From Clostridia bacterium (lineage in GTDB: Bacteria > Bacillota > Clostridia > Oscillospirales > Acutalibacteraceae): a stretch of DNA of 64,000 nucleotides. The notes beneath the pieces are model-generated. The model was given only the letters and a program-made list of their open reading frames with translations. It made no database searches and was not told where the DNA came from. A program made the position numbers and the translations under genes. This document shows positions 1 through 64,000 of this stretch, piece by piece. Numbering within the stretch: the stretch's first letter is position 1; each line of letters opens with the position of its first letter. The stretch lies in contig JAFQRA010000010.1 of the NCBI GenBank assembly GCA_017410325.1, positions 62,001 through 126,000 on the forward strand, in the 5' to 3' direction.

Positions 1-8
1 TTTCGCAA

Positions 9-659
9 TCAATCGTTCTTTCGCTCATTGAAATCATAGTCAAGCCTCATTCGCCACTCTTTCGGAATGCGCTTTTTCTTCCTGACGCTGCTTACAGCCA
101 TTGAAACGGAATCGTAAAGAATTCTTGTGCCCTGCCCGTCAGACCTGTAATTGACCGCATTTTCGCTGTCAATGCCGTACATCGCCGCAGTTTCCACAGC
201 ATCAATATTCGCACCGATAAAAATGAACTCCCAACCGTGCTCGACCTTTTGCTTTTCAATCATAGCCTTTACCTGAGCGCTGCCGTAATTTCTGCTTGCA
301 TTTTCCTTACCGTCGGTTGTGATTACAAACACCGTCTTTTCGGGCACATCCTCCTCACGGATATATTTGTGAATGTTTTCAATGTGCTCAATAGCCGAGC
401 CGAGAGCATCAATCAGCGCTGTACAGCCGCCGACAAAGTATTGCTTTTCGGTCATCGGTGCAACATTGGGCAAAGCCACTCTGTCGTGCAGAATTTCAAA
501 GCTGCTGTCAAACAGAACAGTCGATACCCAGCAAATACCGTCCTGCTTTTTCTGTTTTTCAATCATGGCGTTGAAGCCGCCTATCGTATCGCCTTCAAGA
601 CCTTCCATTGAGCCGCTTCTGTCGATAATAAACACAAGCTCAGTAATACCGTTTTTCAT
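9..659 (-). CDS. VWA-domain protein (left paralogue)
   Basis: A 216-residue von Willebrand factor A domain protein. The MIDAS metal-site motif DRSGSM lies about 13 residues in, and the matching conserved stretch VITTDGKENAS lies mid-protein, so a metal-dependent protein-binding role is likely. There is no signal peptide, so it should be cytoplasmic. The ATG at 659 is chosen because GGAGG stands 8-10 bases before it and the paralogue at 62146-62811 starts at the same point. A TTG at 767 that overlaps the upstream stop would add 36 residues with no counterpart in the paralogue. It follows the helical protein at 764-1411 on the same strand. By eye about two thirds of residues match the right-hand paralogue. 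Its partner is unknown. Confidence 0.85.
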   Translation of the reverse strand: MKNGITELVFIIDRSGSMEGLEGDTIGGFNAMIEKQKKQDGICWVSTVLFDSSFEILHDRVALPNVAPMTEKQYFVGGCTALIDALGSAIEHIENIHKYIREEDVPEKTVFVITTDGKENASRNYGSAQVKAMIEKQKVEHGWEFIFIGANIDAVETAAMYGIDSENAVNYRSDGQGTRILYDSVSMAVSSVRKKKRIPKEWRMRLDYDFNERKND

Positions 660-763
660 TTTTCTTTCCTCCGTAATATAAATATGATTCGGGCTTTCTT
701 TCAACCCTGTAACCGCATTATATACGAAGGAATAATATAAAAGGTCTCCTCTCGGTAGACTTT

Positions 764-1411
764 TCAAACCGAGCCCAGCAGCTCGAGATCGAAGTGATAA
801 AGCACTTCGTTAACCTCAAAAATATCGGTGTAATTCCCCGTTTTAAGGAAATATTCAATAACAAGATCAAATTTATCCGAGTGTGACAGACATAAGCCTG
901 CCGTGCTGAGCAGATGGTTTGCCTCGTCAAGCTCAAGTCTCAAGCCTATTGCAAAGGCAAGCACTATGTATTTGCTCGGCTTATAATCGGGGTTGCACTT
1001 TATCTTCGAAAAAGTCTTTTTGTTGATGTTGGATTTTTTATAGCACTCAACATCGGTGTAGCCCCTTTTGTCAATGTAATAAAAAAGCGTTTCGGCGAAG
1101 CCCTTATCCATATTTGCTAAAATGTCATCCATTATACTTTCGGGAAACGGCATACACAGCTTTGCCGTTTTTTCGAGAAAACCACTGCTTACATATTTTG
1201 TTTTTGGCTTTTCCTGATTTTCACGCAGACATTCTCTGACAAATTCATCCCTGACTTTTTCGGGCTCGGGCAAAATCTCATCCGCATTATAATTTTTTTC
1301 AATATAAAGCGTTATACATTTAAGAATTTTGCTGTCCTGTTCAGACATAAATTCAATACCCCGATTTTTCATATACTCAAACCTTTCTTTAAGCAATGGT
1401 ACATAACTCAT
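764..1411 (-). CDS. Conserved helical protein with Xre-like C-terminal region
   Basis: A 215-residue protein with no membrane segment. The C-terminal half holds a conserved block (VECYKKSNINKKTFSKI, then YKPSKYIVLAFAIGL and LSHSDKFDLVIEYF) that I recognise from many Firmicute proteins annotated as helix-turn-helix, often encoded near macro-domain, VWA or ADP-ribosylation genes. The layout resembles a divergent Xre-type fold, but DNA binding is not shown. A promoter at 1420-1447 puts the predicted transcript start almost on the ATG at 1411, so translation may begin at the internal ATG at 1372 (AAAGG nine bases before it). It precedes the VWA gene and probably shares its transcript. Confidence 0.75.
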   Translation of the reverse strand: MSYVPLLKERFEYMKNRGIEFMSEQDSKILKCITLYIEKNYNADEILPEPEKVRDEFVRECLRENQEKPKTKYVSSGFLEKTAKLCMPFPESIMDDILANMDKGFAETLFYYIDKRGYTDVECYKKSNINKKTFSKIKCNPDYKPSKYIVLAFAIGLRLELDEANHLLSTAGLCLSHSDKFDLVIEYFLKTGNYTDIFEVNEVLYHFDLELLGSV

Positions 1412-1419
1412 CGACTGAA

Positions 1420-1447
1420 ATTATACCATAAATGCAATAAAATACAA
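1420..1447 (-). promoter_or_regulatory. Sigma-A promoter for the helical protein/VWA operon
   Basis: On the minus strand TTGTAT is followed after 16 bases by TATAAT with an extended TGG. The surrounding 40 bases closely match the promoter of the sugar-kinase/murQ operon at 11202-11229. The predicted start lies about 2 bases before the ATG at 1411. Confidence 0.6.
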
Positions 1448-1487
1448 CTGCCGTAAAGCAAAGGTTTGAAACATCAGCTTTTTTCAA

Positions 1488-1516
1488 TTGCAAATGCGTC
1501 TGAATTGTTGTAGAAT
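1488..1516 (+). promoter_or_regulatory. Promoter of the NamZ-like gene
   Basis: TTGCAA at 1488, a 17-base spacer, then TAGAAT at 1511. The transcript start would fall near 1523, giving a leader of about 28 bases that includes the AGGAGG site before the ATG at 1551. Confidence 0.55.
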
Positions 1517-1550
1517 AAGAATATATCAGCTTACAGGAGGAAGGTTAGAT

Positions 1551-2672
1551 ATGAAAACGGCAAAGCAGAAGTTATTTTGCGGTGCGGATGTGGTTTCACG
1601 TGACGGGTTTGATTTTGAAGGCCGCTGCGGTCTTATTACCAACCACACAGGTGTGCTGCGAGACCTTTCTTCAACCGTGGATATGCTCAGGGAAAAATGC
1701 GGCCTTGTGGCCCTTTTTGGCCCCGAACACGGCGTAAGGGGCGATATCCAGGCAGGCGAAGGCGTAACGTCTTATACCGACAAAAAAACGGGACTTCCCG
1801 TTTACAGCCTGTTCGATGAAGATACAACGGAAAGCGAAAAAGCGCTTGCAAGCCTTGACACGGTTGTTTTTGACATCCAGGACGTGGGCGCAAGGTTTTA
1901 CACCTATGCTTACACTATGACTGATGCTATGAAGCTTTGTGCAGAAAACGGCATAAAGTTCGTCGTGCTTGACAGGCCCAATCCCATAGGCGGAGTAAAG
2001 ACAGAGGGTACTGTGCTTGACAGGCGGTTTTCTTCCTTTGTCGGCAGGTTTCCCACTCCCACACGCTGCGGACTGACAATCGGAGAATTTGCCCTTATGA
2101 TGAACGAAACGGAAAGCATCGGCTGTGACCTGACGGTTATCCCGATGGAAGGCTGGAAAAGAGAAATGTATTTTGACGATACCGACCTATGTTTTGTTCA
2201 GCCTTCACCGAATATTCCGACAGTTGACACGGCTTTTGTTTATATCGGCACCTGCATTTTTGAGGACACAAACCTTTCCGAGGGCAGAGGCACGACCAAG
2301 CCCTTTGAAATGATAGGTGCACCGTGGCTTGACAGCAAGGCGGTTATTGAAGCGGTGGGTATGCAGCACGGCGTTATCCTCCGTGAATGCTCGTTCACGC
2401 CGACCTTTTCGGATTATAAAGACTGCTTCTGCCGCGGCATACAGCTTCACATTACCGACCGAGATGCTTTTACGCCGTTTGCGATGGGTATAAGACTGCT
2501 CGATGCAATAAGAAGAATACACACCGAGCTTGAAATTGAGCCCGATATAGCCAAGCTTCTCGGCACTGACGAAATTTTCGGAAGCGGTTTTGATGCCGAA
2601 GAATTTATAGAGCGTGAAAACAAAAAGAGTGCCGAATGGCAGGCACTTTCAAAAAAATGGTATTTGTATTGA
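1551..2672 (+). CDS. namZ: DUF1343 / NamZ-type exo-beta-N-acetylmuramidase
   Basis: A 373-residue member of the DUF1343 family, whose Bacillus subtilis member NamZ releases N-acetylmuramic acid from the non-reducing end of peptidoglycan fragments. Family motifs are clear: LITNHTGV, FGPEHGVRGDIQAGE, DVGARFYTYAYTM, LDRPNPIGG, and FEDTNLSEGRGTTKPFE. The ATG at 1551 is preceded by AGGAGG at 1535-1540; in-frame codons upstream lack a ribosome site. No signal peptide is visible, unlike secreted NamZ, so this copy probably works on imported muropeptides in the cytoplasm. The GH84 hexosaminidase, BadF-type kinase and MurQ nearby fit one MurNAc/GlcNAc recycling pathway. It stands alone on the plus strand. 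Confidence 0.88.
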   Translation: MKTAKQKLFCGADVVSRDGFDFEGRCGLITNHTGVLRDLSSTVDMLREKCGLVALFGPEHGVRGDIQAGEGVTSYTDKKTGLPVYSLFDEDTTESEKALASLDTVVFDIQDVGARFYTYAYTMTDAMKLCAENGIKFVVLDRPNPIGGVKTEGTVLDRRFSSFVGRFPTPTRCGLTIGEFALMMNETESIGCDLTVIPMEGWKREMYFDDTDLCFVQPSPNIPTVDTAFVYIGTCIFEDTNLSEGRGTTKPFEMIGAPWLDSKAVIEAVGMQHGVILRECSFTPTFSDYKDCFCRGIQLHITDRDAFTPFAMGIRLLDAIRRIHTELEIEPDIAKLLGTDEIFGSGFDAEEFIERENKKSAEWQALSKKWYLY

Positions 2673-2705
2673 TACAAGCTGCCATACTCCCGTTATGAGG
2701 CTTCC

Positions 2706-2733
2706 TTGACAAATACAAGTAATGTATGATACT
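2706..2733 (+). promoter_or_regulatory. Promoter of the first licD/cytidylyltransferase operon
   Basis: Perfect TTGACA at 2706-2711, a 16-base spacer, then GATACT at 2728-2733. The transcript start is expected near 2740. Confidence 0.6.
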
Positions 2734-2764
2734 ATGAATTCAACACGATTTTGGGGTGATATAC

Positions 2765-3589
2765 TTGGCAGTCACGCTTATTGAGCTTCAGCAGGCTTGC
2801 TACAGAATTCTTTGCAAGCTCGATGATATCTGCAAAGAAAACGAGCTTCAGATGGTGCTGCAATCGGGTACAACTCTCGGCGCAGTTCGTCACAAGGGGT
2901 TTATACCTTGGGATGACGATATTGACGTTATGATGCCATACCGCGACTATAAAAAGCTCAAGAAAATTTTTAAGAAATCAAATAACATTATCGAAGAGTA
3001 TTCTCTTTCGGATTTTGAACTTGACCACGAAACACCCCACTGTCTTGCGCGCGTAAGATTCAACAACTCATTCGTGCCGGAATCAGGAACGGAAGGGTTA
3101 AATATCAACAGCGGTATATGGCTCGATATTTTCACATATTGCTACTGTGCCCAAAACAAAAAGCTTGAAAAAATTCAATCATATTTGCTGGGCTTGACAA
3201 TGATGCTGCATGAAAAATACCGTAACCGCTACAAGATAAAAAACGGTGATACTTCGCCAAACAGTATTTTGGTTTACCGCATAGCAGACAAAATGCCCGA
3301 GGCTATCAGAATCGCTCTTATCAAACTGCTGCAAAATACAATCGCTCTTTTGGGAACAAAAAAATCCGGCAGATATTTCTGCATGTGCGATTACATTCAC
3401 AAATTTCATACCATCGACTGCAGGATTTTTGACGATACAATCCCTTGCAAATTCGTTGAACGTGAGTTTGAAATACCTAAAGATTATGACTGGTATCTGA
3501 GCCAGAATTACGGTTCAGACTATATGACACCTAGGAAAACTCTTGTTCACGCTAATGTCGACCGAGTTGAAATATATCAGGAGGCATAA
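2765..3589 (+). CDS. licD: LicD-family phosphotransferase (copy 1)
   Basis: A 274-residue LicD/FKRP-like nucleotidyltransferase-fold protein. The signature LGAVRHKGFIPWDDDIDVMM near residue 40 carries the family's metal-binding aspartates. LicD proteins move phosphocholine or related phospho-groups from a CDP-activated donor onto cell-surface glycans. The likely start is TTG at 2765, placed 6-8 bases after GGGGTG; the GTG at 2756 lies inside that ribosome site. Two bases separate its stop from the cytidylyltransferase gene, which probably makes its CDP-donor. A paralogous pair lies in the capsule locus (31247-33354). The exact phospho-group is unknown. Confidence 0.85.
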   Translation: MAVTLIELQQACYRILCKLDDICKENELQMVLQSGTTLGAVRHKGFIPWDDDIDVMMPYRDYKKLKKIFKKSNNIIEEYSLSDFELDHETPHCLARVRFNNSFVPESGTEGLNINSGIWLDIFTYCYCAQNKKLEKIQSYLLGLTMMLHEKYRNRYKIKNGDTSPNSILVYRIADKMPEAIRIALIKLLQNTIALLGTKKSGRYFCMCDYIHKFHTIDCRIFDDTIPCKFVEREFEIPKDYDWYLSQNYGSDYMTPRKTLVHANVDRVEIYQEA

Positions 3590-3591
3590 AA

Positions 3592-4011
3592 ATGAAAAAG
3601 TATAAAGTCGGTTACACTACAGGCGTTTTTGATCTTTTCCATGTAGGTCACCTTAATATTCTTGAAAAGTCAAAAGAAATTTGCGATACGCTTATAGTTG
3701 CGGTCTGCACAGATGAGTACGTACAGGAAACCAAGAATCTCACCCCTATCATCAGCTACGAAGACAGAGCAAGAATTATCGCTTCACTCAAATGTGTTGA
3801 CAAGGTTGTACCTATGACATACACCGATAAGCTCAGAGCTTGGGAAGAATATAAGTTTGACGTGCTTATTTCGGGTGATGATTGGAAAGGCAGTGAGCGT
3901 TACAACCTCACCGAAAAACAGCTTGCACCGCTTGGCGTTGACGTATACTATGTCCCCTATACCAAGAGCATATCCACCACAATGATTAAAGAAAAGCTCA
4001 AAAACAACTGA
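3592..4011 (+). CDS. tagD: Glycerol-3-phosphate cytidylyltransferase-like (copy 1)
   Basis: A 139-residue cytidylyltransferase. The N-terminal HxGH motif is in VFDLFHVGHLNILEKSK and the C-terminal signature in SISTTMIKEKL. The family couples CTP to a phospho-alcohol, most often glycerol-3-phosphate, to give a CDP-alcohol. GGAGG lies just upstream of the ATG, inside the end of licD, so the two are translationally linked. The product is likely the donor for the neighbouring LicD. The substrate cannot be told from sequence by eye; ribitol-phosphate or phosphocholine types are less similar. The gene ends before a strong terminator at 4043-4069. Confidence 0.85.
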   Translation: MKKYKVGYTTGVFDLFHVGHLNILEKSKEICDTLIVAVCTDEYVQETKNLTPIISYEDRARIIASLKCVDKVVPMTYTDKLRAWEEYKFDVLISGDDWKGSERYNLTEKQLAPLGVDVYYVPYTKSISTTMIKEKLKNN

Positions 4012-4042
4012 TTTCAAGCATGAAACACTACATAAAACTGTT

Positions 4043-4069
4043 AAAGCCCAGCAGAAGCCGGGCTTTTTT
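4043..4069 (+). terminator. Rho-independent terminator after licD/tagD
   Basis: AAAGCCC pairs with GGGCTTT around a 10-base loop and is followed directly by a run of T. Confidence 0.85.
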
Positions 4070-4095
4070 ATATATACGGTATAGTGTTTACGGTT

Positions 4096-4128
4096 AAGGC
4101 GGCGAGTATAATCTGAACTCGCCGCCTT
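4096..4128. terminator. Twelve-base-pair hairpin between convergent operons
   Basis: AAGGCGGCGAGT pairs perfectly with ACTCGCCGCCTT across a 9-base loop. Both sides have only weak T runs. It most likely ends the GH84/ceramidase-like operon coming from the minus strand. Confidence 0.6.
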
Positions 4129-4189
4129 GTTGTTGCTATATCCGTTAAAGCAAAAGCTCTTGAAACAAACCGTTCATAGGGGCTGTGAT

Positions 4190-5674
4190 TTATTTGGCGG
4201 AAGAGATGAGTTCATCCATTGCAGTCAGCAGAGTGCCTGCCGTTTCGGGGCCGGTGGAATTTGTTTCCTCGTAGTGATTTCTGCCCGATTCGTCAACGGT
4301 TGTATTGAAATACGGGAACCATTCGTGCAGGTAGAAATCGTTTTCGGGGATAATGTAACCGATTTCATCGTTGCAAAGACCGATAACAAATTTATGTGTA
4401 CACCCGGACATTTCGCTAAGCGGCTTATAATCAACCGCCGTGCCGTTTGCTGAATTGTCTGCGGTAAGGAAATTGCCGCTTTCAAGCTCGGGGGAAAGCT
4501 CGCCCGGAATCATAAACACACCAATCTGTCCGTTGCCCAGCTCCATATACGAAACCTCGGAAATGATTGAAATATCGCCGTTTTCATCCTTTGAAATATC
4601 GTTGTTGAGCACGCCGAGAATACGCACGAGAAGCAAGGCGATATTATCGCACTTAACCTCTACCGCTTCGGATTTTATATTGATAAGCGGTGAAATTTCG
4701 GCTTCATTGCCAACGCTCATAACAAGCTCGCCCACATCCTTGCCGAATTCCTTTACATATTCAAGACCGAGCTCAAAGTTACGCAGAACGTCATCAAGCC
4801 TTTCGCAGGTGACAAGCCCTCCGATAGCTCCGTTTACAAAAACAACGTTTGCGCCGCCCGTCTTCTCAACTATTTCCTTTTCCATATATGCGGGGAAATC
4901 TGCGCTGACAACGGTTGTTCTTGCGCCTAAGCATTCGGCGTGGCAGGCGAAATTGACGATATAGGTGTCGTCACTTCCGTCTGTCGGGTCAAAGCGAAGC
5001 CTTGTGAGGGTTGCGTCGTAGTCAACGGGCTGTCTCGTATCGCTGAGCAAGCCCGTGTCCTCTGCCGTGCCCAGATAAAGCTTACCGTCTTTTCTTGCAT
5101 CGTAGGCGGCTGTAATCGCCTGAGCCGTTTTGACCTTGAGGCTTTCCATAAACTCGGCATTTTTACCGTCGGATAAGAAGTTTTTGCCCCACAGCCCCTG
5201 CGTATCAATTGCGGAATGTGTATGTGTTGAGCAGATATTTATTGATTTGAGGTTCGGTATTTTGCCGCTCTCAATTACAAGCTTTCTGATGTCGTTTATA
5301 TCCTTGCGGCTAAGACCCACACAGTCAATGGCGCACATAATCACGCCGCCTCTGCCCGCGTTGTCATCAAGGTAAACCGCCTTTGCATACATATCGTCAA
5401 GCACGGAAAGAGCAGGATTATTCGTGTTGTAGCCTGCAATGTAGTAGGTGTCTGCCGTTATGTCCTCGGGAGTAAGCACACTGCTTGCAAAGCCGACGGT
5501 CCAGCCATCGCCTGCCGTTTGGGAAAATACTTCATCGCCCTTGAGCATATATTCCGAGGCCTCTTCAACACCCGTATAGGCTGAATTCGGCACGAAAAGC
5601 AGAATAAGCGACAGCAGAGCCGAAATAATACCCTTTACCAAATCGGGCAGACGTAAAAAACGTAATACTTCCAT
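4190..5674 (-). CDS. Neutral-ceramidase-fold protein 2 (membrane-anchored)
   Basis: A 494-residue protein of the neutral/alkaline non-lysosomal ceramidase family. A hydrophobic segment at about residues 12-30 is a signal anchor, so the enzyme domain should face outward. Metal-site motifs are present: STHTHS (149-154), FACHAE (242-247), a PGE motif (IPGELSPE) and GYIIPENDF. The NxGDVSPN loop that carries the nucleophilic serine in true ceramidases is replaced by VNGAIGG (280-286), so substrate and mechanism may differ. It is third in an operon after GH84 and its tandem paralogue, 15 bases downstream of the latter, and ends at the 4096-4128 hairpin. An N-acyl amide hydrolase role in cell-wall turnover is inference. 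Confidence 0.8.
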   Translation of the reverse strand: MEVLRFLRLPDLVKGIISALLSLILLFVPNSAYTGVEEASEYMLKGDEVFSQTAGDGWTVGFASSVLTPEDITADTYYIAGYNTNNPALSVLDDMYAKAVYLDDNAGRGGVIMCAIDCVGLSRKDINDIRKLVIESGKIPNLKSINICSTHTHSAIDTQGLWGKNFLSDGKNAEFMESLKVKTAQAITAAYDARKDGKLYLGTAEDTGLLSDTRQPVDYDATLTRLRFDPTDGSDDTYIVNFACHAECLGARTTVVSADFPAYMEKEIVEKTGGANVVFVNGAIGGLVTCERLDDVLRNFELGLEYVKEFGKDVGELVMSVGNEAEISPLINIKSEAVEVKCDNIALLLVRILGVLNNDISKDENGDISIISEVSYMELGNGQIGVFMIPGELSPELESGNFLTADNSANGTAVDYKPLSEMSGCTHKFVIGLCNDEIGYIIPENDFYLHEWFPYFNTTVDESGRNHYEETNSTGPETAGTLLTAMDELISSAK

Positions 5675-5689
5675 TTGGCGTTACCTCGC

Positions 5690-7165
5690 TTATTCGGCAC
5701 CTTCAAGGCTTTCAAAAAGCTCGATAAACGCCTTGGAAAGAGCCGTACCGCTCTTGGAGCCCGTGGAAACGGATTCCTCGTAATGTCCTTCGCTGCCTGC
5801 CGAGCCGTAATCGTTATCGGGCACGATATAGCCGACGGCATCATTACAAAGGCCGAAGACGAGAACGTCGTCATCCTCAGGAAGATACGTGTTAAGAGCG
5901 GCATAGGGATACTCCGTACCGTTGAGCGCCTCGTCTGCCGTAAAGAAGCCGCCGTAAACTATTTCGGGCAGAACCTCACCGGGCACCTGAAGAATTTTGA
6001 CATCCTTGCCGATTTCAACGTAGCCTATTTCGCTGGGCATATATACCGCACCGTTTTCCTTGTAGGCAATTGCATTGCAAAGGTTTGCTCTTTCAACGAG
6101 CTTGAAAAGGAAATTGTCAATTTCAAATTCAATCTGCTTGATGCGGATATTGAGAATCGGCTCAACGAGCGTTGCCTTTTCGGTAAGCTCGGTGAACACG
6201 TCGTTCATAATACGGCAGTATTCCTTCATCTTGTCGTAGCCCGAAAGCTCCTCGGGAATACCGTTTTCAACGCCGAGATTAACGTATATGCCGCCGCCTA
6301 TAGCACCCTGAATGAATATGAAGTCGGCATTTTTTGCCGTGGTGACGGTCTGGTCAAGGTAGCCCGGGAAATCCGCAGATATCTGCGTATTCTCCCACGG
6401 AAGGTTGACGGGGTGTCCGCCGAAATTGGCTATGTATATTTCTCTTTTTGCCGTATCGTTGGGCACGAAGCGGAAAAGATGCACCTTGTCGTCCAGCGAG
6501 TTGGGCTCACGTCCGTCCGCAAAAAGCTGAGGACAGGACTTGGAGGCGTAGTAAAGCTGACCCTGCGTTCTGCCCGTGTACGCATCTCTTATTGCCTTGG
6601 CGGTCTTTTCGACAACGCTGGCAATATAGGCCTCATCTCTGCCGGATTTCGGGATGTTACCCCAGAGGCCCTGGGTATCAATAGCACTGTGAGTATGGGT
6701 TGAGCCGACGTTTATTGCAATAAGGCCGTCCTCACCCGTAATATCGCTGAGCTTTTCACGGATATCCTTTATATCCGCATTCATAAGGCCTACGGTGTCA
6801 ACCCACGCAAAGGCAACGGCACCTCTGCCCGAGTTGTCGTCAAGCACGACCGCTCTTACGCTGATGTCGTCAATAACACCCGTTGCTTCCTGTGCGGGGA
6901 ATTTAAGGTAGCCGCCCAGAAAATATCTGTGGCTGTCAATATCGTCGGGCGTAAGAATTTCCTTGGAATATCCGACCGACCAGTATTCTGCCTCGGCCTC
7001 GTCAATAAACTGTGCCGTGCCCTCAAGAAAATTTGCGCTGATTGCTTCCTCGGGCTTTGCATCGTAGCCTACGAGAAGAAGGCTTTGGGCAAGCGCCGAA
7101 ACGAGAATGGGTAAGCCTGTGATGACTGCAAGCAATGCTGCGCCGAGTCTGATGATAAATGCCAT
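5690..7165 (-). CDS. Neutral-ceramidase-fold protein 1 (membrane-anchored)
   Basis: A 491-residue tandem paralogue of the protein at 4190-5674. An N-terminal hydrophobic anchor covers about residues 4-32. STHTHSAIDTQGLWG (155-169), NFGGHPVNL, VPGEVLPE and GYIVPDNDY match the metal-binding and substrate-loop motifs of the ceramidase family. The nucleophile loop NxGDVSPN is replaced by QGAIGGGIY. Its start lies two bases after the GH84 stop, so the three genes form one operon. The family cleaves the amide of N-acyl-sphingosine; Clostridia rarely make sphingolipids, so the real substrate is probably another N-acyl compound. Two diverged copies side by side suggest related but distinct substrates. 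Confidence 0.82.
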   Translation of the reverse strand: MAFIIRLGAALLAVITGLPILVSALAQSLLLVGYDAKPEEAISANFLEGTAQFIDEAEAEYWSVGYSKEILTPDDIDSHRYFLGGYLKFPAQEATGVIDDISVRAVVLDDNSGRGAVAFAWVDTVGLMNADIKDIREKLSDITGEDGLIAINVGSTHTHSAIDTQGLWGNIPKSGRDEAYIASVVEKTAKAIRDAYTGRTQGQLYYASKSCPQLFADGREPNSLDDKVHLFRFVPNDTAKREIYIANFGGHPVNLPWENTQISADFPGYLDQTVTTAKNADFIFIQGAIGGGIYVNLGVENGIPEELSGYDKMKEYCRIMNDVFTELTEKATLVEPILNIRIKQIEFEIDNFLFKLVERANLCNAIAYKENGAVYMPSEIGYVEIGKDVKILQVPGEVLPEIVYGGFFTADEALNGTEYPYAALNTYLPEDDDVLVFGLCNDAVGYIVPDNDYGSAGSEGHYEESVSTGSKSGTALSKAFIELFESLEGAE

Positions 7166-7167
7166 AA

Positions 7168-8742
7168 TTATGTTCCTCCGTTTGTTAAATCTATATTAAG
7201 CTCATTTCTGAGCTCGGATTTGATATCAATATCGTTGGATATTCTCGCGGGCATTGCTTCGTATTTTTCAATAAGCCCGAAAATTTCCGCGAGCAGCGTT
7301 TCGTCTCTGCTCATAAGGAAGGCAAATATGCCGCCCAGAATATCGCACATAACGAAGAATTTTTCCGACCATTTTTTAAGCTCGCTGCAAATTGGAATAT
7401 CCCGTTTAAGGTATTCTCTGCAGGCGTTCATTTTTCCGAGATAAGCCTGCGCCAACTCAAAAGCTTTTTGCATATCCCCCGTTTTGAAGGCGGCTTCAAT
7501 TGAGTCCAACGCCGCATACATCCGCCTTGAGTTTGCATCCTTTAAGCAGGAGGTATAAAGGTGGTCTGCAAAGATTATAAAATTATCCGCATCCTCTTTG
7601 CCTATAACCTGCTTTATCGCATTCTCCCACGCTTTCTGCGGGTCGTAATTAACGCTGTCCCACAGGTAATCGGCAAAGGTAATAAGCGGGATTTTCGAGC
7701 ACTCGGCGTATTCCATACAGTTTGAAATTATGCCCTCGGAATATTTATACAAGTCCTTATCCCTGCCGATTATCGGCGAAAGATGCATTTCGTTGAACAT
7801 TGAGCAGTCGTTTACGGGGTAGTTGTCCCAGTAAAGCGGCTTGTGGTGAGTGCCTTCAATAAACCTGAGCGCTTCAAGGCTCGTCAGCTCACGCGAGCAG
7901 ATATCCCTGCCCGTCCAGAAGACTGACACGAGCGGCGGAATATTCTGACCGAGCTTTGAAATGTAATACTCGTTTCCCTTGCCGTGGTAAAGTGTCGGGC
8001 AAACGGTAAGCCTGATTGACGGGTCGATTTCCTTCAGCGCAGAATAATAGCTGTTTATCAGCTCAATGTGGGCGTTTACCGTTTCGCCGTAAAGTGCCTT
8101 ATCCTCCTCAAAACACAGCTCCTCGTCAATATCGTCAAGCAGAAGTCCGAAATCGGTTATTCCGACCCGATAAAGCTGTTTCGTCTTTTTCATCAGCGCA
8201 TCAAATTCAGCTTCATCGGAATACTTTACCGAAAGGCCGGGAGCAATGCACCAATAAAACGACATATAATATTTTTTCGCTGCATCGACAAGCTCTTTAA
8301 GCTTCATCAGCTCATCTTCGGGGTACTCCTCACGCCACTTTTCACGGTGATACAAATCGTCCTTGGGCGCATAATAAACCGTGTTCATTCTGTTTTTTGC
8401 CGCAAGTGCCATAACGGATTTGCGCTGCTCAAAGCTCCATGGCTTACCGTAAAAGCCCTCTATGTATCCCCTGACATGAAACGAGGGTGCGCAGATGTAT
8501 TCTCCGTCGGCAAGGCTGTTTTCTTCAATGCGTTTTGCAATATCGCAAAGAGCGTAAAAAGCACCCTTTTCGCACGAGCATTCAACGGCTATATTCTTGC
8601 CCGAAACGGTGAGTATGTATTTTTCGTCGGTAAGCCTGTGCGTTTTTTCACAGTAGCAGACACGGCGTGTGTTACTCACGGTAAACATTATGTTGTAATC
8701 CGAAAACACACCGCCGAAAAGCCCTTCAAAACCTTTGACCAT
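7168..8742 (-). CDS. GH84 beta-N-acetylglucosaminidase
   Basis: A 524-residue glycoside hydrolase family 84 enzyme. RGYIEGFYGKPWSFEQR, the YHREKWREEYP block and LLLDDIDEELCFE carry the family signature; the paired aspartates in the last motif are the catalytic acid and the residue that polarises the substrate acetamido group. Family members remove terminal beta-GlcNAc from proteins, hyaluronan or muropeptides. No signal peptide is seen, so it is probably cytoplasmic. The ATG at 8742 is chosen because GGAGGGG stands six bases before it. It heads the operon with two ceramidase-like genes and diverges from a GNAT gene similar to the C-terminal domain of eukaryotic O-GlcNAcase. Confidence 0.88.
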   Translation of the reverse strand: MVKGFEGLFGGVFSDYNIMFTVSNTRRVCYCEKTHRLTDEKYILTVSGKNIAVECSCEKGAFYALCDIAKRIEENSLADGEYICAPSFHVRGYIEGFYGKPWSFEQRKSVMALAAKNRMNTVYYAPKDDLYHREKWREEYPEDELMKLKELVDAAKKYYMSFYWCIAPGLSVKYSDEAEFDALMKKTKQLYRVGITDFGLLLDDIDEELCFEEDKALYGETVNAHIELINSYYSALKEIDPSIRLTVCPTLYHGKGNEYYISKLGQNIPPLVSVFWTGRDICSRELTSLEALRFIEGTHHKPLYWDNYPVNDCSMFNEMHLSPIIGRDKDLYKYSEGIISNCMEYAECSKIPLITFADYLWDSVNYDPQKAWENAIKQVIGKEDADNFIIFADHLYTSCLKDANSRRMYAALDSIEAAFKTGDMQKAFELAQAYLGKMNACREYLKRDIPICSELKKWSEKFFVMCDILGGIFAFLMSRDETLLAEIFGLIEKYEAMPARISNDIDIKSELRNELNIDLTNGGT

Positions 8743-8804
8743 AAGCACCCCTCCATTATTCTAATAATATATTATTTTTCCTGTTTTTACAATTAACAAA
8801 TTGA

Positions 8805-8810
8805 TATAAT
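8805..8810 (+). promoter_or_regulatory. Extended -10 element for the GNAT gene
   Basis: TGATATAAT gives a perfect extended -10, with no good -35 element. The start would be near 8817, leaving a leader of about 49 bases before the ATG at 8866. The same gap must also hold the GH84 promoter on the other strand. Confidence 0.45.
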
Positions 8811-8865
8811 CTGCGCCTTGATTTTTGTAGATTTTAATGGTAAACTCGTGTGGGATGTGATAAAA

Positions 8866-9420
8866 ATGACAATCAGACCTTACCAAAGTAAGGACAAGGA
8901 AAACGTACAGTTCGTGCACCTCAACAGCGACGGCCCGTGTAAAAGCTCAAAACGGGGAATTAATTTCGGGCTTGCGGTTTACTGCGACTATTACATAGAA
9001 AAGGAGCCCGAAAACTGCTTCGTTGCCGTTGACGAAAACGATAAGGCAATCGGCTATATTATCAGCACGGAGGATTTCGACAAATTCTATCCCGTATTTC
9101 TCAGCGAGTACCGCACCCGTATTGCAAAATGGGAATATAAGCGCAGAAAAAGTGCGTTAAGGTCGGTTATTCCGCACGAAAAATACAAGGACGAATATCC
9201 GGCACACCTGCACATCGACATTCTTCCCGAATATCAGCGTATGGGACTGGGACACAAACTGACCGATGCGCTTCTTACCCACCTGAAAGAAAAGGGCGTA
9301 AAGGGAATTATGCTCACCACTTGGATTAAGAACGAAAAAGCCAGAGGTTTTTACGACAAATATGGCTTCACCCTGCTTGCAGAAATGAAAAACTGTGCCG
9401 TGTACGGCATAAAGCTATAA
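8866..9420 (+). CDS. GNAT acetyltransferase resembling the O-GlcNAcase HAT-like domain
   Basis: A 184-residue GNAT-fold protein. The acetyl-CoA pyrophosphate loop is seen as QRMGLGHKL, with HLHIDILPEYQRMGLG before it and NEKARGFYDKYGF near the C-terminus. The HxDxLPxxQxxGxG pattern is the one I associate with the pseudo-acetyltransferase domain of animal O-GlcNAcase and its bacterial single-domain relatives. The ATG at 8866 follows GGGATGTGAT; the TTG at 8818 coincides with the predicted transcript start. The gene diverges from the GH84 gene, so the two halves of O-GlcNAcase architecture are neighbours here. Substrate unknown. Confidence 0.8.
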   Translation: MTIRPYQSKDKENVQFVHLNSDGPCKSSKRGINFGLAVYCDYYIEKEPENCFVAVDENDKAIGYIISTEDFDKFYPVFLSEYRTRIAKWEYKRRKSALRSVIPHEKYKDEYPAHLHIDILPEYQRMGLGHKLTDALLTHLKEKGVKGIMLTTWIKNEKARGFYDKYGFTLLAEMKNCAVYGIKL

Positions 9421-9425
9421 AATTT

Positions 9426-9470
9426 ATATCCCCGTAAAGAACAAAAAGTTTTTTACGGGGATATGTATTT
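9426..9470. terminator. Bidirectional terminator between GNAT and murQ
   Basis: ATATCCCCGTAAA pairs perfectly over 13 bases with TTTACGGGGATAT. The plus side is followed by GTATTTTT. It ends both convergent genes. Confidence 0.85.
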
Positions 9471-9475
9471 TTCTC

Positions 9476-10273
9476 CTATTCAACTGCCTTGCGTATACTC
9501 CAACCGCTTTCATCAAGCCTTTTTTCAGCTTCTTCTGCGGTACAGCCGAGTATTTCGGTTACTATTCCGACCATTCTTCGTGTCAGCTTTTTGTTGGTGG
9601 GCTTTAAGTTAATCATCATATTCTCGTAAACACAGCCGCATTTAACCATCGCTGCGGTTGAAATCATATTAAGAATAATTTTCTGTGCCGTGCCTGCCTT
9701 CATTCGGGTTGAGCCCGTGATAACCTCGGGGCCCGTGTCGGCACAGATGTCAATATCCGCCGCTTTTCCAAGTTCTGATTCGGGATTGTTTGTAACCGAA
9801 AAAGCCCTTGCGCCGACACTTTTTGCATAGCTGACGGCGGAAATAACGTAAGCCGCCGAGCCCGAAGCGGAAATTCCGATAAGTATATCCTTTTCGCAAA
9901 AATTACGGGCTTTCAGGTCTTCAACGCCTGCCGCGGGATTGTCCTCGGCGTTTTCGGCGGCCTTGAACATACACCCTTCTCCGCCTGCAATAATTCCGTT
10001 GAAAAGGCCGTACGGCACGCCGAAGGTAGGCGGACACTCCGCCGCATCGCAAACGGCAAGTCTGCCCGAGGTGCCGCTGCCGATATAGAAAACTCTGCCG
10101 CCCTGCTTAATTGCATCTGCAGCGGCATCGCAGACAGCCGCAATCTGCGGTAAAGCGGCCTCAACCGCAACGGTTACCTTTGCGTTTTCCCTGTTTATTA
10201 TTTCAGCTATTTCGAGTGCGGACATTTTGTCAATGCCGTATGTGTCGGGGTTTCTCATTTCCGTTTTCAGCAT
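9476..10273 (-). CDS. murQ: N-acetylmuramic acid 6-phosphate etherase
   Basis: A 265-residue SIS-domain enzyme that cleaves the lactyl ether of MurNAc-6-phosphate to give GlcNAc-6-phosphate and lactate. Diagnostic stretches are TEMRNPDTYGIDKMSALEI at the N-terminus, VFYIGSGTSGRLAVCDAAE with the sugar-phosphate site, ISASGSAAYV, and TGSTRMKAGTAQKIILNM. It is some 30 residues shorter than typical MurQ, mainly at the C-terminal helices. It starts two bases after the kinase stop, so kinase then etherase are co-translated. This gives the cytoplasmic end of a MurNAc recycling route that NamZ and GH84 could feed. No dedicated transporter is seen in the window. Confidence 0.93.
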   Translation of the reverse strand: MLKTEMRNPDTYGIDKMSALEIAEIINRENAKVTVAVEAALPQIAAVCDAAADAIKQGGRVFYIGSGTSGRLAVCDAAECPPTFGVPYGLFNGIIAGGEGCMFKAAENAEDNPAAGVEDLKARNFCEKDILIGISASGSAAYVISAVSYAKSVGARAFSVTNNPESELGKAADIDICADTGPEVITGSTRMKAGTAQKIILNMISTAAMVKCGCVYENMMINLKPTNKKLTRRMVGIVTEILGCTAEEAEKRLDESGWSIRKAVE

Positions 10274-10275
10274 AA

Positions 10276-11169
10276 CTATATTCTCCTTTTTGCAAGCGAA
10301 ACCGCACCGTTTACCATAGGCTCATCAAGAAACGTGAGTGCAGAATTTCCTTCGATATGTTTCATCAGAAACGGGTACAGTATATCCTTTTGCCTGCAAA
10401 GGCCGCCGCAGACAACGATTTTTTCGCTTCTGCTGTCCAAATCCCTGCGGGCACCGTTAATTACCTTTGCCGCTTCAAAAGCATTGCGGTCTATGATTTC
10501 GCAGGCAGCCTCATCGCCCTTTTCAAAAGCTTCAAAAATTACGGGCGCAAAGTAGGCAACACAAGCCGCACCCAAGCTGTAAATATCGGCAACAGACTCA
10601 TCAAGCTTTTTTCCGAGTCTTTTCTCAACAAGATTAAAAATCGTTTCGCTCCCGCCTCTGCCGTCAATAAACTCAAACGCAGAATTGAGTGCATCCGAGC
10701 CGAAGTGAAAGCCGCTTCCGCCCTTGTCTATCAGATATCCCCTGCCGCCTGCACGGTGAAGCTTTTTACCCGAACGGGCGTAGGCCACAATACCCGTGCC
10801 CATTATAACGGCTGTTCCGTCCTCACCCTTGAGCGCCGCTTCAAGCGCAAGGTCAATATCGCTCCCGCAGTCATACGAGGCAAAGCCGAAGCGCGAGAGA
10901 AATTCATTTATGAGCTTCTGATTATTTCCGCTTTTTGCACCGGCAATGCCTGCAAAAACGGATATTTCATCATAGGCAAAGCCGCTGCATATTTGTTCAA
11001 TACCGTTTTTAAGAACGGCAAAAGTGTTTTCCGCCCCTTTGTTTACGGGGTTTGAGCCGCCCAAAATCAGTCTTGAAATTTCCTTTCCGCTCAAACCGCA
11101 GAGCAGAAATTCCGTTTTTGTTCCTCCGCCGTCAATACCGAGCAGATATTTAACCCTGTTACCGTTCAT
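10276..11169 (-). CDS. murK: BadF/BadG-family amino-sugar kinase (MurNAc/GlcNAc kinase-like)
   Basis: A 297-residue ASKHA-fold kinase. LLGIDGGGTKTEF is the phosphate-1 motif; IMGTGIVAYA and the GGRGYLIDKGGSG stretch follow, then VVCGGLC. Clostridial MurK phosphorylates MurNAc and GlcNAc at O6, and the neighbouring murQ needs exactly that product. The ATG at 11169 follows AGAGG by several bases. It heads the two-gene operon from the promoter at 11202-11229. A general N-acetylhexosamine kinase is the alternative; context favours MurNAc. Confidence 0.85.
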   Translation of the reverse strand: MNGNRVKYLLGIDGGGTKTEFLLCGLSGKEISRLILGGSNPVNKGAENTFAVLKNGIEQICSGFAYDEISVFAGIAGAKSGNNQKLINEFLSRFGFASYDCGSDIDLALEAALKGEDGTAVIMGTGIVAYARSGKKLHRAGGRGYLIDKGGSGFHFGSDALNSAFEFIDGRGGSETIFNLVEKRLGKKLDESVADIYSLGAACVAYFAPVIFEAFEKGDEAACEIIDRNAFEAAKVINGARRDLDSRSEKIVVCGGLCRQKDILYPFLMKHIEGNSALTFLDEPMVNGAVSLAKRRI

Positions 11170-11201
11170 ATCCGAGCCTCTTTTTTTCGTTCATTATCTG
11201 A

Positions 11202-11229
11202 ATTATAGCATAAATATAATAAAAAACAA
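11202..11229 (-). promoter_or_regulatory. Promoter of the murK-murQ operon
   Basis: TTGTTT, 16-base spacer, TATAAT with extended TGC on the minus strand. The surrounding sequence is nearly the same as at 1420-1447, including the CAGTTGT block upstream. Confidence 0.65.
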
Positions 11230-11296
11230 CTGCCGAAATCATTCGGTAAAATTTGTTCCATCGGTTTGGCGGATATTCGGAGCTTTTATAACGGAT

Positions 11297-11325
11297 TTGA
11301 CAAGCAGCAAATGAAGGAATATAAT
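11297..11325 (+). promoter_or_regulatory. Consensus promoter of the DUF4838 gene
   Basis: TTGACA at 11297-11302, exactly 17 bases, then TATAAT at 11320-11325. This is a perfect sigma-A promoter and should be strong unless repressed. Confidence 0.75.
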
Positions 11326-11332
11326 TGCATTG

Positions 11333-11352
11333 AACATATTTTGGAATATGTT
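11333..11352 (+). promoter_or_regulatory. Palindromic operator candidate at the start site
   Basis: AACATATT, TTGG, AATATGTT form a perfect 8-bp inverted repeat directly over the predicted transcript start of the DUF4838 gene. Its place suggests a repressor site; the repressor is not in view. Confidence 0.45.
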
Positions 11353-11389
11353 TACACAACACAAGTTTAATGTGTCGGAGGAATAGCTT

Positions 11390-13336
11390 ATGAGTTCTCT
11401 TATGTCGTTTTTCTATTCAATTAACCCGCGCTATATTATGCCGTTCTTTACCGCATTAAGCATAGTGCTGACCTCGGTTTTTTCTGCCTTTATTCCTGCC
11501 GAGCCTCAGGGCCATATTTTCACACCGCCCGCTGAGCAGGAGGCAATAACGCAGGGTCTGGAAATAACCGACGAATATGTTATCGTTATTTCCGATACGG
11601 CAAGCGAAGCGGAAATTACCGCCGCCAACCTGCTCACAAGCACCTTCAAAGAGATAAACGGAACGCAAATCGATATAATCACCGACAGCACCGAAAAAAC
11701 CGAAAAGGAAATTGCAGTCGGCAAAACCGCCAGAGAATACGACGACGCGGTTGATTATGCGGCTCTGGGCGATGAGGGTGTCTGTATAAAGACAGCCGGT
11801 GATGACATCGTCATTACGGGCGGCAAAAAGCGAGGAACGCTCTATTCCGCCTACACCTTCCTTGAAGAATATTTCGGTTACCGCAGCTTCACTCCCGACT
11901 TAACCGTTATTCCCGAAGCTGAAAAGCTGATTGTTCCCCTTGAAATTGACTACACCTATGTTCCGCCCTTTATGTTCAGACAGACCGACTGGTATCCGGG
12001 AAGCAACAAGGAATACAAGGTGGCAAACCGACTCAACGACGGCACTATGTCCGAAGCCGTCGGCGGCGGTGTGGAATACGCAGGCCCGTTCTGCCATACG
12101 TTTTCCAGCCTTGTGCCCACATCGTTGATTGAAACCGAGCCTGAGCTTTTTGCGCTTGGCGTTCAGACGGGTGAAAGAACAACGGATCAGCTTTGCCTGA
12201 CCAACCCGAAAACGCTTGAAATTGCAAAAGCAACCGTTCGCGAATGGCTGGCCTCCAACCCCGATGCGGCCTTTGTTTCCGTAACACAGAACGACAATTC
12301 CAACTACTGCGTGTGCGAGGAGTGTGCAAGAATTGACGCTGAGGAAGGCAGTCACTCCGGCACGATGATTCGTTTCGTCAATGCAATTGCGGATGATATA
12401 CGAGAGGACTACCCCGATGTGCTGGTTGATACCTTTGCATATACCGACGGCTATACAAGACAGGCTCCCAAAATCACCGTTCCGAGAGATAACGTTGTTA
12501 TACGCCTTTGCTCCATCGAATGTAAGTTTTCAGCACCCATGGACAGCGGATACTCCGAAGACAACGAAAAGTTTATTCAGGATCTGAAGGACTGGTCTGC
12601 AATAAGCGACCACCTCTTCGTATGGGACTACACAACCGATTACAACAGTTTGCTCAGCCCCTTCGGAAACTTCGGTGCAATCCAGCGCAACCTCCAGATT
12701 TTTGCCGAAAACGATGTTATCGGTGTATTTGAAGAAGGTGCAAGCGGTACAGCCGCCGACGGCGAATTTGCGGCGCTTCGCTGCTATATGCTTTCACGTC
12801 TTATGTGGGACCCCTATCAGGACGTTGATAAGCTGATGTACGATTTCTGCGAAGCCTACTACGGCGCAGGCTATCAGAATATAATAGACTTTATTAACGG
12901 TATCGACGAAAACAACGGTTTCGGCTTCAACATAATTCAGTACTGGCTTATCTTCCCCGAGCACGTCGAAGCGGAATATGGTATGGGCTGCTTTGACAAA
13001 TACTACTCTATGAGCGTTCTCAATATCGACAACCAAACGCTCAAGGAGTATGACGAGCTGTGGAAAAATGCAATTGCCCGGGCACAGACCGAGTGGCAGA
13101 AAGAAAACGTAAAGCGTTCACAGATTTGCTGGCGATACTGGAAAGCAAACTTCAAGCGCGGCGAATTTTCCGCCCTTAACGAGTCAAAGAGAATTGCCGA
13201 AAACGAAAAGCTCTATAATGATTTGCTGCATTTCAACATTTCGTCGCTTATGATTGCCAACGCAAGGCATACGGGCCGTCTCACCGAAAGCCCCGATTTC
13301 AAAGCAGTTCCAGCTGAATGGGTTAAAAGCAAATAA
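11390..13336 (+). CDS. DUF4838 protein, exported or anchored glycoside-hydrolase-like
   Basis: A 648-residue protein with an N-terminal hydrophobic segment at about residues 15-36, followed by an alpha-glucuronidase-like N-terminal domain (AVGKTAREYDD, ITGGKKRGTLYSAYTFLEEY) and a DUF4838 barrel-like core (SVTQNDNSNYCVCEECARID, then FVWDYTTDY). Family members are found in glycan-use loci and are thought to be hydrolases; the substrate is not known. CGGAGG stands about ten bases before the ATG. It has its own consensus promoter with a palindrome at the start site and ends at a strong bidirectional terminator. Position beside murK/murQ suggests a role on amino-sugar glycans, which is inference. 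Confidence 0.8.
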   Translation: MSSLMSFFYSINPRYIMPFFTALSIVLTSVFSAFIPAEPQGHIFTPPAEQEAITQGLEITDEYVIVISDTASEAEITAANLLTSTFKEINGTQIDIITDSTEKTEKEIAVGKTAREYDDAVDYAALGDEGVCIKTAGDDIVITGGKKRGTLYSAYTFLEEYFGYRSFTPDLTVIPEAEKLIVPLEIDYTYVPPFMFRQTDWYPGSNKEYKVANRLNDGTMSEAVGGGVEYAGPFCHTFSSLVPTSLIETEPELFALGVQTGERTTDQLCLTNPKTLEIAKATVREWLASNPDAAFVSVTQNDNSNYCVCEECARIDAEEGSHSGTMIRFVNAIADDIREDYPDVLVDTFAYTDGYTRQAPKITVPRDNVVIRLCSIECKFSAPMDSGYSEDNEKFIQDLKDWSAISDHLFVWDYTTDYNSLLSPFGNFGAIQRNLQIFAENDVIGVFEEGASGTAADGEFAALRCYMLSRLMWDPYQDVDKLMYDFCEAYYGAGYQNIIDFINGIDENNGFGFNIIQYWLIFPEHVEAEYGMGCFDKYYSMSVLNIDNQTLKEYDELWKNAIARAQTEWQKENVKRSQICWRYWKANFKRGEFSALNESKRIAENEKLYNDLLHFNISSLMIANARHTGRLTESPDFKAVPAEWVKSK

Positions 13337-13362
13337 GCTTCTTCCCTGAAACAAAAATAAAC

Positions 13363-13408
13363 ACAACCGCTTCGCTGCATTGCAATGTGAAGCGGTTGTA
13401 TTTTATTT
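13363..13408. terminator. Bidirectional terminator
   Basis: ACAACCGCTTC pairs over 11 bases with GAAGCGGTTGT, followed by ATTTTATTT. It separates the DUF4838 gene from the convergent methyltransferase gene. Confidence 0.85.
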
Positions 13409-13415
13409 CAGCAAA

Positions 13416-14234
13416 TTACGGTTCGTTACGATTATTACCCAGCTGATAAAATGCTACTGCGGAGGCAGCGGCAACGTTCAGCGAATCAACGCCGTGATAC
13501 ATCGGTATTTTTACGGTAAAATCGCAGTCGGCTATCGTTTGGTCGGAAAGCCCGTCACCCTCGGTTCCCATAATTACGGCAAGCTTCCTTTCAGCCGTCA
13601 GCCTCGGGTCATTGACAGAAAGTGAATTATCCTTGAGCGCCATAGCCGCAGTCTTAAAGCCGAGTGCCTTTATTCCGTCAAGACTGTCCTCGGGCAAAAA
13701 CGTCCATTCAATCTGGAATACGGTGCCCATACTGACTCTTGCGGCACGCCTGTACAGAGGATCTGAGCAGCCCGGCGTAAGGAGTACGGCATCCATTCCG
13801 AGTGCCGCTGCCGAACGGATTATTGCACCCACGTTGGTCGGGTTCATTACCTTGTCCAACACAACTATTCTGTTTTTGTCTTTGCATATTTCCTCCACGC
13901 TCGGCAGAGGCTTGCGTTTCATAGCGCACAGCATACCTCTTGTAAGCTTAAAGCCCGTCAGCTGCGTCAGAACATCAAATTCCGCGCAAAAAACCGGCAC
14001 GCCTTTTATTCTTTCAAGAATTTGCCTGCCCTCGCCTTCGACGTGCTTTTTCTCCATAAGACACGAAACCGGTTCGTACCCGGCATCAAGCGCCCGTTCA
14101 ATAACCTTCGGACTTTCCGCTATAAATAAGCCCTTTTCGGGAAATTCCCTGTTCAGTAACTGAACCTCGCTTAACCGTGCGTATACATCCAGCTCAGGGG
14201 CAAGAAAGTCCGTTATTTGTGTAATGCTGTTCAT
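13416..14234 (-). CDS. SpoU/TrmH-family RNA 2'-O-ribose methyltransferase
   Basis: A 272-residue SPOUT methyltransferase. An N-terminal substrate-binding domain (LFIAESPKVIERALDAG) precedes the catalytic knot with the three usual motifs: VMNPTNVGAIIRSAAALG, VIMGTEGDGLS, and IPMYHGVDSLNVAAASAVA. It uses S-adenosylmethionine to methylate a ribose 2'-OH in rRNA or tRNA. The ATG at 14234 is preceded by GGAG at proper spacing; the in-frame ATG 18 bases upstream is not. A possible extended -10 (TATGCTATAAT, near 14281) lies upstream. Single gene; target RNA unknown. Confidence 0.9.
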   Translation of the reverse strand: MNSITQITDFLAPELDVYARLSEVQLLNREFPEKGLFIAESPKVIERALDAGYEPVSCLMEKKHVEGEGRQILERIKGVPVFCAEFDVLTQLTGFKLTRGMLCAMKRKPLPSVEEICKDKNRIVVLDKVMNPTNVGAIIRSAAALGMDAVLLTPGCSDPLYRRAARVSMGTVFQIEWTFLPEDSLDGIKALGFKTAAMALKDNSLSVNDPRLTAERKLAVIMGTEGDGLSDQTIADCDFTVKIPMYHGVDSLNVAAASAVAFYQLGNNRNEP

Positions 14235-14394
14235 ACAATTCTCCGTAATCAAAACCGTTTTTCATTATTTCATATAACAAATTATAGCATAAATAAAGAC
14301 CTGACCATAGTTATCCGCTTATTCAAACAAATTCTTGTTCGTTTATCTGCTTGACAAACTGTATTTTATCACTCGCTGTGGCCGTATACAAAAA

Positions 14395-15255
14395 TCAGCC
14401 GTTATACTCTGCCGCAAAGCGTGTAAGGTCGGGAGCATCGGACCTTATGTCATAGCCCTGCCAGGCGACCGCTCTGTTTTTACAGGGGATTACAAGCAGG
14501 TTCTGCCCGTTCATTCCGCCTTTGTTATACGAATCCTTGATACCGTTGCGTGCAAATTCATAATGTCTGTCAAGAACCCTTTTCACCCATTCGGCAGATA
14601 CTATTCTTTTGCCACGGTATTCACCGCCGTTCAGATAAACTGCACCCAGCTTTACCATATCCTCAACCCTTATGTAAAGCCCGGTTGCACCTATTGAATA
14701 ACCCTTGGGACAACAGCTCCACGCAGCTTCTTTGAAGCCGAGAGGAAGAAAAATGTTTTCCCAGCAGAACTGCAAAAGCTGTTTACCCGAAACCTTGCTG
14801 ACAATTCTAGAAAGGATATAATACCCGGCATCTTCATAATGTCTTTTCGTATCAGGCGGACAAACCCATTTTGCAAGCATAATTTCTTTCAGATAATCGG
14901 GGTCATACTCCGATGCGTCAAAAACATCCGTATCAAAGCCGCCCGGGTACCCTGTCATATGAAGCATAAGCATTTCAACCGTGGTTTTATCCCAATACGG
15001 CTCGTATCCTTCGGGACACTCATCCCCAAGAATCGCGGTTACGGTATCTTCAGTACTGAGCAGACCCCTGTCACACAGTATACCTATGGCGGTAACGGTG
15101 AACATTTTTGAAACGGAGTATATATTCTGGCTTGCACTGTTTGGTGTTATAACTGTTTTTTCGGGGCTTTCATTACCCCTGATTTCCGCAACAGAAAAAA
15201 CTCTTCCGTCATTGTTTTTTATAAACTCTGTGAAATCTTCAAGAAACCTGCTCAT
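14395..15255 (-). CDS. Beta-lactamase-fold serine hydrolase (class C type)
   Basis: A 286-residue protein of the class C beta-lactamase/esterase family. YSVSK near residue 49 is the SxxK catalytic motif, and YEDAGYYILSRIVSKVSG is the region of the YxN/YxxNxxY motif, altered to Y-E-D. No clear third KTG/HxG motif is seen. There is no signal peptide, so it is unlikely to meet periplasmic beta-lactams; an esterase or peptidase role is more likely. A promoter lies at 15366-15393. It is not obviously linked to its neighbours. Confidence 0.8.
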   Translation of the reverse strand: MSRFLEDFTEFIKNNDGRVFSVAEIRGNESPEKTVITPNSASQNIYSVSKMFTVTAIGILCDRGLLSTEDTVTAILGDECPEGYEPYWDKTTVEMLMLHMTGYPGGFDTDVFDASEYDPDYLKEIMLAKWVCPPDTKRHYEDAGYYILSRIVSKVSGKQLLQFCWENIFLPLGFKEAAWSCCPKGYSIGATGLYIRVEDMVKLGAVYLNGGEYRGKRIVSAEWVKRVLDRHYEFARNGIKDSYNKGGMNGQNLLVIPCKNRAVAWQGYDIRSDAPDLTRFAAEYNG

Positions 15256-15365
15256 AATAAACCTCTGAATTATATCAATTTAATCTAAACCGTATCATTG
15301 CTGCCGAAATTAAAAGAAAAATAAACTTTTTCATCAGTACACATCATTTAATTTTTATCAAATCA

Positions 15366-15393
15366 ATTATATCACAGTTACAACAAAAAACAA
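15366..15393 (-). promoter_or_regulatory. Promoter of the serine hydrolase gene
   Basis: TTGTTT, 16 bases, TATAAT preceded by TGA on the minus strand, about 110 bases before the ATG. Confidence 0.5.
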
Positions 15394-15437
15394 CATAAAA
15401 ACTTTGCGCGGTCTACACCAATATACAACCGAATAAT

Positions 15438-15484
15438 AAAAAACCTTCGGATAAAGCTTAATCAGCCTTATTCAAAGGTTTTTG
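15438..15484 (-). terminator. Terminator downstream of repeat copy 1 and the capsule operon
   Basis: AAAACCTT at 15440-15447 pairs with AAGGTTTT at 15475-15482, with a further imperfect inner stem. T runs flank both sides. On the minus strand it follows the capsule operon and the repeat. Confidence 0.7.
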
Positions 15485-15506
15485 TTTATGCTTTAGTATT
15501 CGTTTG

Positions 15507-15614
15507 TCAGCAGCCGCAGTTTTTGTCAAACGACGGATTGCAGGCGTAGAAATTCTTGCTGTCCAGCTTGTCGGTCGCAAAACGCAAGCCTTCTCCGTTA
15601 CAATCAAAGCAAAA
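15507..15614 (-). repeat. Coding-type repeat RPT, copy 1 (3' end of a Cys-rich ORF)
   Basis: First of three 108-bp copies in one orientation. Read on the minus strand it gives 35 codons and TGA: F-C-FDCNGEGL, a middle part, then NFYACNPSFDKNCGC at the end. In this copy the frame stays open upstream to about 15660, but has no ATG and no ribosome site. Against copies 2 and 3 only codon 2 (Cys for His) changes the residue; all other differences are silent. It lies just outside the last gene of the capsule operon. Confidence 0.85.
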
Positions 15615-15672
15615 CTGCAAAACCAATGGAATTATCCCACATTGATAATAATTGCATTTTTAAAGGCTGATA

Positions 15673-16857
15673 TCAGTATTTTCTCCATACCATTCTATCC
15701 ACAACATTGGTATAAGACTGAATTATTTTAACTACCTTCGTGCTGACGTTTTCTTCAATATAATCAGGAACAGGAATGCCGTAATCACCGTTGCTGTTCA
15801 TATCAACAGCAGTTGCAACGGCCTGCAGCAGACTGTTTTCGTCAATACCCGCAAGAACAAAACAAGCTTTGTCAAGTGCCTCCGGACGTTCGGTAGATGT
15901 TCTTATGCAAACCGCAGGGAAAGGATGGCCTACGCTGGTGAAAAAGCTTGATTCCTCGGGCAGGGTTCCGCTGTCAGAAACAACCGCAAAAGCATTCATC
16001 TGCAGTTTATTATAATCATGGAATCCGAGCGGTTCATTCTTAATAACCCTTTTATCAAGCACAAATCCGCTCTTTTCAAGGCGGTTTTTGCTTCTCGGAT
16101 GGCAGGAATACAGAATCGGCATATCGTATTTTTCTGCCATTTTATTTATTGCCGTAAACAGGCTTAAAAAATTCTTTTGAGTGTCAATATTTTCTTCTCT
16201 GTGGGCAGAAAGCAGAATATATTTTTTTGCTTCCAGACCAAGTCTTTCAAGCACATCACTTGCTTGAATTTCTGCAAGGTTCTGCTTGAGCACCTCTGCC
16301 ATAGGAGAGCCCGTTACATAGGTTCGTTCTTTCGGCAGACCGCACTCGTGAAGGTATCTGCGTGCATGCTCACTGTATGCAAGGTTGACATCAGAAATGA
16401 TATCAACAATACGGCGGTTAGTTTCCTCAGGAAGGCATTCATCCTTGCATCTGTTTCCTGCTTCCATATGAAATATCGGAATGTGAAGCCTTTTGGCAGC
16501 TATTGCAGAAAGGCATGAGTTTGTATCGCCCAACACAAGAAGTGCATCGGGCTTTATCTGATTCATCAGTTTGTAAGAACAGCTGATAATATTACCTACG
16601 GTTGAACCAAGGTCATCGCCGACCGCATCCATATAAACCTCAGGCTCTGCAATTTTCAAATCTTTGAAAAACACACCATTGAGGTTATAATCATAATTCT
16701 GACCTGTATGCGCAAGAATTGTATCAAAATACCTGCGGCACTTATTGATAACCGCAGAAAGACGGATAATTTCAGGTCTTGTCCCCACAATAATAAGAAG
16801 TTTTATTTTTCCGTTATTCTGAAATTTCACATCACTGTAATCAAGTTTAATACTCAT
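15673..16857 (-). CDS. capG: CapG/FnlC-type UDP-N-acetyl-L-fucosamine synthase (2-epimerase)
   Basis: A 394-residue UDP-sugar 2-epimerase. IIVGTRPEIIRLSAVI, HMEAGNRC, SAHREENID and VSDSGTLPEESSF are family motifs; the TLPEESSF form and the N-terminal extension are those of the CapG/FnlC branch rather than of UDP-GlcNAc 2-epimerase. It performs the last step to UDP-L-FucNAc after CapE and CapF, which lie directly upstream in order. GAGAGGT precedes the ATG at good spacing. It is the last gene of the capsule operon, followed by repeat copy 1 and a terminator. Confidence 0.87.
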   Translation of the reverse strand: MSIKLDYSDVKFQNNGKIKLLIIVGTRPEIIRLSAVINKCRRYFDTILAHTGQNYDYNLNGVFFKDLKIAEPEVYMDAVGDDLGSTVGNIISCSYKLMNQIKPDALLVLGDTNSCLSAIAAKRLHIPIFHMEAGNRCKDECLPEETNRRIVDIISDVNLAYSEHARRYLHECGLPKERTYVTGSPMAEVLKQNLAEIQASDVLERLGLEAKKYILLSAHREENIDTQKNFLSLFTAINKMAEKYDMPILYSCHPRSKNRLEKSGFVLDKRVIKNEPLGFHDYNKLQMNAFAVVSDSGTLPEESSFFTSVGHPFPAVCIRTSTERPEALDKACFVLAGIDENSLLQAVATAVDMNSNGDYGIPVPDYIEENVSTKVVKIIQSYTNVVDRMVWRKY

Positions 16858-16895
16858 AGATAATACCTCTCTCAGAGTTTAACTGTTCAAATTAA

Positions 16896-18095
16896 TTATT
16901 CAACAACCTCAAAAAATGTATCCGGATGCTTGGGGTCAAACTGTTCATTCGCCCACATTACGGTAACGAGGTTTTCTGTTTGAGATAAATTGATGATATT
17001 GTGCGTGTAACCCGGTAGCATATGTACTGCTTCAATCCTGTCTCCGCTGACCTCAAAGTTTATAACTTCATCTGTGCCTATTCTGCGCTGCTGAATAAGG
17101 CCCTTACCGCTTACAACAATAAAGAATTCCCACTTGCTGTGGTGCCAGTGCTGACCCTTTGTTATTCCGGGTTTTGAAATATTTACCGAAAACTGTCCGC
17201 ATTTTTCGGTTTTAAGCAGTTCGGTAAAGCTGCCCCTTGTATCCTCATTCATCTTGAGCGGAAAACAAACTTTCTCTTTGGGCAGATATGACAGATATGT
17301 GCTGTACAGTTTCTTGGCAAAAGAGTTTTCAGGAATTTCCGGCATAACCAGAGTATTGGCCTGAGCGCTGAAAGTGTTAAGCAAATCTACAATTTCGCCA
17401 AGTGTCACCATATGAGTAAGCGGCACAAAGCAATACTTTCCGTCAAGGTCCGGAACAGCTTGAGTACCCGAATACTCACAGCGCTTTTCTTTGCCTTCAA
17501 GAGCATCAAGCATTCCGTTTACAAGGTCATCAATATAAAGCAGCTCAAGCCTAACTGAAGGATCGCTTACCGTAATCGGCAAATCGTTGGCAATATTATT
17601 GCAGAAGGTAGCTACCGCACTGTTATAATTCGGTCTGCACCATTTGCCGAAAAGATTCGGAAAACGGTAAACAAGCACCTTTGCACCCGTTTCCTGTGCA
17701 AACTTAAACAAAAGCTCTTCGCTCGCTTTTTTTGAGCGTCCGTAATCACTGTCATAGCGTCCGATACACGACGCCTGAATTGACGAAGAAAGCATTACAG
17801 GGCATGTATTGTTGTGCTTTTTCAGAGTTTCAAGCAGCAATGACAAAAAGCCATAATTCCCCTGCATAAACTCCTCCGGATTCTGCGGACGGTTTACTCC
17901 CGCAAGGTTAAAAACAAAATCTGCTTCTTCACAGAATTTATCAACATCCTCAACAGGCGTATCTGTATCACACTCAAATATATTGTCAATTTTCAAATCC
18001 GGGCGAGTTCTGTCTTTGCCGTCACAGATATTTTTCAGGCTTTCGCAAAGATTTTTCCCTACAAAGCCTTTTGCACCCGTTACCAGTATATTCAT
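16896..18095 (-). CDS. capF: CapF/FnlB-type bifunctional epimerase-reductase for UDP-L-FucNAc
   Basis: A 399-residue two-domain protein. The N-terminal short-chain reductase domain has the nucleotide motif VTGAKGFVGKNL; the C-terminal cupin domain (about residues 285-399) has GQHWHHSKWEFFIVVSG with metal-binding histidines. This fusion is typical of Staphylococcus aureus CapF, which epimerises at C3 and reduces the 4-keto sugar on the way to UDP-L-FucNAc. Its ATG overlaps the stop of capE by four bases, with GGGGGCGG as ribosome site. The gene order capE-capF-capG matches the pathway. Confidence 0.92.
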   Translation of the reverse strand: MNILVTGAKGFVGKNLCESLKNICDGKDRTRPDLKIDNIFECDTDTPVEDVDKFCEEADFVFNLAGVNRPQNPEEFMQGNYGFLSLLLETLKKHNNTCPVMLSSSIQASCIGRYDSDYGRSKKASEELLFKFAQETGAKVLVYRFPNLFGKWCRPNYNSAVATFCNNIANDLPITVSDPSVRLELLYIDDLVNGMLDALEGKEKRCEYSGTQAVPDLDGKYCFVPLTHMVTLGEIVDLLNTFSAQANTLVMPEIPENSFAKKLYSTYLSYLPKEKVCFPLKMNEDTRGSFTELLKTEKCGQFSVNISKPGITKGQHWHHSKWEFFIVVSGKGLIQQRRIGTDEVINFEVSGDRIEAVHMLPGYTHNIINLSQTENLVTVMWANEQFDPKHPDTFFEVVE

Positions 18096-19135
18096 TGCTT
18101 TTCCGCCCCCTTAAGTTCAGCTTTTATATACTCAAGAGAAGAGAGTACCTCCTTGGTTTCCTCAACCGTAAGTAGCCGTGTATTGTTGGAATCAAATTCT
18201 GTCAGAGGGTTGCGTGCGGCATCGCCGATATTGAAATATTTATCATAATTCAGTCCCCTTTTATCGCAGGGCACACGGTAGAAATCGCCCATATCAACCG
18301 CAACGGAGCACTCCTCATTGGTAAGAAGTGTTTCATACATCTTTTCACCGTGACGTATACCGATAATTTTGATATTGTTCTTATCGGCACCGAACAGCTC
18401 GCAAACAGCCTCAGCCTGTGTCTGAATTGTACAGGCAGGTGCTTTCTGAACAAGAATATCACCCGACTGACCGTGCTCGAACGCAAACAGAACAAGGTCA
18501 ACAGCCTCATCAAGAGACATAATAAAGCGTGTCATATTCGGGTCAGTAACCGTAACGGGATTTCCGCTTTTTATCTGATCAATCCAGAGCGGAATAACAG
18601 AGCCGCGTGAACACATAACATTACCGTAACGGGTACAGCATATTTTGGTCTTGTTTGTTGTGCGTGCTTTGGCAACAATTACCTTTTCCATCATTGCCTT
18701 TGATGTACCCATAGCGTTTACAGGATAAGCCGCTTTATCCGTAGAAAGGCAGACAACGTTCTCAACACCTGCTTCAATTGCCGCAACAAGAACATTTTCC
18801 GTGCCGAGAACATTGGTCTTTACGGCCTCTATCGGGAAAAACTCACACGACGGCACCTGCTTGAGCGCCGCTGCATGGAATATGTAATTAACTCCGTGCA
18901 TCGCATTTCTTACAGAAGCAATATCCCTGACATCACCGATGTAGAATTTTATTTTATCAGCAACGTCAGGCATTTTCACCTGAAACTCATGGCGCATATC
19001 ATCCTGCTTCTTTTCATCTCGTGAAAAAATGCGGATTTCTTCAATATCGGTACCAAGAAAACGGTTAAGCACAGCATTACCGAAAGACCCTGTGCCACCT
19101 GTAATGAGCAAAGTTTTATTTTTAAACAAGGACAT
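18092..19135 (-). CDS. capE: CapE/FnlA-type UDP-GlcNAc 4,6-dehydratase/5-epimerase
   Basis: A 347-residue extended short-chain dehydrogenase. TGGTGSFGNAVL is the NAD site; YPVNAMGTSKAMMEK replaces the usual YxxxK tyrosine region as in inverting dehydratases of the CapE/FlaA1 group. It starts the route from UDP-GlcNAc to UDP-L-FucNAc. The ATG at 19135 is preferred over one 39 bases upstream because it has GGAGG about 10 bases before it and sits two bases after the preceding stop. Confidence 0.93.
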   Translation of the reverse strand: MSLFKNKTLLITGGTGSFGNAVLNRFLGTDIEEIRIFSRDEKKQDDMRHEFQVKMPDVADKIKFYIGDVRDIASVRNAMHGVNYIFHAAALKQVPSCEFFPIEAVKTNVLGTENVLVAAIEAGVENVVCLSTDKAAYPVNAMGTSKAMMEKVIVAKARTTNKTKICCTRYGNVMCSRGSVIPLWIDQIKSGNPVTVTDPNMTRFIMSLDEAVDLVLFAFEHGQSGDILVQKAPACTIQTQAEAVCELFGADKNNIKIIGIRHGEKMYETLLTNEECSVAVDMGDFYRVPCDKRGLNYDKYFNIGDAARNPLTEFDSNNTRLLTVEETKEVLSSLEYIKAELKGAEKQ

Positions 19136-19137
19136 AA

Positions 19138-20232
19138 TTATGCTTCCTCCAATATATCGGCTATCCGCTTGCAAGCAAAACCGTCACCATAGGGATTGCT
19201 TGCCTGAGCCATTTTATCGTATGCTTCTTTATTATCAAGAAGCTCCTTAAAGCTATTATAAATAACCGTTTCATCTGTTCCGACCAGTTTAAGTGTGCCT
19301 GCCTTTATTCCCTCAGGTCTTTCGGTTGTATCCCTCATAACAAGAACAGGTTTTCCCAGCGAGGGTGCCTCCTCCTGAATTCCGCCACTATCTGTAAGGA
19401 TAAGATAGCTGCGGGCAAGGAAATTATGAAAATCAAGCACCTCAAGCGGCTCAATAATATGAATCCTGTCACAGTCTCCAAGCTCTTCATCCGCTGCTTT
19501 ACGGACAACAGGATTCATATGAATCGGGTAAATCGCTTTCACATCAGGGTATTCATCCATCGTTCTGCGAATTGCGCGGAACATATTGTGCATAGGTTCG
19601 CCAAGATTTTCCCTGCGATGAGCCGTTATGATAATAAGGCGGCTTCCCTCTGCCCATTCAAGCTCAGGGTGAGTATAGTTCTCCCTGACAGTTGTTTTCA
19701 GAGCATCAATCGCCGTATTACCCGTAACATAAATTGATTCGGAATTTTTGCCCTCGTTAAGCAAATTCTGCTTTGAGAGTTCAGTCGGAGAAAAATTATA
19801 CTTCGCAACAATGCCGACTGCCTGACGGTTGAATTCTTCGGGATAAGGTGAATAAATATTGTAAGTACGCAGTCCTGCTTCCACATGGCCAACAGGAATC
19901 TGCTTATAGAAGCACGCAAGCGCCGTTACAAAAGTTGTTGAGGTATCACCGTGAACAAGAACAACATCCGGTTTCACCTCGTCCAGCACTGCTCCGATTC
20001 TGTTAAGAATATTTGTTGTAATATCAAACAGCGTCTGCCCTGCTTTCATTATAGACAGGTCATAATCAGGCTCAACGCCAAAGGCATCCAGCACCTGATC
20101 GAGCATCTGACGGTGCTGACCCGTTACGCAAACAACCGTTTTTATATTTTCCCTTGACTTCAGCTCATTTACAAGCGGACACATTTTTATGGCTTCCGGC
20201 CTTGTACCGAAGACAAGCATAACCGTTTTCAT
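19138..20232 (-). CDS. mnaA: UDP-N-acetylglucosamine 2-epimerase (non-hydrolysing)
   Basis: A 364-residue enzyme of the WecB/MnaA type: VFGTRPEAIKMCPLV at the N-terminus, HVEAGLRTYN, TAHRRENLGEP, and DSGGIQEEAPSLGKPVL. It interconverts UDP-GlcNAc and UDP-ManNAc. The ATG at 20232 follows AAAGGG by eight bases; the GTG three codons upstream is too close to that site. The next upstream gene oxidises UDP-ManNAc, so the pair supplies UDP-ManNAcA. Confidence 0.95.
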   Translation of the reverse strand: MKTVMLVFGTRPEAIKMCPLVNELKSRENIKTVVCVTGQHRQMLDQVLDAFGVEPDYDLSIMKAGQTLFDITTNILNRIGAVLDEVKPDVVLVHGDTSTTFVTALACFYKQIPVGHVEAGLRTYNIYSPYPEEFNRQAVGIVAKYNFSPTELSKQNLLNEGKNSESIYVTGNTAIDALKTTVRENYTHPELEWAEGSRLIIITAHRRENLGEPMHNMFRAIRRTMDEYPDVKAIYPIHMNPVVRKAADEELGDCDRIHIIEPLEVLDFHNFLARSYLILTDSGGIQEEAPSLGKPVLVMRDTTERPEGIKAGTLKLVGTDETVIYNSFKELLDNKEAYDKMAQASNPYGDGFACKRIADILEEA

Positions 20233-20270
20233 ATTATCCACCCTTTCCGATGGGTTATCAGATTTTGAAA

Positions 20271-21491
20271 TTATATATGATATACACCGGGTAAATCACA
20301 GATATTGTGACAGTCAAGCACGATTTTTTCGCTGAGCTTGTCCATATTTTCTTTGATCTCGTTGTGCTTTACCATAATAACCACAAGGTCTGTATCTGAA
20401 AGGAACTCATCAAGGTCGTGATACTGATTTTCAACAGCATCCTCCGTTATGAACGGATCATAAACCTTGAGCGGTGCAGCAAGATGGCGAGCCTGGCTTT
20501 CAAGAAGCTGAAGCGTCGGAGATTCACGGATATCATCAACATTTTCTTTATATGTAAGTCCGTAAAGGCCTACCCGTGCAGTATCCTTTATTCCGTTTTC
20601 CTGCATAATTTCATAAATTCTGTTCAGGACGAAATCGGGCATACCGTCATTTGTTTTCATTGATTCGTCAATTACTTTTGCAAGGCTGGGATAATCGCCG
20701 ACAAGGAACCACGGGTCAACGGAAATGCAGTGACCGCCAACGCCCGGACCGGGCTGAAGAATATTTACACGCGGATGCATATTACAGATTCTGATAATTT
20801 CATAAACATCCATATTATCATGACGGCAAATTTTAGCAAGCTCATTTGCAAACGCAATGTTGACCGCACGGAATGTGTTTTCAACAACCTTAGTCATCTC
20901 TGCCGTACGGATATCGGTAACAACAATTTCGCCCTCGCAAAAAGAAGCATAAAGAGCCTTTATTTTTTCGCCGACAGTTTTATCATCTGCGCCGATAGTA
21001 CGGTCATTATGAAGAAGCTCGTGCACCATATTTCCGGGTATAATTCTTTCCGGTGCATGAACAAGGTTGATATCCTCACCTATCACGAAGCCGTTTTCTT
21101 CAATCACCGGGCGAATAAATTTATCAATCGTTCCGGGAGAAACCGTTGACTCAATAACAACTGTAGCGCCCTTCGGACAAATCTGCATAACGCTTTTAAC
21201 CGCCGATATTATGTAACAGGCATCAACCTTTTTTGAAAACTTATCGTAAGGTGTAGGAACGGAAATGATATACGTATCTGTCACCTGATACTCCGTCGAA
21301 AACCTGATGCCGGATTTGAGTGCATCGGCAAAAAGCTCGTCCAGACCGTTTTCTTTAAATGTGGTTTTGCCCGCATTAAGTGTGGCAACAAGCTCCTCGT
21401 TATAGTCCGTCCCTATAACCTCTACGCCGTGCGACGCAAGCATAAGCGCAGTAGGAAGTCCGATATATCCAAGTCCGATTACGTTGATCAT
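20271..21491 (-). CDS. wecC: UDP-N-acetyl-D-mannosamine dehydrogenase
   Basis: A 406-residue UDP-sugar dehydrogenase. VIGLGYIGLPTALMLASHG is the NAD site and GPGVGGHCISVDPWFLVG carries the catalytic cysteine. It oxidises C6 of UDP-ManNAc to the uronic acid in two NAD-dependent steps. The branch is called from the neighbouring 2-epimerase and from motif details; a UDP-GlcNAc dehydrogenase is the alternative. AGGAG lies upstream of the ATG. Confidence 0.9.
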   Translation of the reverse strand: MINVIGLGYIGLPTALMLASHGVEVIGTDYNEELVATLNAGKTTFKENGLDELFADALKSGIRFSTEYQVTDTYIISVPTPYDKFSKKVDACYIISAVKSVMQICPKGATVVIESTVSPGTIDKFIRPVIEENGFVIGEDINLVHAPERIIPGNMVHELLHNDRTIGADDKTVGEKIKALYASFCEGEIVVTDIRTAEMTKVVENTFRAVNIAFANELAKICRHDNMDVYEIIRICNMHPRVNILQPGPGVGGHCISVDPWFLVGDYPSLAKVIDESMKTNDGMPDFVLNRIYEIMQENGIKDTARVGLYGLTYKENVDDIRESPTLQLLESQARHLAAPLKVYDPFITEDAVENQYHDLDEFLSDTDLVVIMVKHNEIKENMDKLSEKIVLDCHNICDLPGVYHI

Positions 21492-21505
21492 TTTTCATCA
21501 TTCTC

Positions 21506-22279
21506 CTATATTATCGATCGTATTCTATGCATAAAGAAAGTTATGTTTCGGCTGGGTTTTGGTTGCGGCGGTAACAATTTCATATTATCAATCTGAGGAA
21601 GACTGTCTGTACAAATCTCAATGTTGCATTTTCTTTGAATCCTGTTAACAGACTCTAAATTCCAATGACTTCTGTATATCGGCTTTCCCCAATCATAGTC
21701 AAAAACCATCTCGTGATCTTTTACAGCCGAATAGATTTCTTCTTTTAAAAAACGAGAGCGAAAACTTCCCCATCGCTCAAATTCCCAAGCATTCTCATGT
21801 TTTCTCAAAACTTTTTTAAGAAAAGAAGTTTTCCAAAGACCGGCCTGACAGTTAATCCTATATGTTGCATTTGATTCCAATTTTGAGTATCCGCTTAATT
21901 GCTCGCTTTCAATTAGGCCTTCAGGTGTATTTTTAAAACTTATACATCCAACCTCAGGATGTTGGAGCATATACTCTGAACATCTGTTAAATTCCTGTAT
22001 ATTAACAATATCTTCAATAAAAAAATCTTCCAGGAATACCAATACATAATCCGTAGATATTTTATCCAGTACATTCAAAAAGCGCTCTGACCATGTTTTT
22101 GCACTTGGGAAATTACATACCGTCAAGTTAATACCTTCAAAACTGTAATCCTTTGTTTCAGTATTAAGAACAACCGGCAAATCAAACCCCTGCCAATTTT
22201 TCTCCAAAAGAGTAAAAAAAGGAGTCCAAGTATCACTATATTTGTCACAACTGTTTACTAAAAACGTAACGTTTTTCAT
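21506..22279 (-). CDS. Probable capsular glycosyltransferase, GT-A-like
   Basis: A 257-residue protein starting MKNVTFLVNSCDKYSDTWTP, with a perfect AGGAGG site before the ATG at 22279. The stretch YVLVFLEDFFIED around residue 90 looks like the acidic metal site of a GT-A fold, and FLVNSCDKYSD is seen in capsule-locus proteins of this type. No membrane segment. The sequence is AT-rich compared with the nucleotide-sugar genes that follow, as usual for the variable part of a capsule locus. Donor and acceptor are unknown. Confidence 0.6.
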   Translation of the reverse strand: MKNVTFLVNSCDKYSDTWTPFFTLLEKNWQGFDLPVVLNTETKDYSFEGINLTVCNFPSAKTWSERFLNVLDKISTDYVLVFLEDFFIEDIVNIQEFNRCSEYMLQHPEVGCISFKNTPEGLIESEQLSGYSKLESNATYRINCQAGLWKTSFLKKVLRKHENAWEFERWGSFRSRFLKEEIYSAVKDHEMVFDYDWGKPIYRSHWNLESVNRIQRKCNIEICTDSLPQIDNMKLLPPQPKPSRNITFFMHRIRSII

Positions 22280-22351
22280 TTTTCTTACCTCCTGGAAAAA
22301 AATACAAAATCTCTTTTTATGCAACTCTTATATAATTTACAGAGCCGCACA

Positions 22352-23557
22352 TCATTCAAGTTCACTCTTTATTTTGGAAATTCTTTCAAAAAAAATATTT
22401 GCAGATTCTGCTTCGTTGTTCATTCTATTCACAATTTCGTCGTGCATATCGGTAGAAAGATAAAAGTCTATTTTTTCTTTAATTTTTTTAATATTTTCTG
22501 TTTTACAGTCTGTATGAAAATAATTATCTTCCAATCCTACTCTTTTTAAAAAATCCTCAACTTTGGTCGTGTGACTTTTAGAATACTCACTCGGCAAAGC
22601 GATACATATTACCGGAACACCGTTTCTTAATGACAAAAGAGTGCCATGAAAAAAAGTTGTAACTGTAATTTGAAAAAATCTAAAACAGTAAGCCCATTCA
22701 TATGGTGTGATTTCATATAATTTAACATCTGCACTCTTACAGCTGTTAGAAAGAGACACAATTTGATATTTGTTACCATACATTTTTCTGACCATCTGGC
22801 ACATTGCTTCAGTTCCCATAACAGCTATTGATTGTTTTGTGAAGTCAAAGCCATTTGACGAAAGCTTCGCTTTAAGCTTTTCTTCATCAATCGGCAAATT
22901 GTTAACATCCAGAAAAACTGTTGGATCGCAGGTATGAGTAGTCGGTACTGTACACCCAATAAAATCTACAAACTTTTCGCTCTCGCTATCGCGAACACCC
23001 AAAAAAGAATATGTGCTTAATATTTTAGATATTTTTTCTTTCTGGTCATGTGGTATTTTTTCATAACTCATTCCATAACAGCTTGCAGCATAAGAAAGTT
23101 TTTTTACCGTTATGGATTCATCCAAAAAATAAGGATTGGGAAAACCACGCATATTATAATTCCATATTGCATCGCTACCGGCAATAACCATGTCATAATT
23201 ATCATTTATGTATTCAAATAATTTTTCTGTACCGTCATCAAATATTTTTTCTTTTGATAAGGGTAAATAATTATCAGCAACGCTTTCAAATGCAATCATT
23301 CTTTTTTTTGCAAAAAAATAACTCTCCGGATCTAAAAGAAACTTCAAAAACTTAGCCAAAGTAACAATCGGATTTCTTCCTTTAATATGTCTTTTGAATG
23401 TCAGTGTATCATTCTTTTTCGCTTTAGGCATATGATAATCTATTACTTCTATATTATCATCAGGAAACAGCTCCTGCAGCTTTTTACTCAAAGAATAACA
23501 CTGCATAACAGCACCATTATTTATACTTTTATGAAATGTAAGAATACCTATCTTCAT
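22352..23557 (-). CDS. Polysaccharide pyruvyltransferase family protein
   Basis: A 401-residue protein. ILTFHKSINNGAVMQCYSL at the N-terminus, VIAGSDAIWNYN, KLSYAASCYG and THTCDPTVFLD are the family pattern (CsaB/WcaK type). Members add pyruvate ketals to sugar residues of exopolysaccharide, with phosphoenolpyruvate as donor. A perfect AGGAGGT precedes the ATG. Two bases separate it from the flippase stop. It predicts an acidic pyruvylated residue on the repeat unit. Confidence 0.82.
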   Translation of the reverse strand: MKIGILTFHKSINNGAVMQCYSLSKKLQELFPDDNIEVIDYHMPKAKKNDTLTFKRHIKGRNPIVTLAKFLKFLLDPESYFFAKKRMIAFESVADNYLPLSKEKIFDDGTEKLFEYINDNYDMVIAGSDAIWNYNMRGFPNPYFLDESITVKKLSYAASCYGMSYEKIPHDQKEKISKILSTYSFLGVRDSESEKFVDFIGCTVPTTHTCDPTVFLDVNNLPIDEEKLKAKLSSNGFDFTKQSIAVMGTEAMCQMVRKMYGNKYQIVSLSNSCKSADVKLYEITPYEWAYCFRFFQITVTTFFHGTLLSLRNGVPVICIALPSEYSKSHTTKVEDFLKRVGLEDNYFHTDCKTENIKKIKEKIDFYLSTDMHDEIVNRMNNEAESANIFFERISKIKSELE

Positions 23558-23559
23558 TT

Positions 23560-25068
23560 TTACCTCCTATTCAAAAAATGGCCAAAAATGAATCGCTTTT
23601 CATCTGCGTTAAGTGCCCATATCATTAATGCTATTCCATAAACCCCAACAAAAACAACAATATTTATCATAAAAGCAATCCAAGAAGAATTTATAAAACA
23701 ATGAACAGCATAAGTGATTAAGATAGAAATTACCGCACAGGGTAAAACCTTATACATAATTCTATAAAACATCCTGAATATCTTAAAATTGAGTTTCTTA
23801 TGATAATAAATATTCATAAAAACCAAATTTGAGATTGTAGATGCCGCTGTACCGACAGCAGCTCCCCAGACTCCATAGAGCTTAATTCCGAAATATGTTA
23901 TCACAACATTAATCAAACATGAAACTCCTAATGTTATGGTTCTATAAGTCATTTTATTCTGTGCACGTAAAATTGAAAGACTTACATTTTGAATCATTGG
24001 GAAAGTAATTGGAATAATGAGGATTAAAGTCAGGTAGTAACAGTTTTCAAATCCGTCGCCCAACCACAGCCAAAAGAAATCCTTGCCCAAAACAACAAAT
24101 CCGCCTATTGCTGCTGCAAGCAACATAAACTGAAATTTCCCGGCTTTTTCAACACCGCTCTGCAATTGCTCCGAAGTCTGGCCGGCAGCAACACGTTTTG
24201 CCATATTGGGAAGCATTATGTTTGAAATCGAAGAAGAAAGCCCCTCATACATAGTAAACACAAGCAACGACATAGAATAAACTGTAACACTCTCAACACC
24301 AATCTGTGCGCCAATTAACACATTATCAACATTGCCGTTAAACTGAACTGTAATTGACTGTATAAACATCAAAACAGTATAAAGAAAAGACTCTTTAAAA
24401 ACAGATAAATCCCAACTTCTGAACTTTGGTTTAATTCCTATTGTTTTAGTAATATAGAATCCCAAAAACGCTATAGCAAGAAGTGCTACCACATTGTCGA
24501 GAATAACAATAGTAACCGTATCTTCAGTTATAGGAAGAAAAACCAATATTAACAAGAACTTAGTGAATACCGTTGAAAACCTTACACCGTTTGCAACAGT
24601 GAATTTTTCAAATCCACTGGCAATTCCGATAAGAAGATTTTCCAACATTCTCAGTATTACACTCAAAACAAGAAAAACCAGTAACTTCCTTGCAAGGATC
24701 AATTGGGTTTCAGAAAAAGTAGCACCGTATATTTTATTTAATGAAAAGAATAAAACTGTTCCTACAAGTGCAACCAAACACGCTAAAACAGCATATTGCC
24801 CGAACACCATACCTGCAAAGTTATTGGCTTTTTTTAGGTTATTTTCAGCGTTGTATTTAGCCATATATCTTGTCAATGTGGTTCCCAGTCCAAAATCCAT
24901 AATTGCCATAGAGGAACTGATGGACACTACAGTCTTATAAACTCCATAAGAACTTTCACCAACATAACTAAGAATAAATGGGGTTGAAATCAATCCATAT
25001 ATAACATTAAAAAGCATCAATGCATAGGATAACATAATTCCCGCTTTGATTTCGCTTTTACTTTTCAT
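23560..25068 (-). CDS. wzx: Wzx-type polysaccharide flippase
   Basis: A 502-residue integral membrane protein with about 12-14 hydrophobic segments and a MATE/MVF-like pattern (AGIMLSYALMLFNVIYGLI at the N-terminus, MDFGLGTTLTRYMAKY in the first loop). It should move the lipid-linked repeat unit across the membrane. GAGG is 11 bases before the ATG. It pairs with the Wzy-like protein at 27944-29158, indicating Wzx/Wzy-dependent assembly. Confidence 0.9.
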   Translation of the reverse strand: MKSKSEIKAGIMLSYALMLFNVIYGLISTPFILSYVGESSYGVYKTVVSISSSMAIMDFGLGTTLTRYMAKYNAENNLKKANNFAGMVFGQYAVLACLVALVGTVLFFSLNKIYGATFSETQLILARKLLVFLVLSVILRMLENLLIGIASGFEKFTVANGVRFSTVFTKFLLILVFLPITEDTVTIVILDNVVALLAIAFLGFYITKTIGIKPKFRSWDLSVFKESFLYTVLMFIQSITVQFNGNVDNVLIGAQIGVESVTVYSMSLLVFTMYEGLSSSISNIMLPNMAKRVAAGQTSEQLQSGVEKAGKFQFMLLAAAIGGFVVLGKDFFWLWLGDGFENCYYLTLILIIPITFPMIQNVSLSILRAQNKMTYRTITLGVSCLINVVITYFGIKLYGVWGAAVGTAASTISNLVFMNIYYHKKLNFKIFRMFYRIMYKVLPCAVISILITYAVHCFINSSWIAFMINIVVFVGVYGIALMIWALNADEKRFIFGHFLNRR

Positions 25069-25145
25069 CTTTTAAAAACCTCAACGCTGAATAATATAAT
25101 TACCTAACCATACAAAAGCACACCAAAGGAGTTGATGTTAAGGAT

Positions 25146-26087
25146 TTACCAATAACAACCGCCCTCAACATTCTTGAAATTCTTCGGTCTTTCATTTTCA
25201 GACGGGCGAACCCATGCATCATTAAACAGTCCTGCAATGATAGGATTTCCTTCCTCAGCTCTTTTGGATTTTATTCCGAAGAGATATTGTGTTGCTCCAC
25301 CTAAATGAATAGCTTTTTTTCCTGACTGCTTAAGTTTTGCAGCCAAAGGAAAACCATAGGCCCCACAGCCTATAATAGCTACATCAAAATCAATCTTCAT
25401 AGCCTCATCGTGCATGTATTCCAAAGCATCAAACCAAGTATCAAATCTTGAATCCTTTTCTCCTGCAATAGTCTGCACAGCTTTAAGCGTCTTCAACTCA
25501 AATTCCGGCAAAAGATTTGTTTCAGGGAACAACAAATCTCTTTTTTCATACTGTTTTTTTATTGTATCTTCAAAAGGATGTATCACTAAAACTTTTTTAC
25601 CCTTCAATGCTTTTGTCCACGGTTTTTCCACATACCACGGCTCAAGCCCTCTTGCTCTAACTACAGCAGACTGAGAAGCATAGTTTTTAATAACATGCTC
25701 TTCCATATGCCAATAAAAAACACCTATCAAATCAGCTTCTTTGCTTAACTCAAGCATCAAATCGCCGAATTTTGCCACCAATTTTTGATCTTTAGGAAAA
25801 AAGCCTGCGTTATTGGTAATGTTTTTCATTTCTCCGGCAGCAAACTCTTTAACTATCCCATATTTTTGAGCCAATCTCCATTTTACAATGCTCAATTCCG
25901 TAGAACCATAGCGAGCGATCATACAAGGCTCTGCTTTTTCTAAAAGTTCCGCAATATAATCATTACCCTCTTGTAAAGAAAGCTTTTTTTTACCTGCATA
26001 TTTTTCCGGTCTTGTTTCAGCTGTATATATTTTTCTGTCAACGCTTGCTTTTAAATATCCACTTGCAAATCCAAATAAATTATTCAT
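25146..26087 (-). CDS. GT-D-fold-like glycosyltransferase
   Basis: A 313-residue soluble protein. MIARYGSTELSIVKW near the N-terminus, VLVIHPFEDTI in the middle, and DVAIIGCGAYGFPLAAKLK with AIHLGGATQYLFG near the C-terminus match a family common in capsule loci and related to the GT-D (DUF1792) fold. The likely start is the ATG at 26087 with AAAGG eight bases before it; a longer reading overlaps the upstream gene. It lies between the flippase and a GT4 enzyme. Sugar specificity unknown. Confidence 0.65.
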   Translation of the reverse strand: MNNLFGFASGYLKASVDRKIYTAETRPEKYAGKKKLSLQEGNDYIAELLEKAEPCMIARYGSTELSIVKWRLAQKYGIVKEFAAGEMKNITNNAGFFPKDQKLVAKFGDLMLELSKEADLIGVFYWHMEEHVIKNYASQSAVVRARGLEPWYVEKPWTKALKGKKVLVIHPFEDTIKKQYEKRDLLFPETNLLPEFELKTLKAVQTIAGEKDSRFDTWFDALEYMHDEAMKIDFDVAIIGCGAYGFPLAAKLKQSGKKAIHLGGATQYLFGIKSKRAEEGNPIIAGLFNDAWVRPSENERPKNFKNVEGGCYW

Positions 26088-26121
26088 AATGCATACCTTT
26101 CTGAAAATCAAATATTCTGAT

Positions 26122-27279
26122 TCAAGGTTTTCTTTTTTGTAACAACGCTGTATATTCAAATTCAATCAACTTTCCGAATTCATTTTCCCAGTTAACTTCA
26201 TTCGAAAGTTTTTTGGCATTCTCTGCACACTGCGCATAAAAAGCCTTGTCTGTATACAGTTTTATTACCGCATCAGCAAAAGCCTTGGGAGTGATTTCCG
26301 AAATTACAATGCCGAAATTATATTTATCATTCAGATATCGGTGTTCAGGTATATCCGACATTATTACGGGTAACCCTGCCGAAGCATACTCAAAAAGTTT
26401 ATTTGACACAGAAAGTTCAAAATTTAGACAAACCGCCTCTGTTATTGCAACACCCACTTTTGATTTTGAGGCAAAAGGAATAAGCTCTTCAACAAGGACC
26501 TTCGTATAGAAAACAAAATTTTCTCCGCCCAGTTCTTTAACACGTGCACGCAAGGATTCTTCAAGCTTTCCGAAGCCACGGACAGCAAGATTTATTTCGG
26601 GATAATCTTTCAGCAAAGGAATTGCTTCTACCATAATATCGTAACCGCGTCCGTCATAAAACTGGCCGTGGTTGAGCACTTCAAAACCGGGATTTTTCTC
26701 ATCGCTGATAATCTGTTCCGCTTTCAGCGAACAGTTTGTAACAACCATCGGCTTTTCGATGTTATACTCATTTGCAAAGTATTCCGCTGCCGCATTGCTG
26801 ACACAAACCATTTTGTTTAATTGCTTGCTACGGCAAATATGTCTTTCAAGCACTTTTAATATTTTTGCATACCAACGCTTATTGTTATAATAAGCATTTT
26901 CGGTATTGATTTCATGAGAATCGTATATCAGCTTGCATTTGAGCTTTTTTGCAGCAAAAAAAGAAGGAATCAAAGCATCCAAATCATTTGCGTGTATTAC
27001 ATCCGGCTTTTGATTTATTATAGCTTTATAAATGGCGTAGGGTTTAGCAAATTCCCTTTTTATCATAATCAAAAGGCTTTTACCGCTGCCGATATATTTT
27101 TTATCTATGCTTGCAATATACGAATAACAAGGTAATTCAGACACCTTATTTGCATCATATCGTGAGCATCTATAACCAACACACGTCACAGATACACCTT
27201 GCCTTATATATTCTAAAATCTGTTTTCTAACTCTCGGGTCATACCAAATTGAATTACAAACAACATCGCAAACTTTCAC
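26122..27279 (-). CDS. Glycosyltransferase family 4
   Basis: A 385-residue GT-B enzyme. The N-terminal domain has CDVVCNSIWYDPRVRKQ and VIHANDLDALIP; the C-terminal domain has the nucleotide-sugar loop ACLNFELSVSNKLFEYASAGLPVI-type region with the E-x7-E motif. The chosen GTG at 27279 lies eight bases after GGGAAG. It should add one sugar of the repeat unit on the cytoplasmic face. Confidence 0.83.
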   Translation of the reverse strand: MKVCDVVCNSIWYDPRVRKQILEYIRQGVSVTCVGYRCSRYDANKVSELPCYSYIASIDKKYIGSGKSLLIMIKREFAKPYAIYKAIINQKPDVIHANDLDALIPSFFAAKKLKCKLIYDSHEINTENAYYNNKRWYAKILKVLERHICRSKQLNKMVCVSNAAAEYFANEYNIEKPMVVTNCSLKAEQIISDEKNPGFEVLNHGQFYDGRGYDIMVEAIPLLKDYPEINLAVRGFGKLEESLRARVKELGGENFVFYTKVLVEELIPFASKSKVGVAITEAVCLNFELSVSNKLFEYASAGLPVIMSDIPEHRYLNDKYNFGIVISEITPKAFADAVIKLYTDKAFYAQCAENAKKLSNEVNWENEFGKLIEFEYTALLQKRKP

Positions 27280-27313
27280 ATTTATCACTTCCCATGCAAA
27301 ACAAATTAAAAGC

Positions 27314-27943
27314 TCACTGAATCAACAAATTATTTATATCAGAAAACTTATCTGCATTCTCCTTAATCCATTGCTCAGGTTTATTCCACCATTTTAAATT
27401 GAGAAGATAATCTATTTCTTTATCACTGAACCTATAACGAATAACTTTTGCTGGAACTCCGCCTACAACTGCATAAGGAGGAACATTTTTTGTTACAACC
27501 GCACCGGCAGCAATAATTGCACCGTCTCCGATTTTCACACCGTCTAAAATCAAGACAGAGTCACCTATCCAAACATCATTTCCGATTTCGATGATAGATT
27601 TATATTCGGAAAACCTATCCTCTTCTGCATAGGTCATTCCGCACTGCTTTTTCGTGGAAAAAAAAGCCGGATGAACCGACACCCATTGCTTGGTAGGATG
27701 AGTTCCGCTAACCGTATTAACACGGGAAGCTATACAACAATACTTCCCGATTTTTGCGTTTATTGAGCAGTCGTTTCCTATGTATGAGGCATAACCCATA
27801 ATACCCGAAAAGCTGCTGTCTTTTCCTATTTTATTATATCCTTCAAACACAGACGATACTGACACCTGTGTATTTTTACCGAATTCAACCTGTTTCTTTC
27901 TGAATTTGCATCCCAACAAAAACATTTTTAATAATTTTTTCAT
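27314..27943 (-). CDS. CatB-type hexapeptide O-acetyltransferase
   Basis: A 209-residue left-handed beta-helix protein. Hexapeptide repeats run through [24 protein letters not shown] and [15 protein letters not shown], and the loop [10 protein letters not shown] carries the catalytic histidine region. The C-terminal [14 protein letters not shown] is typical of CatB/NodL-like enzymes. It probably O-acetylates a capsule sugar. It begins directly at the stop of the upstream Wzy-like gene. Confidence 0.87.
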
Positions 27944-29158
27944 TTAATCATTAATCCTAATCACAGAAATTTGTCGCATAGCACCCACACTCAAGCCAAG
28001 CAGCAAATAGAAATACGGCTCAAACACATAGCTGCTGCTGACCATCAGCTTAATAAACACCATACACGAAAGCATCATTATCAGCCAAAAAACATCCGTA
28101 CCTTTTGAGCGAAGCATAGCTTTCATCGGCACAAGTGCCGTCAAAACAACGGCTACACTTCCGACAAAAAAGCCATAGCTGCACCAGTATTCAAGCACGA
28201 TATTGTGGGCATACTTGCCTACAACCGCTCTATCGCCCATAAAGCCGTAACCGAAAATTGCGTTTTGCTTTATCGCCTTCCATACGGCTTCGGTAAGTTT
28301 TTCTCGTCCGGCAGATTCCGCCAGCTGCTCCTCGATAAGATAGTCAAATATTCGCGTACTGAAGCCTATCTTTCCAAATTCTTCCGAAAGATATTCGGCC
28401 AATTCGAGTATTCTGTTACCTGTACTGATATAAACCGCTGCTATACCAACAATCAGAATCAAAACCATTTTAACTACTATATTTTTAATTTTGGAGAATC
28501 TGTAAATCAGACCAATAGCGCCAAAAACTGCTATAGCAACTATGGGACCTCGTGTGCCAAACACAAACGGCAGAACCAATGCCGCAAAAGCAATCATCCA
28601 GTTTTTCAGTCCGTTGTTAATAGTAGCCCAATAAATAAGATACATAACGCTGGGCAGAACATTGTACGAAGCGTTCATATTATCGCTTTCCAGCACCCTA
28701 CCTGATGCCAGAGAATATAGCTGATATAAAAACGCAACGAGCACACCGATAAGAGAGCACCAGAACAAATCTTTTTTTGTTTCTTCGTTGTCGTAAATAA
28801 CACCAACGAAATAAAGCGGAACAGACATACCGAATATACGCCACAGCTGTGGAGAGATATATTCCTTGCTGTCGGGGTAAATAAGCAGTGTCATCACCAC
28901 AACAAGCACAAATGACAGCGCAAACAATACATCAGCCTTGCGTAACTGCCGCACAATATAAGGCAAAGACAATGCAAGCAAAGACATAAACAAAACCGGA
29001 ATAAAGAACGGCGCAAAGCGGCTTACAAACGGCAGACGTTCGATAACTTCTTCAACATATCTCAGAATCGTATGCTGTGTCCAGAACACCAACACCAAGA
29101 AGCGGAACATTGTTTTGGGTGTTGCCGCAGGCATATTGAGTTTAAGAGCAACGCCCAT
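27944..29158 (-). CDS. wzy: O-antigen polymerase/ligase-like membrane protein (Wzy)
   Basis: A 404-residue protein with about ten membrane segments and a large loop near residues 255-330. GYGFMGDRAVVGKYAHNIVLEY is the HN-containing motif of the O-antigen ligase/polymerase family. It should join lipid-linked repeat units on the outer face. GGAGG precedes the ATG. It is the only such protein in the locus, so assignment as polymerase follows from context. Confidence 0.8.
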   Translation of the reverse strand: MGVALKLNMPAATPKTMFRFLVLVFWTQHTILRYVEEVIERLPFVSRFAPFFIPVLFMSLLALSLPYIVRQLRKADVLFALSFVLVVVMTLLIYPDSKEYISPQLWRIFGMSVPLYFVGVIYDNEETKKDLFWCSLIGVLVAFLYQLYSLASGRVLESDNMNASYNVLPSVMYLIYWATINNGLKNWMIAFAALVLPFVFGTRGPIVAIAVFGAIGLIYRFSKIKNIVVKMVLILIVGIAAVYISTGNRILELAEYLSEEFGKIGFSTRIFDYLIEEQLAESAGREKLTEAVWKAIKQNAIFGYGFMGDRAVVGKYAHNIVLEYWCSYGFFVGSVAVVLTALVPMKAMLRSKGTDVFWLIMMLSCMVFIKLMVSSSYVFEPYFYLLLGLSVGAMRQISVIRIND

Positions 29159-29176
29159 TTTTATTCCTCCGTTCAG

Positions 29177-30406
29177 TTAATTGAGTGATATAAAATCCAG
29201 TATTTTTTTTGACTGTACGATATAGTTTTTGTTTTCAGCAACAAAAGCCTGTGCCGTTTTACCTGCACCCACACGCACTTCATCGCTCATATCAAGCACC
29301 TTTGATATTTCCCGAGCAAGGGACTCGGGTGAATTATCCGGAACATAGTTTATGTATGAATCGTATTCATCCGGTATACCGTCAAGCTTATAAGCAACCA
29401 ACGGAACACCCGAAGACAGATATTCCATAGTCTTTGACGGGAAACTGTATTTTGTAAACTCCTCATTATTCTGTCTGGGATTGACAAGCACAGCTGCATT
29501 ACGCTGAAGCGCCAAGGCATCTCTACGGTCCACCTTGCCAAGATATACAATGCGAGAATCACGCTTCATATCCTGCTTTATTCGCTCCTCCGCCTGGCCA
29601 AAGCCGCATATAATAAGATTTGTATTTTCATCTTTTATCATCGCAAACGCATCGAGAAGCCCGCCTATACCGAATTTATAATTGAGCGTACCGGTATAAA
29701 GAATGTATTTTTTGTTTTTAAATTTTTCTGCTGTTTCAGATTCTAAATTCAAATCATTTTCTGGAGCTATTCCCTCTATAACTGTAAACGGCACTTTAAT
29801 TTTCAGCCGTTCAGCCATCTGCTTTGTCAGCAGAACAAACTTATCAATATATTTGTAAAGTGAAGCACATTTGTTAGTCTGATAGGAGCTATATGCTTTT
29901 CTGATACCGTGCAAATCGCTTGCTGTAGCAAATTCGGGAAGATCAGCTATAATACAGCAAACCTCCACCTGAGGGTTTAACTTTTTCGCATACTTTGCCA
30001 ACGATAAAAACATACTTAATGCCGTGTAAAGAACAAGCACCTTTTTTCCTTCGTTTTTATCAAGCGCCCATTTTTTTATCTCACGTTTAAACGGATAAAC
30101 GTTAGCAAATTGCTTTATTACCGACAAATTTGTGCATCCGACATTCAGGTCTTGGCAATCGTATTTGTCTGTATGTGCAAAATGAAATGCTTCTATATTT
30201 TTTTCTGTATACCCGTTGGGATAACTGTCAACAGGAAGGTAATTGAGAACTTTCATTCTGCCGCATTCATTCGCTTCCAGTCCGTCAATAATATTCCACT
30301 GAAGCGCATTCGCAGCATCCTGCATACCGGTCTTCATTTTATTCTTTATTTCTGTTTCTTTTTCTCTCGGAAAAAGCCTGCCAAGAAAAAGTAAATCAAG
30401 TCCCAT
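29177..30406 (-). CDS. Glycosyltransferase, GT-B fold
   Basis: A 409-residue GT-B enzyme. VLYTALSMFLSLAKYAKK in the N-terminal domain and ILYTGTLNYKFGIGGLLDAF, IVYLGKVDRRDALAL and FPSKTMEYLSSGVPLVAYKL in the C-terminal domain are typical of GT1/GT4 glycosyltransferases. The ATG at 30406 has GGAGG four to five bases upstream; a longer reading of 28 extra residues lacks one. It should extend the repeat unit. Confidence 0.85.
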   Translation of the reverse strand: MGLDLLFLGRLFPREKETEIKNKMKTGMQDAANALQWNIIDGLEANECGRMKVLNYLPVDSYPNGYTEKNIEAFHFAHTDKYDCQDLNVGCTNLSVIKQFANVYPFKREIKKWALDKNEGKKVLVLYTALSMFLSLAKYAKKLNPQVEVCCIIADLPEFATASDLHGIRKAYSSYQTNKCASLYKYIDKFVLLTKQMAERLKIKVPFTVIEGIAPENDLNLESETAEKFKNKKYILYTGTLNYKFGIGGLLDAFAMIKDENTNLIICGFGQAEERIKQDMKRDSRIVYLGKVDRRDALALQRNAAVLVNPRQNNEEFTKYSFPSKTMEYLSSGVPLVAYKLDGIPDEYDSYINYVPDNSPESLAREISKVLDMSDEVRVGAGKTAQAFVAENKNYIVQSKKILDFISLN

Positions 30407-30431
30407 ATTGCCTCCACAGCACAAAGCGAAC

Positions 30432-31247
30432 TTATTTTTTATATGTATTAACGTAATCAGAATAAGACATTGTCTTGGCATAACCGTCAATGCCTTTTTT
30501 CATCCACACAAATTTTTCTTCCGTTGAAAATTTCGACTTGCTTTTTGTTCTGAATGCAAAATACAGCATCCATAAATACTTTGTTTTCGGATGAACCGCC
30601 TGATAAAATGCGCCTTTTCCGTAAAAAAACTTTTCGTCATATCCGGTAAACCAGGTTGACTCCTCAAAAGAAACCTTGCCAATTGTTTCTTTTGAAACGT
30701 AAAATGTGAGGCCTTTTTTCCTGGCATCCGCAAGCCACATACTGTCTTCTCCCGACGGAAAAACACAGCCGCCGCCAAACAGAGTTGTAAACCAGAGGTT
30801 TGCTTTTTTTACCGAAGAAAGACGGAATGCCACACGGCAAGCCCCCCACGGCATACGGCAGAAGCGACCGCATTTTTTGGTTTGGCTGTATTTTATCTGT
30901 TTTCTTTCCGAATCAGTATCAAGGTGAAAAATTATGATATCCGCATCAGGGTGTGCATCAAACTCCGCAAGCACCCTTTGCTCCATATCATCGTCATAAG
31001 TAACATCATCATCGGCAAAAAGACAGACTTCACCCTTTGCATAAGTGAGCGCAAGATTACGGTTAACACCAACACCCCGTGTATCTGTTGTAATCATACG
31101 TGCACAGTGTCCGCCGAAATTCAATTCATCATATCTTGTGGTATCAGACTGATTGGCAAAAACAACGTCCGAGTGAATATTCATCTGTTCAATTTTAGAA
31201 AAATCCTTCTGGTGCATAGTAACGCACAGAATTTCAAACCTTGACAT
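30432..31247 (-). CDS. Glycosyltransferase family 2
   Basis: A 271-residue GT-A enzyme. ILCVTMHQKDFS begins the fold; GVGVNRNLALTYAKGEVCLFADDD carries the metal-binding acidic triad, and FPSGEDSMWLADARKKG the acceptor-side region. Its ATG overlaps the stop of the upstream LicD gene, with GGGGAA as ribosome site. The last part is basic and may lie along the membrane. Confidence 0.85.
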   Translation of the reverse strand: MSRFEILCVTMHQKDFSKIEQMNIHSDVVFANQSDTTRYDELNFGGHCARMITTDTRGVGVNRNLALTYAKGEVCLFADDDVTYDDDMEQRVLAEFDAHPDADIIIFHLDTDSERKQIKYSQTKKCGRFCRMPWGACRVAFRLSSVKKANLWFTTLFGGGCVFPSGEDSMWLADARKKGLTFYVSKETIGKVSFEESTWFTGYDEKFFYGKGAFYQAVHPKTKYLWMLYFAFRTKSKSKFSTEEKFVWMKKGIDGYAKTMSYSDYVNTYKK

Positions 31248-32077
31248 TACACATTCCCCAAATACTCCGTATAATCTTTTTCCGTATCAAACAAATAAGC
31301 GTGAACAGCCGCTTTCTGTTGCTCTTCGCTTGGCAGCTTCATATAATCGCCGTATCTGTATTCAAGATACTCCTTGATTTTTTCTGAACCGAGCAATACT
31401 GTATCCTCAAAAGGAATATCAATCGGCTTTTCAAAAAAAGAAGCGTCAAACAAGCCGTTACGAAAGCCGGCAGGAGTAATCCAGTAGCAGTATTTATAAT
31501 TCTTTTCTCTGCCGTCATAGCGATAAATATGACTGTAAGCTATTCTTGCCATAAGTTTGCAGGGCAGAAATTTAAGCGAATTCAGCACAACAGCCTGTGC
31601 TTTCGATTTGGGCTTCCAATTTCTTTGTGACAAACCGTAAAGCGTAACAAATTTTGACTCAAGGTAAACCATTTTCTGAATGAGTATGTTTTCGGGCACC
31701 TTGTGAAGAATCATAATATCAATATAAATTCCGTGGTGCATATCTTTGAATTTTTTGAAATTCCCCTCAATAAAAGTTGTGCCATTCATACGTACTTTTG
31801 CATACTCAAGATATTTTGAATCGGTGCGCCACTCCTGAACAACAAACTGTCCGTTTTTTTCTTTTTCAAAAACAGCCTCGAATTTCTCATACTGTTCAGG
31901 AGTCATAAAAATATCAAGATCATCATCCCACGGGATGAAGCCACCGTGACGCACAGCACCCAATGCAGTACCGCCCATTATGTAATAAACAATCCCATTC
32001 TCACGGCACAGCTTGTCAACATATTTCATTGTTTCAAGTATTTTCTCTTGTACCGCTCGCACGGACTGCTTACTCAT
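31247..32077 (-). CDS. licD: LicD-family phosphotransferase (copy 2)
   Basis: A 276-residue LicD protein. MGGTALGAVRHGGFIPWDDD is the signature with the metal-binding aspartates. It should decorate the capsule repeat unit with a phospho-alcohol from a CDP donor; the cytidylyltransferase at 32929-33354, two genes upstream, probably makes that donor. It is clearly related to the copy at 2765-3589 but not close enough to be a recent duplication. The ribosome site is weak. Confidence 0.87.
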   Translation of the reverse strand: MSKQSVRAVQEKILETMKYVDKLCRENGIVYYIMGGTALGAVRHGGFIPWDDDLDIFMTPEQYEKFEAVFEKEKNGQFVVQEWRTDSKYLEYAKVRMNGTTFIEGNFKKFKDMHHGIYIDIMILHKVPENILIQKMVYLESKFVTLYGLSQRNWKPKSKAQAVVLNSLKFLPCKLMARIAYSHIYRYDGREKNYKYCYWITPAGFRNGLFDASFFEKPIDIPFEDTVLLGSEKIKEYLEYRYGDYMKLPSEEQQKAAVHAYLFDTEKDYTEYLGNV

Positions 32078-32101
32078 TTTAATTTCACATCTTTTCGAAT
32101 A

Positions 32102-32932
32102 TCAAATTTTTTTGGCAAGATAATAGTACTTACCCATAATTCTATTGAAAACAGGTATTTTAGCCATTATTTTTGCAACAGTTTTCAACACCTTAAATAT
32201 ACATTTTTTGCACAAATAAAACGTTGCAGATTTCACCCAGCGGTGAGGATGGATGCTTATAATATTTCCGATTTCGTTATCCAATCCATTCAGCAGTTCG
32301 TCCACGCTGTTGAACGGAATATTTTTATCATCGCTGTTAATAATGTCGTTATTAATCGGGTCATAAATCAGCTTGAACGTTCTGCCTGCATCAGAAAAAT
32401 ACAGATAATCGGTTGAAAAGCTCTCTTTGAAATTCACCATAATATCCGCAATATCGTTATATTTTTCTTTGATACTGCTGTTTCTGAAAAAATCTCGGTT
32501 TGAGCTGTATCCGTTACGCTCAATAATCGGATTACCGTGCTGACACACAGTAATAATCGGGAAGCCACTGTTTCTGAATAAATTCAGATTTTTTTCAAAC
32601 TCACGGTCAGCCTCAGCCATATTACCCCTGCAGGAATCCAGCACATCGTAATGATAAGATACCTCGTGCCCCATCTGCTGAATTCCGGAAAGCAACTCAA
32701 CATTTTTTTTGTTGTTCAGCAAATATGCCTGAACATAATAGCTTCCTCTATGTCCGTATTGTTTTTCAATCTGTGCTATTCTGTGTGCTCGCTGAACATC
32801 GGTTTCAACATCATGTTTCAGAACGACATAATTGCCCGAATCAGCTTTAACCTCGCAAGCAGGAATACTCTTCAAACCTTTTTCTTTTAGCTTGCGGCAA
32901 ATCTCTTCCCACTTTTTGTAAACAAAAATCAT
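32102..32932 (-). CDS. NodB-like polysaccharide deacetylase family protein
   Basis: A 276-residue protein. YVVLKHDVETDVQRAHRIA supplies the HDxE/D metal motif in the position seen in NodB-fold deacetylases, RGSYYVQAYLL follows, MGHEVSYHYDVLD resembles the second His motif, and ISIHPHRW closes the site. It has no signal peptide, so it may act on a nucleotide- or lipid-linked sugar in the cytoplasm. It overlaps the upstream cytidylyltransferase gene by four bases and lies between it and LicD, suggesting the three modify the same residue. Confidence 0.7.
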   Translation of the reverse strand: MIFVYKKWEEICRKLKEKGLKSIPACEVKADSGNYVVLKHDVETDVQRAHRIAQIEKQYGHRGSYYVQAYLLNNKKNVELLSGIQQMGHEVSYHYDVLDSCRGNMAEADREFEKNLNLFRNSGFPIITVCQHGNPIIERNGYSSNRDFFRNSSIKEKYNDIADIMVNFKESFSTDYLYFSDAGRTFKLIYDPINNDIINSDDKNIPFNSVDELLNGLDNEIGNIISIHPHRWVKSATFYLCKKCIFKVLKTVAKIMAKIPVFNRIMGKYYYLAKKI

Positions 32933-33354
32933 TCTTCGTTTAGCCTTTCACGCAAAATAGTAGATGATATGCCATCCGTATGCTCTAAATACACAACATC
33001 ACACCCAACAGTAGCAAACTCCTGCTCATACTTCAGCCACGAGGGTGTACCCTTCCAATCAGACCCTACAAAAACTGCATTTGCACCGTAATTTTTAACT
33101 GCCGACAGTTTATCCATATCGGATTGCAGAACGACTTTATCAACATATCTGATTGATTCTACAATTGCCACTCTCTCAGCTTCGCAGATTATAGGATGCT
33201 TATTTTTGCTCTTTGTGCACAGTTCATCGGTTGTAACACCTACAACAAGGTATTCGCACTGTTCCTTTGCTCTTCGGATAATGTTGAGATGACCTATGTG
33301 AAACATATCAAAAACACCTGTTGTATATCCGATTTTATATTTCTTTTCACCCAT
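32929..33354 (-). CDS. tagD: Glycerol-3-phosphate cytidylyltransferase-like (copy 2)
   Basis: A 141-residue cytidylyltransferase. VFDMFHIGHLNIIRRAKEQ has the HxGH motif; DGISSTILRERL is the C-terminal signature. It is similar throughout to the copy at 3592-4011. It probably makes CDP-glycerol (or a related CDP-alcohol) for LicD copy 2. The ATG at 33354 is chosen over a TTG three codons earlier; the upstream gene stops just before it, so coupling is likely. Confidence 0.85.
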   Translation of the reverse strand: MGEKKYKIGYTTGVFDMFHIGHLNIIRRAKEQCEYLVVGVTTDELCTKSKNKHPIICEAERVAIVESIRYVDKVVLQSDMDKLSAVKNYGANAVFVGSDWKGTPSWLKYEQEFATVGCDVVYLEHTDGISSTILRERLNEE

Positions 33355-33359
33355 AAAAA

Positions 33360-34187
33360 TCAAACTGTCTTTCTTGCAAATTTTTTAAACACCCAGCTGC
33401 GGAGTTTATTCGGCAAAACAATCTGTACGATAAACCTTTTGCCGACATTAACAATAAAATCAATAAAGCCGATGACCTTATTGTCATACATATATTTCTG
33501 GAGCTTTGCTTCACTTAAGAAATATTTCTTACCGCCACGGCGCTGATACATCTCCTTGCCGACACGGACGTTTACAAGGTGATCGGGCAGGTTGGCAAAC
33601 CTTGCTCCGTCAAGATACATACGAAGCCAGAGGTAATAATCTTCATCGCAATACCAATCTGCGTATCCGCCTGCTTTATCTACAATGCTTTTCTTAAACA
33701 TAACCGTCATCTGATTCATCGGGCAGCGTGCCTTCATATCCGCTTTTATTGCCGCATCATCCGTTTCAACTACCCTCGCACCGACAATATTTTCCGGCTC
33801 GCCGACAAACTCAGTGATATTTGAGCCGACTATGGCAAGTGATTCGTCCGCCTCAAACATTTCAAGCTGCTTTTCAAAGCGGTTACTCGCACTTATATCA
33901 TCCGCATCCATAAGAGCCACAAGCTCATAACGGCAGTGGGTAAGCCCTGCCCGTCTTGCTTTACCGTGGCCTACATTTTCCGGCAAGCGGACAACACGGA
34001 ATATGGGATTGTTTTCATAGTGCGTTATCACCGCATCAAGCTGTGCGTTTACCGGTCCGTCAACTACCAGAACAACCTCGCTCGGTTTCACCGTCTGGTT
34101 AAGAATACTCTCAACAGCGGTTTTGAACCATTCGGGATTGTCCTTTATATAAACGCACATAGACACGGAAAATTTTGTATCGGGCAT
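33360..34187 (-). CDS. Glycosyltransferase family 2
   Basis: A 275-residue GT-A enzyme. FSVSMCVYIKDNPEWFKTAVESI at the start, VVDGPVNAQL, NVGHGKARRAGL, LVALMDADDIS (the DxD site) and WYCDEDYYLWLRM are all typical. GGAGG precedes the ATG closely. It is the first glycosyltransferase after the initiating enzyme, so it may add the second sugar. Confidence 0.9.
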   Translation of the reverse strand: MPDTKFSVSMCVYIKDNPEWFKTAVESILNQTVKPSEVVLVVDGPVNAQLDAVITHYENNPIFRVVRLPENVGHGKARRAGLTHCRYELVALMDADDISASNRFEKQLEMFEADESLAIVGSNITEFVGEPENIVGARVVETDDAAIKADMKARCPMNQMTVMFKKSIVDKAGGYADWYCDEDYYLWLRMYLDGARFANLPDHLVNVRVGKEMYQRRGGKKYFLSEAKLQKYMYDNKVIGFIDFIVNVGKRFIVQIVLPNKLRSWVFKKFARKTV

Positions 34188-34189
34188 TA

Positions 34190-34870
34190 CTATACCTCCA
34201 GCAGCTCTTTAGCCTCTTGCTGACAAAGATTATATTTTTCTTGAGTTATTTCACCTTTTTCAAGCAGATAGTCACCGAAATCAAGGTCGCTGACCGTACC
34301 CTCACGTACAACATCATCACGGGCAAAAACTTTGCCTACCGTCTGCAGAACAATTTTTATATCCTTTACAAGGGTAATGCCACTGTCTATGTACTCAAGA
34401 TCATATTCAAATTTTTTCTCCCACGATATGTTATTTCTGCCGTTGACCTGAGCAAGACCCGTAAGCCCGGGCATAACGCTGTGGCGGCGCCTTTGTTCGG
34501 GAGTCATAAAAACCATATCCCTCACAAGCTGCGGGCGTGGACCGACAACAGACATATCTCCTTTGAGAATATTGATAAGCTCCGGCAATTCATCAAGCGA
34601 TGTTGCACGCAGGAATTTGCCGTATTTTGTAAGCCTTTTTTCATCAGGCAGCAGATTTCCGTGAGCATCCTTTTCCTGCGTCATCGAACTGAATTTGATT
34701 AGCTTGAAAATACGCTCATTCTTGCCCGGTCTCGGCTGAACAAAGAACACTTTACCCTTCATCTGAACCGAGCCGACAATTATCAGCACAAAAATCAGCG
34801 GTGACAAAACGATAAGCGCTGCCAAAGCCAGCAGAAAGTCCATTACTCTTTTTATTGCTTTTTCGTACAT
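34190..34870 (-). CDS. Initiating phosphoglycosyltransferase (bacterial sugar transferase)
   Basis: A 226-residue monotopic phosphoglycosyltransferase. One hydrophobic re-entrant segment (about residues 10-33) is followed by VFFVQPRPGKNERIF, SLDELPELINILKGDMS, VVGPRPQL and PGLTGLAQVNGRN. It moves a sugar-1-phosphate to undecaprenyl phosphate and starts repeat-unit synthesis. It lacks the N-terminal four-helix domain of WcaJ/WbaP. The usual KFRTM is KFSSM here. Two bases separate it from the next gene. Confidence 0.92.
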   Translation of the reverse strand: MYEKAIKRVMDFLLALAALIVLSPLIFVLIIVGSVQMKGKVFFVQPRPGKNERIFKLIKFSSMTQEKDAHGNLLPDEKRLTKYGKFLRATSLDELPELINILKGDMSVVGPRPQLVRDMVFMTPEQRRRHSVMPGLTGLAQVNGRNNISWEKKFEYDLEYIDSGITLVKDIKIVLQTVGKVFARDDVVREGTVSDLDFGDYLLEKGEITQEKYNLCQQEAKELLEV

Positions 34871-34900
34871 TCTTCAAACCTCTTACAAAAGAAATCTGTT

Positions 34901-36055
34901 TTATTTAAGCCCCAAATTCTCAAACAATGAATAATTTTCAGGCTGTTCACCCAACACTCTGTCAAACAGTTTAGCATAATTTTTTCTGAATTTTTTTCTG
35001 TTCCCAAACAAAAAAGAGAACCAACGGTGAACCTCATAAAACGGAAACAAAAACGGATATTTTTCAAGAGCAGGATACAAATATTTCAGCGACCTGTACG
35101 GTACAAATATTTTCGACAAAAAATACTGTCGTTTTCCGCCTGTACGCTGCTGTTGAGATATTATTTTTGTTTTTTCCGTTCCGAAAACGCCGCCGTCAAG
35201 AATATATTTTTCCATCTGTAAAGTTATTTCATCATGTTCCTGACCGTCAAACCATATGGCACACAGCCTTCTTGCGTAATGAGAAAAAGCAGAAAGTCCG
35301 CTTTTTTTCAGTAGCTTTTCGACCTCATCAGAATCAAGGTTGTACGCCTGCTCAATCAGCCGCAAATCAACAAATGACCTTATGCCGCAGCCGCCGTTTT
35401 CAAAATGCTTTGCCATATGCAAAATGTGATAATGGCAGAAAGCATCATCATTCATTTTAAATCTGTATCCGGACAATCCATCTGACTGTGCAGTCACCCA
35501 CACATCCGGAACTCTCCTTGCCCGCTTCTTATCTGCAAAAAGTTTGTGGTGCAGTTCAATCAGCGTGCCGTTGGGCGATACAAACGAAACATCGTAAGCA
35601 CCTGCTTTTTTTTGCTTATATCCACCGCATTTCAGAATTGCGTTTATTGCAGACTGCCTGTCTTTTTCTTTTACAAGAATATCAACATCACCGCTCACAC
35701 GCATCCACGGCTCCGGATACAGCCCACGCACAACCGCTCCCTTGAGCGGAATATACGGGATTTTCTCACTGTCAAATGCCGCATAAATTTCACGGCAGGT
35801 TTCACTCATTTTTTCCTGCGAATATACCACAGAATATATTTCGTTAAGATACAGTCCCTTTTGCGGGCTGTTTTCAATAACACCGCTTTTCAGTAAGGCA
35901 GAAGCAACAAGCTGTGCAACGTTATGGTTACGGGAAATAATAAGCATTTCCACAAGCGATTTATCCGCAAAGCAGCTTTCATCAGGCAAAGAGAGCTTAC
36001 TGCCGAAAACCTCACTGCCGATAAGCTGCATTATTATCTGAACTGCCTGCCTCAT
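34901..36055 (-). CDS. Nucleotidyltransferase family protein (NTP_transf_5-like)
   Basis: A 384-residue protein. IPYIPLKGAVVRGLYPEP followed by MRVSGDVDILVKEKDR is the nucleotidyltransferase core of the PF14907-type family with its D-x-D pair; LIELHHKLFADK follows. Such proteins travel with PqqD, HPr-kinase-like and S24/S26-peptidase genes in peptide-modification clusters, which is the case here. It may add a nucleotide group to a peptide or partner protein. It is the last gene of the block before the initiating glycosyltransferase, 30 bases downstream. Confidence 0.7.
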   Translation of the reverse strand: MRQAVQIIMQLIGSEVFGSKLSLPDESCFADKSLVEMLIISRNHNVAQLVASALLKSGVIENSPQKGLYLNEIYSVVYSQEKMSETCREIYAAFDSEKIPYIPLKGAVVRGLYPEPWMRVSGDVDILVKEKDRQSAINAILKCGGYKQKKAGAYDVSFVSPNGTLIELHHKLFADKKRARRVPDVWVTAQSDGLSGYRFKMNDDAFCHYHILHMAKHFENGGCGIRSFVDLRLIEQAYNLDSDEVEKLLKKSGLSAFSHYARRLCAIWFDGQEHDEITLQMEKYILDGGVFGTEKTKIISQQQRTGGKRQYFLSKIFVPYRSLKYLYPALEKYPFLFPFYEVHRWFSFLFGNRKKFRKNYAKLFDRVLGEQPENYSLFENLGLK

Positions 36056-36060
36056 TGCCC

Positions 36061-36522
36061 TTACTCCGCCAAAAATTTTCTTAACTTACGCCAGATTCTC
36101 ATAATAAACGGGCGTAACGGCATAAGCAATTGCCAGAAAAAACACGCCGTTTTCCACGTTAAAGAATCTGCGCTGAATTTTTTACCTTTACGCTCAATAT
36201 CGCTGACCACCGCAACAACCTGAGCCTTATTTATTGTTTCGCATTCCGTCTGACCGTCACCGACAACCTGAAGCCTTCCGTCAGGGAGTGAACGGTAAAG
36301 CCTATGCAGAACCACCTGACCGCCGTTTCGCCTGAACAGAAGTATTTTGCCTTTCTTCAGCTCCGCCTCGCAGAAGCCTTTCAAATAAACAACATCACGT
36401 CTGCTGACAAGAAACGGATTCATGCTGTTGCCGCTGACATATACAGGTACGGTTGCACCGTTTTTTATCAATTCTTCAATTGAGCCCGCCACATCAAGTG
36501 CGGAACAGTCCAGCTTTTCCAT
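36061..36522 (-). CDS. S24/S26-type signal-peptidase-like protein
   Basis: A 153-residue protein. VYVSGNSMNPFLVSRRDVVYL holds the serine nucleophile in the S-x-M signature; GGQVVLHRLYRS gives a histidine in the place where SipW/archaeal-type signal peptidases use His and others Lys. VVGDGQTECE is the third conserved box. One hydrophobic segment lies near the C-terminus (about 125-140), unlike the usual N-terminal anchor. In this setting it could cut the leader of the peptide at 37287-37568. Three bases follow the HPr-kinase-like stop. Confidence 0.75.
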   Translation of the reverse strand: MEKLDCSALDVAGSIEELIKNGATVPVYVSGNSMNPFLVSRRDVVYLKGFCEAELKKGKILLFRRNGGQVVLHRLYRSLPDGRLQVVGDGQTECETINKAQVVAVVSDIERKGKKFSADSLTWKTACFFWQLLMPLRPFIMRIWRKLRKFLAE

Positions 36523-36525
36523 AGC

Positions 36526-37290
36526 TCACCCGAAAACAGCAGTTTTTGTAATTTCAACAGCCTCTTCATCAGGCCTGCACTCCAGAAGATACACCGGAAC
36601 ATTACTGATAAGCTTATCAAAAGTATCCAGCGCACTGCCCAGACATTCCTTATCCCAGTGCGGAAGAAAGACATGCGGCATAAAAAATTCTGTAGCTTCT
36701 TCATTAAGCCTTGTTATGCGGTTGCTTTCAGCCTGCCTGAGCACAACCACACCGCTAAGCTCTGCTTTTCTGTTGAGGCAGTATTCCGAAGAGCCCTTCC
36801 ACGGCAAACCGTATGCATAAAAGCTGCCGTCTGTCTCACGGAGCAGAACCTTATCGCCGTTTACTATTTCGGCATCCATATACTCCGCCCAAAGTTCAGC
36901 CTGCGTAGTTTTTCCCACACCGGAATATCCTGTAAAAACAATGCCCTTACCACGATATATTACAAACGAAGAATGTGCAAGCAGAGCGTTGTAATACGAA
37001 AGCCTTGAGCAAATTGCCGCCAGCGGCAAGGTATAATCCGAGTTAGATTCAGGCAGAAGATACGAGGTTGCCTCAGACCAATCCTTGTTGGCAAAAAGGA
37101 AGCCGCCGTTATCTGCACACAAAAACCTGTCAGACAGCCTGTCGGTGTATTTAACACTGTGGCATTCGGGCAAGCTTCTCCGAAAATCAATTCTCATCAC
37201 GGGCGTACCGTATGAATCCGCAACAAAATTTTTTATAAAGCTGCGGCGGTCATCGTCCCACTCAATGAGTAAGTCCGCAATACAAATCAT
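36526..37290 (-). CDS. HPr-kinase-like P-loop protein
   Basis: A 254-residue protein with a P-loop, FTGYSGVGKTTQAELW, at about residues 118-133, and DAEIVNGDKVLL and AYGLPWKGSSEYC beyond it. This arrangement is that of HPr kinase/PEP-carboxykinase-like proteins found in lasso-peptide and other RiPP clusters, where relatives phosphorylate a peptide. It overlaps the small-peptide gene by four bases, so they are translationally coupled. Protein or peptide phosphorylation is inference. Confidence 0.75.
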   Translation of the reverse strand: MICIADLLIEWDDDRRSFIKNFVADSYGTPVMRIDFRRSLPECHSVKYTDRLSDRFLCADNGGFLFANKDWSEATSYLLPESNSDYTLPLAAICSRLSYYNALLAHSSFVIYRGKGIVFTGYSGVGKTTQAELWAEYMDAEIVNGDKVLLRETDGSFYAYGLPWKGSSEYCLNRKAELSGVVVLRQAESNRITRLNEEATEFFMPHVFLPHWDKECLGSALDTFDKLISNVPVYLLECRPDEEAVEITKTAVFG

Positions 37291-37568
37291 ATATCCTGCA
37301 TACCGTTGAAGCAGTAAAAGTATGCTTCAAAATTACCGGTTGACTGTACCAGCGCCATAAAATCGCTGTAATAGTCGACAAAATCAGGACCTACGCCTTG
37401 TGTTACGGGAATACGCTTGGTATAGGTTTCTCTGCAGGCATCCTTGGCTGCGTGGAACTTGATAACAGCCATACCGCTGACTATATCGCCGCTTTCAGAA
37501 GCAGCAATACTCTCTTTAAAGTTGAGCGCGATGAGCTTACTTTCGGGAGCAACGTACTTATTCTTCAT
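37287..37568 (-). CDS. Candidate modified-peptide precursor (93 residues)
   Basis: A small protein beginning MKNKYVAPESKLIALNF, a start often seen in short Bacteroides/Clostridia precursors ahead of PqqD/radical-SAM enzymes. The C-terminal half is rich in aromatic residues (DFVDYYSDFMALVQ, then FEAYFYCFNGMQDI). It has two cysteines and no membrane segment. It overlaps the radical-SAM gene by 11 bases and the kinase-like gene by 4. Its place between a radical-SAM/PqqD pair and a peptidase makes it the obvious substrate, but this is inference; it could be a small accessory protein. Confidence 0.6.
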   Translation of the reverse strand: MKNKYVAPESKLIALNFKESIAASESGDIVSGMAVIKFHAAKDACRETYTKRIPVTQGVGPDFVDYYSDFMALVQSTGNFEAYFYCFNGMQDI

Positions 37569-38622
37569 AATTCATTCCCCTTTTCATATCGTATAACAGC
37601 TTTAACTGCTTTGCCGTTTCGCAAAAATTTTTATCAATTTTTTCAGGATGACCGCTTTCACAGCACAGTACTGCCGGACATCTCTGACAAAACTCTTTCC
37701 ATTCGCAGGCAACACATTCGGGCGGATTTTTTATCTGTTCAAGTAAACCGTACAGCTTAGAAAAATCAGCTTTTATATCTCCAGAGTACTCGACATATGG
37801 CCTGCTCATAAAAGAGCAGAGCTGAAGATGCCCGTTCCACGTAATGAACAATGACTTACGGTAACCTGCGCACATTGAAAAAGGATATTCGGGAATACGG
37901 TATCGGCTGTTTTCCAAATCCTCCAACGTATATTCGTATGAATAGTCGAGAAACCCGAGTCTTGAGCTTTCTGCCGTATTAACAGCACCACGTGACGGCT
38001 TGAGCACCGCCACCGAATGATGCAGCCGTATTCCTTTTTCTGCGGCAAATCTATACATAGCCTGCAGGTCATCTGCGTTTTCCCGAACAACGGTTGCCGA
38101 CATTGTTACCGGCACGCCTGCGCTTTGCAGCAGGTCTATTGCTTTTGAAATTTTTGAAAAGCCGTCTGATGAACCGCATACCCTTACATAGGTGTCATCG
38201 CTTGCACCGTATAAAGTGAGCTTTACGCTGTGCGGCATACCGTACAAACGGAATTTTTCCATAACCGGCTCATCAATCAGCGAGCCGTTTGAAAGCACGG
38301 CTATCAGAAAGCCCATCCTGTTAAGCTCGCTGTACAGCTCCCAGAATTCGGGATATACAAAGACCTCGCCGCCTGTGAGGTCAATCTGAAGCGTACCCAT
38401 ATCCCGCAAGTCCTTTGCTATTTCCAGCCACTCGGAGGCTGACAGCAAACGACCCTGCTGCTCTGCCTGCTCTTTATCGAGGCGGACATAGCACATAACG
38501 CAGCGAAAATTACAGAAAGGTGTCAGCTCAAAGGACGTGCTGAACGGCACGCAGTTTTCCTTTGCCCAAATATTAAGTTTACCGAGAAAACCTTCACCGA
38601 ATTTTTCGCAGCCGTTAGTCAC
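37558..38622 (-). CDS. Radical SAM/SPASM peptide-modifying enzyme
   Basis: A 354-residue radical-SAM enzyme. CNFRCVMC gives the CxxxCxxC [4Fe-4S] site, DLTGGEVFVYPEF the SAM-binding GGE region. The C-terminal SPASM region has CAGYRKSLFITWNGHLQLC, then CVACEWKEFCQRCP with auxiliary-cluster cysteines. Enzymes of this architecture install crosslinks or epimerise residues in ribosomal peptides. It overlaps the PqqD-like gene by four bases and the candidate precursor by eleven. Confidence 0.88.
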   Translation of the reverse strand: MTNGCEKFGEGFLGKLNIWAKENCVPFSTSFELTPFCNFRCVMCYVRLDKEQAEQQGRLLSASEWLEIAKDLRDMGTLQIDLTGGEVFVYPEFWELYSELNRMGFLIAVLSNGSLIDEPVMEKFRLYGMPHSVKLTLYGASDDTYVRVCGSSDGFSKISKAIDLLQSAGVPVTMSATVVRENADDLQAMYRFAAEKGIRLHHSVAVLKPSRGAVNTAESSRLGFLDYSYEYTLEDLENSRYRIPEYPFSMCAGYRKSLFITWNGHLQLCSFMSRPYVEYSGDIKADFSKLYGLLEQIKNPPECVACEWKEFCQRCPAVLCCESGHPEKIDKNFCETAKQLKLLYDMKRGMNYEE

Positions 38623-38885
38623 TGTAAAGCACCCTGCTCTTTGAGCATATCAATAAATCTGGTTACATCGCTGAGTGCAACCGACCTTTCTACTTCATAA
38701 TGCTCGGCAAGTGCCTGGGCAAGCTCTTCGGACTCAGCGCCCTTTTCGAGCATATTCCAAAGCAGCTCTCCGGTTTCGTTGAGCGCAATCATACCGTGCA
38801 TCTCGGATGTCTGTGTTCCTGTCGGCACAGCCATAACATACCCGCCTATTTTGCGTATGATGAAACCTTCTTTAACACGGTACAT
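38619..38885 (-). CDS. PqqD-like peptide chaperone
   Basis: An 88-residue PqqD-fold protein: YRVKEGFIIRKIGGYVMAVP, then MIALNETGELLWNMLEKG, then a helical end with VTRFIDMLKEQG. PqqD proteins bind the leader peptide and deliver it to a radical-SAM partner. GGGAGG is spaced correctly before the ATG at 38885; nine codons of an earlier reading lie ahead of it. It is the first gene of the block driven by the promoter at 38933-38961. Confidence 0.85.
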   Translation of the reverse strand: MYRVKEGFIIRKIGGYVMAVPTGTQTSEMHGMIALNETGELLWNMLEKGAESEELAQALAEHYEVERSVALSDVTRFIDMLKEQGALQ

Positions 38886-38932
38886 AACCGGACCTCCCGA
38901 AAATGAATGCACTGCCTTTTTATACAGAGTAA

Positions 38933-38961
38933 ATTATATCATCTATTTCTACACAAATCAA
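38933..38961 (-). promoter_or_regulatory. Internal promoter of the PqqD/radical-SAM block
   Basis: TTGATT, 17 bases, TATAAT preceded by TGA on the minus strand, followed by a leader of about 40 bases and GGGAGG. It allows the block to be expressed apart from the upstream capsule-regulator genes. Confidence 0.7.
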
Positions 38962-38979
38962 CTAAAATCTTTAAAATAA

Positions 38980-39023
38980 ATATAAATAAAATAGCTTGCG
39001 TAGCTTTACCTGCTGCACAAGCT
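38980..39023 (-). terminator. Terminator between the ABC exporter and the PqqD block
   Basis: On the minus strand AGCTTGTGCAGC pairs with GCTACGCAAGCT (one mismatch, one G-U) around a 7-base loop, followed by ATTTTATTT. It lies 10 bases after the exporter stop and splits the 30-kb locus into at least two transcription units. Confidence 0.75.
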
Positions 39024-39032
39024 GTTTTGTCT

Positions 39033-40748
39033 TTATTTAAGTGTGAGATTACCTGCAACATCTACCTCGTATACCCTGTTGCAGTATTGCAGCATACTCG
39101 GTCTGTGAGTGGTGATAACACAAGTTCTGTTAGGATAGGATTTCATAATATTTGCAAGAACTGTGGCTTCCGTTTCGGCATCAAGTGCGCTGGTTGCCTC
39201 GTCCATTACCAGTACGGGAGCATTTCTCAGCAATGCCCGTGCAATTGAAATTCGCTGCACCTGACCCTCTGAAAAATTCACGCCTTTTTCATTCATCTGT
39301 GTATACATTCCGTCAGGGAGTTTTTCAATAAAGCCCCATGCATCTGCGTTTTTCAGTGCTTCAACAAGCTCTTTATCCGCAGCGTCCGGCTTTACTATGC
39401 GCAGATTATCGGCTATACTGCCCGCAAAAACCGCATTTTCCTGCGGTACGTACGAGCAGAATCTTCTGGTGCTTGCAGAAACATCAAGCACCCTGCCGTC
39501 TGCAACAGACATTGTCATACATCCGTCCTGCGGTTTGACAAGGCCGAGAATAAGGCGGAGTATTGTTGTTTTACCCTCGCCCGAAGGGCCGACCAAAGCA
39601 ACCGTTTCACCGGGATTCACATAGAACGATATATCCTTTACAACAGGTATATCCGTACCCTTATATGCATAAGTCAGGTTATCGCATTTCAGAGAAATCC
39701 CCGATTCTTCAGCTGCGGCAGCCATATCTTCAGCAGCGGAATCATCGTCATTTTTTTCCGGCGGAATATCAGTAATCTCCATGATTCTGCCTGCCGCCGT
39801 AGCAATGGAAATTGATGTGGGCAGCAATGAAACGATAGCGGAAAACGATGATGTAAGCTGACCAGAAATCTGCAAAAACAGCGTCATCGTACCAAAGGTT
39901 ATAAAGCCCTGCCACAAGCGCCACACACCCCAGCCGTAGCAGAGATATGCAACCAGCAAGCCTATAACGGATAGACCGGCAGTCATCACAACGGAAAACT
40001 TATTGTGGTCAAGTCTCATTTTCCTGTAAACAGCCATATAATCCTTGAGCTGACCGACATATCTTCCCGTTATTCCAAACGCCTTGATAGTCTGAATATT
40101 CTGTATGGACTCCGAATAAAACGAAAGAATTTTTCCGTTCATATTACGGCTTTCAACATTATACTTGCGCATCATTTTGGCAGAAATGTTTGATGTAACC
40201 GCAAGGAAAGGAGCGCTCAGCAAAGCAAAAAGCGCCATTATCGGATCATAGTAAAGAACAACCGCAAGGCAGCCTGCAAACTGAGTTACTCTCATAAAAA
40301 CGTTAGGCACAAAAGAAATCACGCTGCTTGCCAAGGCAGAAACATCGCCTTCAATTCTGTTTAGCAGATCACCCGAATGATATTTGCTTATATCCTCCCA
40401 ATCCGAACAAACCATATGCTCGTACACATTTGAGCGAATTTCATTGCTCACCTTAGTGCCAACAACGGTCGCAACCCTTGATGTTACTGCGTTTACGACA
40501 ATCTGCGCCAAAGCAAGGCTAACCGCCAGCACAGCGCTTACGGCAACGGTTTTCGTGTCACGGGAAACGACAGAATCTATAAGATATTTTGAAGCAACGG
40601 TTGAGCCAATGCCCATCGCCGTACTCAGAATGCCTATTACGACATAAACAATTATCTGAAGACGATAACGTGAAACATAACGCAGAATCCACCTCCACTC
40701 CTTTCTCATTGAGCGGAACAGAGATACATATTCAGCCGGTTTTTTCAC
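39033..40748 (-). CDS. ABC transporter, fused membrane and ATPase domains
   Basis: A 571-residue half-transporter. Six membrane segments fill residues 20-300; the nucleotide-binding domain has GPSGEGKTTILRL (Walker A), NFSEGQVQRISIARALL (signature, FSEGQ in place of LSGGQ) and VLVMDEATSALD (Walker B). It has no C39 peptidase domain. The GTG start follows AGGAGGTGATAAT. It could export the modified peptide, but the terminator downstream places it on the transcript with the kinases, so a capsule role is also possible. Confidence 0.87.
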   Translation of the reverse strand: MKKPAEYVSLFRSMRKEWRWILRYVSRYRLQIIVYVVIGILSTAMGIGSTVASKYLIDSVVSRDTKTVAVSAVLAVSLALAQIVVNAVTSRVATVVGTKVSNEIRSNVYEHMVCSDWEDISKYHSGDLLNRIEGDVSALASSVISFVPNVFMRVTQFAGCLAVVLYYDPIMALFALLSAPFLAVTSNISAKMMRKYNVESRNMNGKILSFYSESIQNIQTIKAFGITGRYVGQLKDYMAVYRKMRLDHNKFSVVMTAGLSVIGLLVAYLCYGWGVWRLWQGFITFGTMTLFLQISGQLTSSFSAIVSLLPTSISIATAAGRIMEITDIPPEKNDDDSAAEDMAAAAEESGISLKCDNLTYAYKGTDIPVVKDISFYVNPGETVALVGPSGEGKTTILRLILGLVKPQDGCMTMSVADGRVLDVSASTRRFCSYVPQENAVFAGSIADNLRIVKPDAADKELVEALKNADAWGFIEKLPDGMYTQMNEKGVNFSEGQVQRISIARALLRNAPVLVMDEATSALDAETEATVLANIMKSYPNRTCVITTHRPSMLQYCNRVYEVDVAGNLTLK

Positions 40749-40779
40749 ATTATCACCTCCTATTCAGATATTATTTTTA

Positions 40780-42234
40780 TTACAACCGGCTCTTCTTTTT
40801 GCCGTAGCTGTGTTTTGCCGAGTAACCGTAGCGATAGTTGCTGTAATAGCCGCCATACCGATAATAGCCGCCAAAGCCGATTGCAGCACCGTTAAGTATA
40901 CAGCCAAGGAATTGTGCATCGGTTTCCAGCATTGAGCTGATACCCGTGCGGATAGTTTTTTGCATAACAGCATCTTCCCTTATTACATAAACGATTGCAT
41001 CAACCGACTGCGCAAGCATTGCGGCATCTGAAATTATACCGCAGGGAGGAGTATCAACAAAGACAAAATCATACTCCGACCTGAACTCATTAAGCTTTCG
41101 TTTCAGTTCGTCTGAACGGAAAATTTTCCGAACATCGTTAATCTGTTTGTTAAATGTAAGCAGATCAAAACCGAGAGAATCTATTGTATCCACACGGTAA
41201 AAGCTGTTTTTTACTTTCTCAGTTTTCGGAACCTTTACCCTTCCGAACAAGCTCTTAAGACCCGAATTGCGAAGGTCAGCATCTATCAAGAGGACTTTTT
41301 TCTCCTCCTTTGCAAAAATTGAAGCAAGGTTTGCCGCAACAACGGTCTTACCCTCTGCGGGAGCAGTGCTTGTAACCATTACCGTTTTTTTGTCATCTGC
41401 CAGCAAGCTCTGAAGCGAGCCTCTCATCAAACGCAGAGATTCAAGGAAATCATTACCTACAAGAGGGTTGGTAATAAGTATGCTTTTGTCAATTTCTCTG
41501 CGGTATTTTTTGAATACGACCTGCGGTAAAACCGCAACACAGTGCTGATTGAACACCGTTCTGATATCCTCTTTGGTGCGTACGGTCTTACGCATAAACG
41601 CATATACAACAATCCACGCCAGACCCAGCGCTGCTCCGATAAGGACAGCTCTTGATACAGAAGCTACCCACGCCCCTTCGTTGGAGGGCTTTTCAGGCAC
41701 GATAGGCTCGTTTATCATTACAACCTTAGTGCGTCCGATAATATAATCAGCCAGCTCGGGATAATTCTCTATGACAGAAAGCAGCGTATCATACGTCAGC
41801 TGAGGGTCAGTTCCGGTTGCGGTAAGTGTAACCATATTCGTACCCTGAACACATTTTGCACTGACTGAAGCAGGCATACTTTCAACACCCAGGTCATTGC
41901 AAACCTTGGTACGCAGAATTTGATTGCCGATAATATGCGGAAAAACCGTTGCCAACTGGTCAGCCGTTTCACGGTCATAATAGAAAGAATATGCTGCTAT
42001 TCCGTTATCTCCCGTAAGAACTTCGTTTTCGGTGTGAACGGTAAAGGTTGCAGAAACATTATACGCAGGCACAAAGCTTGTAAAGCTGCGATAAAACTGC
42101 ACTCCGCCCAACAGCACAGCGAGAGCAACAGCAACCCAACCGAATTTTCTTACACCACGCCATATATCTCCGAAAAATATGCGCAGTTCAACGCTCGACC
42201 CATTATTCTCTTTATTAACAGGATTGTTATTCAT
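40780..42234 (-). CDS. BY-kinase-type capsule chain-length regulator 2
   Basis: A 484-residue fusion of a Wzz-like membrane domain (segments near 30-50 and 190-210) with a CpsD-type tyrosine kinase. TSTAPAEGKTVVAANLA is Walker A, LLIDADLRNSG Walker A', FVFVDTPPCG Walker B. The C-terminus is tyrosine-rich (GGYYRYGGYYSNYRYGY), the usual autophosphorylated tail. It should control polymer length and export. It stands directly after a second kinase of the same type. Confidence 0.88.
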   Translation of the reverse strand: MNNNPVNKENNGSSVELRIFFGDIWRGVRKFGWVAVALAVLLGGVQFYRSFTSFVPAYNVSATFTVHTENEVLTGDNGIAAYSFYYDRETADQLATVFPHIIGNQILRTKVCNDLGVESMPASVSAKCVQGTNMVTLTATGTDPQLTYDTLLSVIENYPELADYIIGRTKVVMINEPIVPEKPSNEGAWVASVSRAVLIGAALGLAWIVVYAFMRKTVRTKEDIRTVFNQHCVAVLPQVVFKKYRREIDKSILITNPLVGNDFLESLRLMRGSLQSLLADDKKTVMVTSTAPAEGKTVVAANLASIFAKEEKKVLLIDADLRNSGLKSLFGRVKVPKTEKVKNSFYRVDTIDSLGFDLLTFNKQINDVRKIFRSDELKRKLNEFRSEYDFVFVDTPPCGIISDAAMLAQSVDAIVYVIREDAVMQKTIRTGISSMLETDAQFLGCILNGAAIGFGGYYRYGGYYSNYRYGYSAKHSYGKKKSRL

Positions 42235-42246
42235 AGTCTACCAACC

Positions 42247-43767
42247 TTATTCGTCACTTCTTGTATCATCTGATGAGTCGTAAGAATATCCCGCCTCAGG
42301 GTTTCTCAAATAGCCGTCCGTATTTGTATGGGCAGGCCTCGAATAGCCGTAACCGTATCCGTAATGGTTACTGCGGGAATAGTAACCTCTTTCATCAACG
42401 CCAATCTGACCAAACAAGGTGAACGGTTCGTAAACATTATTGAGTATACAGCCTTCAAGCTTGCCGCCGGATTCCGTAATATTAAGGACAGCCTCGTTTA
42501 TATCTTCAACAAGTACGCAGTCTGTTCGGACAACAAGAACTGTTGCATCCGCTTTTTCAGCAATTGCAACCGCATCCGCCGAAACAGAAGTAGGCGGGGT
42601 ATCAATAATTATAAAATCAGCCTTGGCCTTGAGCTTTTCAAGCCTGCTGCCCACCACCTGATTGTTTATCATAACCTTTTTATTTGTGTTGGTTTTCTTG
42701 TTGAACGCAATTATAAGTCCGCTTTTTCTGTAGCGGTAAAACCTCATATTGACAAGCTCCGTTTTGCTTGACAGTATATCAGACCAATCTGTTTCGGCCG
42801 CATCATAGAAATCGAAAATCTTATAAATTGAAGGCTTATGCAAGTCCATATCCAGGAGAATAACGTTATAGCCACGTTCCGCAAGAGCAAGCGAAATGTT
42901 TGACGCAACGGTTGATTTACCTTCGTTTTCAGCCACACTGGAAATAACAAAGGTTTGTTTGCCCTGGTTCTTGTACATATACTCAAACTTATTACAGATC
43001 TTCTGATAATCCTCCGAAAACTTCAAGCTGGCATAAGCATCGTTGATAAGAAGTGCTCTTTTTTTGCGTCTGAAGCGTTCTTTTCTGGAAAGGTGAGGCT
43101 TTTCGTGAGATATTGTGCCTAAGAGCTTGGCGTCAACCTTATCGTCAAAGCCTTTTTCCTCCTTAACCGTGCCTCTGAACAGCGAGAAAACCGCAACAAG
43201 TCCTCCTTCCAGCAGCATAGCAAGAAATATTATTTCATTTCTGTACACCGTAAGCCTTGAGTTTGAGGGAAATGTTGCCATTTTAGGCTCAGAAACAATA
43301 TCTATAACCGAATCGGTAAAAACTGCCTGCGTAACCTCGGGATAAACCTCAAGAATTGACCTGAGCAGCCTGAATGCAAGCTCGGGATCCTTTGCTTTGA
43401 CGGAAACATTCAGAAGGTTTGTAGCCTCCGTAAGGCTTGTGGTAATTGTACCGTCAAAAGAATCCAGTCCTATATTCTCGGCTGCCAGCTTTTTAAGAGA
43501 ATTCTGCTTGAATACATCTGTAAAAATGTTGGCCATTTCCATCGATGCAGTCAGGCTGCTGAACGCACCCGTTGTGCCGACCCTTGAGCGCACAACGAGA
43601 ACAGCCGTACTGGTATATGTAGGGGTATAAATGCTCTTTTCAACAACCTGAATACTCATCAGGGCAGCCAGAGCGATAAGAACAATACACCACAGACTTT
43701 GCACCATATCTTTTATCAGACTGTTCCATTCAAAATTGAAAGTTATTTCTGAACTTCTGTTTTTCAT
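42247..43767 (-). CDS. BY-kinase-type capsule chain-length regulator 1
   Basis: A 506-residue Wzz-kinase fusion. Membrane segments lie near residues 30-48 and 180-205; SSVAENEGKSTVASNI is Walker A, ILLDMDLHKPS Walker A', FIIIDTPPTS Walker B. The tail has many tyrosines (YYSRSNHYGYGYGYSRP and further on). The ATG at 43767 is eight bases from GAGGAG; ATG and GTG codons just upstream are too close. Two full BY-kinases in one locus suggest either distinct partners or a heteromer. Confidence 0.88.
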   Translation of the reverse strand: MKNRSSEITFNFEWNSLIKDMVQSLWCIVLIALAALMSIQVVEKSIYTPTYTSTAVLVVRSRVGTTGAFSSLTASMEMANIFTDVFKQNSLKKLAAENIGLDSFDGTITTSLTEATNLLNVSVKAKDPELAFRLLRSILEVYPEVTQAVFTDSVIDIVSEPKMATFPSNSRLTVYRNEIIFLAMLLEGGLVAVFSLFRGTVKEEKGFDDKVDAKLLGTISHEKPHLSRKERFRRKKRALLINDAYASLKFSEDYQKICNKFEYMYKNQGKQTFVISSVAENEGKSTVASNISLALAERGYNVILLDMDLHKPSIYKIFDFYDAAETDWSDILSSKTELVNMRFYRYRKSGLIIAFNKKTNTNKKVMINNQVVGSRLEKLKAKADFIIIDTPPTSVSADAVAIAEKADATVLVVRTDCVLVEDINEAVLNITESGGKLEGCILNNVYEPFTLFGQIGVDERGYYSRSNHYGYGYGYSRPAHTNTDGYLRNPEAGYSYDSSDDTRSDE

Positions 43768-43772
43768 TCCCA

Positions 43773-44600
43773 TCACTCCTCTACAACAACCGTCAGAATC
43801 GAGTGGCCCTCATAGCCTTCATTGGTTGTGATATAGTAATGTACGTTATAGGTACCGGTTTCTTCGGAATCAAAGTTGGTAGAAATAAGAAGCTGAATTT
43901 CATCCTTCTTCATCAGCACACCGTTAACCGTAACGTCACCGAGATAGTCCTCAAAAATCGGCTCTTCGCCCTTCTTTACATAAATCAGGCTCTTTTTAAG
44001 CTGAATTTGCGGTGCCATTGTTTCGTTGCCTTCAACATGAACCGTAACATCGAGATAAATCGTATCACCCATGCTGTTTGAAACCTGAAGCGAAACAGTA
44101 AAAACACCTATTGTGTTCTTGACGTAATCGGTGGTGACAATGGAAACTCTGTCACTTATATCACCGTCTATACTATCACGTGCACCTACGGCTGCCCTTA
44201 TATCAAGCGCCTCATCAACACCGTAAACCAACGCACGCTTCATATAAAATTCGGGCGGAGTATAATCTGTATAGCGGACAGTACGCGTCTGCTTTGCAAC
44301 ATGCTTATCAGAATCTGCCACTGCATAGGTTACCGAGCAAACACCGGGCTCAATAAATTTGGATATAGACTCAATGAGAATTCTGTCGGAAATATCTCCG
44401 TCCTTTCCGTCGTATGCAGTAACTCCGGAAAGCAGAGCTTCTTTTTTATCCTTTACGCTTATTTCAATAACATCGGAATCAACCGTTATGTAAGGCATTG
44501 TTGTATCTGTTGTCAGTCTTTCCACAATTGAAAAAGCTATAAAAGCCGCCAGCACCAGAATAAACAGCACCAGAGTAAGTCTTTGCAACAGTTTAACCAT
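43773..44600 (-). CDS. Membrane-anchored Ig-like (DUF5011-type) protein
   Basis: A 275-residue protein with one N-terminal membrane segment (about residues 8-27) and an extracellular part of Ig-like repeats. YDGKDGDISDRI and DSIDGDISDRVSI are repeated DUF5011/HYR-type signatures, and a third module with GTYNVHYYITTNEGYEG ends it. It lies between the phosphatase and the first kinase gene, so it probably belongs to the capsule assembly machinery at the cell surface, perhaps as a polymer-binding or attachment factor. This is inference. Confidence 0.75.
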   Translation of the reverse strand: MVKLLQRLTLVLFILVLAAFIAFSIVERLTTDTTMPYITVDSDVIEISVKDKKEALLSGVTAYDGKDGDISDRILIESISKFIEPGVCSVTYAVADSDKHVAKQTRTVRYTDYTPPEFYMKRALVYGVDEALDIRAAVGARDSIDGDISDRVSIVTTDYVKNTIGVFTVSLQVSNSMGDTIYLDVTVHVEGNETMAPQIQLKKSLIYVKKGEEPIFEDYLGDVTVNGVLMKKDEIQLLISTNFDSEETGTYNVHYYITTNEGYEGHSILTVVVEE

Positions 44601-44606
44601 AAATCA

Positions 44607-45332
44607 TCACCGTATTTCTTTGTTATTTATCACGTTCAGAGGATTCCCATCCAACAGTAAATCTGCATATTCATAGGAATAATTTTCACATATCATTTCG
44701 TGCACCGAAAAAAGGTCGGGAGTTCTGGAATACTGGCTGTGTGCATCACTTGCAACAAAATCGGCCAGTTGATTTTCAAGGAAATATGAAGCCACACGTT
44801 CAGGATAATAGCCAAAGTTTCCTGTAATACTTGAGCTGTTGACCTGGACAAGTGCACCGACAGAGCGAATATCCCTAACAGTTTCAGGGGCTTCACCGAA
44901 AAGAAAATATCGCTCAGGATGAGCAACAATCGGCACATAACCCTCTGCCATTATCATCCGGAGATATTTAAGCATCTCCCGCTCAGACACCGAAAAATCG
45001 AACTCAACAAGAATGTATTTTGAATTATTAAGCGTAATCAACTCATTGTTTTTTATCCGCTCGACAATATTGCCGTAAGCAAATATTTCCTGACCCGGAT
45101 AGACCATTATCGGAATGTTTCGGTTCAGAAGGGCACCATTCAGTTCCTTAATCTTTGCATCAAAATCTGCCGACCAAAAATTCTCAAATGCTCCCGGCAT
45201 ATTGCAGTGCGGTGTTGCGATAATTCCGACCGTTCCCGAACGAATCGCCAGCTCGGCCATTTCAACCGAATCAATCAGGCTTCCCGAGCCGTCATCAACA
45301 CAAGGTAATATATGGCAATGAATATCAAACAC
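44607..45332 (-). CDS. cpsB: CpsB/YwqE-type PHP-domain tyrosine-protein phosphatase
   Basis: A 241-residue PHP-domain metallo-phosphatase. FDIHCHILPCVDDGS, IATPHCNMPG, YVPIVAHPERY and FVASDAHS give the metal-ligand histidines and aspartates in order. It removes phosphate from the tyrosine tail of BY-kinases. The likely start is GTG at 45332, placed six bases from AGGTG; the ATG two codons earlier touches that site. It is the first gene of the capsule locus, about 100 bases from a promoter. Confidence 0.9.
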   Translation of the reverse strand: MFDIHCHILPCVDDGSGSLIDSVEMAELAIRSGTVGIIATPHCNMPGAFENFWSADFDAKIKELNGALLNRNIPIMVYPGQEIFAYGNIVERIKNNELITLNNSKYILVEFDFSVSEREMLKYLRMIMAEGYVPIVAHPERYFLFGEAPETVRDIRSVGALVQVNSSSITGNFGYYPERVASYFLENQLADFVASDAHSQYSRTPDLFSVHEMICENYSYEYADLLLDGNPLNVINNKEIR

Positions 45333-45437
45333 AAGCATCACCTGACATAAAATTTGCACAAAAAAACACTTCCACATATACTTTGTAATTTTATCACAAT
45401 TTGCAGAACAAAGCAACATAAAATATTAAACTTATAA

Positions 45438-45468
45438 ATTATAATTTGGATTTGCTTATAACTTACAA
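45438..45468 (-). promoter_or_regulatory. Candidate main promoter of the capsule locus
   Basis: TATAAT on the minus strand at 45443-45438 with TTGTAA 19 bases before it; the spacer is longer than ideal. A second AT-rich -10-like site (TGTGATAAAAT) lies closer to the gene. Confidence 0.4.
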
Positions 45469-45491
45469 CCGTAACAAAAGCAAATAAAATG

Positions 45492-45519
45492 TCGGTGTAC
45501 GGATTTTTCCGCACACCGA
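45492..45519. terminator. Hairpin downstream of repeat copy 2
   Basis: TCGGTGTACGG pairs with CCGCACACCGA (one mismatch) around a 6-base loop; T-rich on both sides. On the minus strand it ends the oxidoreductase transcript after the repeat. Confidence 0.65.
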
Positions 45520-45547
45520 TTTGTTTTATTTCAGATATTGTCCTTTT

Positions 45548-45655
45548 TCAGCAGCCGCAGTTTTTGTCAAACGACGGGTTGCAGGCGTAGAAATTCTTGC
45601 TGTCGAGCTTATCGGTTGCAAAGCGTAAGCCTTCACCGTTACAATCAAAGTGAAA
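45548..45655 (-). repeat. Coding-type repeat RPT, copy 2
   Basis: Same 35 codons plus TGA as at 15507 and 54268. In this copy an in-frame TAG stands directly before the first repeat codon (TTT), so it cannot be read from upstream in this frame. It differs from copy 3 by four silent third-base changes only. It lies between the oxidoreductase stop and the hairpin at 45492, and marks the right edge of the capsule locus. Confidence 0.85.
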
Positions 45656-45912
45656 CTATGCCAGACCACTCTTTTTTTCTTCTATGCTATAAACTACCTT
45701 TGCTGTTGTACCAACCATACCTTCAGATATTCGGTTTTCACAACAAAAGTTACAGCTGTTTCATATACACTAAAATTCATTATAATTTTGTACTTTAAAC
45801 GCTTCGATAAGCGTTACGAAATTACAAACGGTCATCCACATAAATCCAGACCTTCGATGGCTGCTTATATGATCCGAAACGGCGTTGATATTAAAACAGC
45901 ATTCAAAGCAGC

Positions 45913-47979
45913 TTATATCTTTTTTACGCATTCAAAGGCACTTCGGGTGGCATCGGCAATTCTGCCTACCCTTTCGCCGTCACCGATAAGCCATGCGTTG
46001 ATTCCTGCATTTTTAAGCTCGTTGTAAAGAGCGTTGTCACTCTTTGCGCCGAGGGAAAGAACGACAAAATCGGTCGCAATTTCAGATTTACTGCCGTTTT
46101 TATCCTCCACAACAATTGCGCTTTCCTTAATTTCGGTAAGCTTGCTTGAGGTGAAGAACCTTGCACTTTTTGCTTTAAGTCGGGGCATTATGTCGTTGAC
46201 GTGCTGATGCCATACACCCGGGGCAATTTCATCCGCCATTTCCACAACGGTTACCTCGTTATCCGTTACGGTAAGCAGCTCCGCTGTTTCAAGGCCCGTC
46301 ATACCGCTGCCGATAACGGCAACCTTTTTGTTTTCAAGCACGACGTCACCGTTAAGAATTTCGGTAGTCGTGTAAACGTTTTCACGGTCGTGGCCGTTGA
46401 TGAATCCCGGTTTTGTTGCATAAGCACCCGTTGCACAGATTACGGCGTAAGGCTTGGCCTTTTCAACAAGCTCCCTGGTAATTTCCGTATTCATCATAAA
46501 CTCTACGCCAAGCTTACTGCAGGCTGTATAAAGGTCCTCAATACACCAGTAAAGCTTATCCTTATGCGGCGGTTTAACGGCAAGGTCAACCTGTCCGCCG
46601 AGTTTATCGCTTTTTTCGGCAACCGTAACGCAAAAGCCGCGCTTTGCAAGAAGCTCTGCGGCAGTAAGACCTGCAGGACCTGAGCCGACAACAAGAACCT
46701 TTCTGCCATTACCGTCGTTTTTCAGCTCGTATTTTTCACTGCCGACAAAGGGGTTTACCGCACAGTAGCCGTGGTCGCCTATGTAAGCGTTGTTCTGCAT
46801 ACTTTCTATACAGTAAAGGCAACAGATACAGCGCTTTATATCCTCGGGGTGTCCGCTTTGTGCCTTGCTTGCCCAATAGGGGTCGGCAATATGCGGCCTG
46901 CCGAGTGAAACCATATCCTGCACGCCTTCATTAAGCTGCTGTTCAGCCTGCTCGGGGCTGCGGATAAGGTTTGCGGCAATAACGGGTATGCTGACCGCAT
47001 CCTTGACAGCCTTGGCCATATATTTTCTCCAGCCGCATTCAAACGAAACGGGCTCAAGCCAGTAGTTAAATGCATCATAAGAAGCAGAGGAAACGTCAAT
47101 AGCATCAACGCCTGCTTTTTCAAGGCGCTTTGCCATTTCAACGCCCTCGTTAAGTCCGTAGCCCTTGCCTTCTTTGCCTATCATAGAATAGCACTCGTCA
47201 ACGGTAAGACGTACGATAATCGGGAAATCCCTACCGCATTTTTCACGTATGCCTTCAATAATTTCGAGAATAAATCTCATTCTGTTTTCAAGGCTTCCGC
47301 CGTATTCGTCCGTGCGCTTGTTTGTGTTGGGCGATAAAAACTGCTGAAGCAGATATCCGTGGGAAGCGTGAAGCTGAACGCCGTCACAGCCTGCCTTCTT
47401 TACTCTTTCGGCAGCAGCAATAAAATCGGCAATAAGCTTCTTGATTTCTCTCTTAGTAAGCGCCCTGTTGTTACCGTCGGAAAAATAGCTGTTTTCACAT
47501 TTTGACGGCGAAACAACTCTGGGTACGATGTGGTGCTTCATCAGAAGCTTGCCTGCAGGTACTACCTTGTAAAGCACGTCCTTGAAAAACGGCAGTGCTT
47601 TGTCGCACGCAATGCTCAGCGGCAAAGTGCCGATAAGCAGGCCCATATTCTGTCTGCCCGGGTGATGAAGCTGAACGAAAAGTTTGGAGCCGTGGGAATG
47701 GATGCGCCTTGCAAACTCCGCCATACCCTCAATCTGGTAATCGTGGCTCATACCGAGCTGTGCAAATGCAGCACCGCCCGTAACGTCGTTTACTCGTGTA
47801 ATTTCCGTTACGATCAGGCCCGTACCGCCCTTTGCCCTTTCTTCGTAATAATCCATAAGCTGTTCAGTTGTACAGCCGTCAAACTGACCGAAATCCATAA
47901 GCATAGGTGCCATACAGATTCGGTTTTTTATTTCAACGCTACCTATTTTTACAGGCGAAAACAGAGTGGTAAATTCCAT
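45913..47979 (-). CDS. Fe-S flavoenzyme, NADH:flavin oxidoreductase / dienoyl-CoA reductase type
   Basis: A 688-residue protein with three parts: an FMN-binding old-yellow-enzyme barrel (FSPVKIGSVEIKNRICMAPM, HASHGYLLQQFLSP), an Fe-S segment with clustered cysteines (CICCLYC, then GYCAVNP), and FAD/NAD domains (VLVVGSGPAGLTAAELLA and VAVIGSGMTGLETAELL). Relatives reduce enoyl-CoA or unsaturated steroids and aromatics anaerobically. The ATG at 47979 has AAAGGA upstream and follows a good promoter at 48018-48046. The Fe-S cysteine spacing is compressed compared with 2,4-dienoyl-CoA reductase. Substrate unknown. Confidence 0.87.
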   Translation of the reverse strand: MEFTTLFSPVKIGSVEIKNRICMAPMLMDFGQFDGCTTEQLMDYYEERAKGGTGLIVTEITRVNDVTGGAAFAQLGMSHDYQIEGMAEFARRIHSHGSKLFVQLHHPGRQNMGLLIGTLPLSIACDKALPFFKDVLYKVVPAGKLLMKHHIVPRVVSPSKCENSYFSDGNNRALTKREIKKLIADFIAAAERVKKAGCDGVQLHASHGYLLQQFLSPNTNKRTDEYGGSLENRMRFILEIIEGIREKCGRDFPIIVRLTVDECYSMIGKEGKGYGLNEGVEMAKRLEKAGVDAIDVSSASYDAFNYWLEPVSFECGWRKYMAKAVKDAVSIPVIAANLIRSPEQAEQQLNEGVQDMVSLGRPHIADPYWASKAQSGHPEDIKRCICCLYCIESMQNNAYIGDHGYCAVNPFVGSEKYELKNDGNGRKVLVVGSGPAGLTAAELLAKRGFCVTVAEKSDKLGGQVDLAVKPPHKDKLYWCIEDLYTACSKLGVEFMMNTEITRELVEKAKPYAVICATGAYATKPGFINGHDRENVYTTTEILNGDVVLENKKVAVIGSGMTGLETAELLTVTDNEVTVVEMADEIAPGVWHQHVNDIMPRLKAKSARFFTSSKLTEIKESAIVVEDKNGSKSEIATDFVVLSLGAKSDNALYNELKNAGINAWLIGDGERVGRIADATRSAFECVKKI

Positions 47980-48017
47980 AACAGAACATTCCTTTCGGAG
48001 CTTTGATTTATATGTTG

Positions 48018-48046
48018 ATTTTACCACTTTTGCACCACGAATTCAA
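48018..48046 (-). promoter_or_regulatory. Promoter of the flavin oxidoreductase gene
   Basis: TTGAAT, 17 bases, TAAAAT with extended TGG on the minus strand. It lies back to back with the SDR promoter. Confidence 0.6.
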
Positions 48047-48056
48047 CAGCTTTTCA

Positions 48057-48085
48057 TTGACATAAAGGTAAATTTAATCTATCAT
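48057..48085 (+). promoter_or_regulatory. Promoter of the SDR gene
   Basis: TTGACA at 48057-48062, 17 bases, TATCAT at 48080-48085; transcript start near 48092. Confidence 0.6.
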
Positions 48086-48112
48086 AAAAACGTAAAGGAT
48101 GTGAATTTCATT

Positions 48113-48898
48113 ATGATTTCAAATAAGAAAATAGTTCTCACAGGCGCCGACAGCGGAATAGGCTTCGAGGTGCTCAGACTCCTTGCCGCAGAAAAGACAA
48201 ACACTATTCTTGCAGTAGATATCAAGCAGACAAAAATGCATACTCTGTCAGATAATGTTATTCCTTTTGTGTGCGATGTTTCCTCAAAAGAAAACGTTGA
48301 CCTGATTTTTGAAAAAGCCGAAAAAGAGCTCGGTGAAATTGACATTTTCTATGCCAACGCAGGCTATCCCTATTACGAGCTTATGGACTATACCGATTGG
48401 GACAGAACAGCAAGAATGTTTGAAACAAACGTGTATTCTCCCATTTATTCTTATCAGAAATATGTAAAGCATCTGAACGGCAGAAACGGTCACTATGCCA
48501 TAACAGTTTCGGCAATCGGCAAAATGGCTATGCCCGGCTTCACTACATACTCCGCATCAAAATTCGCAATGGAAGGTTTCCAGCAGGGCATCCGCTTTGA
48601 GCTTCCGAAAAACGTGAAACTCACCTGCCTCTACCCGATTGCAACTGACACAAATTTCTTTGCGGCTGCAAACGAGGTTGAGTTTGAGCGGCCCTTCCCT
48701 GTTCAGAGCCCTGCCGTTGTTGCAAAGAAAATGGTAAAGGGAATTGAAAAGGGTAAAAAGAGCGTTAACCCGAGCTTCCTCTTTACACTCTCGGGCGTGC
48801 TTTTTGCCGTACTTCCCCCTGTTAAAAAGGTTTACCTTGCGCTTGAAAAAGGCAAGCTGAAAAGATTTGTTGCAAAAATCGGAAAACACGTAGATTAA
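48113..48898 (+). CDS. Short-chain dehydrogenase/reductase
   Basis: A 261-residue classical SDR. VLTGADSGIGFEVLRLLA is the cofactor loop, FYANAGYPYY the NAG motif, and YSASKFAMEGFQQGI holds the YxxxK catalytic pair. A C-terminal hydrophobic stretch (PSFLFTLSGVLFAVLPPVKK) suggests membrane contact. The ATG at 48113 is 13 bases from AAAGGA, a long spacing; a GTG at 48101 is too close to it. It diverges from the flavin oxidoreductase, and both may act on one lipid-like or steroid-like substrate, which is inference. Confidence 0.87.
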   Translation: MISNKKIVLTGADSGIGFEVLRLLAAEKTNTILAVDIKQTKMHTLSDNVIPFVCDVSSKENVDLIFEKAEKELGEIDIFYANAGYPYYELMDYTDWDRTARMFETNVYSPIYSYQKYVKHLNGRNGHYAITVSAIGKMAMPGFTTYSASKFAMEGFQQGIRFELPKNVKLTCLYPIATDTNFFAAANEVEFERPFPVQSPAVVAKKMVKGIEKGKKSVNPSFLFTLSGVLFAVLPPVKKVYLALEKGKLKRFVAKIGKHVD

Positions 48899-48905
48899 AA
48901 CATCA

Positions 48906-48932
48906 AGCCGTCTGTAATCAGGCGGCTCTTTT
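48906..48932 (+). terminator. Terminator after the SDR gene
   Basis: AGCCGTCTG pairs with CAGGCGGCT (one G-U) around TAAT, followed by CTTTT. Confidence 0.7.
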
Positions 48933-48981
48933 GGTATAATGAGATACAAATAAAACTTGTTTGTTTATGTCTATTATGTAA

Positions 48982-49010
48982 TTGAAAACTTTGATTAATA
49001 CTGTTATAAT
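48982..49010 (+). promoter_or_regulatory. Promoter of the CooC/dehydratase operon
   Basis: TTGAAA at 48982-48987, exactly 17 bases, TATAAT at 49005-49010. The leader is about 30 bases. Confidence 0.7.
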
Positions 49011-49046
49011 GTATTTATTAATATCCTAAGTGGGAGTGAAATAATT

Positions 49047-49814
49047 TTGAAAGAAAACGCAACAATTATAGCTCTTTCAGGTAAAGGCGGCGTAGGTAAA
49101 ACCTCGATTTCCGCCGCAATAGTAAAACTTCTTGTCCAGGCTTACCCCGACAAAAAAATACTTGCAATCGATGCTGACCCTGCAGTAGGTCTTTCAACCG
49201 CGCTCGGTATTGACGTGAAGATGACTATTGACGATATCCGCAAGGAAATTGTCGAAACCGTTGAGGACGGTCAGACAAAGGCTGCCATTGAGCTTTTGGG
49301 CGATGCAAGATATAAAATATTCGACGCTCTCGTTGAAACAGACGGTTTTGCATTTATTGCCGTCGGCAGACCCGAAAGTGCAGGCTGTTACTGCAGAATC
49401 AATTCCTATCTCAAGGAAGTTATCAGTATTCTTTCAAACGAATTTGACTATGTTGTTATTGACGGTGAGGCAGGAATTGAGCAAATTAACCGCCGTGTTA
49501 TGGAAAAAGTCACTCACCTTCTGCTCATCACGGATGCAAGCAAAAAAGGTACGCAGGTTATTTCCACAATCAAGAGTGTTGCTGACGAGCTTGTGATGTA
49601 CAAAAAAATCGGTGCAATCGTCAACCGTATTCCCGACGAAAGCGTTATTCCCCATATAGACACAAATGGTATACCTGTTTTGTCATATATTCCTACTGAT
49701 TCAAATCTTGCAATCTACGATATTGAAGGCAAAAACATAACAAAGTTACCAGACGATTCAAACGTTGTTGAAGGAGCCAGAAAAGCTCTTGTTGAAATGG
49801 AGATTATGAAGTGA
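49047..49814 (+). CDS. CooC/MinD-type ATPase
   Basis: A 255-residue P-loop ATPase of the SIMIBI class. IALSGKGGVGKTSISAAIV is the deviant Walker A, AIDADPAVGLSTALG Walker A', and VVIDGEAGIEQINRR Walker B. GRPESAGCYCRINSYLKEV carries the C-x-C pair used by CooC dimers for metal handling in CO dehydrogenase maturation. The start is TTG at 49047 with GGGAG about ten bases before. It heads an operon with dehydratase, activator and an acetyl-CoA-synthase-like protein; no CO dehydrogenase lies in the window. A metal- or electron-donor maturation role is likely. Confidence 0.85.
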   Translation: MKENATIIALSGKGGVGKTSISAAIVKLLVQAYPDKKILAIDADPAVGLSTALGIDVKMTIDDIRKEIVETVEDGQTKAAIELLGDARYKIFDALVETDGFAFIAVGRPESAGCYCRINSYLKEVISILSNEFDYVVIDGEAGIEQINRRVMEKVTHLLLITDASKKGTQVISTIKSVADELVMYKKIGAIVNRIPDESVIPHIDTNGIPVLSYIPTDSNLAIYDIEGKNITKLPDDSNVVEGARKALVEMEIMK

Positions 49815-51016
49815 GAGATTTAAAACATCTTTATGAATTTGAAAACCTGCTTCAGGAAGCAAACAACGCACTTGTTCAGCAGGCAAAAAGCGAAGGCGGC
49901 ATAGCACTCGGCTACACCTGCTACCACATTCCCGAAGTTTTGCTCAACTGCGGCAGCTGCTTTTCCGTGAGACTGCGTGCACCTCGCACAGGCTCAATGG
50001 ATATCGCAACCTACTATATGAGCAACTTCCTTTGCGGATATTCAAAGGCTATTCTTGAAAGAGCAATAGAGGGCGGATACAATTTTCTTAATGCACTTCT
50101 TGCAAGCGAAACCTGCTCTGAAATGAACAGGGCCGCCGAACATTTCGAACTGCTAAACCTGGTTGAAAACGATAAGATCTTTTTGACATTTCTTGATATG
50201 CCGTTCAAAATTGCCGACCATACGGTAAAACATTATGTTACACAGACGAGGAACAAAATTCTCAACAAAATGGCTGAAGTGTACGGTGTTGACACTTCAG
50301 ATGAAGCACTTTTAAAGGCTGTCGAAGAACATAACGAAGTATGTCGGATTATGAAAGAAATCGGTGAATACCGCAAAGAGGATAATCCGAGAATAACAGG
50401 TTACGAATACCACATACTAAGCCTTATTACATACTGTTGCCCCAAGGCCCTTATTCTGCCAAAACTGCGTGAAACTGCAGAAGAGCTTAAAACACGTGAA
50501 CCTGATGTGAAAAAGAACTTCAGGGCTAAAATCGTTGTTGTCGGTTCCGAAATGGATGATCCGGAATTCACCGCACTTATTGAAGACAGCGGTGCACTTG
50601 TTGTGGCTGACAGATACTGCTTCGGCACTATGCCCGGCAGAGAAGAAATAATAATAAAACCGGACGAGGATGTGCTCACACAGATTTGTATGCACTATCT
50701 CAAAACCAGCCAATGTCCGAGATATATGAGCCACGAAAAGGTTCAGGAACGCAGGGACTATGTAAAGCACCTTGTTGACGAATATCACGCAGACGGTGTT
50801 ATGTACGAACAGCTTAAATTCTGCGAATACTGGGGCTACGAAAGAGCACTTGCATCTTATGTTATGAGTAACGATTACGGTGTACCCACAGCCGCAGTTG
50901 ACAGGCAGTACACCGCTTCTGCATCGGGTCAGCTGCGAACCCGTGTTCAGGCTTTTGTTGAAAGCCTTGAAATCAAGAAAATCCAGAAGGAAAGGCAGGC
51001 AAAGAACAATGGCTGA
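49811..51016 (+). CDS. 2-hydroxyacyl-CoA dehydratase family protein, shorter subunit
   Basis: A 401-residue protein of the HgdB/FldC/BcrC family. GYTCYHIPEVLLNCGSC and MSNFLCGYSKAILE near the N-terminus and a CPKALILPKL stretch in the middle give the scattered Fe-S cysteines; DGVMYEQLKFCEYWGYE is the typical C-terminal block. Family members bind an Fe-S cluster and, after one-electron activation, dehydrate 2-hydroxyacyl-CoA or reduce other substrates. The GTG start overlaps the CooC stop by four bases. Confidence 0.85.
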   Translation: MRDLKHLYEFENLLQEANNALVQQAKSEGGIALGYTCYHIPEVLLNCGSCFSVRLRAPRTGSMDIATYYMSNFLCGYSKAILERAIEGGYNFLNALLASETCSEMNRAAEHFELLNLVENDKIFLTFLDMPFKIADHTVKHYVTQTRNKILNKMAEVYGVDTSDEALLKAVEEHNEVCRIMKEIGEYRKEDNPRITGYEYHILSLITYCCPKALILPKLRETAEELKTREPDVKKNFRAKIVVVGSEMDDPEFTALIEDSGALVVADRYCFGTMPGREEIIIKPDEDVLTQICMHYLKTSQCPRYMSHEKVQERRDYVKHLVDEYHADGVMYEQLKFCEYWGYERALASYVMSNDYGVPTAAVDRQYTASASGQLRTRVQAFVESLEIKKIQKERQAKNNG

Positions 51017-52541
51017 CCTTGGAAAGCTTTATTCGCAAGACCGTAAAGCTGTTCTTAAGCACAGGGAATGGCGCGGTTTCAAGGACACGATGTACGACTA
51101 CTACCGCTGGCTTGTAACCTGGAAAGATATGATAGTTATGGTACTCAAAGCACCCATTTCAACTGTCAGAGGCTTGTGGAAATACCGTTGGATGGCGTCT
51201 TACCTTTCAACTCCTTCGTTTATTGACAGACACACCGCAGGCTTAAGAGGTACGCACCTTCGCATTGTTCACCTGCACTTTAATATGATAGTCAAGCACG
51301 CAACGGGACTTATTCACACATCCTTTGTTGCAGACGAAAAAATCAATCCGAACAACAAGCTTTCAAAGAAAATAGTTCTTACGGATGAAATTATTCCAAA
51401 TGAAATTTTCTCGGGCTTTCCGAATCTGACGGTTGTGCCACTTCAGACTATTCCGATTTTCCTCACATCAATGGTTGACCAGCAGATTACTCCGCCTTAC
51501 CTTGAAGTTACGGAAAGCTTCGGTGTGCCTGCCGATGTATGTCCCCTTCCCAGTGCGGAGGCAGGTGTTGCGATTGATGACGATTACCCGAAAATGGGCT
51601 GCTGTATGGTTGCAACAAATATGCCGTGCGACGGCTCAGTTATGAACTCAACCTTCCTTGACAGAAGATTGAATCTTCCCGTTCACCTTTTCAACATTCC
51701 GCTTCGCTATAACGACGAGGATGTGCAGGAATATGCAGTTGAAGAAGTCAAAGAGCTTATTAAGTTTATCGAGAATCATACGGGCGAAAAGTTTGACTGG
51801 GATGTATTCTTCAAAGCCCTTGAAACCTCCAACGAACAGCTTGAATACGAGCTTGAAAAATGGGATATAAACAAAACAAAATATCCACAGATGACGGGTG
51901 CTGCTTTCTGGCTTTACAGAATTTATTATTTCAACCTTTCAGGCGGTGTTGACAAGCGTTTCCTCAAGGTTGATAAAAAAGTCAACAAGCTTATGCTTAA
52001 AGGTTACGAGAAAAAAGAAGCCGTTTCAAAAGAAATGCGCCACCGTGCAGTTGTATGGAGCTGTCCTGCAAACTACTACACAAGCTTTGCGAACTGGCTC
52101 GAAAACTGCTGGGGTATGAACGTTGTTATGGATATGGAAACGATGATTTCCTATATCAAGTATGACACAAGAGACAAAGAACAGGCTCTTAAAGATGTTG
52201 CAAAAACATATCAGCGTTCAATTATGCGTAAGCACACAAAGGGCGGCTACAGAAACGTTGTTGACGAGCTGTGGAGAATAGTTGAAGAATACGATGCCGA
52301 TACGGTTATTATGTATGACCAGATTTCATGCAAAGGCATGGACGGTCTTGCAGGCATCTTTGATGACCAGGCAAGGGAAAGAAACGTCAACTTCATTTGG
52401 GTAAAGCAGGACCTTATGAACCCCAGAACAATTTCAAGACGAGATATGCGTGAGCAGGTCAACAAATATATGCAAACCGTTCTTCAGGAGGAGCCGCTCG
52501 ACCCCTCACTTGTTGATTTTGAAGACGACTTAGCTTGGTAA
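51009..52541 (+). CDS. 2-hydroxyacyl-CoA dehydratase family protein, longer subunit
   Basis: A 510-residue relative of the previous protein, with an N-terminal extension of about 100 residues. PADVCPLPSAEAGVA, KMGCCMVATNMPCDGS and VVWSCPANYYTSFANWLEN contain the candidate cluster cysteines, and ADTVIMYDQISCKGMDG the C-terminal block. The ATG at 51009 overlaps the end of the upstream gene. Unusually, no CoA-transferase or acyl-CoA dehydrogenase is nearby, so this may be a double-cubane or other non-classical member. Substrate unknown. Confidence 0.82.
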   Translation: MADLGKLYSQDRKAVLKHREWRGFKDTMYDYYRWLVTWKDMIVMVLKAPISTVRGLWKYRWMASYLSTPSFIDRHTAGLRGTHLRIVHLHFNMIVKHATGLIHTSFVADEKINPNNKLSKKIVLTDEIIPNEIFSGFPNLTVVPLQTIPIFLTSMVDQQITPPYLEVTESFGVPADVCPLPSAEAGVAIDDDYPKMGCCMVATNMPCDGSVMNSTFLDRRLNLPVHLFNIPLRYNDEDVQEYAVEEVKELIKFIENHTGEKFDWDVFFKALETSNEQLEYELEKWDINKTKYPQMTGAAFWLYRIYYFNLSGGVDKRFLKVDKKVNKLMLKGYEKKEAVSKEMRHRAVVWSCPANYYTSFANWLENCWGMNVVMDMETMISYIKYDTRDKEQALKDVAKTYQRSIMRKHTKGGYRNVVDELWRIVEEYDADTVIMYDQISCKGMDGLAGIFDDQARERNVNFIWVKQDLMNPRTISRRDMREQVNKYMQTVLQEEPLDPSLVDFEDDLAW

Positions 52542-52555
52542 AGGAGAAAGTTATT

Positions 52556-53350
52556 ATGAAATATTTCGGCGGATGTGACGTCGGCTCAACATACACAAAA
52601 TGCATTATTCTTGATGAAAACGGCAAAATCGTTGCCAATGTCACAAACAGAAGCAAAATCAACCCCGTTGCAAGTGCTGAAATAGCACTTTCTGACGCTG
52701 TTGCACAGGTAGAAGGACTTAATTCGGCAGAAGAGCTTACCTACCTTATCGGTACGGGCTACGGCAGAAACAAGGTTCCCTTTGCCGATGAAAACATTTC
52801 GGAAATCAGCTGTCACGCAATGGGTGTTCACGTTACCAATCCCGATGTAAAGGCTATTATCGATATCGGCGGTCAGGACGTCAAAGGTATTTCAATTGAC
52901 ACCGACGGCACAGTCAAAAACTTTGCAATGAACGATAAGTGTGCTGCAGGTACAGGCAGATTTTATGAGGCTATGGCAAACGCATTTGAAATGACTCTGC
53001 CCGAGTTTTCCAAGCTTTCGCTTGAGGCTAAAAACACTATTCCGATTACTGCACAGTGCACCGTTTTTGCTGAAAGCGAGGTTATCTCACTTGTCGGTGA
53101 AGGCAAGCCGATGGATGAAATTGCGGCAGGTATTCAGCTTGCAGTTGCCAAAAGATGCTTTGTTATGGCTAAAAAAGCAGGTGCAACAGACAGCATAACC
53201 CTCACAGGCGGCTGCGCAAAGAATGACGGACTCAAGAAGGCCATTGAAAAGGTGCTTAAAATTAAGGTGGTTGAGCTTTCAACAGACCCGCAGCTTATGG
53301 GTGCACTCGGTGCGGCTGAATATGCACGCCAGAAGGGACTGGATAAATAA
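52556..53350 (+). CDS. Activator ATPase of 2-hydroxyacyl-CoA dehydratase
   Basis: A 264-residue ASKHA ATPase. GGCDVGSTYTKCIIL is phosphate-1, IGTGYGRNKVPFAD follows, IIDIGGQDVKG is phosphate-2, and NDKCAAGTGRF with AQCTVFAESEV gives the two cysteines that hold one [4Fe-4S] cluster between two monomers. It passes an electron to the dehydratase at the cost of ATP. AAAGGAG stands nine bases before the ATG at 52556. Confidence 0.93.
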   Translation: MKYFGGCDVGSTYTKCIILDENGKIVANVTNRSKINPVASAEIALSDAVAQVEGLNSAEELTYLIGTGYGRNKVPFADENISEISCHAMGVHVTNPDVKAIIDIGGQDVKGISIDTDGTVKNFAMNDKCAAGTGRFYEAMANAFEMTLPEFSKLSLEAKNTIPITAQCTVFAESEVISLVGEGKPMDEIAAGIQLAVAKRCFVMAKKAGATDSITLTGGCAKNDGLKKAIEKVLKIKVVELSTDPQLMGALGAAEYARQKGLDK

Positions 53351-53351
53351 T

Positions 53352-53507
53352 ATGGAAATTATTTTAATAATCCTCGGTGTTATACTGGCGCTTTTCGTTA
53401 TTACCTTTACAATCTATTTTTTCAATCTGGATATGAAGCTCATCCGCAAGGTTTACGACCTGCTCGGCAAGCACTACGACACAATGAAAAGGGATAAAAA
53501 GCTCTGA
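53352..53507 (+). CDS. Small single-span membrane protein (51 residues)
   Basis: A 51-residue protein: MEIILIILGVILALFVITF begins a long membrane helix, and the remaining 25 residues are basic and cytoplasmic (MKLIRKVYDLLGKHYDTMK). It starts just after the activator stop and overlaps the next gene by one base, so it is part of the operon. The ribosome site is weak. It may hold a redox partner at the membrane; this is a guess. Confidence 0.65.
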   Translation: MEIILIILGVILALFVITFTIYFFNLDMKLIRKVYDLLGKHYDTMKRDKKL

Positions 53508-54190
53508 TGAAATTCTTTGATTCGTTGATTCTTGAAACGGAAAAGTTAATATCGCCTTTTCCGAAAAAAGAGTTTGAGGTGTGTAAACCGTGGCACGATG
53601 CACAGCAGGCACAGGTAATAATGCGGCGCGATACCGCATTTGAGCTTGAGGGTGTCGGTTTCAATATTGTCACTTCAGGTGAAATTAAAGACGGTATTGT
53701 TCTTGTCGGTGATAACCTGAATGAAATCAAGGACAACAGAAAGTTTGCACGTATCACAGTTGTCCAGATTGAGGATAGCGATGACGAGCAAAAAGCATAT
53801 AACCTCATAAAAAAGATTGACTATGTGAAATACCACACCTTTCCCGATGGGTATATGATGCGCAGCACTTCACGCTCGCACAAAGAGGCTGTGCGTGTTT
53901 CAAAGCAGGCATTGCAAGACGGTGCAGATTTCAGAAAAATCGGCTCGTTGCTGATTGAAAAGCACAAGGAAATACCTGCCGTCATAGGCGTTAAGGTTAT
54001 TTTCATAACCGCAAAAGAAGCAGATTACAACGAAACCGAAAGAATTGCTGAAAAAAATTATGCAATAACCGAAACGCTGAATCACGTTATGAACAGCGTG
54101 AACTTTGATTGCGACACCTGCAATCTCAAAGCAATCTGCGACGAGGTTGAAGGAATGAAAGAGCTTCACTTCAACAAAGCTGACAAATAA
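53507..54190 (+). CDS. Acetyl-CoA synthase/CdhC-like protein
   Basis: A 227-residue soluble protein. VCKPWHDAQQAQVIMRRDTAFELEG resembles the start of the acetyl-CoA synthase (CdhC/AcsB) fold, where the consensus is PW-x-R-x-D-T-A-F-E-L-G-G. The C-terminus has FDCDTCNLKAICDEVEGMKELH with a CxxC-x4-C cysteine set. It is far shorter than acetyl-CoA synthase and lacks the A-cluster region as I know it. It ends the CooC/dehydratase operon before a strong terminator. A role in cluster or CoA handling is inference. Confidence 0.55.
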   Translation: MKFFDSLILETEKLISPFPKKEFEVCKPWHDAQQAQVIMRRDTAFELEGVGFNIVTSGEIKDGIVLVGDNLNEIKDNRKFARITVVQIEDSDDEQKAYNLIKKIDYVKYHTFPDGYMMRSTSRSHKEAVRVSKQALQDGADFRKIGSLLIEKHKEIPAVIGVKVIFITAKEADYNETERIAEKNYAITETLNHVMNSVNFDCDTCNLKAICDEVEGMKELHFNKADK

Positions 54191-54195
54191 TATGA

Positions 54196-54237
54196 AAACC
54201 GCTCCACCGTATTTTTAAAAGTGGAGCGGTTGTTTTT
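54196..54237. terminator. Terminator of the dehydratase operon
   Basis: ACCGCTCCAC pairs perfectly with GTGGAGCGGT, with flanking A and T runs, so it can work in both directions. On the minus strand it follows repeat copy 3. Confidence 0.85.
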
Positions 54238-54267
54238 GTTTTATTTCAAATACTTACTATTGCGTTT

Positions 54268-54375
54268 TCAGCAGCCGCAGTTTTTGTCAAACGACGGGTT
54301 GCAGGCATAGAAATTCTTGCTGTCGAGCTTATCAGTTGCAAAGCGCAACCCTTCACCGTTACAATCAAAGTGAAA
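54268..54375 (-). repeat. Coding-type repeat RPT, copy 3
   Basis: Same 35 codons plus TGA as at 15507 and 45548. An in-frame TGA lies directly before the first repeat codon. The bases just upstream on the minus strand (CCCTTGATTTTGC) match those of copy 1 (CCATTGGTTTTGC), so homology reaches some 20 bases past the coding part. It follows the HipA-like gene on the same strand. Confidence 0.85.
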
Positions 54376-54407
54376 TCAACGCAAAATCAAGGGTTTTGAG
54401 GGTCTTT

Positions 54408-55229
54408 TCAGCCTTCCATTGCTTTCATTCGTGTCAGAATAGTAGTTATAACTCTTTTTCTGATAAGTTCTCTATCACGCTCAGGATAAAACAGCAGCAA
54501 ATCATCCAACACTTTGTTCATCTTATCAGTAGTGATATTGATGCTTCCAATTTGTCTTCCGTACAAACTCTGTGCAGATTTAATCTGTCTGTTGAAAGTT
54601 GTGTTGAAAGGTCTTGCTACAGCATTTGAAATAAACGATTTTGCTTCAACATCAAGCCGAGCAGAAATTACATCAGAAAGCACGGCTGCTCCGTTATCGA
54701 AAATAGGACAATAACGATATTTGCCGTTTTTCTCAATAATTGCAATATTATTAAGATGCCTGTCATCATTCAAAACAAGACCGTCAATCTCAAACAACAA
54801 TGTAAGATACTGAGGGAATTTTTTAAGTTTGGTTATATCTTTGGTTTTCTCCGCTATAAACTGAATCCGTTTTTTGTCACTACTCAAAGACTCAAGCTCC
54901 GCTGTAAGTGGATACCCCAGATGAAGAGTAAGCAAACGGTTAAGGGTTATTATTGATTCGCCTTCTTGGAGAAAGTTTTTGCTCGAACAGCAAACCCTTT
55001 CTCTGCCGCCTACCGTAACCTTTTCTATTTCGTACGCTACACGGGATCCTAAGAATCCTGAAGGATCTATAGAAACATATTTCAGAATTTTTGATACAAA
55101 AACTTCTGCCAAAGCCTCATATCCGAACTGATCGAGCTTGTACCATGTTCCGTTCTCGCACCATTTTTCTTGGTTGCCCTTCGACGATGTTTCAGCTATT
55201 TTGCCTTTAGTCACAAGTTTTATTGACAT
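54408..55229 (-). CDS. HipA-like kinase (toxin candidate)
   Basis: A 273-residue protein. GLVLNDDRHLNNIAI is the catalytic loop (D-x-x-x-N) and CPIFDNGAAVLSD the metal-binding D-x-G/S loop, as in HipA and CtkA-type Ser/Thr kinases. It lacks the HipA N-terminal subdomain. It overlaps the upstream AbrB-like gene by ten bases, with GGAGG for its ATG inside that gene. In known systems HipA phosphorylates glutamyl-tRNA synthetase; the target here is unknown. The pair looks like a toxin-antitoxin module. Confidence 0.75.
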   Translation of the reverse strand: MSIKLVTKGKIAETSSKGNQEKWCENGTWYKLDQFGYEALAEVFVSKILKYVSIDPSGFLGSRVAYEIEKVTVGGRERVCCSSKNFLQEGESIITLNRLLTLHLGYPLTAELESLSSDKKRIQFIAEKTKDITKLKKFPQYLTLLFEIDGLVLNDDRHLNNIAIIEKNGKYRYCPIFDNGAAVLSDVISARLDVEAKSFISNAVARPFNTTFNRQIKSAQSLYGRQIGSINITTDKMNKVLDDLLLFYPERDRELIRKRVITTILTRMKAMEG

Positions 55230-55768
55230 AAATCTTCAACCTCCAGCCACTGCGCATCCTCAGCCATTCTGCCCTTAGTAACACGCACAATTTCGAGCGG
55301 ATCATAGTCAACTACACCAATTTCATCAAGATAGTCTTTTATACCGTCTCTCGATTCGGGAACACAACGCTCCTTCAGAAAATCAATAAACTCATTCCAA
55401 TCCGGAATTTCATTTCTTCCGAATGCTGTTTTTACAATATTATCCGTATGGTTTTCAATCTCCAACATCTGCGATGTAAAATCGGCATAAATTACTGTAC
55501 AGAGTTTATCGTCATCATAATAGCTTAATTTTTTAACGTCACTACCAAAACCGATAGCCGTCATAGCAAACTGAACCGGAGTCTGCTTTTTGGTTATTAT
55601 AATTTTAGTTCCGTCGAAATGCATTTCGATTTCTTTGCTCTGCTCCGTACCAAGTTCCATCTCTTTAACCCACTTTGTAGGCAACGAAACCTTATACGTC
55701 ACAGGGTTCTTTCCGCCGGCATTGCCGCCGGATTTGCCGATTATTATGTTGGCTTTTCTCTTTTCCAA
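55220..55768 (-). CDS. AbrB-like partner of the HipA-type kinase
   Basis: A 182-residue protein. The N-terminal 60 residues (YKVSLPTKWVKEMELG, then MHFDGTKIIITKKQ) form a swapped-hairpin AbrB/SpoVT-type DNA-binding domain. The C-terminal part (WNEFIDFLKERCVPESRDGIKDY-type region, DYDPLEIVRVTKGRM) resembles segments seen fused to HipA proteins. The start is TTG at 55768 with AGGTG seven bases before. It probably neutralises the kinase and represses the shared promoter at 55791-55819. Confidence 0.75.
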   Translation of the reverse strand: MEKRKANIIIGKSGGNAGGKNPVTYKVSLPTKWVKEMELGTEQSKEIEMHFDGTKIIITKKQTPVQFAMTAIGFGSDVKKLSYYDDDKLCTVIYADFTSQMLEIENHTDNIVKTAFGRNEIPDWNEFIDFLKERCVPESRDGIKDYLDEIGVVDYDPLEIVRVTKGRMAEDAQWLEVEDLCQ

Positions 55769-55790
55769 TTTACTTCACCTCTGATTATAT

Positions 55791-55819
55791 ATTATATCTT
55801 AAAAGTAACGAATTGTCAA
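55791..55819 (-). promoter_or_regulatory. Promoter of the AbrB-like/HipA-like operon
   Basis: TTGACA, exactly 17 bases, TATAAT on the minus strand; perfect sigma-A elements about 20 bases ahead of the ribosome site. Confidence 0.75.
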
Positions 55820-56130
55820 TAATATTCAATTTTAAAGTTATCGTCAATGTAAATCTTTCATACTGTTATTGACTCAACTAATGACGAATTTGAGTTACCA
55901 CACGGGCTGTGCATCATATTTTTCTCCTGTCACTCCCCCGACAGGGTCGCTATCAAAAGCAGTATACATTTTTTAAATATCCTTTCTTTAACTACGTGTT
56001 TGTTGTCTCCTTAGCATACACGTGCTCTATGTCATATTTAAGTTGTAATTAACCACGTGAAACTCCATATCGTGAAAGAACACGTTCGCTCCAAACGTGT
56101 TGTGAAAATCCAAAACCGCACAGCTCAGCA
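55820..56130. other. 311-bp region with a tiny ORF and repeated ACGTG words
   Basis: No large gene. On the minus strand it carries a 24-codon ORF (55895-55969). ACGTG or ACGTT words recur at about 56014, 56020, 56055, 56082 and 56095; two of them form the inverted repeat AACACGTT-cgctcc-AACGTGTT (56080-56101). CCTGTC/GACAGG at about 55927-55945 makes a small hairpin inside the tiny ORF. Confidence 0.5.
55895..55969 (-). CDS. Tiny ORF, 24 residues
   Basis: ATG at 55969 with AAAGGA eleven bases upstream; the peptide starts MYTAFDSDPVGGV and ends KYDAQPVW before TAA. The composition is protein-like and the ribosome site is credible. It may be a leader peptide or a leftover of a lost mobile element. 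I do not recognise it. Confidence 0.35.
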   Translation of the reverse strand: MYTAFDSDPVGGVTGEKYDAQPVW

Positions 56131-56164
56131 AAAGACCGCTATCGATCCCGGGATAGCGGTCTTT
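56131..56164 (-). terminator. Terminator of the lipoprotein gene
   Basis: AAAGACCGCTATC pairs perfectly with GATAGCGGTCTTT over 13 bases around an 8-base loop, five bases past the lipoprotein stop. It has TTTGTTTT on the plus side as well. Confidence 0.8.
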
Positions 56165-56168
56165 GTTT

Positions 56169-56543
56169 TCAGTCTGTTGTTTTTATTTTTACTTTCTGGT
56201 GGTTGCTACATTCGTGACAACGGAAGCTTGTGTCCAACGTTCCGACACCTTTGCTGACGTTCACTCGGGTGTTATCGAGATATCCGCACACGTCGCACTT
56301 TTTCTGATACTTAAAACTCCTGCTGCCGTCCTGCTCAACAATCACTGCACCTTGTAATGCTGCATGGTAATACGTCTTTTCAGTGCGTATCTCCCGCGGA
56401 GCATAAGCAGTTGTTGCAGATACCTGTACCTGCACCGTTGCTTCGGTTGTTGAAATCCCATCTGCAGATTCTTCTCCACAAGCCGTGCAACCCAAGCACA
56501 AAACAGCAGCCGACACCAACAATAAAACTTTTCTGAAATTCAT
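56169..56543 (-). CDS. Small lipoprotein with a zinc-ribbon-like domain
   Basis: A 124-residue exported protein. The N-terminus is a lipoprotein-type signal (MNFRKVLLLVSAAVLCLGC) with candidate lipid cysteines at the end of CLGCTACGEE. After a Thr/Ala-rich linker, the C-terminal part has CDVCGYL and FRCHEC, two CxxC pairs set 25-30 residues apart, as in a zinc ribbon. GGAGG lies eight bases before the ATG. Zinc-ribbon lipoproteins are uncommon; the role is unknown. It may belong with the ATPase/nuclease pair upstream, but 67 bases lie between. Confidence 0.75.
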   Translation of the reverse strand: MNFRKVLLLVSAAVLCLGCTACGEESADGISTTEATVQVQVSATTAYAPREIRTEKTYYHAALQGAVIVEQDGSRSFKYQKKCDVCGYLDNTRVNVSKGVGTLDTSFRCHECSNHQKVKIKTTD

Positions 56544-56610
56544 AAAAAACGCCTCCTGAATTATTTTTACTCATTATAATCCAGGAGGTGGTCTTATTTA
56601 GGGGCACAGA

Positions 56611-58077
56611 TTATGACAATTTATCAATTTCATCTTTTGTCAAGAACTTCACATCAATAACCGCTGCGAGTTTCTGCCAAGTTGTATATCCGCAATACGA
56701 AGATATAACATCCATCTTTTCGCTATAACTTAATGAAATGGTTTCTTTTTCAACCTGCTCTGCAAACGAGTCTTTTTCTAAATCTTTAGTATATCCACAG
56801 TTTTCATCAACAATATAGAAAGCATAAACTTTTTTATTTCCTGCAGAGTTTAATGCACCTTGAATATGACGAACCATCTGATTTCTATATTCACCTTTTG
56901 CGGTTTTAAGATAAGTTGTTTCTGTTGTAATGTGGGGCTCTGTCCATTTACCCTCGCAGATTATGATATAATCATCACCTTCAATATACAAATCAGGGTA
57001 TGTATGACCTTCAAATATATACCATGCCTTAGCGGGTAAATTTTCATAATTCTTCTCAATTTCAGATATTGCTGATTTTTTAGCCGCTTCTACTCCATTC
57101 AACAAATCCTCGCGATTCTTACCACTAACGGAATAATTATCAGCTTGTTTTCCAAAAAGATATTCAATCAAACCCAATAAGTGATTTTTTGTCGGTTTCA
57201 ATGCTTTTTCTTTTTTACCTGATTGGTCATCGGCATAAGCATATTCTTTGGGCACACCCAAACCGGTGATTCTAATAACACTCAAAAACTTTTCGAAATT
57301 CTGAGGATCATCTTCAATTGCATTCATAAGAGGTTTGATTCTACGTTCTGAACTGTTATATTTTCCCATTATTTTCCCCTTGTCTGTTACAAAATATTTT
57401 CCGTTTTCTTCTTTTATGTAATACGGCTTACTGTTGAGCAAATTCATAACCTTTTTAAGCCACGGTCTGTCTTCGTTCATTTCGTCATTCTGGCATCTAC
57501 CCCAAAAAACGAACGGGCAGGAAACGACACGGGTGCTGAGAGGAAGTTTAAAATCCACCAACAGTTTTTCCGCATCAAGCGTTTTCAGATAAGTGAATCC
57601 CTCAAACACACAGCGAAGCATCGTTTCATCACTGTCAGGCTCTTTCAGTTCGAGAATATAGAGAGTAGTACCGTCATAAGCAAGCAAATCTATTTTTCCT
57701 ACGCCCTTATTATCTTCATCTCTTTTGTTTTTCAGAGGTGTCTGGTAGTCAATCATTTTACCGACAAAGTCAAGATTTTCTTTTTTACCCTGATTAAAAA
57801 TCTTAACGGCAATTTTCTCTTCCAATCTGTCATCGCTCGGTATATGCTCGCCCGTATGGCTTTCTGTTTTATATGTCTCTTCTCTGGTGATTCTTTTAAT
57901 TCCGTCAATAAATTCATCTATATGATTGCACACATACTCTGCAACAACCTCGTTATAGAGTTCGCCTGTATCGGTAGTTCTTCCACGGTAATTGACAAAC
58001 GGTTGCTGATAAAACGTTGACGGATTTGCCATAGCATTTTTACATTCGTTTAAAATATAATCTTTTGTATGAGCCAT
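56611..58077 (-). CDS. Protein with two PD-(D/E)XK-like nuclease motifs
   Basis: A 488-residue soluble protein I cannot place in a named family. The first half has GKIDLLAYDGTTLYILELKEP (acidic D near residue 130 and E-L-K near 143-145). The second half has YPDLYIEGDDYIIICEGKW (P-D near 361 and E-G-K near 375-377), followed by RHIQGAL. Each fits the D-x(n)-(D/E)-x-K core of restriction-endonuclease-like nucleases. The start is the ATG at 58077, seven bases from GAGGTG. It is downstream of an ABC-type ATPase (43-bp gap). A two-nuclease-domain effector of a defence system is the leading idea; one domain could be inactive. Confidence 0.6.
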   Translation of the reverse strand: MAHTKDYILNECKNAMANPSTFYQQPFVNYRGRTTDTGELYNEVVAEYVCNHIDEFIDGIKRITREETYKTESHTGEHIPSDDRLEEKIAVKIFNQGKKENLDFVGKMIDYQTPLKNKRDEDNKGVGKIDLLAYDGTTLYILELKEPDSDETMLRCVFEGFTYLKTLDAEKLLVDFKLPLSTRVVSCPFVFWGRCQNDEMNEDRPWLKKVMNLLNSKPYYIKEENGKYFVTDKGKIMGKYNSSERRIKPLMNAIEDDPQNFEKFLSVIRITGLGVPKEYAYADDQSGKKEKALKPTKNHLLGLIEYLFGKQADNYSVSGKNREDLLNGVEAAKKSAISEIEKNYENLPAKAWYIFEGHTYPDLYIEGDDYIIICEGKWTEPHITTETTYLKTAKGEYRNQMVRHIQGALNSAGNKKVYAFYIVDENCGYTKDLEKDSFAEQVEKETISLSYSEKMDVISSYCGYTTWQKLAAVIDVKFLTKDEIDKLS

Positions 58078-58120
58078 TATACTCACCTCATCTTCAATAT
58101 AGCATTAATTATTTTTCTAT

Positions 58121-59002
58121 TCAATTGTTTTCAAACTCATCTTCGTGGGATTTAAAAAACTCATAATACTTTCTTACGTTTTCAAGCTCGGTCCATTTTT
58201 CAGTTTTTACAGGCACTTTATCCAGATTATAAATCAGTGCATTTTTAAGGCTGAGAAACACCGGCGAATGCGTTGAAATAATGAACTGACAGTTATAAAA
58301 TCTGGCTGAATCCTCAATATATTTTGCAAGATCGAGCTGATATTTTATAGACAAGCTGTTTTCGGGCTCATCAAGAAGATACAGCGCATCGCTGTCTATG
58401 TGCTCGGTAAAATACCGCAATGCTGTTTCTCCGTTTGAAAACATATCGATGTTTCTTGCGAGGCGCTCGTTTACAAACTTTGACTGAGTTTTATTTTTGT
58501 TGAATGCCGCTTTTGTTTCTTTCCAACGGTCATAATCGTCAAGTCCATGGAGTTTTCGATACTCCTCATCTTCGCCGGCTCTTTTTCGCATTGTTGCATA
58601 TCCCTTAATCAGTTGTTCTCGGTGGTCATCGATATCCTGATTAAGATATCGCATATTCATTACGTAATCAAAAACATCGTCACTTGAAAGGAACTGACTT
58701 GTTTCAGGAACATTACCGAAAGCTTCACAACATTTAAGATACCTACCGAAAAACGCACTGTTGCTGAATTCAGAATGTCTGATTACATTAAGCTCTTCAC
58801 CGATTATATTGAGCAGCGTTGTTTTGCCCGAACCGTTTGAACCGTAAAAGCAGGTTATGTTTCCAAACTCAATCCACTCAAGACCTTTCTGCGGAAAAAT
58901 CTTCAAAGGATACACACCGTTAAAACAGGTTCTGTGTTCATCCAATATTATTCCCAATTCATCACCATCTGATGCCAGTTTAAACTGTCGCAAATGTACC
59001 AT
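58121..59002 (-). CDS. ABC-type (AAA_15/AAA_21) ATPase
   Basis: A 293-residue SMC/RecF-like ATPase without a long coiled coil. CFYGSNGSGKTTLLNII is Walker A, MFSNGETALRYF the signature, ALYLLDEPENSLS Walker B, and IISTHSPVF the His switch. Such stand-alone ATPases are sensors in many anti-phage systems (for example retron, Septu and PARIS types). The ATG at 59002 follows GGAAGGAAG; an ATG ten codons earlier overlaps a TATAAT element and is unlikely. It is first of two genes with the two-motif nuclease-like protein. Confidence 0.85.
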   Translation of the reverse strand: MVHLRQFKLASDGDELGIILDEHRTCFNGVYPLKIFPQKGLEWIEFGNITCFYGSNGSGKTTLLNIIGEELNVIRHSEFSNSAFFGRYLKCCEAFGNVPETSQFLSSDDVFDYVMNMRYLNQDIDDHREQLIKGYATMRKRAGEDEEYRKLHGLDDYDRWKETKAAFNKNKTQSKFVNERLARNIDMFSNGETALRYFTEHIDSDALYLLDEPENSLSIKYQLDLAKYIEDSARFYNCQFIISTHSPVFLSLKNALIYNLDKVPVKTEKWTELENVRKYYEFFKSHEDEFENN

Positions 59003-59183
59003 AACTATCTTCCTTCCGTTATTTGCTGTCATTATAACAGATTATAGCAAAACATCAGTCCCATAAAACGGACTCTGCTTTGACAATTCTATGTTATACT
59101 ATGTCGTGTACCGAAAACGCCCCACCAAACTATTGTATAATGCAAACATAAGTGATATATTGAAACTAACGGAGGTAATCAAT

Positions 59184-60248
59184 ATGGATTCCATGCAACC
59201 GAAAAAGCTTATAATTATGAATATTCTCGCTGTACTCAGGAAATACAGCGACGAGAATCACCGCATGAGTCAGAAAGAGATCGCGAAAAAACTCGAATCG
59301 GACCACGGTATGAAGGTTGACCGCAAGGCTGTCAAGCGCAATCTTATGAACCTGATGACGTACGGTCTGGAGATTGAATGCAGCGAAACAACCAGAATGG
59401 TTAAGAATCCGCACACAGGCGAAATGGAAGAAAGCTCCATTCTTACCGATTTTTATATTGTCCGTGATTTTACGGATGCTGAACTTCGACTATTGATTGA
59501 CAGCCTGCTTTTTTCAAAGCACATCCCCTATTCCCAATGCAAAGAATTAATCGAAAAAATCGAGGGGCTTTCAAACAAATATTTTCTTTCCAAGGTGAAG
59601 CACATCTGCAATCTGCCCGAAAATCTGCCGCAGAACAAAGAGCTGTTCTACACTATCGAGATGCTTGACGAAGCAATCAGCGAAGGCAGACAGGTCAGCT
59701 TCAAGTATAACCGATACGGTACGGACAAAAAGCTTCATCCCCGTCAGTCGAGCAACGGCGAAGACAGGATTTATATAGTTAATCCCTACCAGATGGTAGC
59801 TACCAACGGCAGATATTACCTTGTCTGTAATTATGACAAGTACGATAATATCGCCAACTACCGTGTGGATATGATTACAGATATTAAAGTGCTCGACTCT
59901 CCCGTAAAGCCCAAAAAGCAAGTCAGAGGACTTGAAGCCGGACTCGACCTGCCCAAGCATATGGCAGAGCACATTTATATGTTCAGCGACGAAACCGTCA
60001 GGGTTAGGTTTATTGCAAAGAAATACATCGTCGGCGAAATCATTGATTGGTTCGGCAAGGACGTAAAGTTCTCAAATGAAACGGAAGACGAAGTCACCGC
60101 AGAAGTTAGAGTCAGCGCAATGGCAATGAAATTCTGGGCATTGCAGTACGCCCCGCACATCACCGTAACCGAACCCAAAACTTTAAGAGAAGAAATAGGA
60201 ACCGAACTACGCAAAGCAGCAGAGAGATACGGAAAGTTAGGGGAATAA
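59184..60248 (+). CDS. WYL-domain transcriptional regulator
   Basis: A 354-residue regulator. An N-terminal winged helix (MSQKEIAKKLESDHGMKVDR) is followed by a WYL domain: AISEGRQVSFKYNRYG, VNPYQMVATNGRYYLVCN and YRVDMITDIKVL, then the WCX C-terminal part. WYL regulators often control defence systems in response to nucleic-acid ligands. GGAGG stands about eight bases before the ATG at 59184. It diverges from the ATPase/nuclease pair and sits two bases from the following gene, so it may control both. Confidence 0.88.
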   Translation: MDSMQPKKLIIMNILAVLRKYSDENHRMSQKEIAKKLESDHGMKVDRKAVKRNLMNLMTYGLEIECSETTRMVKNPHTGEMEESSILTDFYIVRDFTDAELRLLIDSLLFSKHIPYSQCKELIEKIEGLSNKYFLSKVKHICNLPENLPQNKELFYTIEMLDEAISEGRQVSFKYNRYGTDKKLHPRQSSNGEDRIYIVNPYQMVATNGRYYLVCNYDKYDNIANYRVDMITDIKVLDSPVKPKKQVRGLEAGLDLPKHMAEHIYMFSDETVRVRFIAKKYIVGEIIDWFGKDVKFSNETEDEVTAEVRVSAMAMKFWALQYAPHITVTEPKTLREEIGTELRKAAERYGKLGE

Positions 60249-60250
60249 TT

Positions 60251-60889
60251 ATGTATGACTTTTTAAAAAACTCAAATGGTGAATATGTTGAAGGTTACCT
60301 GAGTTCAGAAAAAGATTTCAATGGAGTCGTTTTCTTGCTCCGCGAACCAAACAACAAAAGTAAAGACGATATAGATTCTCCAAAACAAGTTACAGAGGAA
60401 TTCTGGTTTAAAAAAGTTCTTGATGATTTTGATTCATATCATAAAGAATTAAAGCTTAAAAACGAACCCGACGATAAAATAGTGAAAAGTAAAAGGGCTG
60501 CAACAAAATATATAAACCGATTTAAAGAAATGCTTAAAGCAGCAAAATTTGATGAGAGTTTCATATTTAACGCCGCTTTTTGTAATATCCATCCGCAATA
60601 TGGAAAAACATATAAAACAAAGGCATACTGTGAGCTTTTGAAAACTCGTCCGGCAGAAATTTTAGAATATTTATCATCCGCACATTCAAATATTACTATT
60701 TTTACTTGCAGAGATATTTACGAGCAATTAAAAAAGGAAAAATCTTTGCAACTGTTACAAGAAGACGATGGTTTTGTTTATAAAAGAAACCCTTTGAAAA
60801 AATTTTCAGCAAAATATAACTCTTGCAATATTATTGTTTATGAAATATATCACCCTTCGTTTAGTGGAAGAATAATTAACAAAACGTAA
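60251..60889 (+). CDS. Uracil-DNA-glycosylase-superfamily-like protein
   Basis: A 212-residue soluble protein not in an obvious named family. VVFLLREPNN near residue 27, FIFNAAFCNIHPQYG around 103-117, ITIFTCRDIYEQL, and IYHPSFSGRI at the C-terminus follow the order of uracil-DNA-glycosylase motifs (a G/P/N loop, an Asn-containing strand, and the HPS loop). The match is by pattern only. It lies two bases after the WYL regulator, which supports a nucleic-acid or defence role, and ends before a clear terminator. Confidence 0.45.
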   Translation: MYDFLKNSNGEYVEGYLSSEKDFNGVVFLLREPNNKSKDDIDSPKQVTEEFWFKKVLDDFDSYHKELKLKNEPDDKIVKSKRAATKYINRFKEMLKAAKFDESFIFNAAFCNIHPQYGKTYKTKAYCELLKTRPAEILEYLSSAHSNITIFTCRDIYEQLKKEKSLQLLQEDDGFVYKRNPLKKFSAKYNSCNIIVYEIYHPSFSGRIINKT

Positions 60890-60911
60890 TATCTATTATG
60901 CACCAAAAACA

Positions 60912-60958
60912 AACCATCTCTTTTGGTATTCTTACCTCAAGAGATGGTTATTATTTTT
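60912..60958 (+). terminator. Terminator after the WYL operon
   Basis: AACCATCTCTT pairs with AAGAGATGGTT around a 16-base loop and is followed by ATTATTTTT. Confidence 0.8.
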
Positions 60959-60971
60959 AAAGGTGATATTT

Positions 60972-61772
60972 ATGCTTAAAAACAACACATTAGAAATCAC
61001 GGTTGACGGTAAAGTTTATAAGGTTGTACAGATAATCAAAGCTATCGATTTTTGTCCATATGACGATCAGGAATTTGTCTATATATCTGAAAAAGACGGT
61101 AAGCTGGGTGTTTTCAGTCAAACACAAGAAAAGATGCTCATTTACTTTGAATACGATAACATAACCTATGCAGGCAACGGTATTTATATTGTATTCAGGA
61201 ACAGTAAAATGGGTCTGATTCATCCCGCATATACCGACTATGATTTTTGCTATAATTTACAGATGGAAATCCCTGGTGAATATGATTTTATTCACACGCT
61301 CGGTTCATACGGGAAAAATTTTATCTTGCAAAATAATAAACTCGACGGAATTGCGGTTTGTGCATATCTGTCAGAGCCAAGATATCTTACCGAAGAATAT
61401 GACAGCTACCGCTATTTCAGAGAAGGTTTTATTGAACTCCGGCGTCCGAACGAAAGAATAGTGATTGATACATACACCGGTAAAGAAATAATCGATGACC
61501 CGAAAGGTCGGGTGTTTAATGTGTACTCAACTGCGGCAGGAACAGTAATACAGGAATTTCTCGAGGAAGATAAATACCGACTTACATTCATATGTGAATA
61601 TTTTGGTAATACGATAATTCAGGATAAGACGAAAATTATTGATTATGAAGGCGAACTTTCTGTTACTTATGAAGCAGATGAATGTGGCTACCCTATCGCA
61701 AAACAGTTTAAGATTATTTACCCCGACGGCAACATAAAACTTTTCAACAACAAAGGCTTTGAGATGAAATAA
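60972..61772 (+). CDS. Hypothetical beta-rich protein, WG-repeat-like
   Basis: A 266-residue protein of repeating beta-strand units, such as EFVYISEKDGKLGVFSQTQEK, ITYAGNGIYIVFRNSKMGLI and NGIAVCAYL-like stretches, which recall WG (KWGF/Y) repeats without matching them well. There are no membrane segments and no catalytic motif. AAAGGTGAT lies before the ATG at 60972. It comes right after the terminator of the WYL operon and probably has its own promoter there. Function not recognised. Confidence 0.6.
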   Translation: MLKNNTLEITVDGKVYKVVQIIKAIDFCPYDDQEFVYISEKDGKLGVFSQTQEKMLIYFEYDNITYAGNGIYIVFRNSKMGLIHPAYTDYDFCYNLQMEIPGEYDFIHTLGSYGKNFILQNNKLDGIAVCAYLSEPRYLTEEYDSYRYFREGFIELRRPNERIVIDTYTGKEIIDDPKGRVFNVYSTAAGTVIQEFLEEDKYRLTFICEYFGNTIIQDKTKIIDYEGELSVTYEADECGYPIAKQFKIIYPDGNIKLFNNKGFEMK

Positions 61773-61917
61773 AATTACTGTTTATCAGTTATCAGCATCA
61801 CCAATCTGTCATACTGTCAGTAACAGGCGGTTCATATATATTTCCATTTGCTTATTTAATTATGCTCCAATCTTCAGTCAATAAGATTACGTTTGTATAT
61901 TCATCTCTCTGCCTGTT

Positions 61918-61960
61918 ACAGAGCCTCGTTTCTGCCCATTCGAGGCTCTGTTTTTCTTTT
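61918..61960 (+). terminator. Terminator in the 61773-62145 gap
   Basis: ACAGAGCCTCG pairs perfectly with CGAGGCTCTGT around a 12-base loop and is followed by TTTTCTTTT. Confidence 0.85.
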
Positions 61961-62106
61961 ATCTGCCTTCAAAAAATTGCATAATTTATGTGACTAAGGA
62001 AAAACAAAAATATATTAAAAGAACTTCAACTCTATAAAGTATAAAAGATGACAGGAGCAAATAAATCATCAAGGAGGAAAGAGAAATTTCAACAGCACCT
62101 ATACGC

Positions 62107-62136
62107 AAAGCCGCCCGATTTGGGGCGGCTTTTTGT
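62107..62136. terminator. Bidirectional terminator beside the right VWA gene
   Basis: AAAGCCGCCC pairs with GGGCGGCTTT around a 6-base loop, T-rich on the plus side. It lies ten bases past the stop of the VWA gene on the minus strand. Confidence 0.8.
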
Positions 62137-62145
62137 GTTGCGGAT

Positions 62146-62811
62146 TCAGTTTTTCTTGCCTCTGCGGATGTAGTCTTCGTTGATTTCGTGGCTCCAGTCT
62201 TCGCAGAGAGGGGCTTTTGCCCTTACGTTGCAGACAGCTTTTGCAACTGTCTCATACACAATGCTCGTACCCTCTTTATCGGCGTTGTAGTTTACCGCTC
62301 TGTCGGCACCGATGCCATATCTCGAAGCGGTTTCAACAGCATCGATATTAGCACCGATGAAGAGAAACTCCCAACCGTATTTTTCCTTCTGCCGCTCAAT
62401 CATAGCTTTCACTTTTCCGCTCGAATACTTGCGGCTTGCGTTTTCCATACCGTCTGTTGTGATTACAAACATTGTGTTTTCGGGCACGTCTTCGGGGCGA
62501 GCATACTTATGAATGTTGCCTATGTGGTGAATCGCACCGCCGAGCGCATCAATCAGCGCAGTACAGCCTCTGACGGTATAATCTTCATCTGTCATCGGCT
62601 TGATTTCACTCAGTCGTACTCTGTCGTGAAGCACTTCGCTCACACCGTCGAAAAGCACGGTTGATACAAAGCATTCGCCGTCCTGCTTTTTCTGCTTTTC
62701 AATCATAGCGTTGAATCCGCCGATTGTGTCTGCTTCAAGCCCAACCATAGAGCCGCTTCTGTCAAGGATAAATACAAGCTCCGTAACGTTGTTTCTGATT
62801 TTTTCTTTCAT
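62146..62811 (-). CDS. VWA-domain protein (right paralogue)
   Basis: A 221-residue VWA protein, the close relative of the one at 9-659. DRSGSM near residue 18 is the MIDAS motif and VITTDGMENASRKY the conserved mid-region. AAGGAG lies before the ATG. It starts 19 bases after the ADP-ribosylglycohydrolase stop, so the two form an operon. The tail (DYIRRGKKN) differs from the left copy. A role as a binding platform for the hydrolase or its target is inference. Confidence 0.87.
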   Translation of the reverse strand: MKEKIRNNVTELVFILDRSGSMVGLEADTIGGFNAMIEKQKKQDGECFVSTVLFDGVSEVLHDRVRLSEIKPMTDEDYTVRGCTALIDALGGAIHHIGNIHKYARPEDVPENTMFVITTDGMENASRKYSSGKVKAMIERQKEKYGWEFLFIGANIDAVETASRYGIGADRAVNYNADKEGTSIVYETVAKAVCNVRAKAPLCEDWSHEINEDYIRRGKKN

Positions 62812-62830
62812 TGTTCAAAACTCCTTTTTA

Positions 62831-63766
62831 TTATTCTTCAAATAAGTCTATCGGCTGAATTCCGCCGCAGTCTGTCAGATACCCGTCATCTTCCGCATAT
62901 TCGCCAAGGTGATATTTCTTGCGTATTTCCTCGGAGAAATAATCACCCGGCTCGGAATATCGAAATTCGGCTTTGTTCTTTTCCATAAAAGCTTCAAATT
63001 CTTCTGCAATACCCAGCAGATATTCATCAAGATAAGAAAGCGCCGTTTCTTTTATTTCTTCATCAATACCGTAATACGCCTGGGCGATTGAGCCTGCGAT
63101 GGCAGCGATTGTGTCGCTGTCGCCGCCGATTGAAATTGCGTTTCTGATTGTGTCCTCAAACGACGTAGATTCAAAAAACGCTTCAAACGCCTGCGGCACG
63201 GACTTCTGACAGCTTACTTCAAACTCATACTCCTCACGGATTTCATCGAGCGTGAAATCAATGGTGTAGAACTTGCTGACATATTCCTTTATTTCGTCCA
63301 TTGTGTGACCGGTTCTCGCAAGGTAAATCGCACCTGCAACGGACACAGCGCCTTTGATTCCCTCGGGGTGGTTGTGAGTAACTTCTGCCGTTGCACGGGC
63401 AAGCTTTTCGCACTCTTCAAGTGAAGAAGCAAACCACGCAACGGGTGAAACTCTCATTGCAGAGCCGTTGCCGTAGCTGTTGTACGGCTCTATACAAGCA
63501 TATTTCAGCCACATATAAAATCTTCCGCCGTAACCGCAGCCCATATACCTGCCGCCCACCTTGTGCATCACTTTGACAAGGTGATTTTTAAACTCTTCAT
63601 AATCTGTGATTTCATCATAGTCTGCCAGAGCCTTTGCAACTGCAAGAGTCATAACGGAATCATCCGTAAAATCGCACTCCGGGCTGAACAGCTCAAACTC
63701 CTTTGATTTGTGGTCATCAAACTCAAACCTTGAACCTACAATATCGCCTATAATAGCACCCAACAT
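62831..63766 (-). CDS. ADP-ribosylglycohydrolase (DraG-like)
   Basis: A 311-residue member of the DraG/ARH family. GAIIGDIVGSRFE opens the fold, DFTDDSVMTLAVA and SIGGDSDTIAAIAGSIAQAYYG carry the acidic residues that bind the two metal ions, and GNGSAMRVSPVAW is the conserved middle loop. The enzyme removes ADP-ribose from a modified residue. No matching ADP-ribosyltransferase is in the window. It precedes the VWA gene. Substrate unknown. Confidence 0.92.
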   Translation of the reverse strand: MLGAIIGDIVGSRFEFDDHKSKEFELFSPECDFTDDSVMTLAVAKALADYDEITDYEEFKNHLVKVMHKVGGRYMGCGYGGRFYMWLKYACIEPYNSYGNGSAMRVSPVAWFASSLEECEKLARATAEVTHNHPEGIKGAVSVAGAIYLARTGHTMDEIKEYVSKFYTIDFTLDEIREEYEFEVSCQKSVPQAFEAFFESTSFEDTIRNAISIGGDSDTIAAIAGSIAQAYYGIDEEIKETALSYLDEYLLGIAEEFEAFMEKNKAEFRYSEPGDYFSEEIRKKYHLGEYAEDDGYLTDCGGIQPIDLFEE

Positions 63767-63790
63767 ATTTCATTTCCTCCTTAAAAAATT

Positions 63791-63829
63791 AATGTGGCTG
63801 TAAGGCTTTCTTAACCTTACAACCACATT
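63791..63829 (-). terminator. Terminator upstream of the ADP-ribosylglycohydrolase gene
   Basis: AATGTGGCTGTAAGG pairs with CCTTACAACCACATT over 15 bases with one mismatch; on the minus strand it is followed by AATTTTTT. It ends the partial gene at the window edge. Confidence 0.75.
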
Positions 63830-63874
63830 ATAGCGATTAGTGTTATTCTATTGGTCGCTTGTCAGGAGACTTTT

Positions 63875-64000
63875 TTATTTGCTGAAAGTATTTTCCACCA
63901 AAGCACAATATTCCTGATATGCAGTATACTCTTCCAGCTCCGAAAGGCAATCGGCAATACTCTGATAATACCAACAATGCTCATTTTTATCCTTCTGATT
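63875..64000 (-). CDS. C-terminal end of an unknown gene (partial)
   Basis: The last 41 codons of a minus-strand gene running in from beyond the window. The readable part is polar and helical (WYYQSIADCLSELEEYTAY, ending LVENTFSK) and stops at TAA, 45 bases before the terminator. It is too short to name. Confidence 0.55.
   Translation of the reverse strand, partial: NQKDKNEHCWYYQSIADCLSELEEYTAYQEYCALVENTFSK

Follow-up and report, generated by a model that had tools for sequence, protein, structure and literature searches.

The 108-bp sequence found three times in the window analysed here very probably represents three attR-type sites of a mobile element that is inserted at about codon 175 of cotJC, has the core GGTGAAG and is of the type that carries the recombinase we call SR2; the pieces of the interrupted gene are probably rejoined at sporulation. 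The window is a stretch of 64,000 nt (C7:62001-126000) from a genome of 2.67 Mb in 39 contigs.

The repeated sequence joins a recombination half-site to the end of cotJC

A genome search with copy 1 as query (E <= 0.001) found exactly three places, all inside the window (Table 1), with the other two copies 93% and 91% identical to the query (E 6e-39 and 3e-36). A sequence-only reading of this DNA had placed the three copies correctly, all on the minus strand, and had treated them as a 35-codon coding element. Each copy consists of an 18-bp recombination half-site followed by the 3' end of cotJC, 29 codons and the stop. Homology with full-length cotJC begins at codon 7, at GGTGAAGG (GGAGAAGG in copy 1). 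The six "codons" before it (F, C or H, F, D, C, N) are the non-coding half-site, which is TTTCACTTTGATTGTAAC in copies 2 and 3, and the Cys/His variation at codon 2 that had been taken for a residue change lies within it. The coding element thus shrinks to its last 29 codons. There, silent differences number seven between copies 1 and 2, nine between copies 1 and 3 and four between copies 2 and 3, with no replacement in any pair, such that the encoded peptide is identical in all three. As had been reported, a stop codon stands directly 5' of two copies (TAG at copy 2, TGA at copy 3). A half-site search allowing one mismatch found three occurrences in the window, all in attR orientation, and no attL-type half-site. 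The core is GGAGAAG in copy 1, compared with GGTGAAG in copies 2 and 3.

Full-length cotJC genes in relatives end with the C-terminus of the repeated peptide. The check that the sequence-only reading had proposed, a search for such genes, therefore succeeded, and its suggestion of 3' ends cut off from a gene family that is still alive is supported. The intact CotJC of one relative, G005, matches PF05067 (Mn catalase) with 186.4 bits against a curated cut-off of 27, and the middle part of cotJC in the present genome scores 150.8 bits against the same family. The genes preceding its N-part encode CotJA (PF11007) and CotJB (PF12652), both above cut-off; the locus is a cotJABC spore-coat operon, with cotJC its manganese-catalase-like spore-coat gene. 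In Bacillus, cotJABC is sporulation-specific and under mother-cell control. The genome also contains spo0A.

That the copies form a small peptide gene of their own, or an RNA element, is hardly credible: a 35-codon open frame with silent-only changes would suit such a gene, but the frame belongs to the 3' end of cotJC, the six codons at its start are half-site sequence and stops precede it. A free peptide was rejected on the homology to full-length cotJC and on the same six codons; a non-AUG start and recoding, both offered earlier, have no support and were rejected as well.

Table 1. Positions of the cotJC pieces and neighbouring features, in window coordinates unless a contig is given
Feature	Position	Strand	Basis or remark
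Terminator-like hairpin 3' of copy 1, distinct sequence	15434..15481	-	read from sequence
Copy 1, 108 bp	15507-15614	-	half-site and extra last cotJC exon
Copy 1 extra last exon	15507..15596	-	peptide of copies 2 and 3; solitary counterpart in G008
Copy 1 half-site TTTTGCTTTGATTGTAAC, partly diverged	15597..15614	-	sequence
Segment between copies 1 and 2	15673..45419		polysaccharide-type genes at both ends; annotation covers the ends only
Epimerase gene, copy 1-2 segment	15673-16857
CpsB/CapC gene, copy 1-2 segment	44607-45419
Terminator-like hairpin 3' of copy 2	45481..45520	-	read from sequence; type found after cotJC in five relatives
Copy 2, 108 bp	45548-45655	-	half-site and native last cotJC exon
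Copy 2 native last exon, 29 codons and TGA	45548..45637	-	comparison of downstream DNA and terminator
Copy 2 attR element half-site TTTCACTTTGATTGTAAC	45638..45655	-	inverted-repeat pairing with C17 attL arm, 18/22
Segment between copies 2 and 3	45913..54190		metabolic cluster
Terminator-like hairpin 3' of copy 3, distinct sequence	54193..54231	-	read from sequence
Copy 3, 108 bp	54268-54375	-	half-site and extra last cotJC exon
Copy 3 extra last exon	54268..54357	-	copy 2 peptide, 4 silent differences; in-frame join of 202 aa
Copy 3 half-site, 18 bp identical to copy 2	54358..54375	-	sequence
Probable part of the codon-175 element	54376..64000		runs on along C7 past the window; attL and SR2 on C17
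N-part of cotJC	C17:52860
Middle part of cotJC	C17:86428-86889

cotJC is split into three parts, with a serine recombinase gene at each break

The cotJC gene of this genome is broken into three parts, at about codon 31 and about codon 175, and all three copies of its last exon are on C7. Genes for two large serine recombinases (LSRs) adjoin the breaks on the strand opposite cotJC: SR1, 13 bp past the N-part match, and SR2, 87 bp past the middle-part match. In both proteins, Resolvase, Recombinase and zinc-ribbon domains score above cut-off. The middle part continues into GGTGAAGC-GTTACAATCAAAGTGTAA and copies 2 and 3 open with TTTCACTTTGATTGTAAC-GGTGAAGG, so the attL on C17 and the attR of these two copies have GGTGAAG in common; the run that copy 1 has in common with attL is GAAG only. 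The arms of the element form inverted repeats at 18 of 22 positions (8 to 16 in nine other genomes compared). An in-register join of the N-part and the middle part to any of the three copies yields 202 codons, and the joined CotJC is identical to that of G005 at 199 of 202 positions.

We infer that a single element spans the separate contigs C17 and C7, between which the gap is unbridged. An assembly or binning artefact of this metagenome genome might create such a picture, given its 39 contigs and the location of the N and middle parts and the last exons on different ones. This is very improbable, since split cotJC with an adjacent LSR occurs in five single-contig genomes (G259, G084, G193, G172 and G017), the site of copy 1 is found at the corresponding place in G008, and the att half-sites match between contigs.

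A comparison of SR2 with phage records gave 973 matches, all below 60% identity (31% for the first listed), and a scan of viral contigs for short peptide patterns, which detects close relatives only, gave no match. On these grounds a phage origin of SR2 was rejected.

Flanking DNA identifies copy 2 as the native last exon

Downstream of copy 2, the DNA is 98.9% identical over 6.4 kb to that following the intact cotJC of G008, with the match stopping at the core; on C17, the sequence that precedes the N-part is 91.6% identical over 5.0 kb to that preceding the G008 gene. The hairpin after copy 2 is the one found after cotJC in G001, G003, G004, G008 and G010 (G005 differs there). Because the G008 match runs up to the core and the terminator is that of five relatives, we take copy 2 to be the native last exon. 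In G003 the segment that separates copies 1 and 2 does not adjoin cotJC, and for that reason copy 1 had been considered as an ancient native exon; this was dropped, since the terminator evidence favours copy 2.

Copy 1 lies at the far end of the polysaccharide-type segment, where G008 has a solitary copy that differs from it by two silent changes only; two changes prove little. Copy 3 lies beyond the metabolic cluster, which encodes an FMN/FAD oxidoreductase, a short-chain dehydrogenase, a CbiA/ParA-like ATPase, two HGD-D proteins, a BcrAD-type ATPase and a CdhC-like protein; part of this cluster is found (88%) about 11 kb from cotJC in G001. No recombinase remnant was found beside copy 1 or copy 3, the single SR2 match in the window (E 3.1) being elsewhere.

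Among 11 genomes of the genus, ten have cotJC matches, six intact and four split (G000, G004, G006 and G010); the search found none in G007 (77% complete). Three of the 11 carry solitary last exons (three in G000, two in G001 and one in G008), and those of G001 and G008 coexist with an intact cotJC. Copy 2 and the exon of G008 show 8 differences in 90 positions, within a flank that is about 99% identical past the terminator, and exon copies may therefore also recombine with one another.

Split cotJC recurs at a few sites in the family and class

Within the family, 195 of 250 genomes have a match and 55 have none. Classified by the best row per genome, some rows lying at contig ends (G199, G089), 149 of the 195 were assigned and 46 were not: cotJC is intact in 87, breaks off at one of four sites in 59 and is of another kind in three. 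The interrupted genes end at site 1 (codons 20-31) in 22 genomes, at site 2 (codons 174-181) in 13, at both in two, at site 3 (codons 55-63) in 20 and at site 4 (codons 137-143) in two. In the class, 192 of 293 genomes were matched, and identical end points recur, uncounted, in other families.

We re-inspected 36 genomes, mostly picked as split. Three of them have four exons (G030, G096 and G266) and four have three (G000, G148, G150 and G259). With the core search confined to the site windows, 24 of 25 in-register combinations give a CotJC of 198-205 aa; in the exception, G129, the frame exceeds the length limit. G030 was left out of this test on account of an indel in its matches, and gave 198 aa in an earlier in-register join. 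An unrestricted core search found wrong cores in several genomes, and the variant restricted to in-register joins did not succeed at site 1 of G096 and G266. The shared run at some joins is only 2-4 bases, which is no evidence alone.

An LSR gene lies within 150 bp of the junction in 14 of 16 site-1, 12 of 14 site-2 and 5 of 8 site-3 sets, and within 1.7 kb in 37 of the 38 junction sets fetched; no LSR was found at the fetched junction of the G198 site-2 break, and the site-2 sets include a scar in G143 with a decayed recombinase. In a midpoint-rooted tree of 37 LSRs, some of them incomplete, the 16 site-1 proteins form one clade (support 0.65) and the 12 site-2 proteins another (support 1.0), while site 3 is served by two clades, of five and three proteins. 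Given this att anatomy and the recombinases at the breaks, joining to another module by recombination, inferred here, is the best fit among the options that the sequence-only reading had listed.

Split cotJC is under strong purifying selection

In four pairs of split genes, dN/dS is 0.017 (G096 and G266, both with four exons; dS 0.51; 0, 0, 4 and 0 replacements per exon), 0.013 (G084 and G193), 0.038 (G143 and G227, codons 1-150) and 0.015 (G000 and G004, codons 1-174), compared with 0.040 and 0.078 in two intact pairs. No stop was found in the split genes compared. The splits are probably older than the divergence of each pair; for G096 and G266 this is suggested by sister recombinases at all three sites. 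Split cotJC is under strong purifying selection, in line with the selection on protein that the earlier reading had seen in the silent changes.

These values bear on the possibility that cotJC is dead in split genomes, the elements having destroyed the gene and left its pieces as relics. Indeed, no part of the split gene has both the CotJC start and stop, and the present genome has a weaker Mn-catalase paralogue on contig C32. We nonetheless consider this improbable, in view of dN/dS values below those of the two intact pairs and the lack of stops, where the argument takes the splits to predate the divergence of the pairs. Ordinary decay of duplicates, the refutation foreseen for the earlier reading, may account for some solitary copies (on contig C15 of G001, and in G143).

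Discussion

We propose that an SR1-type element cuts cotJC near codon 31 and an SR2-type element near codon 175. When the cell sporulates, the recombinases would recombine attL with attR, such that the elements leave as circles and the N-part, the middle part and one last exon form a single gene of 202 codons. Since the pieces are still under selection, removal of the elements and rejoining at sporulation are probable. The mother cell leaves no descendants, and the loss of an element there costs nothing. Copies 1 and 3 would be additional attR-exons that most likely remain from previous insertions into this site. With its intact core and half-site, copy 3 could be used in place of copy 2; copy 1 seems partly degenerate.

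How the extra exons are used is a separate matter. We lean slightly towards only copy 2 being used, with copies 1 and 3 as inert scars whose silent divergence was gained when they were the ends of intact cotJC genes in some lineage. Solitary copies beside intact cotJC in G001 and G008 cannot be needed there, the C15 copy of G001 has acquired replacement changes and lost its arm, the solitary last exon of G143 adjoins a decayed SR2 gene, and the core and half-site of copy 1 have diverged. Against this, copy 3 has a perfect core and half-site with no replacements, and the near-identity of copy 1 to its G008 counterpart points, if faintly, the same way. A more tentative reading is that the last exons are interchangeable, any attR being able to complete cotJC, and that the exon chosen decides which cargo leaves with the element. 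If so, the window would hold an array of cargo segments, the polysaccharide-type genes and the metabolic cluster, each bounded by a last exon and moved by a serine recombinase, within a gene that in relatives would be cut and rejoined as many as three times. Silent changes label the three last exons, so exon choice is directly testable.

That a bacterial gene in as many as four pieces stays under strong selection implies that gut bacteria rejoin DNA in several steps when they sporulate, and it offers a system for asking why mobile elements come to reside in sporulation genes. It also provides recombinase families matched to their sites, the att sites of which can be read, and gene surveys will miss sporulation genes that are split in this way.

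Comparison with known systems

The closest parallels are the skin-type elements that intervene in sporulation genes: skin in sigK, SPbeta in spsM, vfbin in spoVFB, gin in gerE and yin in yabG, with rejoining by excision during sporulation reported for sigK, spsM, gerE and yabG in the text of these sources available to us (PMC5595907, PMC10747680). Like them, the cotJC elements interrupt a sporulation gene, carry a site-specific recombinase (in skin-type elements mostly an LSR) and have a short core at both ends, with the frame restored on exit. Unlike them, they target cotJC, use four sites with up to three insertions per gene and are accompanied by a triplicated last exon; excision here is probable, as argued above. 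Heterocyst interruption elements of cyanobacteria likewise include several recombinase-bearing elements cutting one gene, the nifD of one Rivularia strain being cut by four (PMC4874684), but they belong to other bacteria and another developmental process, and the available text of that source describes no duplicated last exons such as those of cotJC.

The extra attR-exons may stem from repeated insertion at one site, by analogy with tandem accretion, in which such insertion leaves cargo between att sites, as described for CIMEs (cis-mobilizable elements) in the accessible part of PMC5704250. A CIME is a recombinase-free segment between attL and attR, whereas the segments here lie between half-sites of attR type only. 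In Clostridioides difficile R20291, prophage phi027 also sits at a gene for a CotJC-like catalase, which the portion of PMC11222575 available to us calls adjacent, not split. No description of split cotJC was found in the literature searched, with most subscription papers and all bioRxiv preprints outside its scope, and the data of a large recombinase survey (PMC10083194) may include sites of this kind. Judged against the accessible text of these sources, sporulation gene-intervening elements and, in cyanobacteria, genes cut several times were known already, and the splitting of cotJC appears to be new.

Probable cargo of the cotJC elements

Two elements interrupt cotJC in the genome that contains the window (G000), near codons 31 and 175. 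The contig that continues from the attL of the codon-175 element, which lies beside the serine recombinase gene SR2, carries a gene cluster whose proteins match SspB, SspC, SspA/DndA, BrxP/SspD and DndB models; we read these matches as a predicted phosphorothioation-type defence cluster, which is probably cargo of the SR2 element. The cluster between copies 2 and 3 in the window possibly encodes an anaerobic dehydratase or reductase pathway. The codon-31 element accounts for the 33.5 kb separating the N and middle parts of cotJC, and its ends contain matches to PcfJ, DUF3102, a DNA methylase and an M23 peptidase.

Variation and targeting in relatives

The last exon in G008 differs from copy 2 in the window at 8/90 positions, and the flank past the terminator is ~99% identical; by sequence comparison, the pair is a putative exon mosaic. 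At the copy-1 position, G005 has a half-site and core-like GGTAAAGG without an exon behind it. In G198, the codon-175 site holds an insertion of 2.8 kb in which no recombinase gene was detectable; this insertion is perhaps non-autonomous. The second cotJC exon of G030, about 35 codons long, is a micro-exon, and is flanked by two large serine recombinase genes, one per site type. The recombinase tree places the enzymes that interrupt cotJC around codon 60 in two distant clades, a pattern suggestive of convergent targeting.

Locations of elements, gene clusters and cotJC variants
Feature	Location	Content
Predicted defence cluster	L054 (G000:C17:108000-126885)	
Cluster between copies 2 and 3	window 45913-54190	two HGD-D proteins, BcrAD-type ATPase, FMN/FAD oxidoreductase, CdhC-like protein
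Codon-31 element ends	L052:8400-18001; L053:1-6400	
Compared exons	L060:6297-6413 (G008); window 45521-45637	
Half-site, G005	L057:9034-9059	
Codon-175 insertion, G198	L098:2482-5321	
Second exon and recombinases, G030	L121:2821-5969	
Codon ~60, clade A	L119, L124, L127	
Codon ~60, clade B	L107, L108, L117, L121, L133
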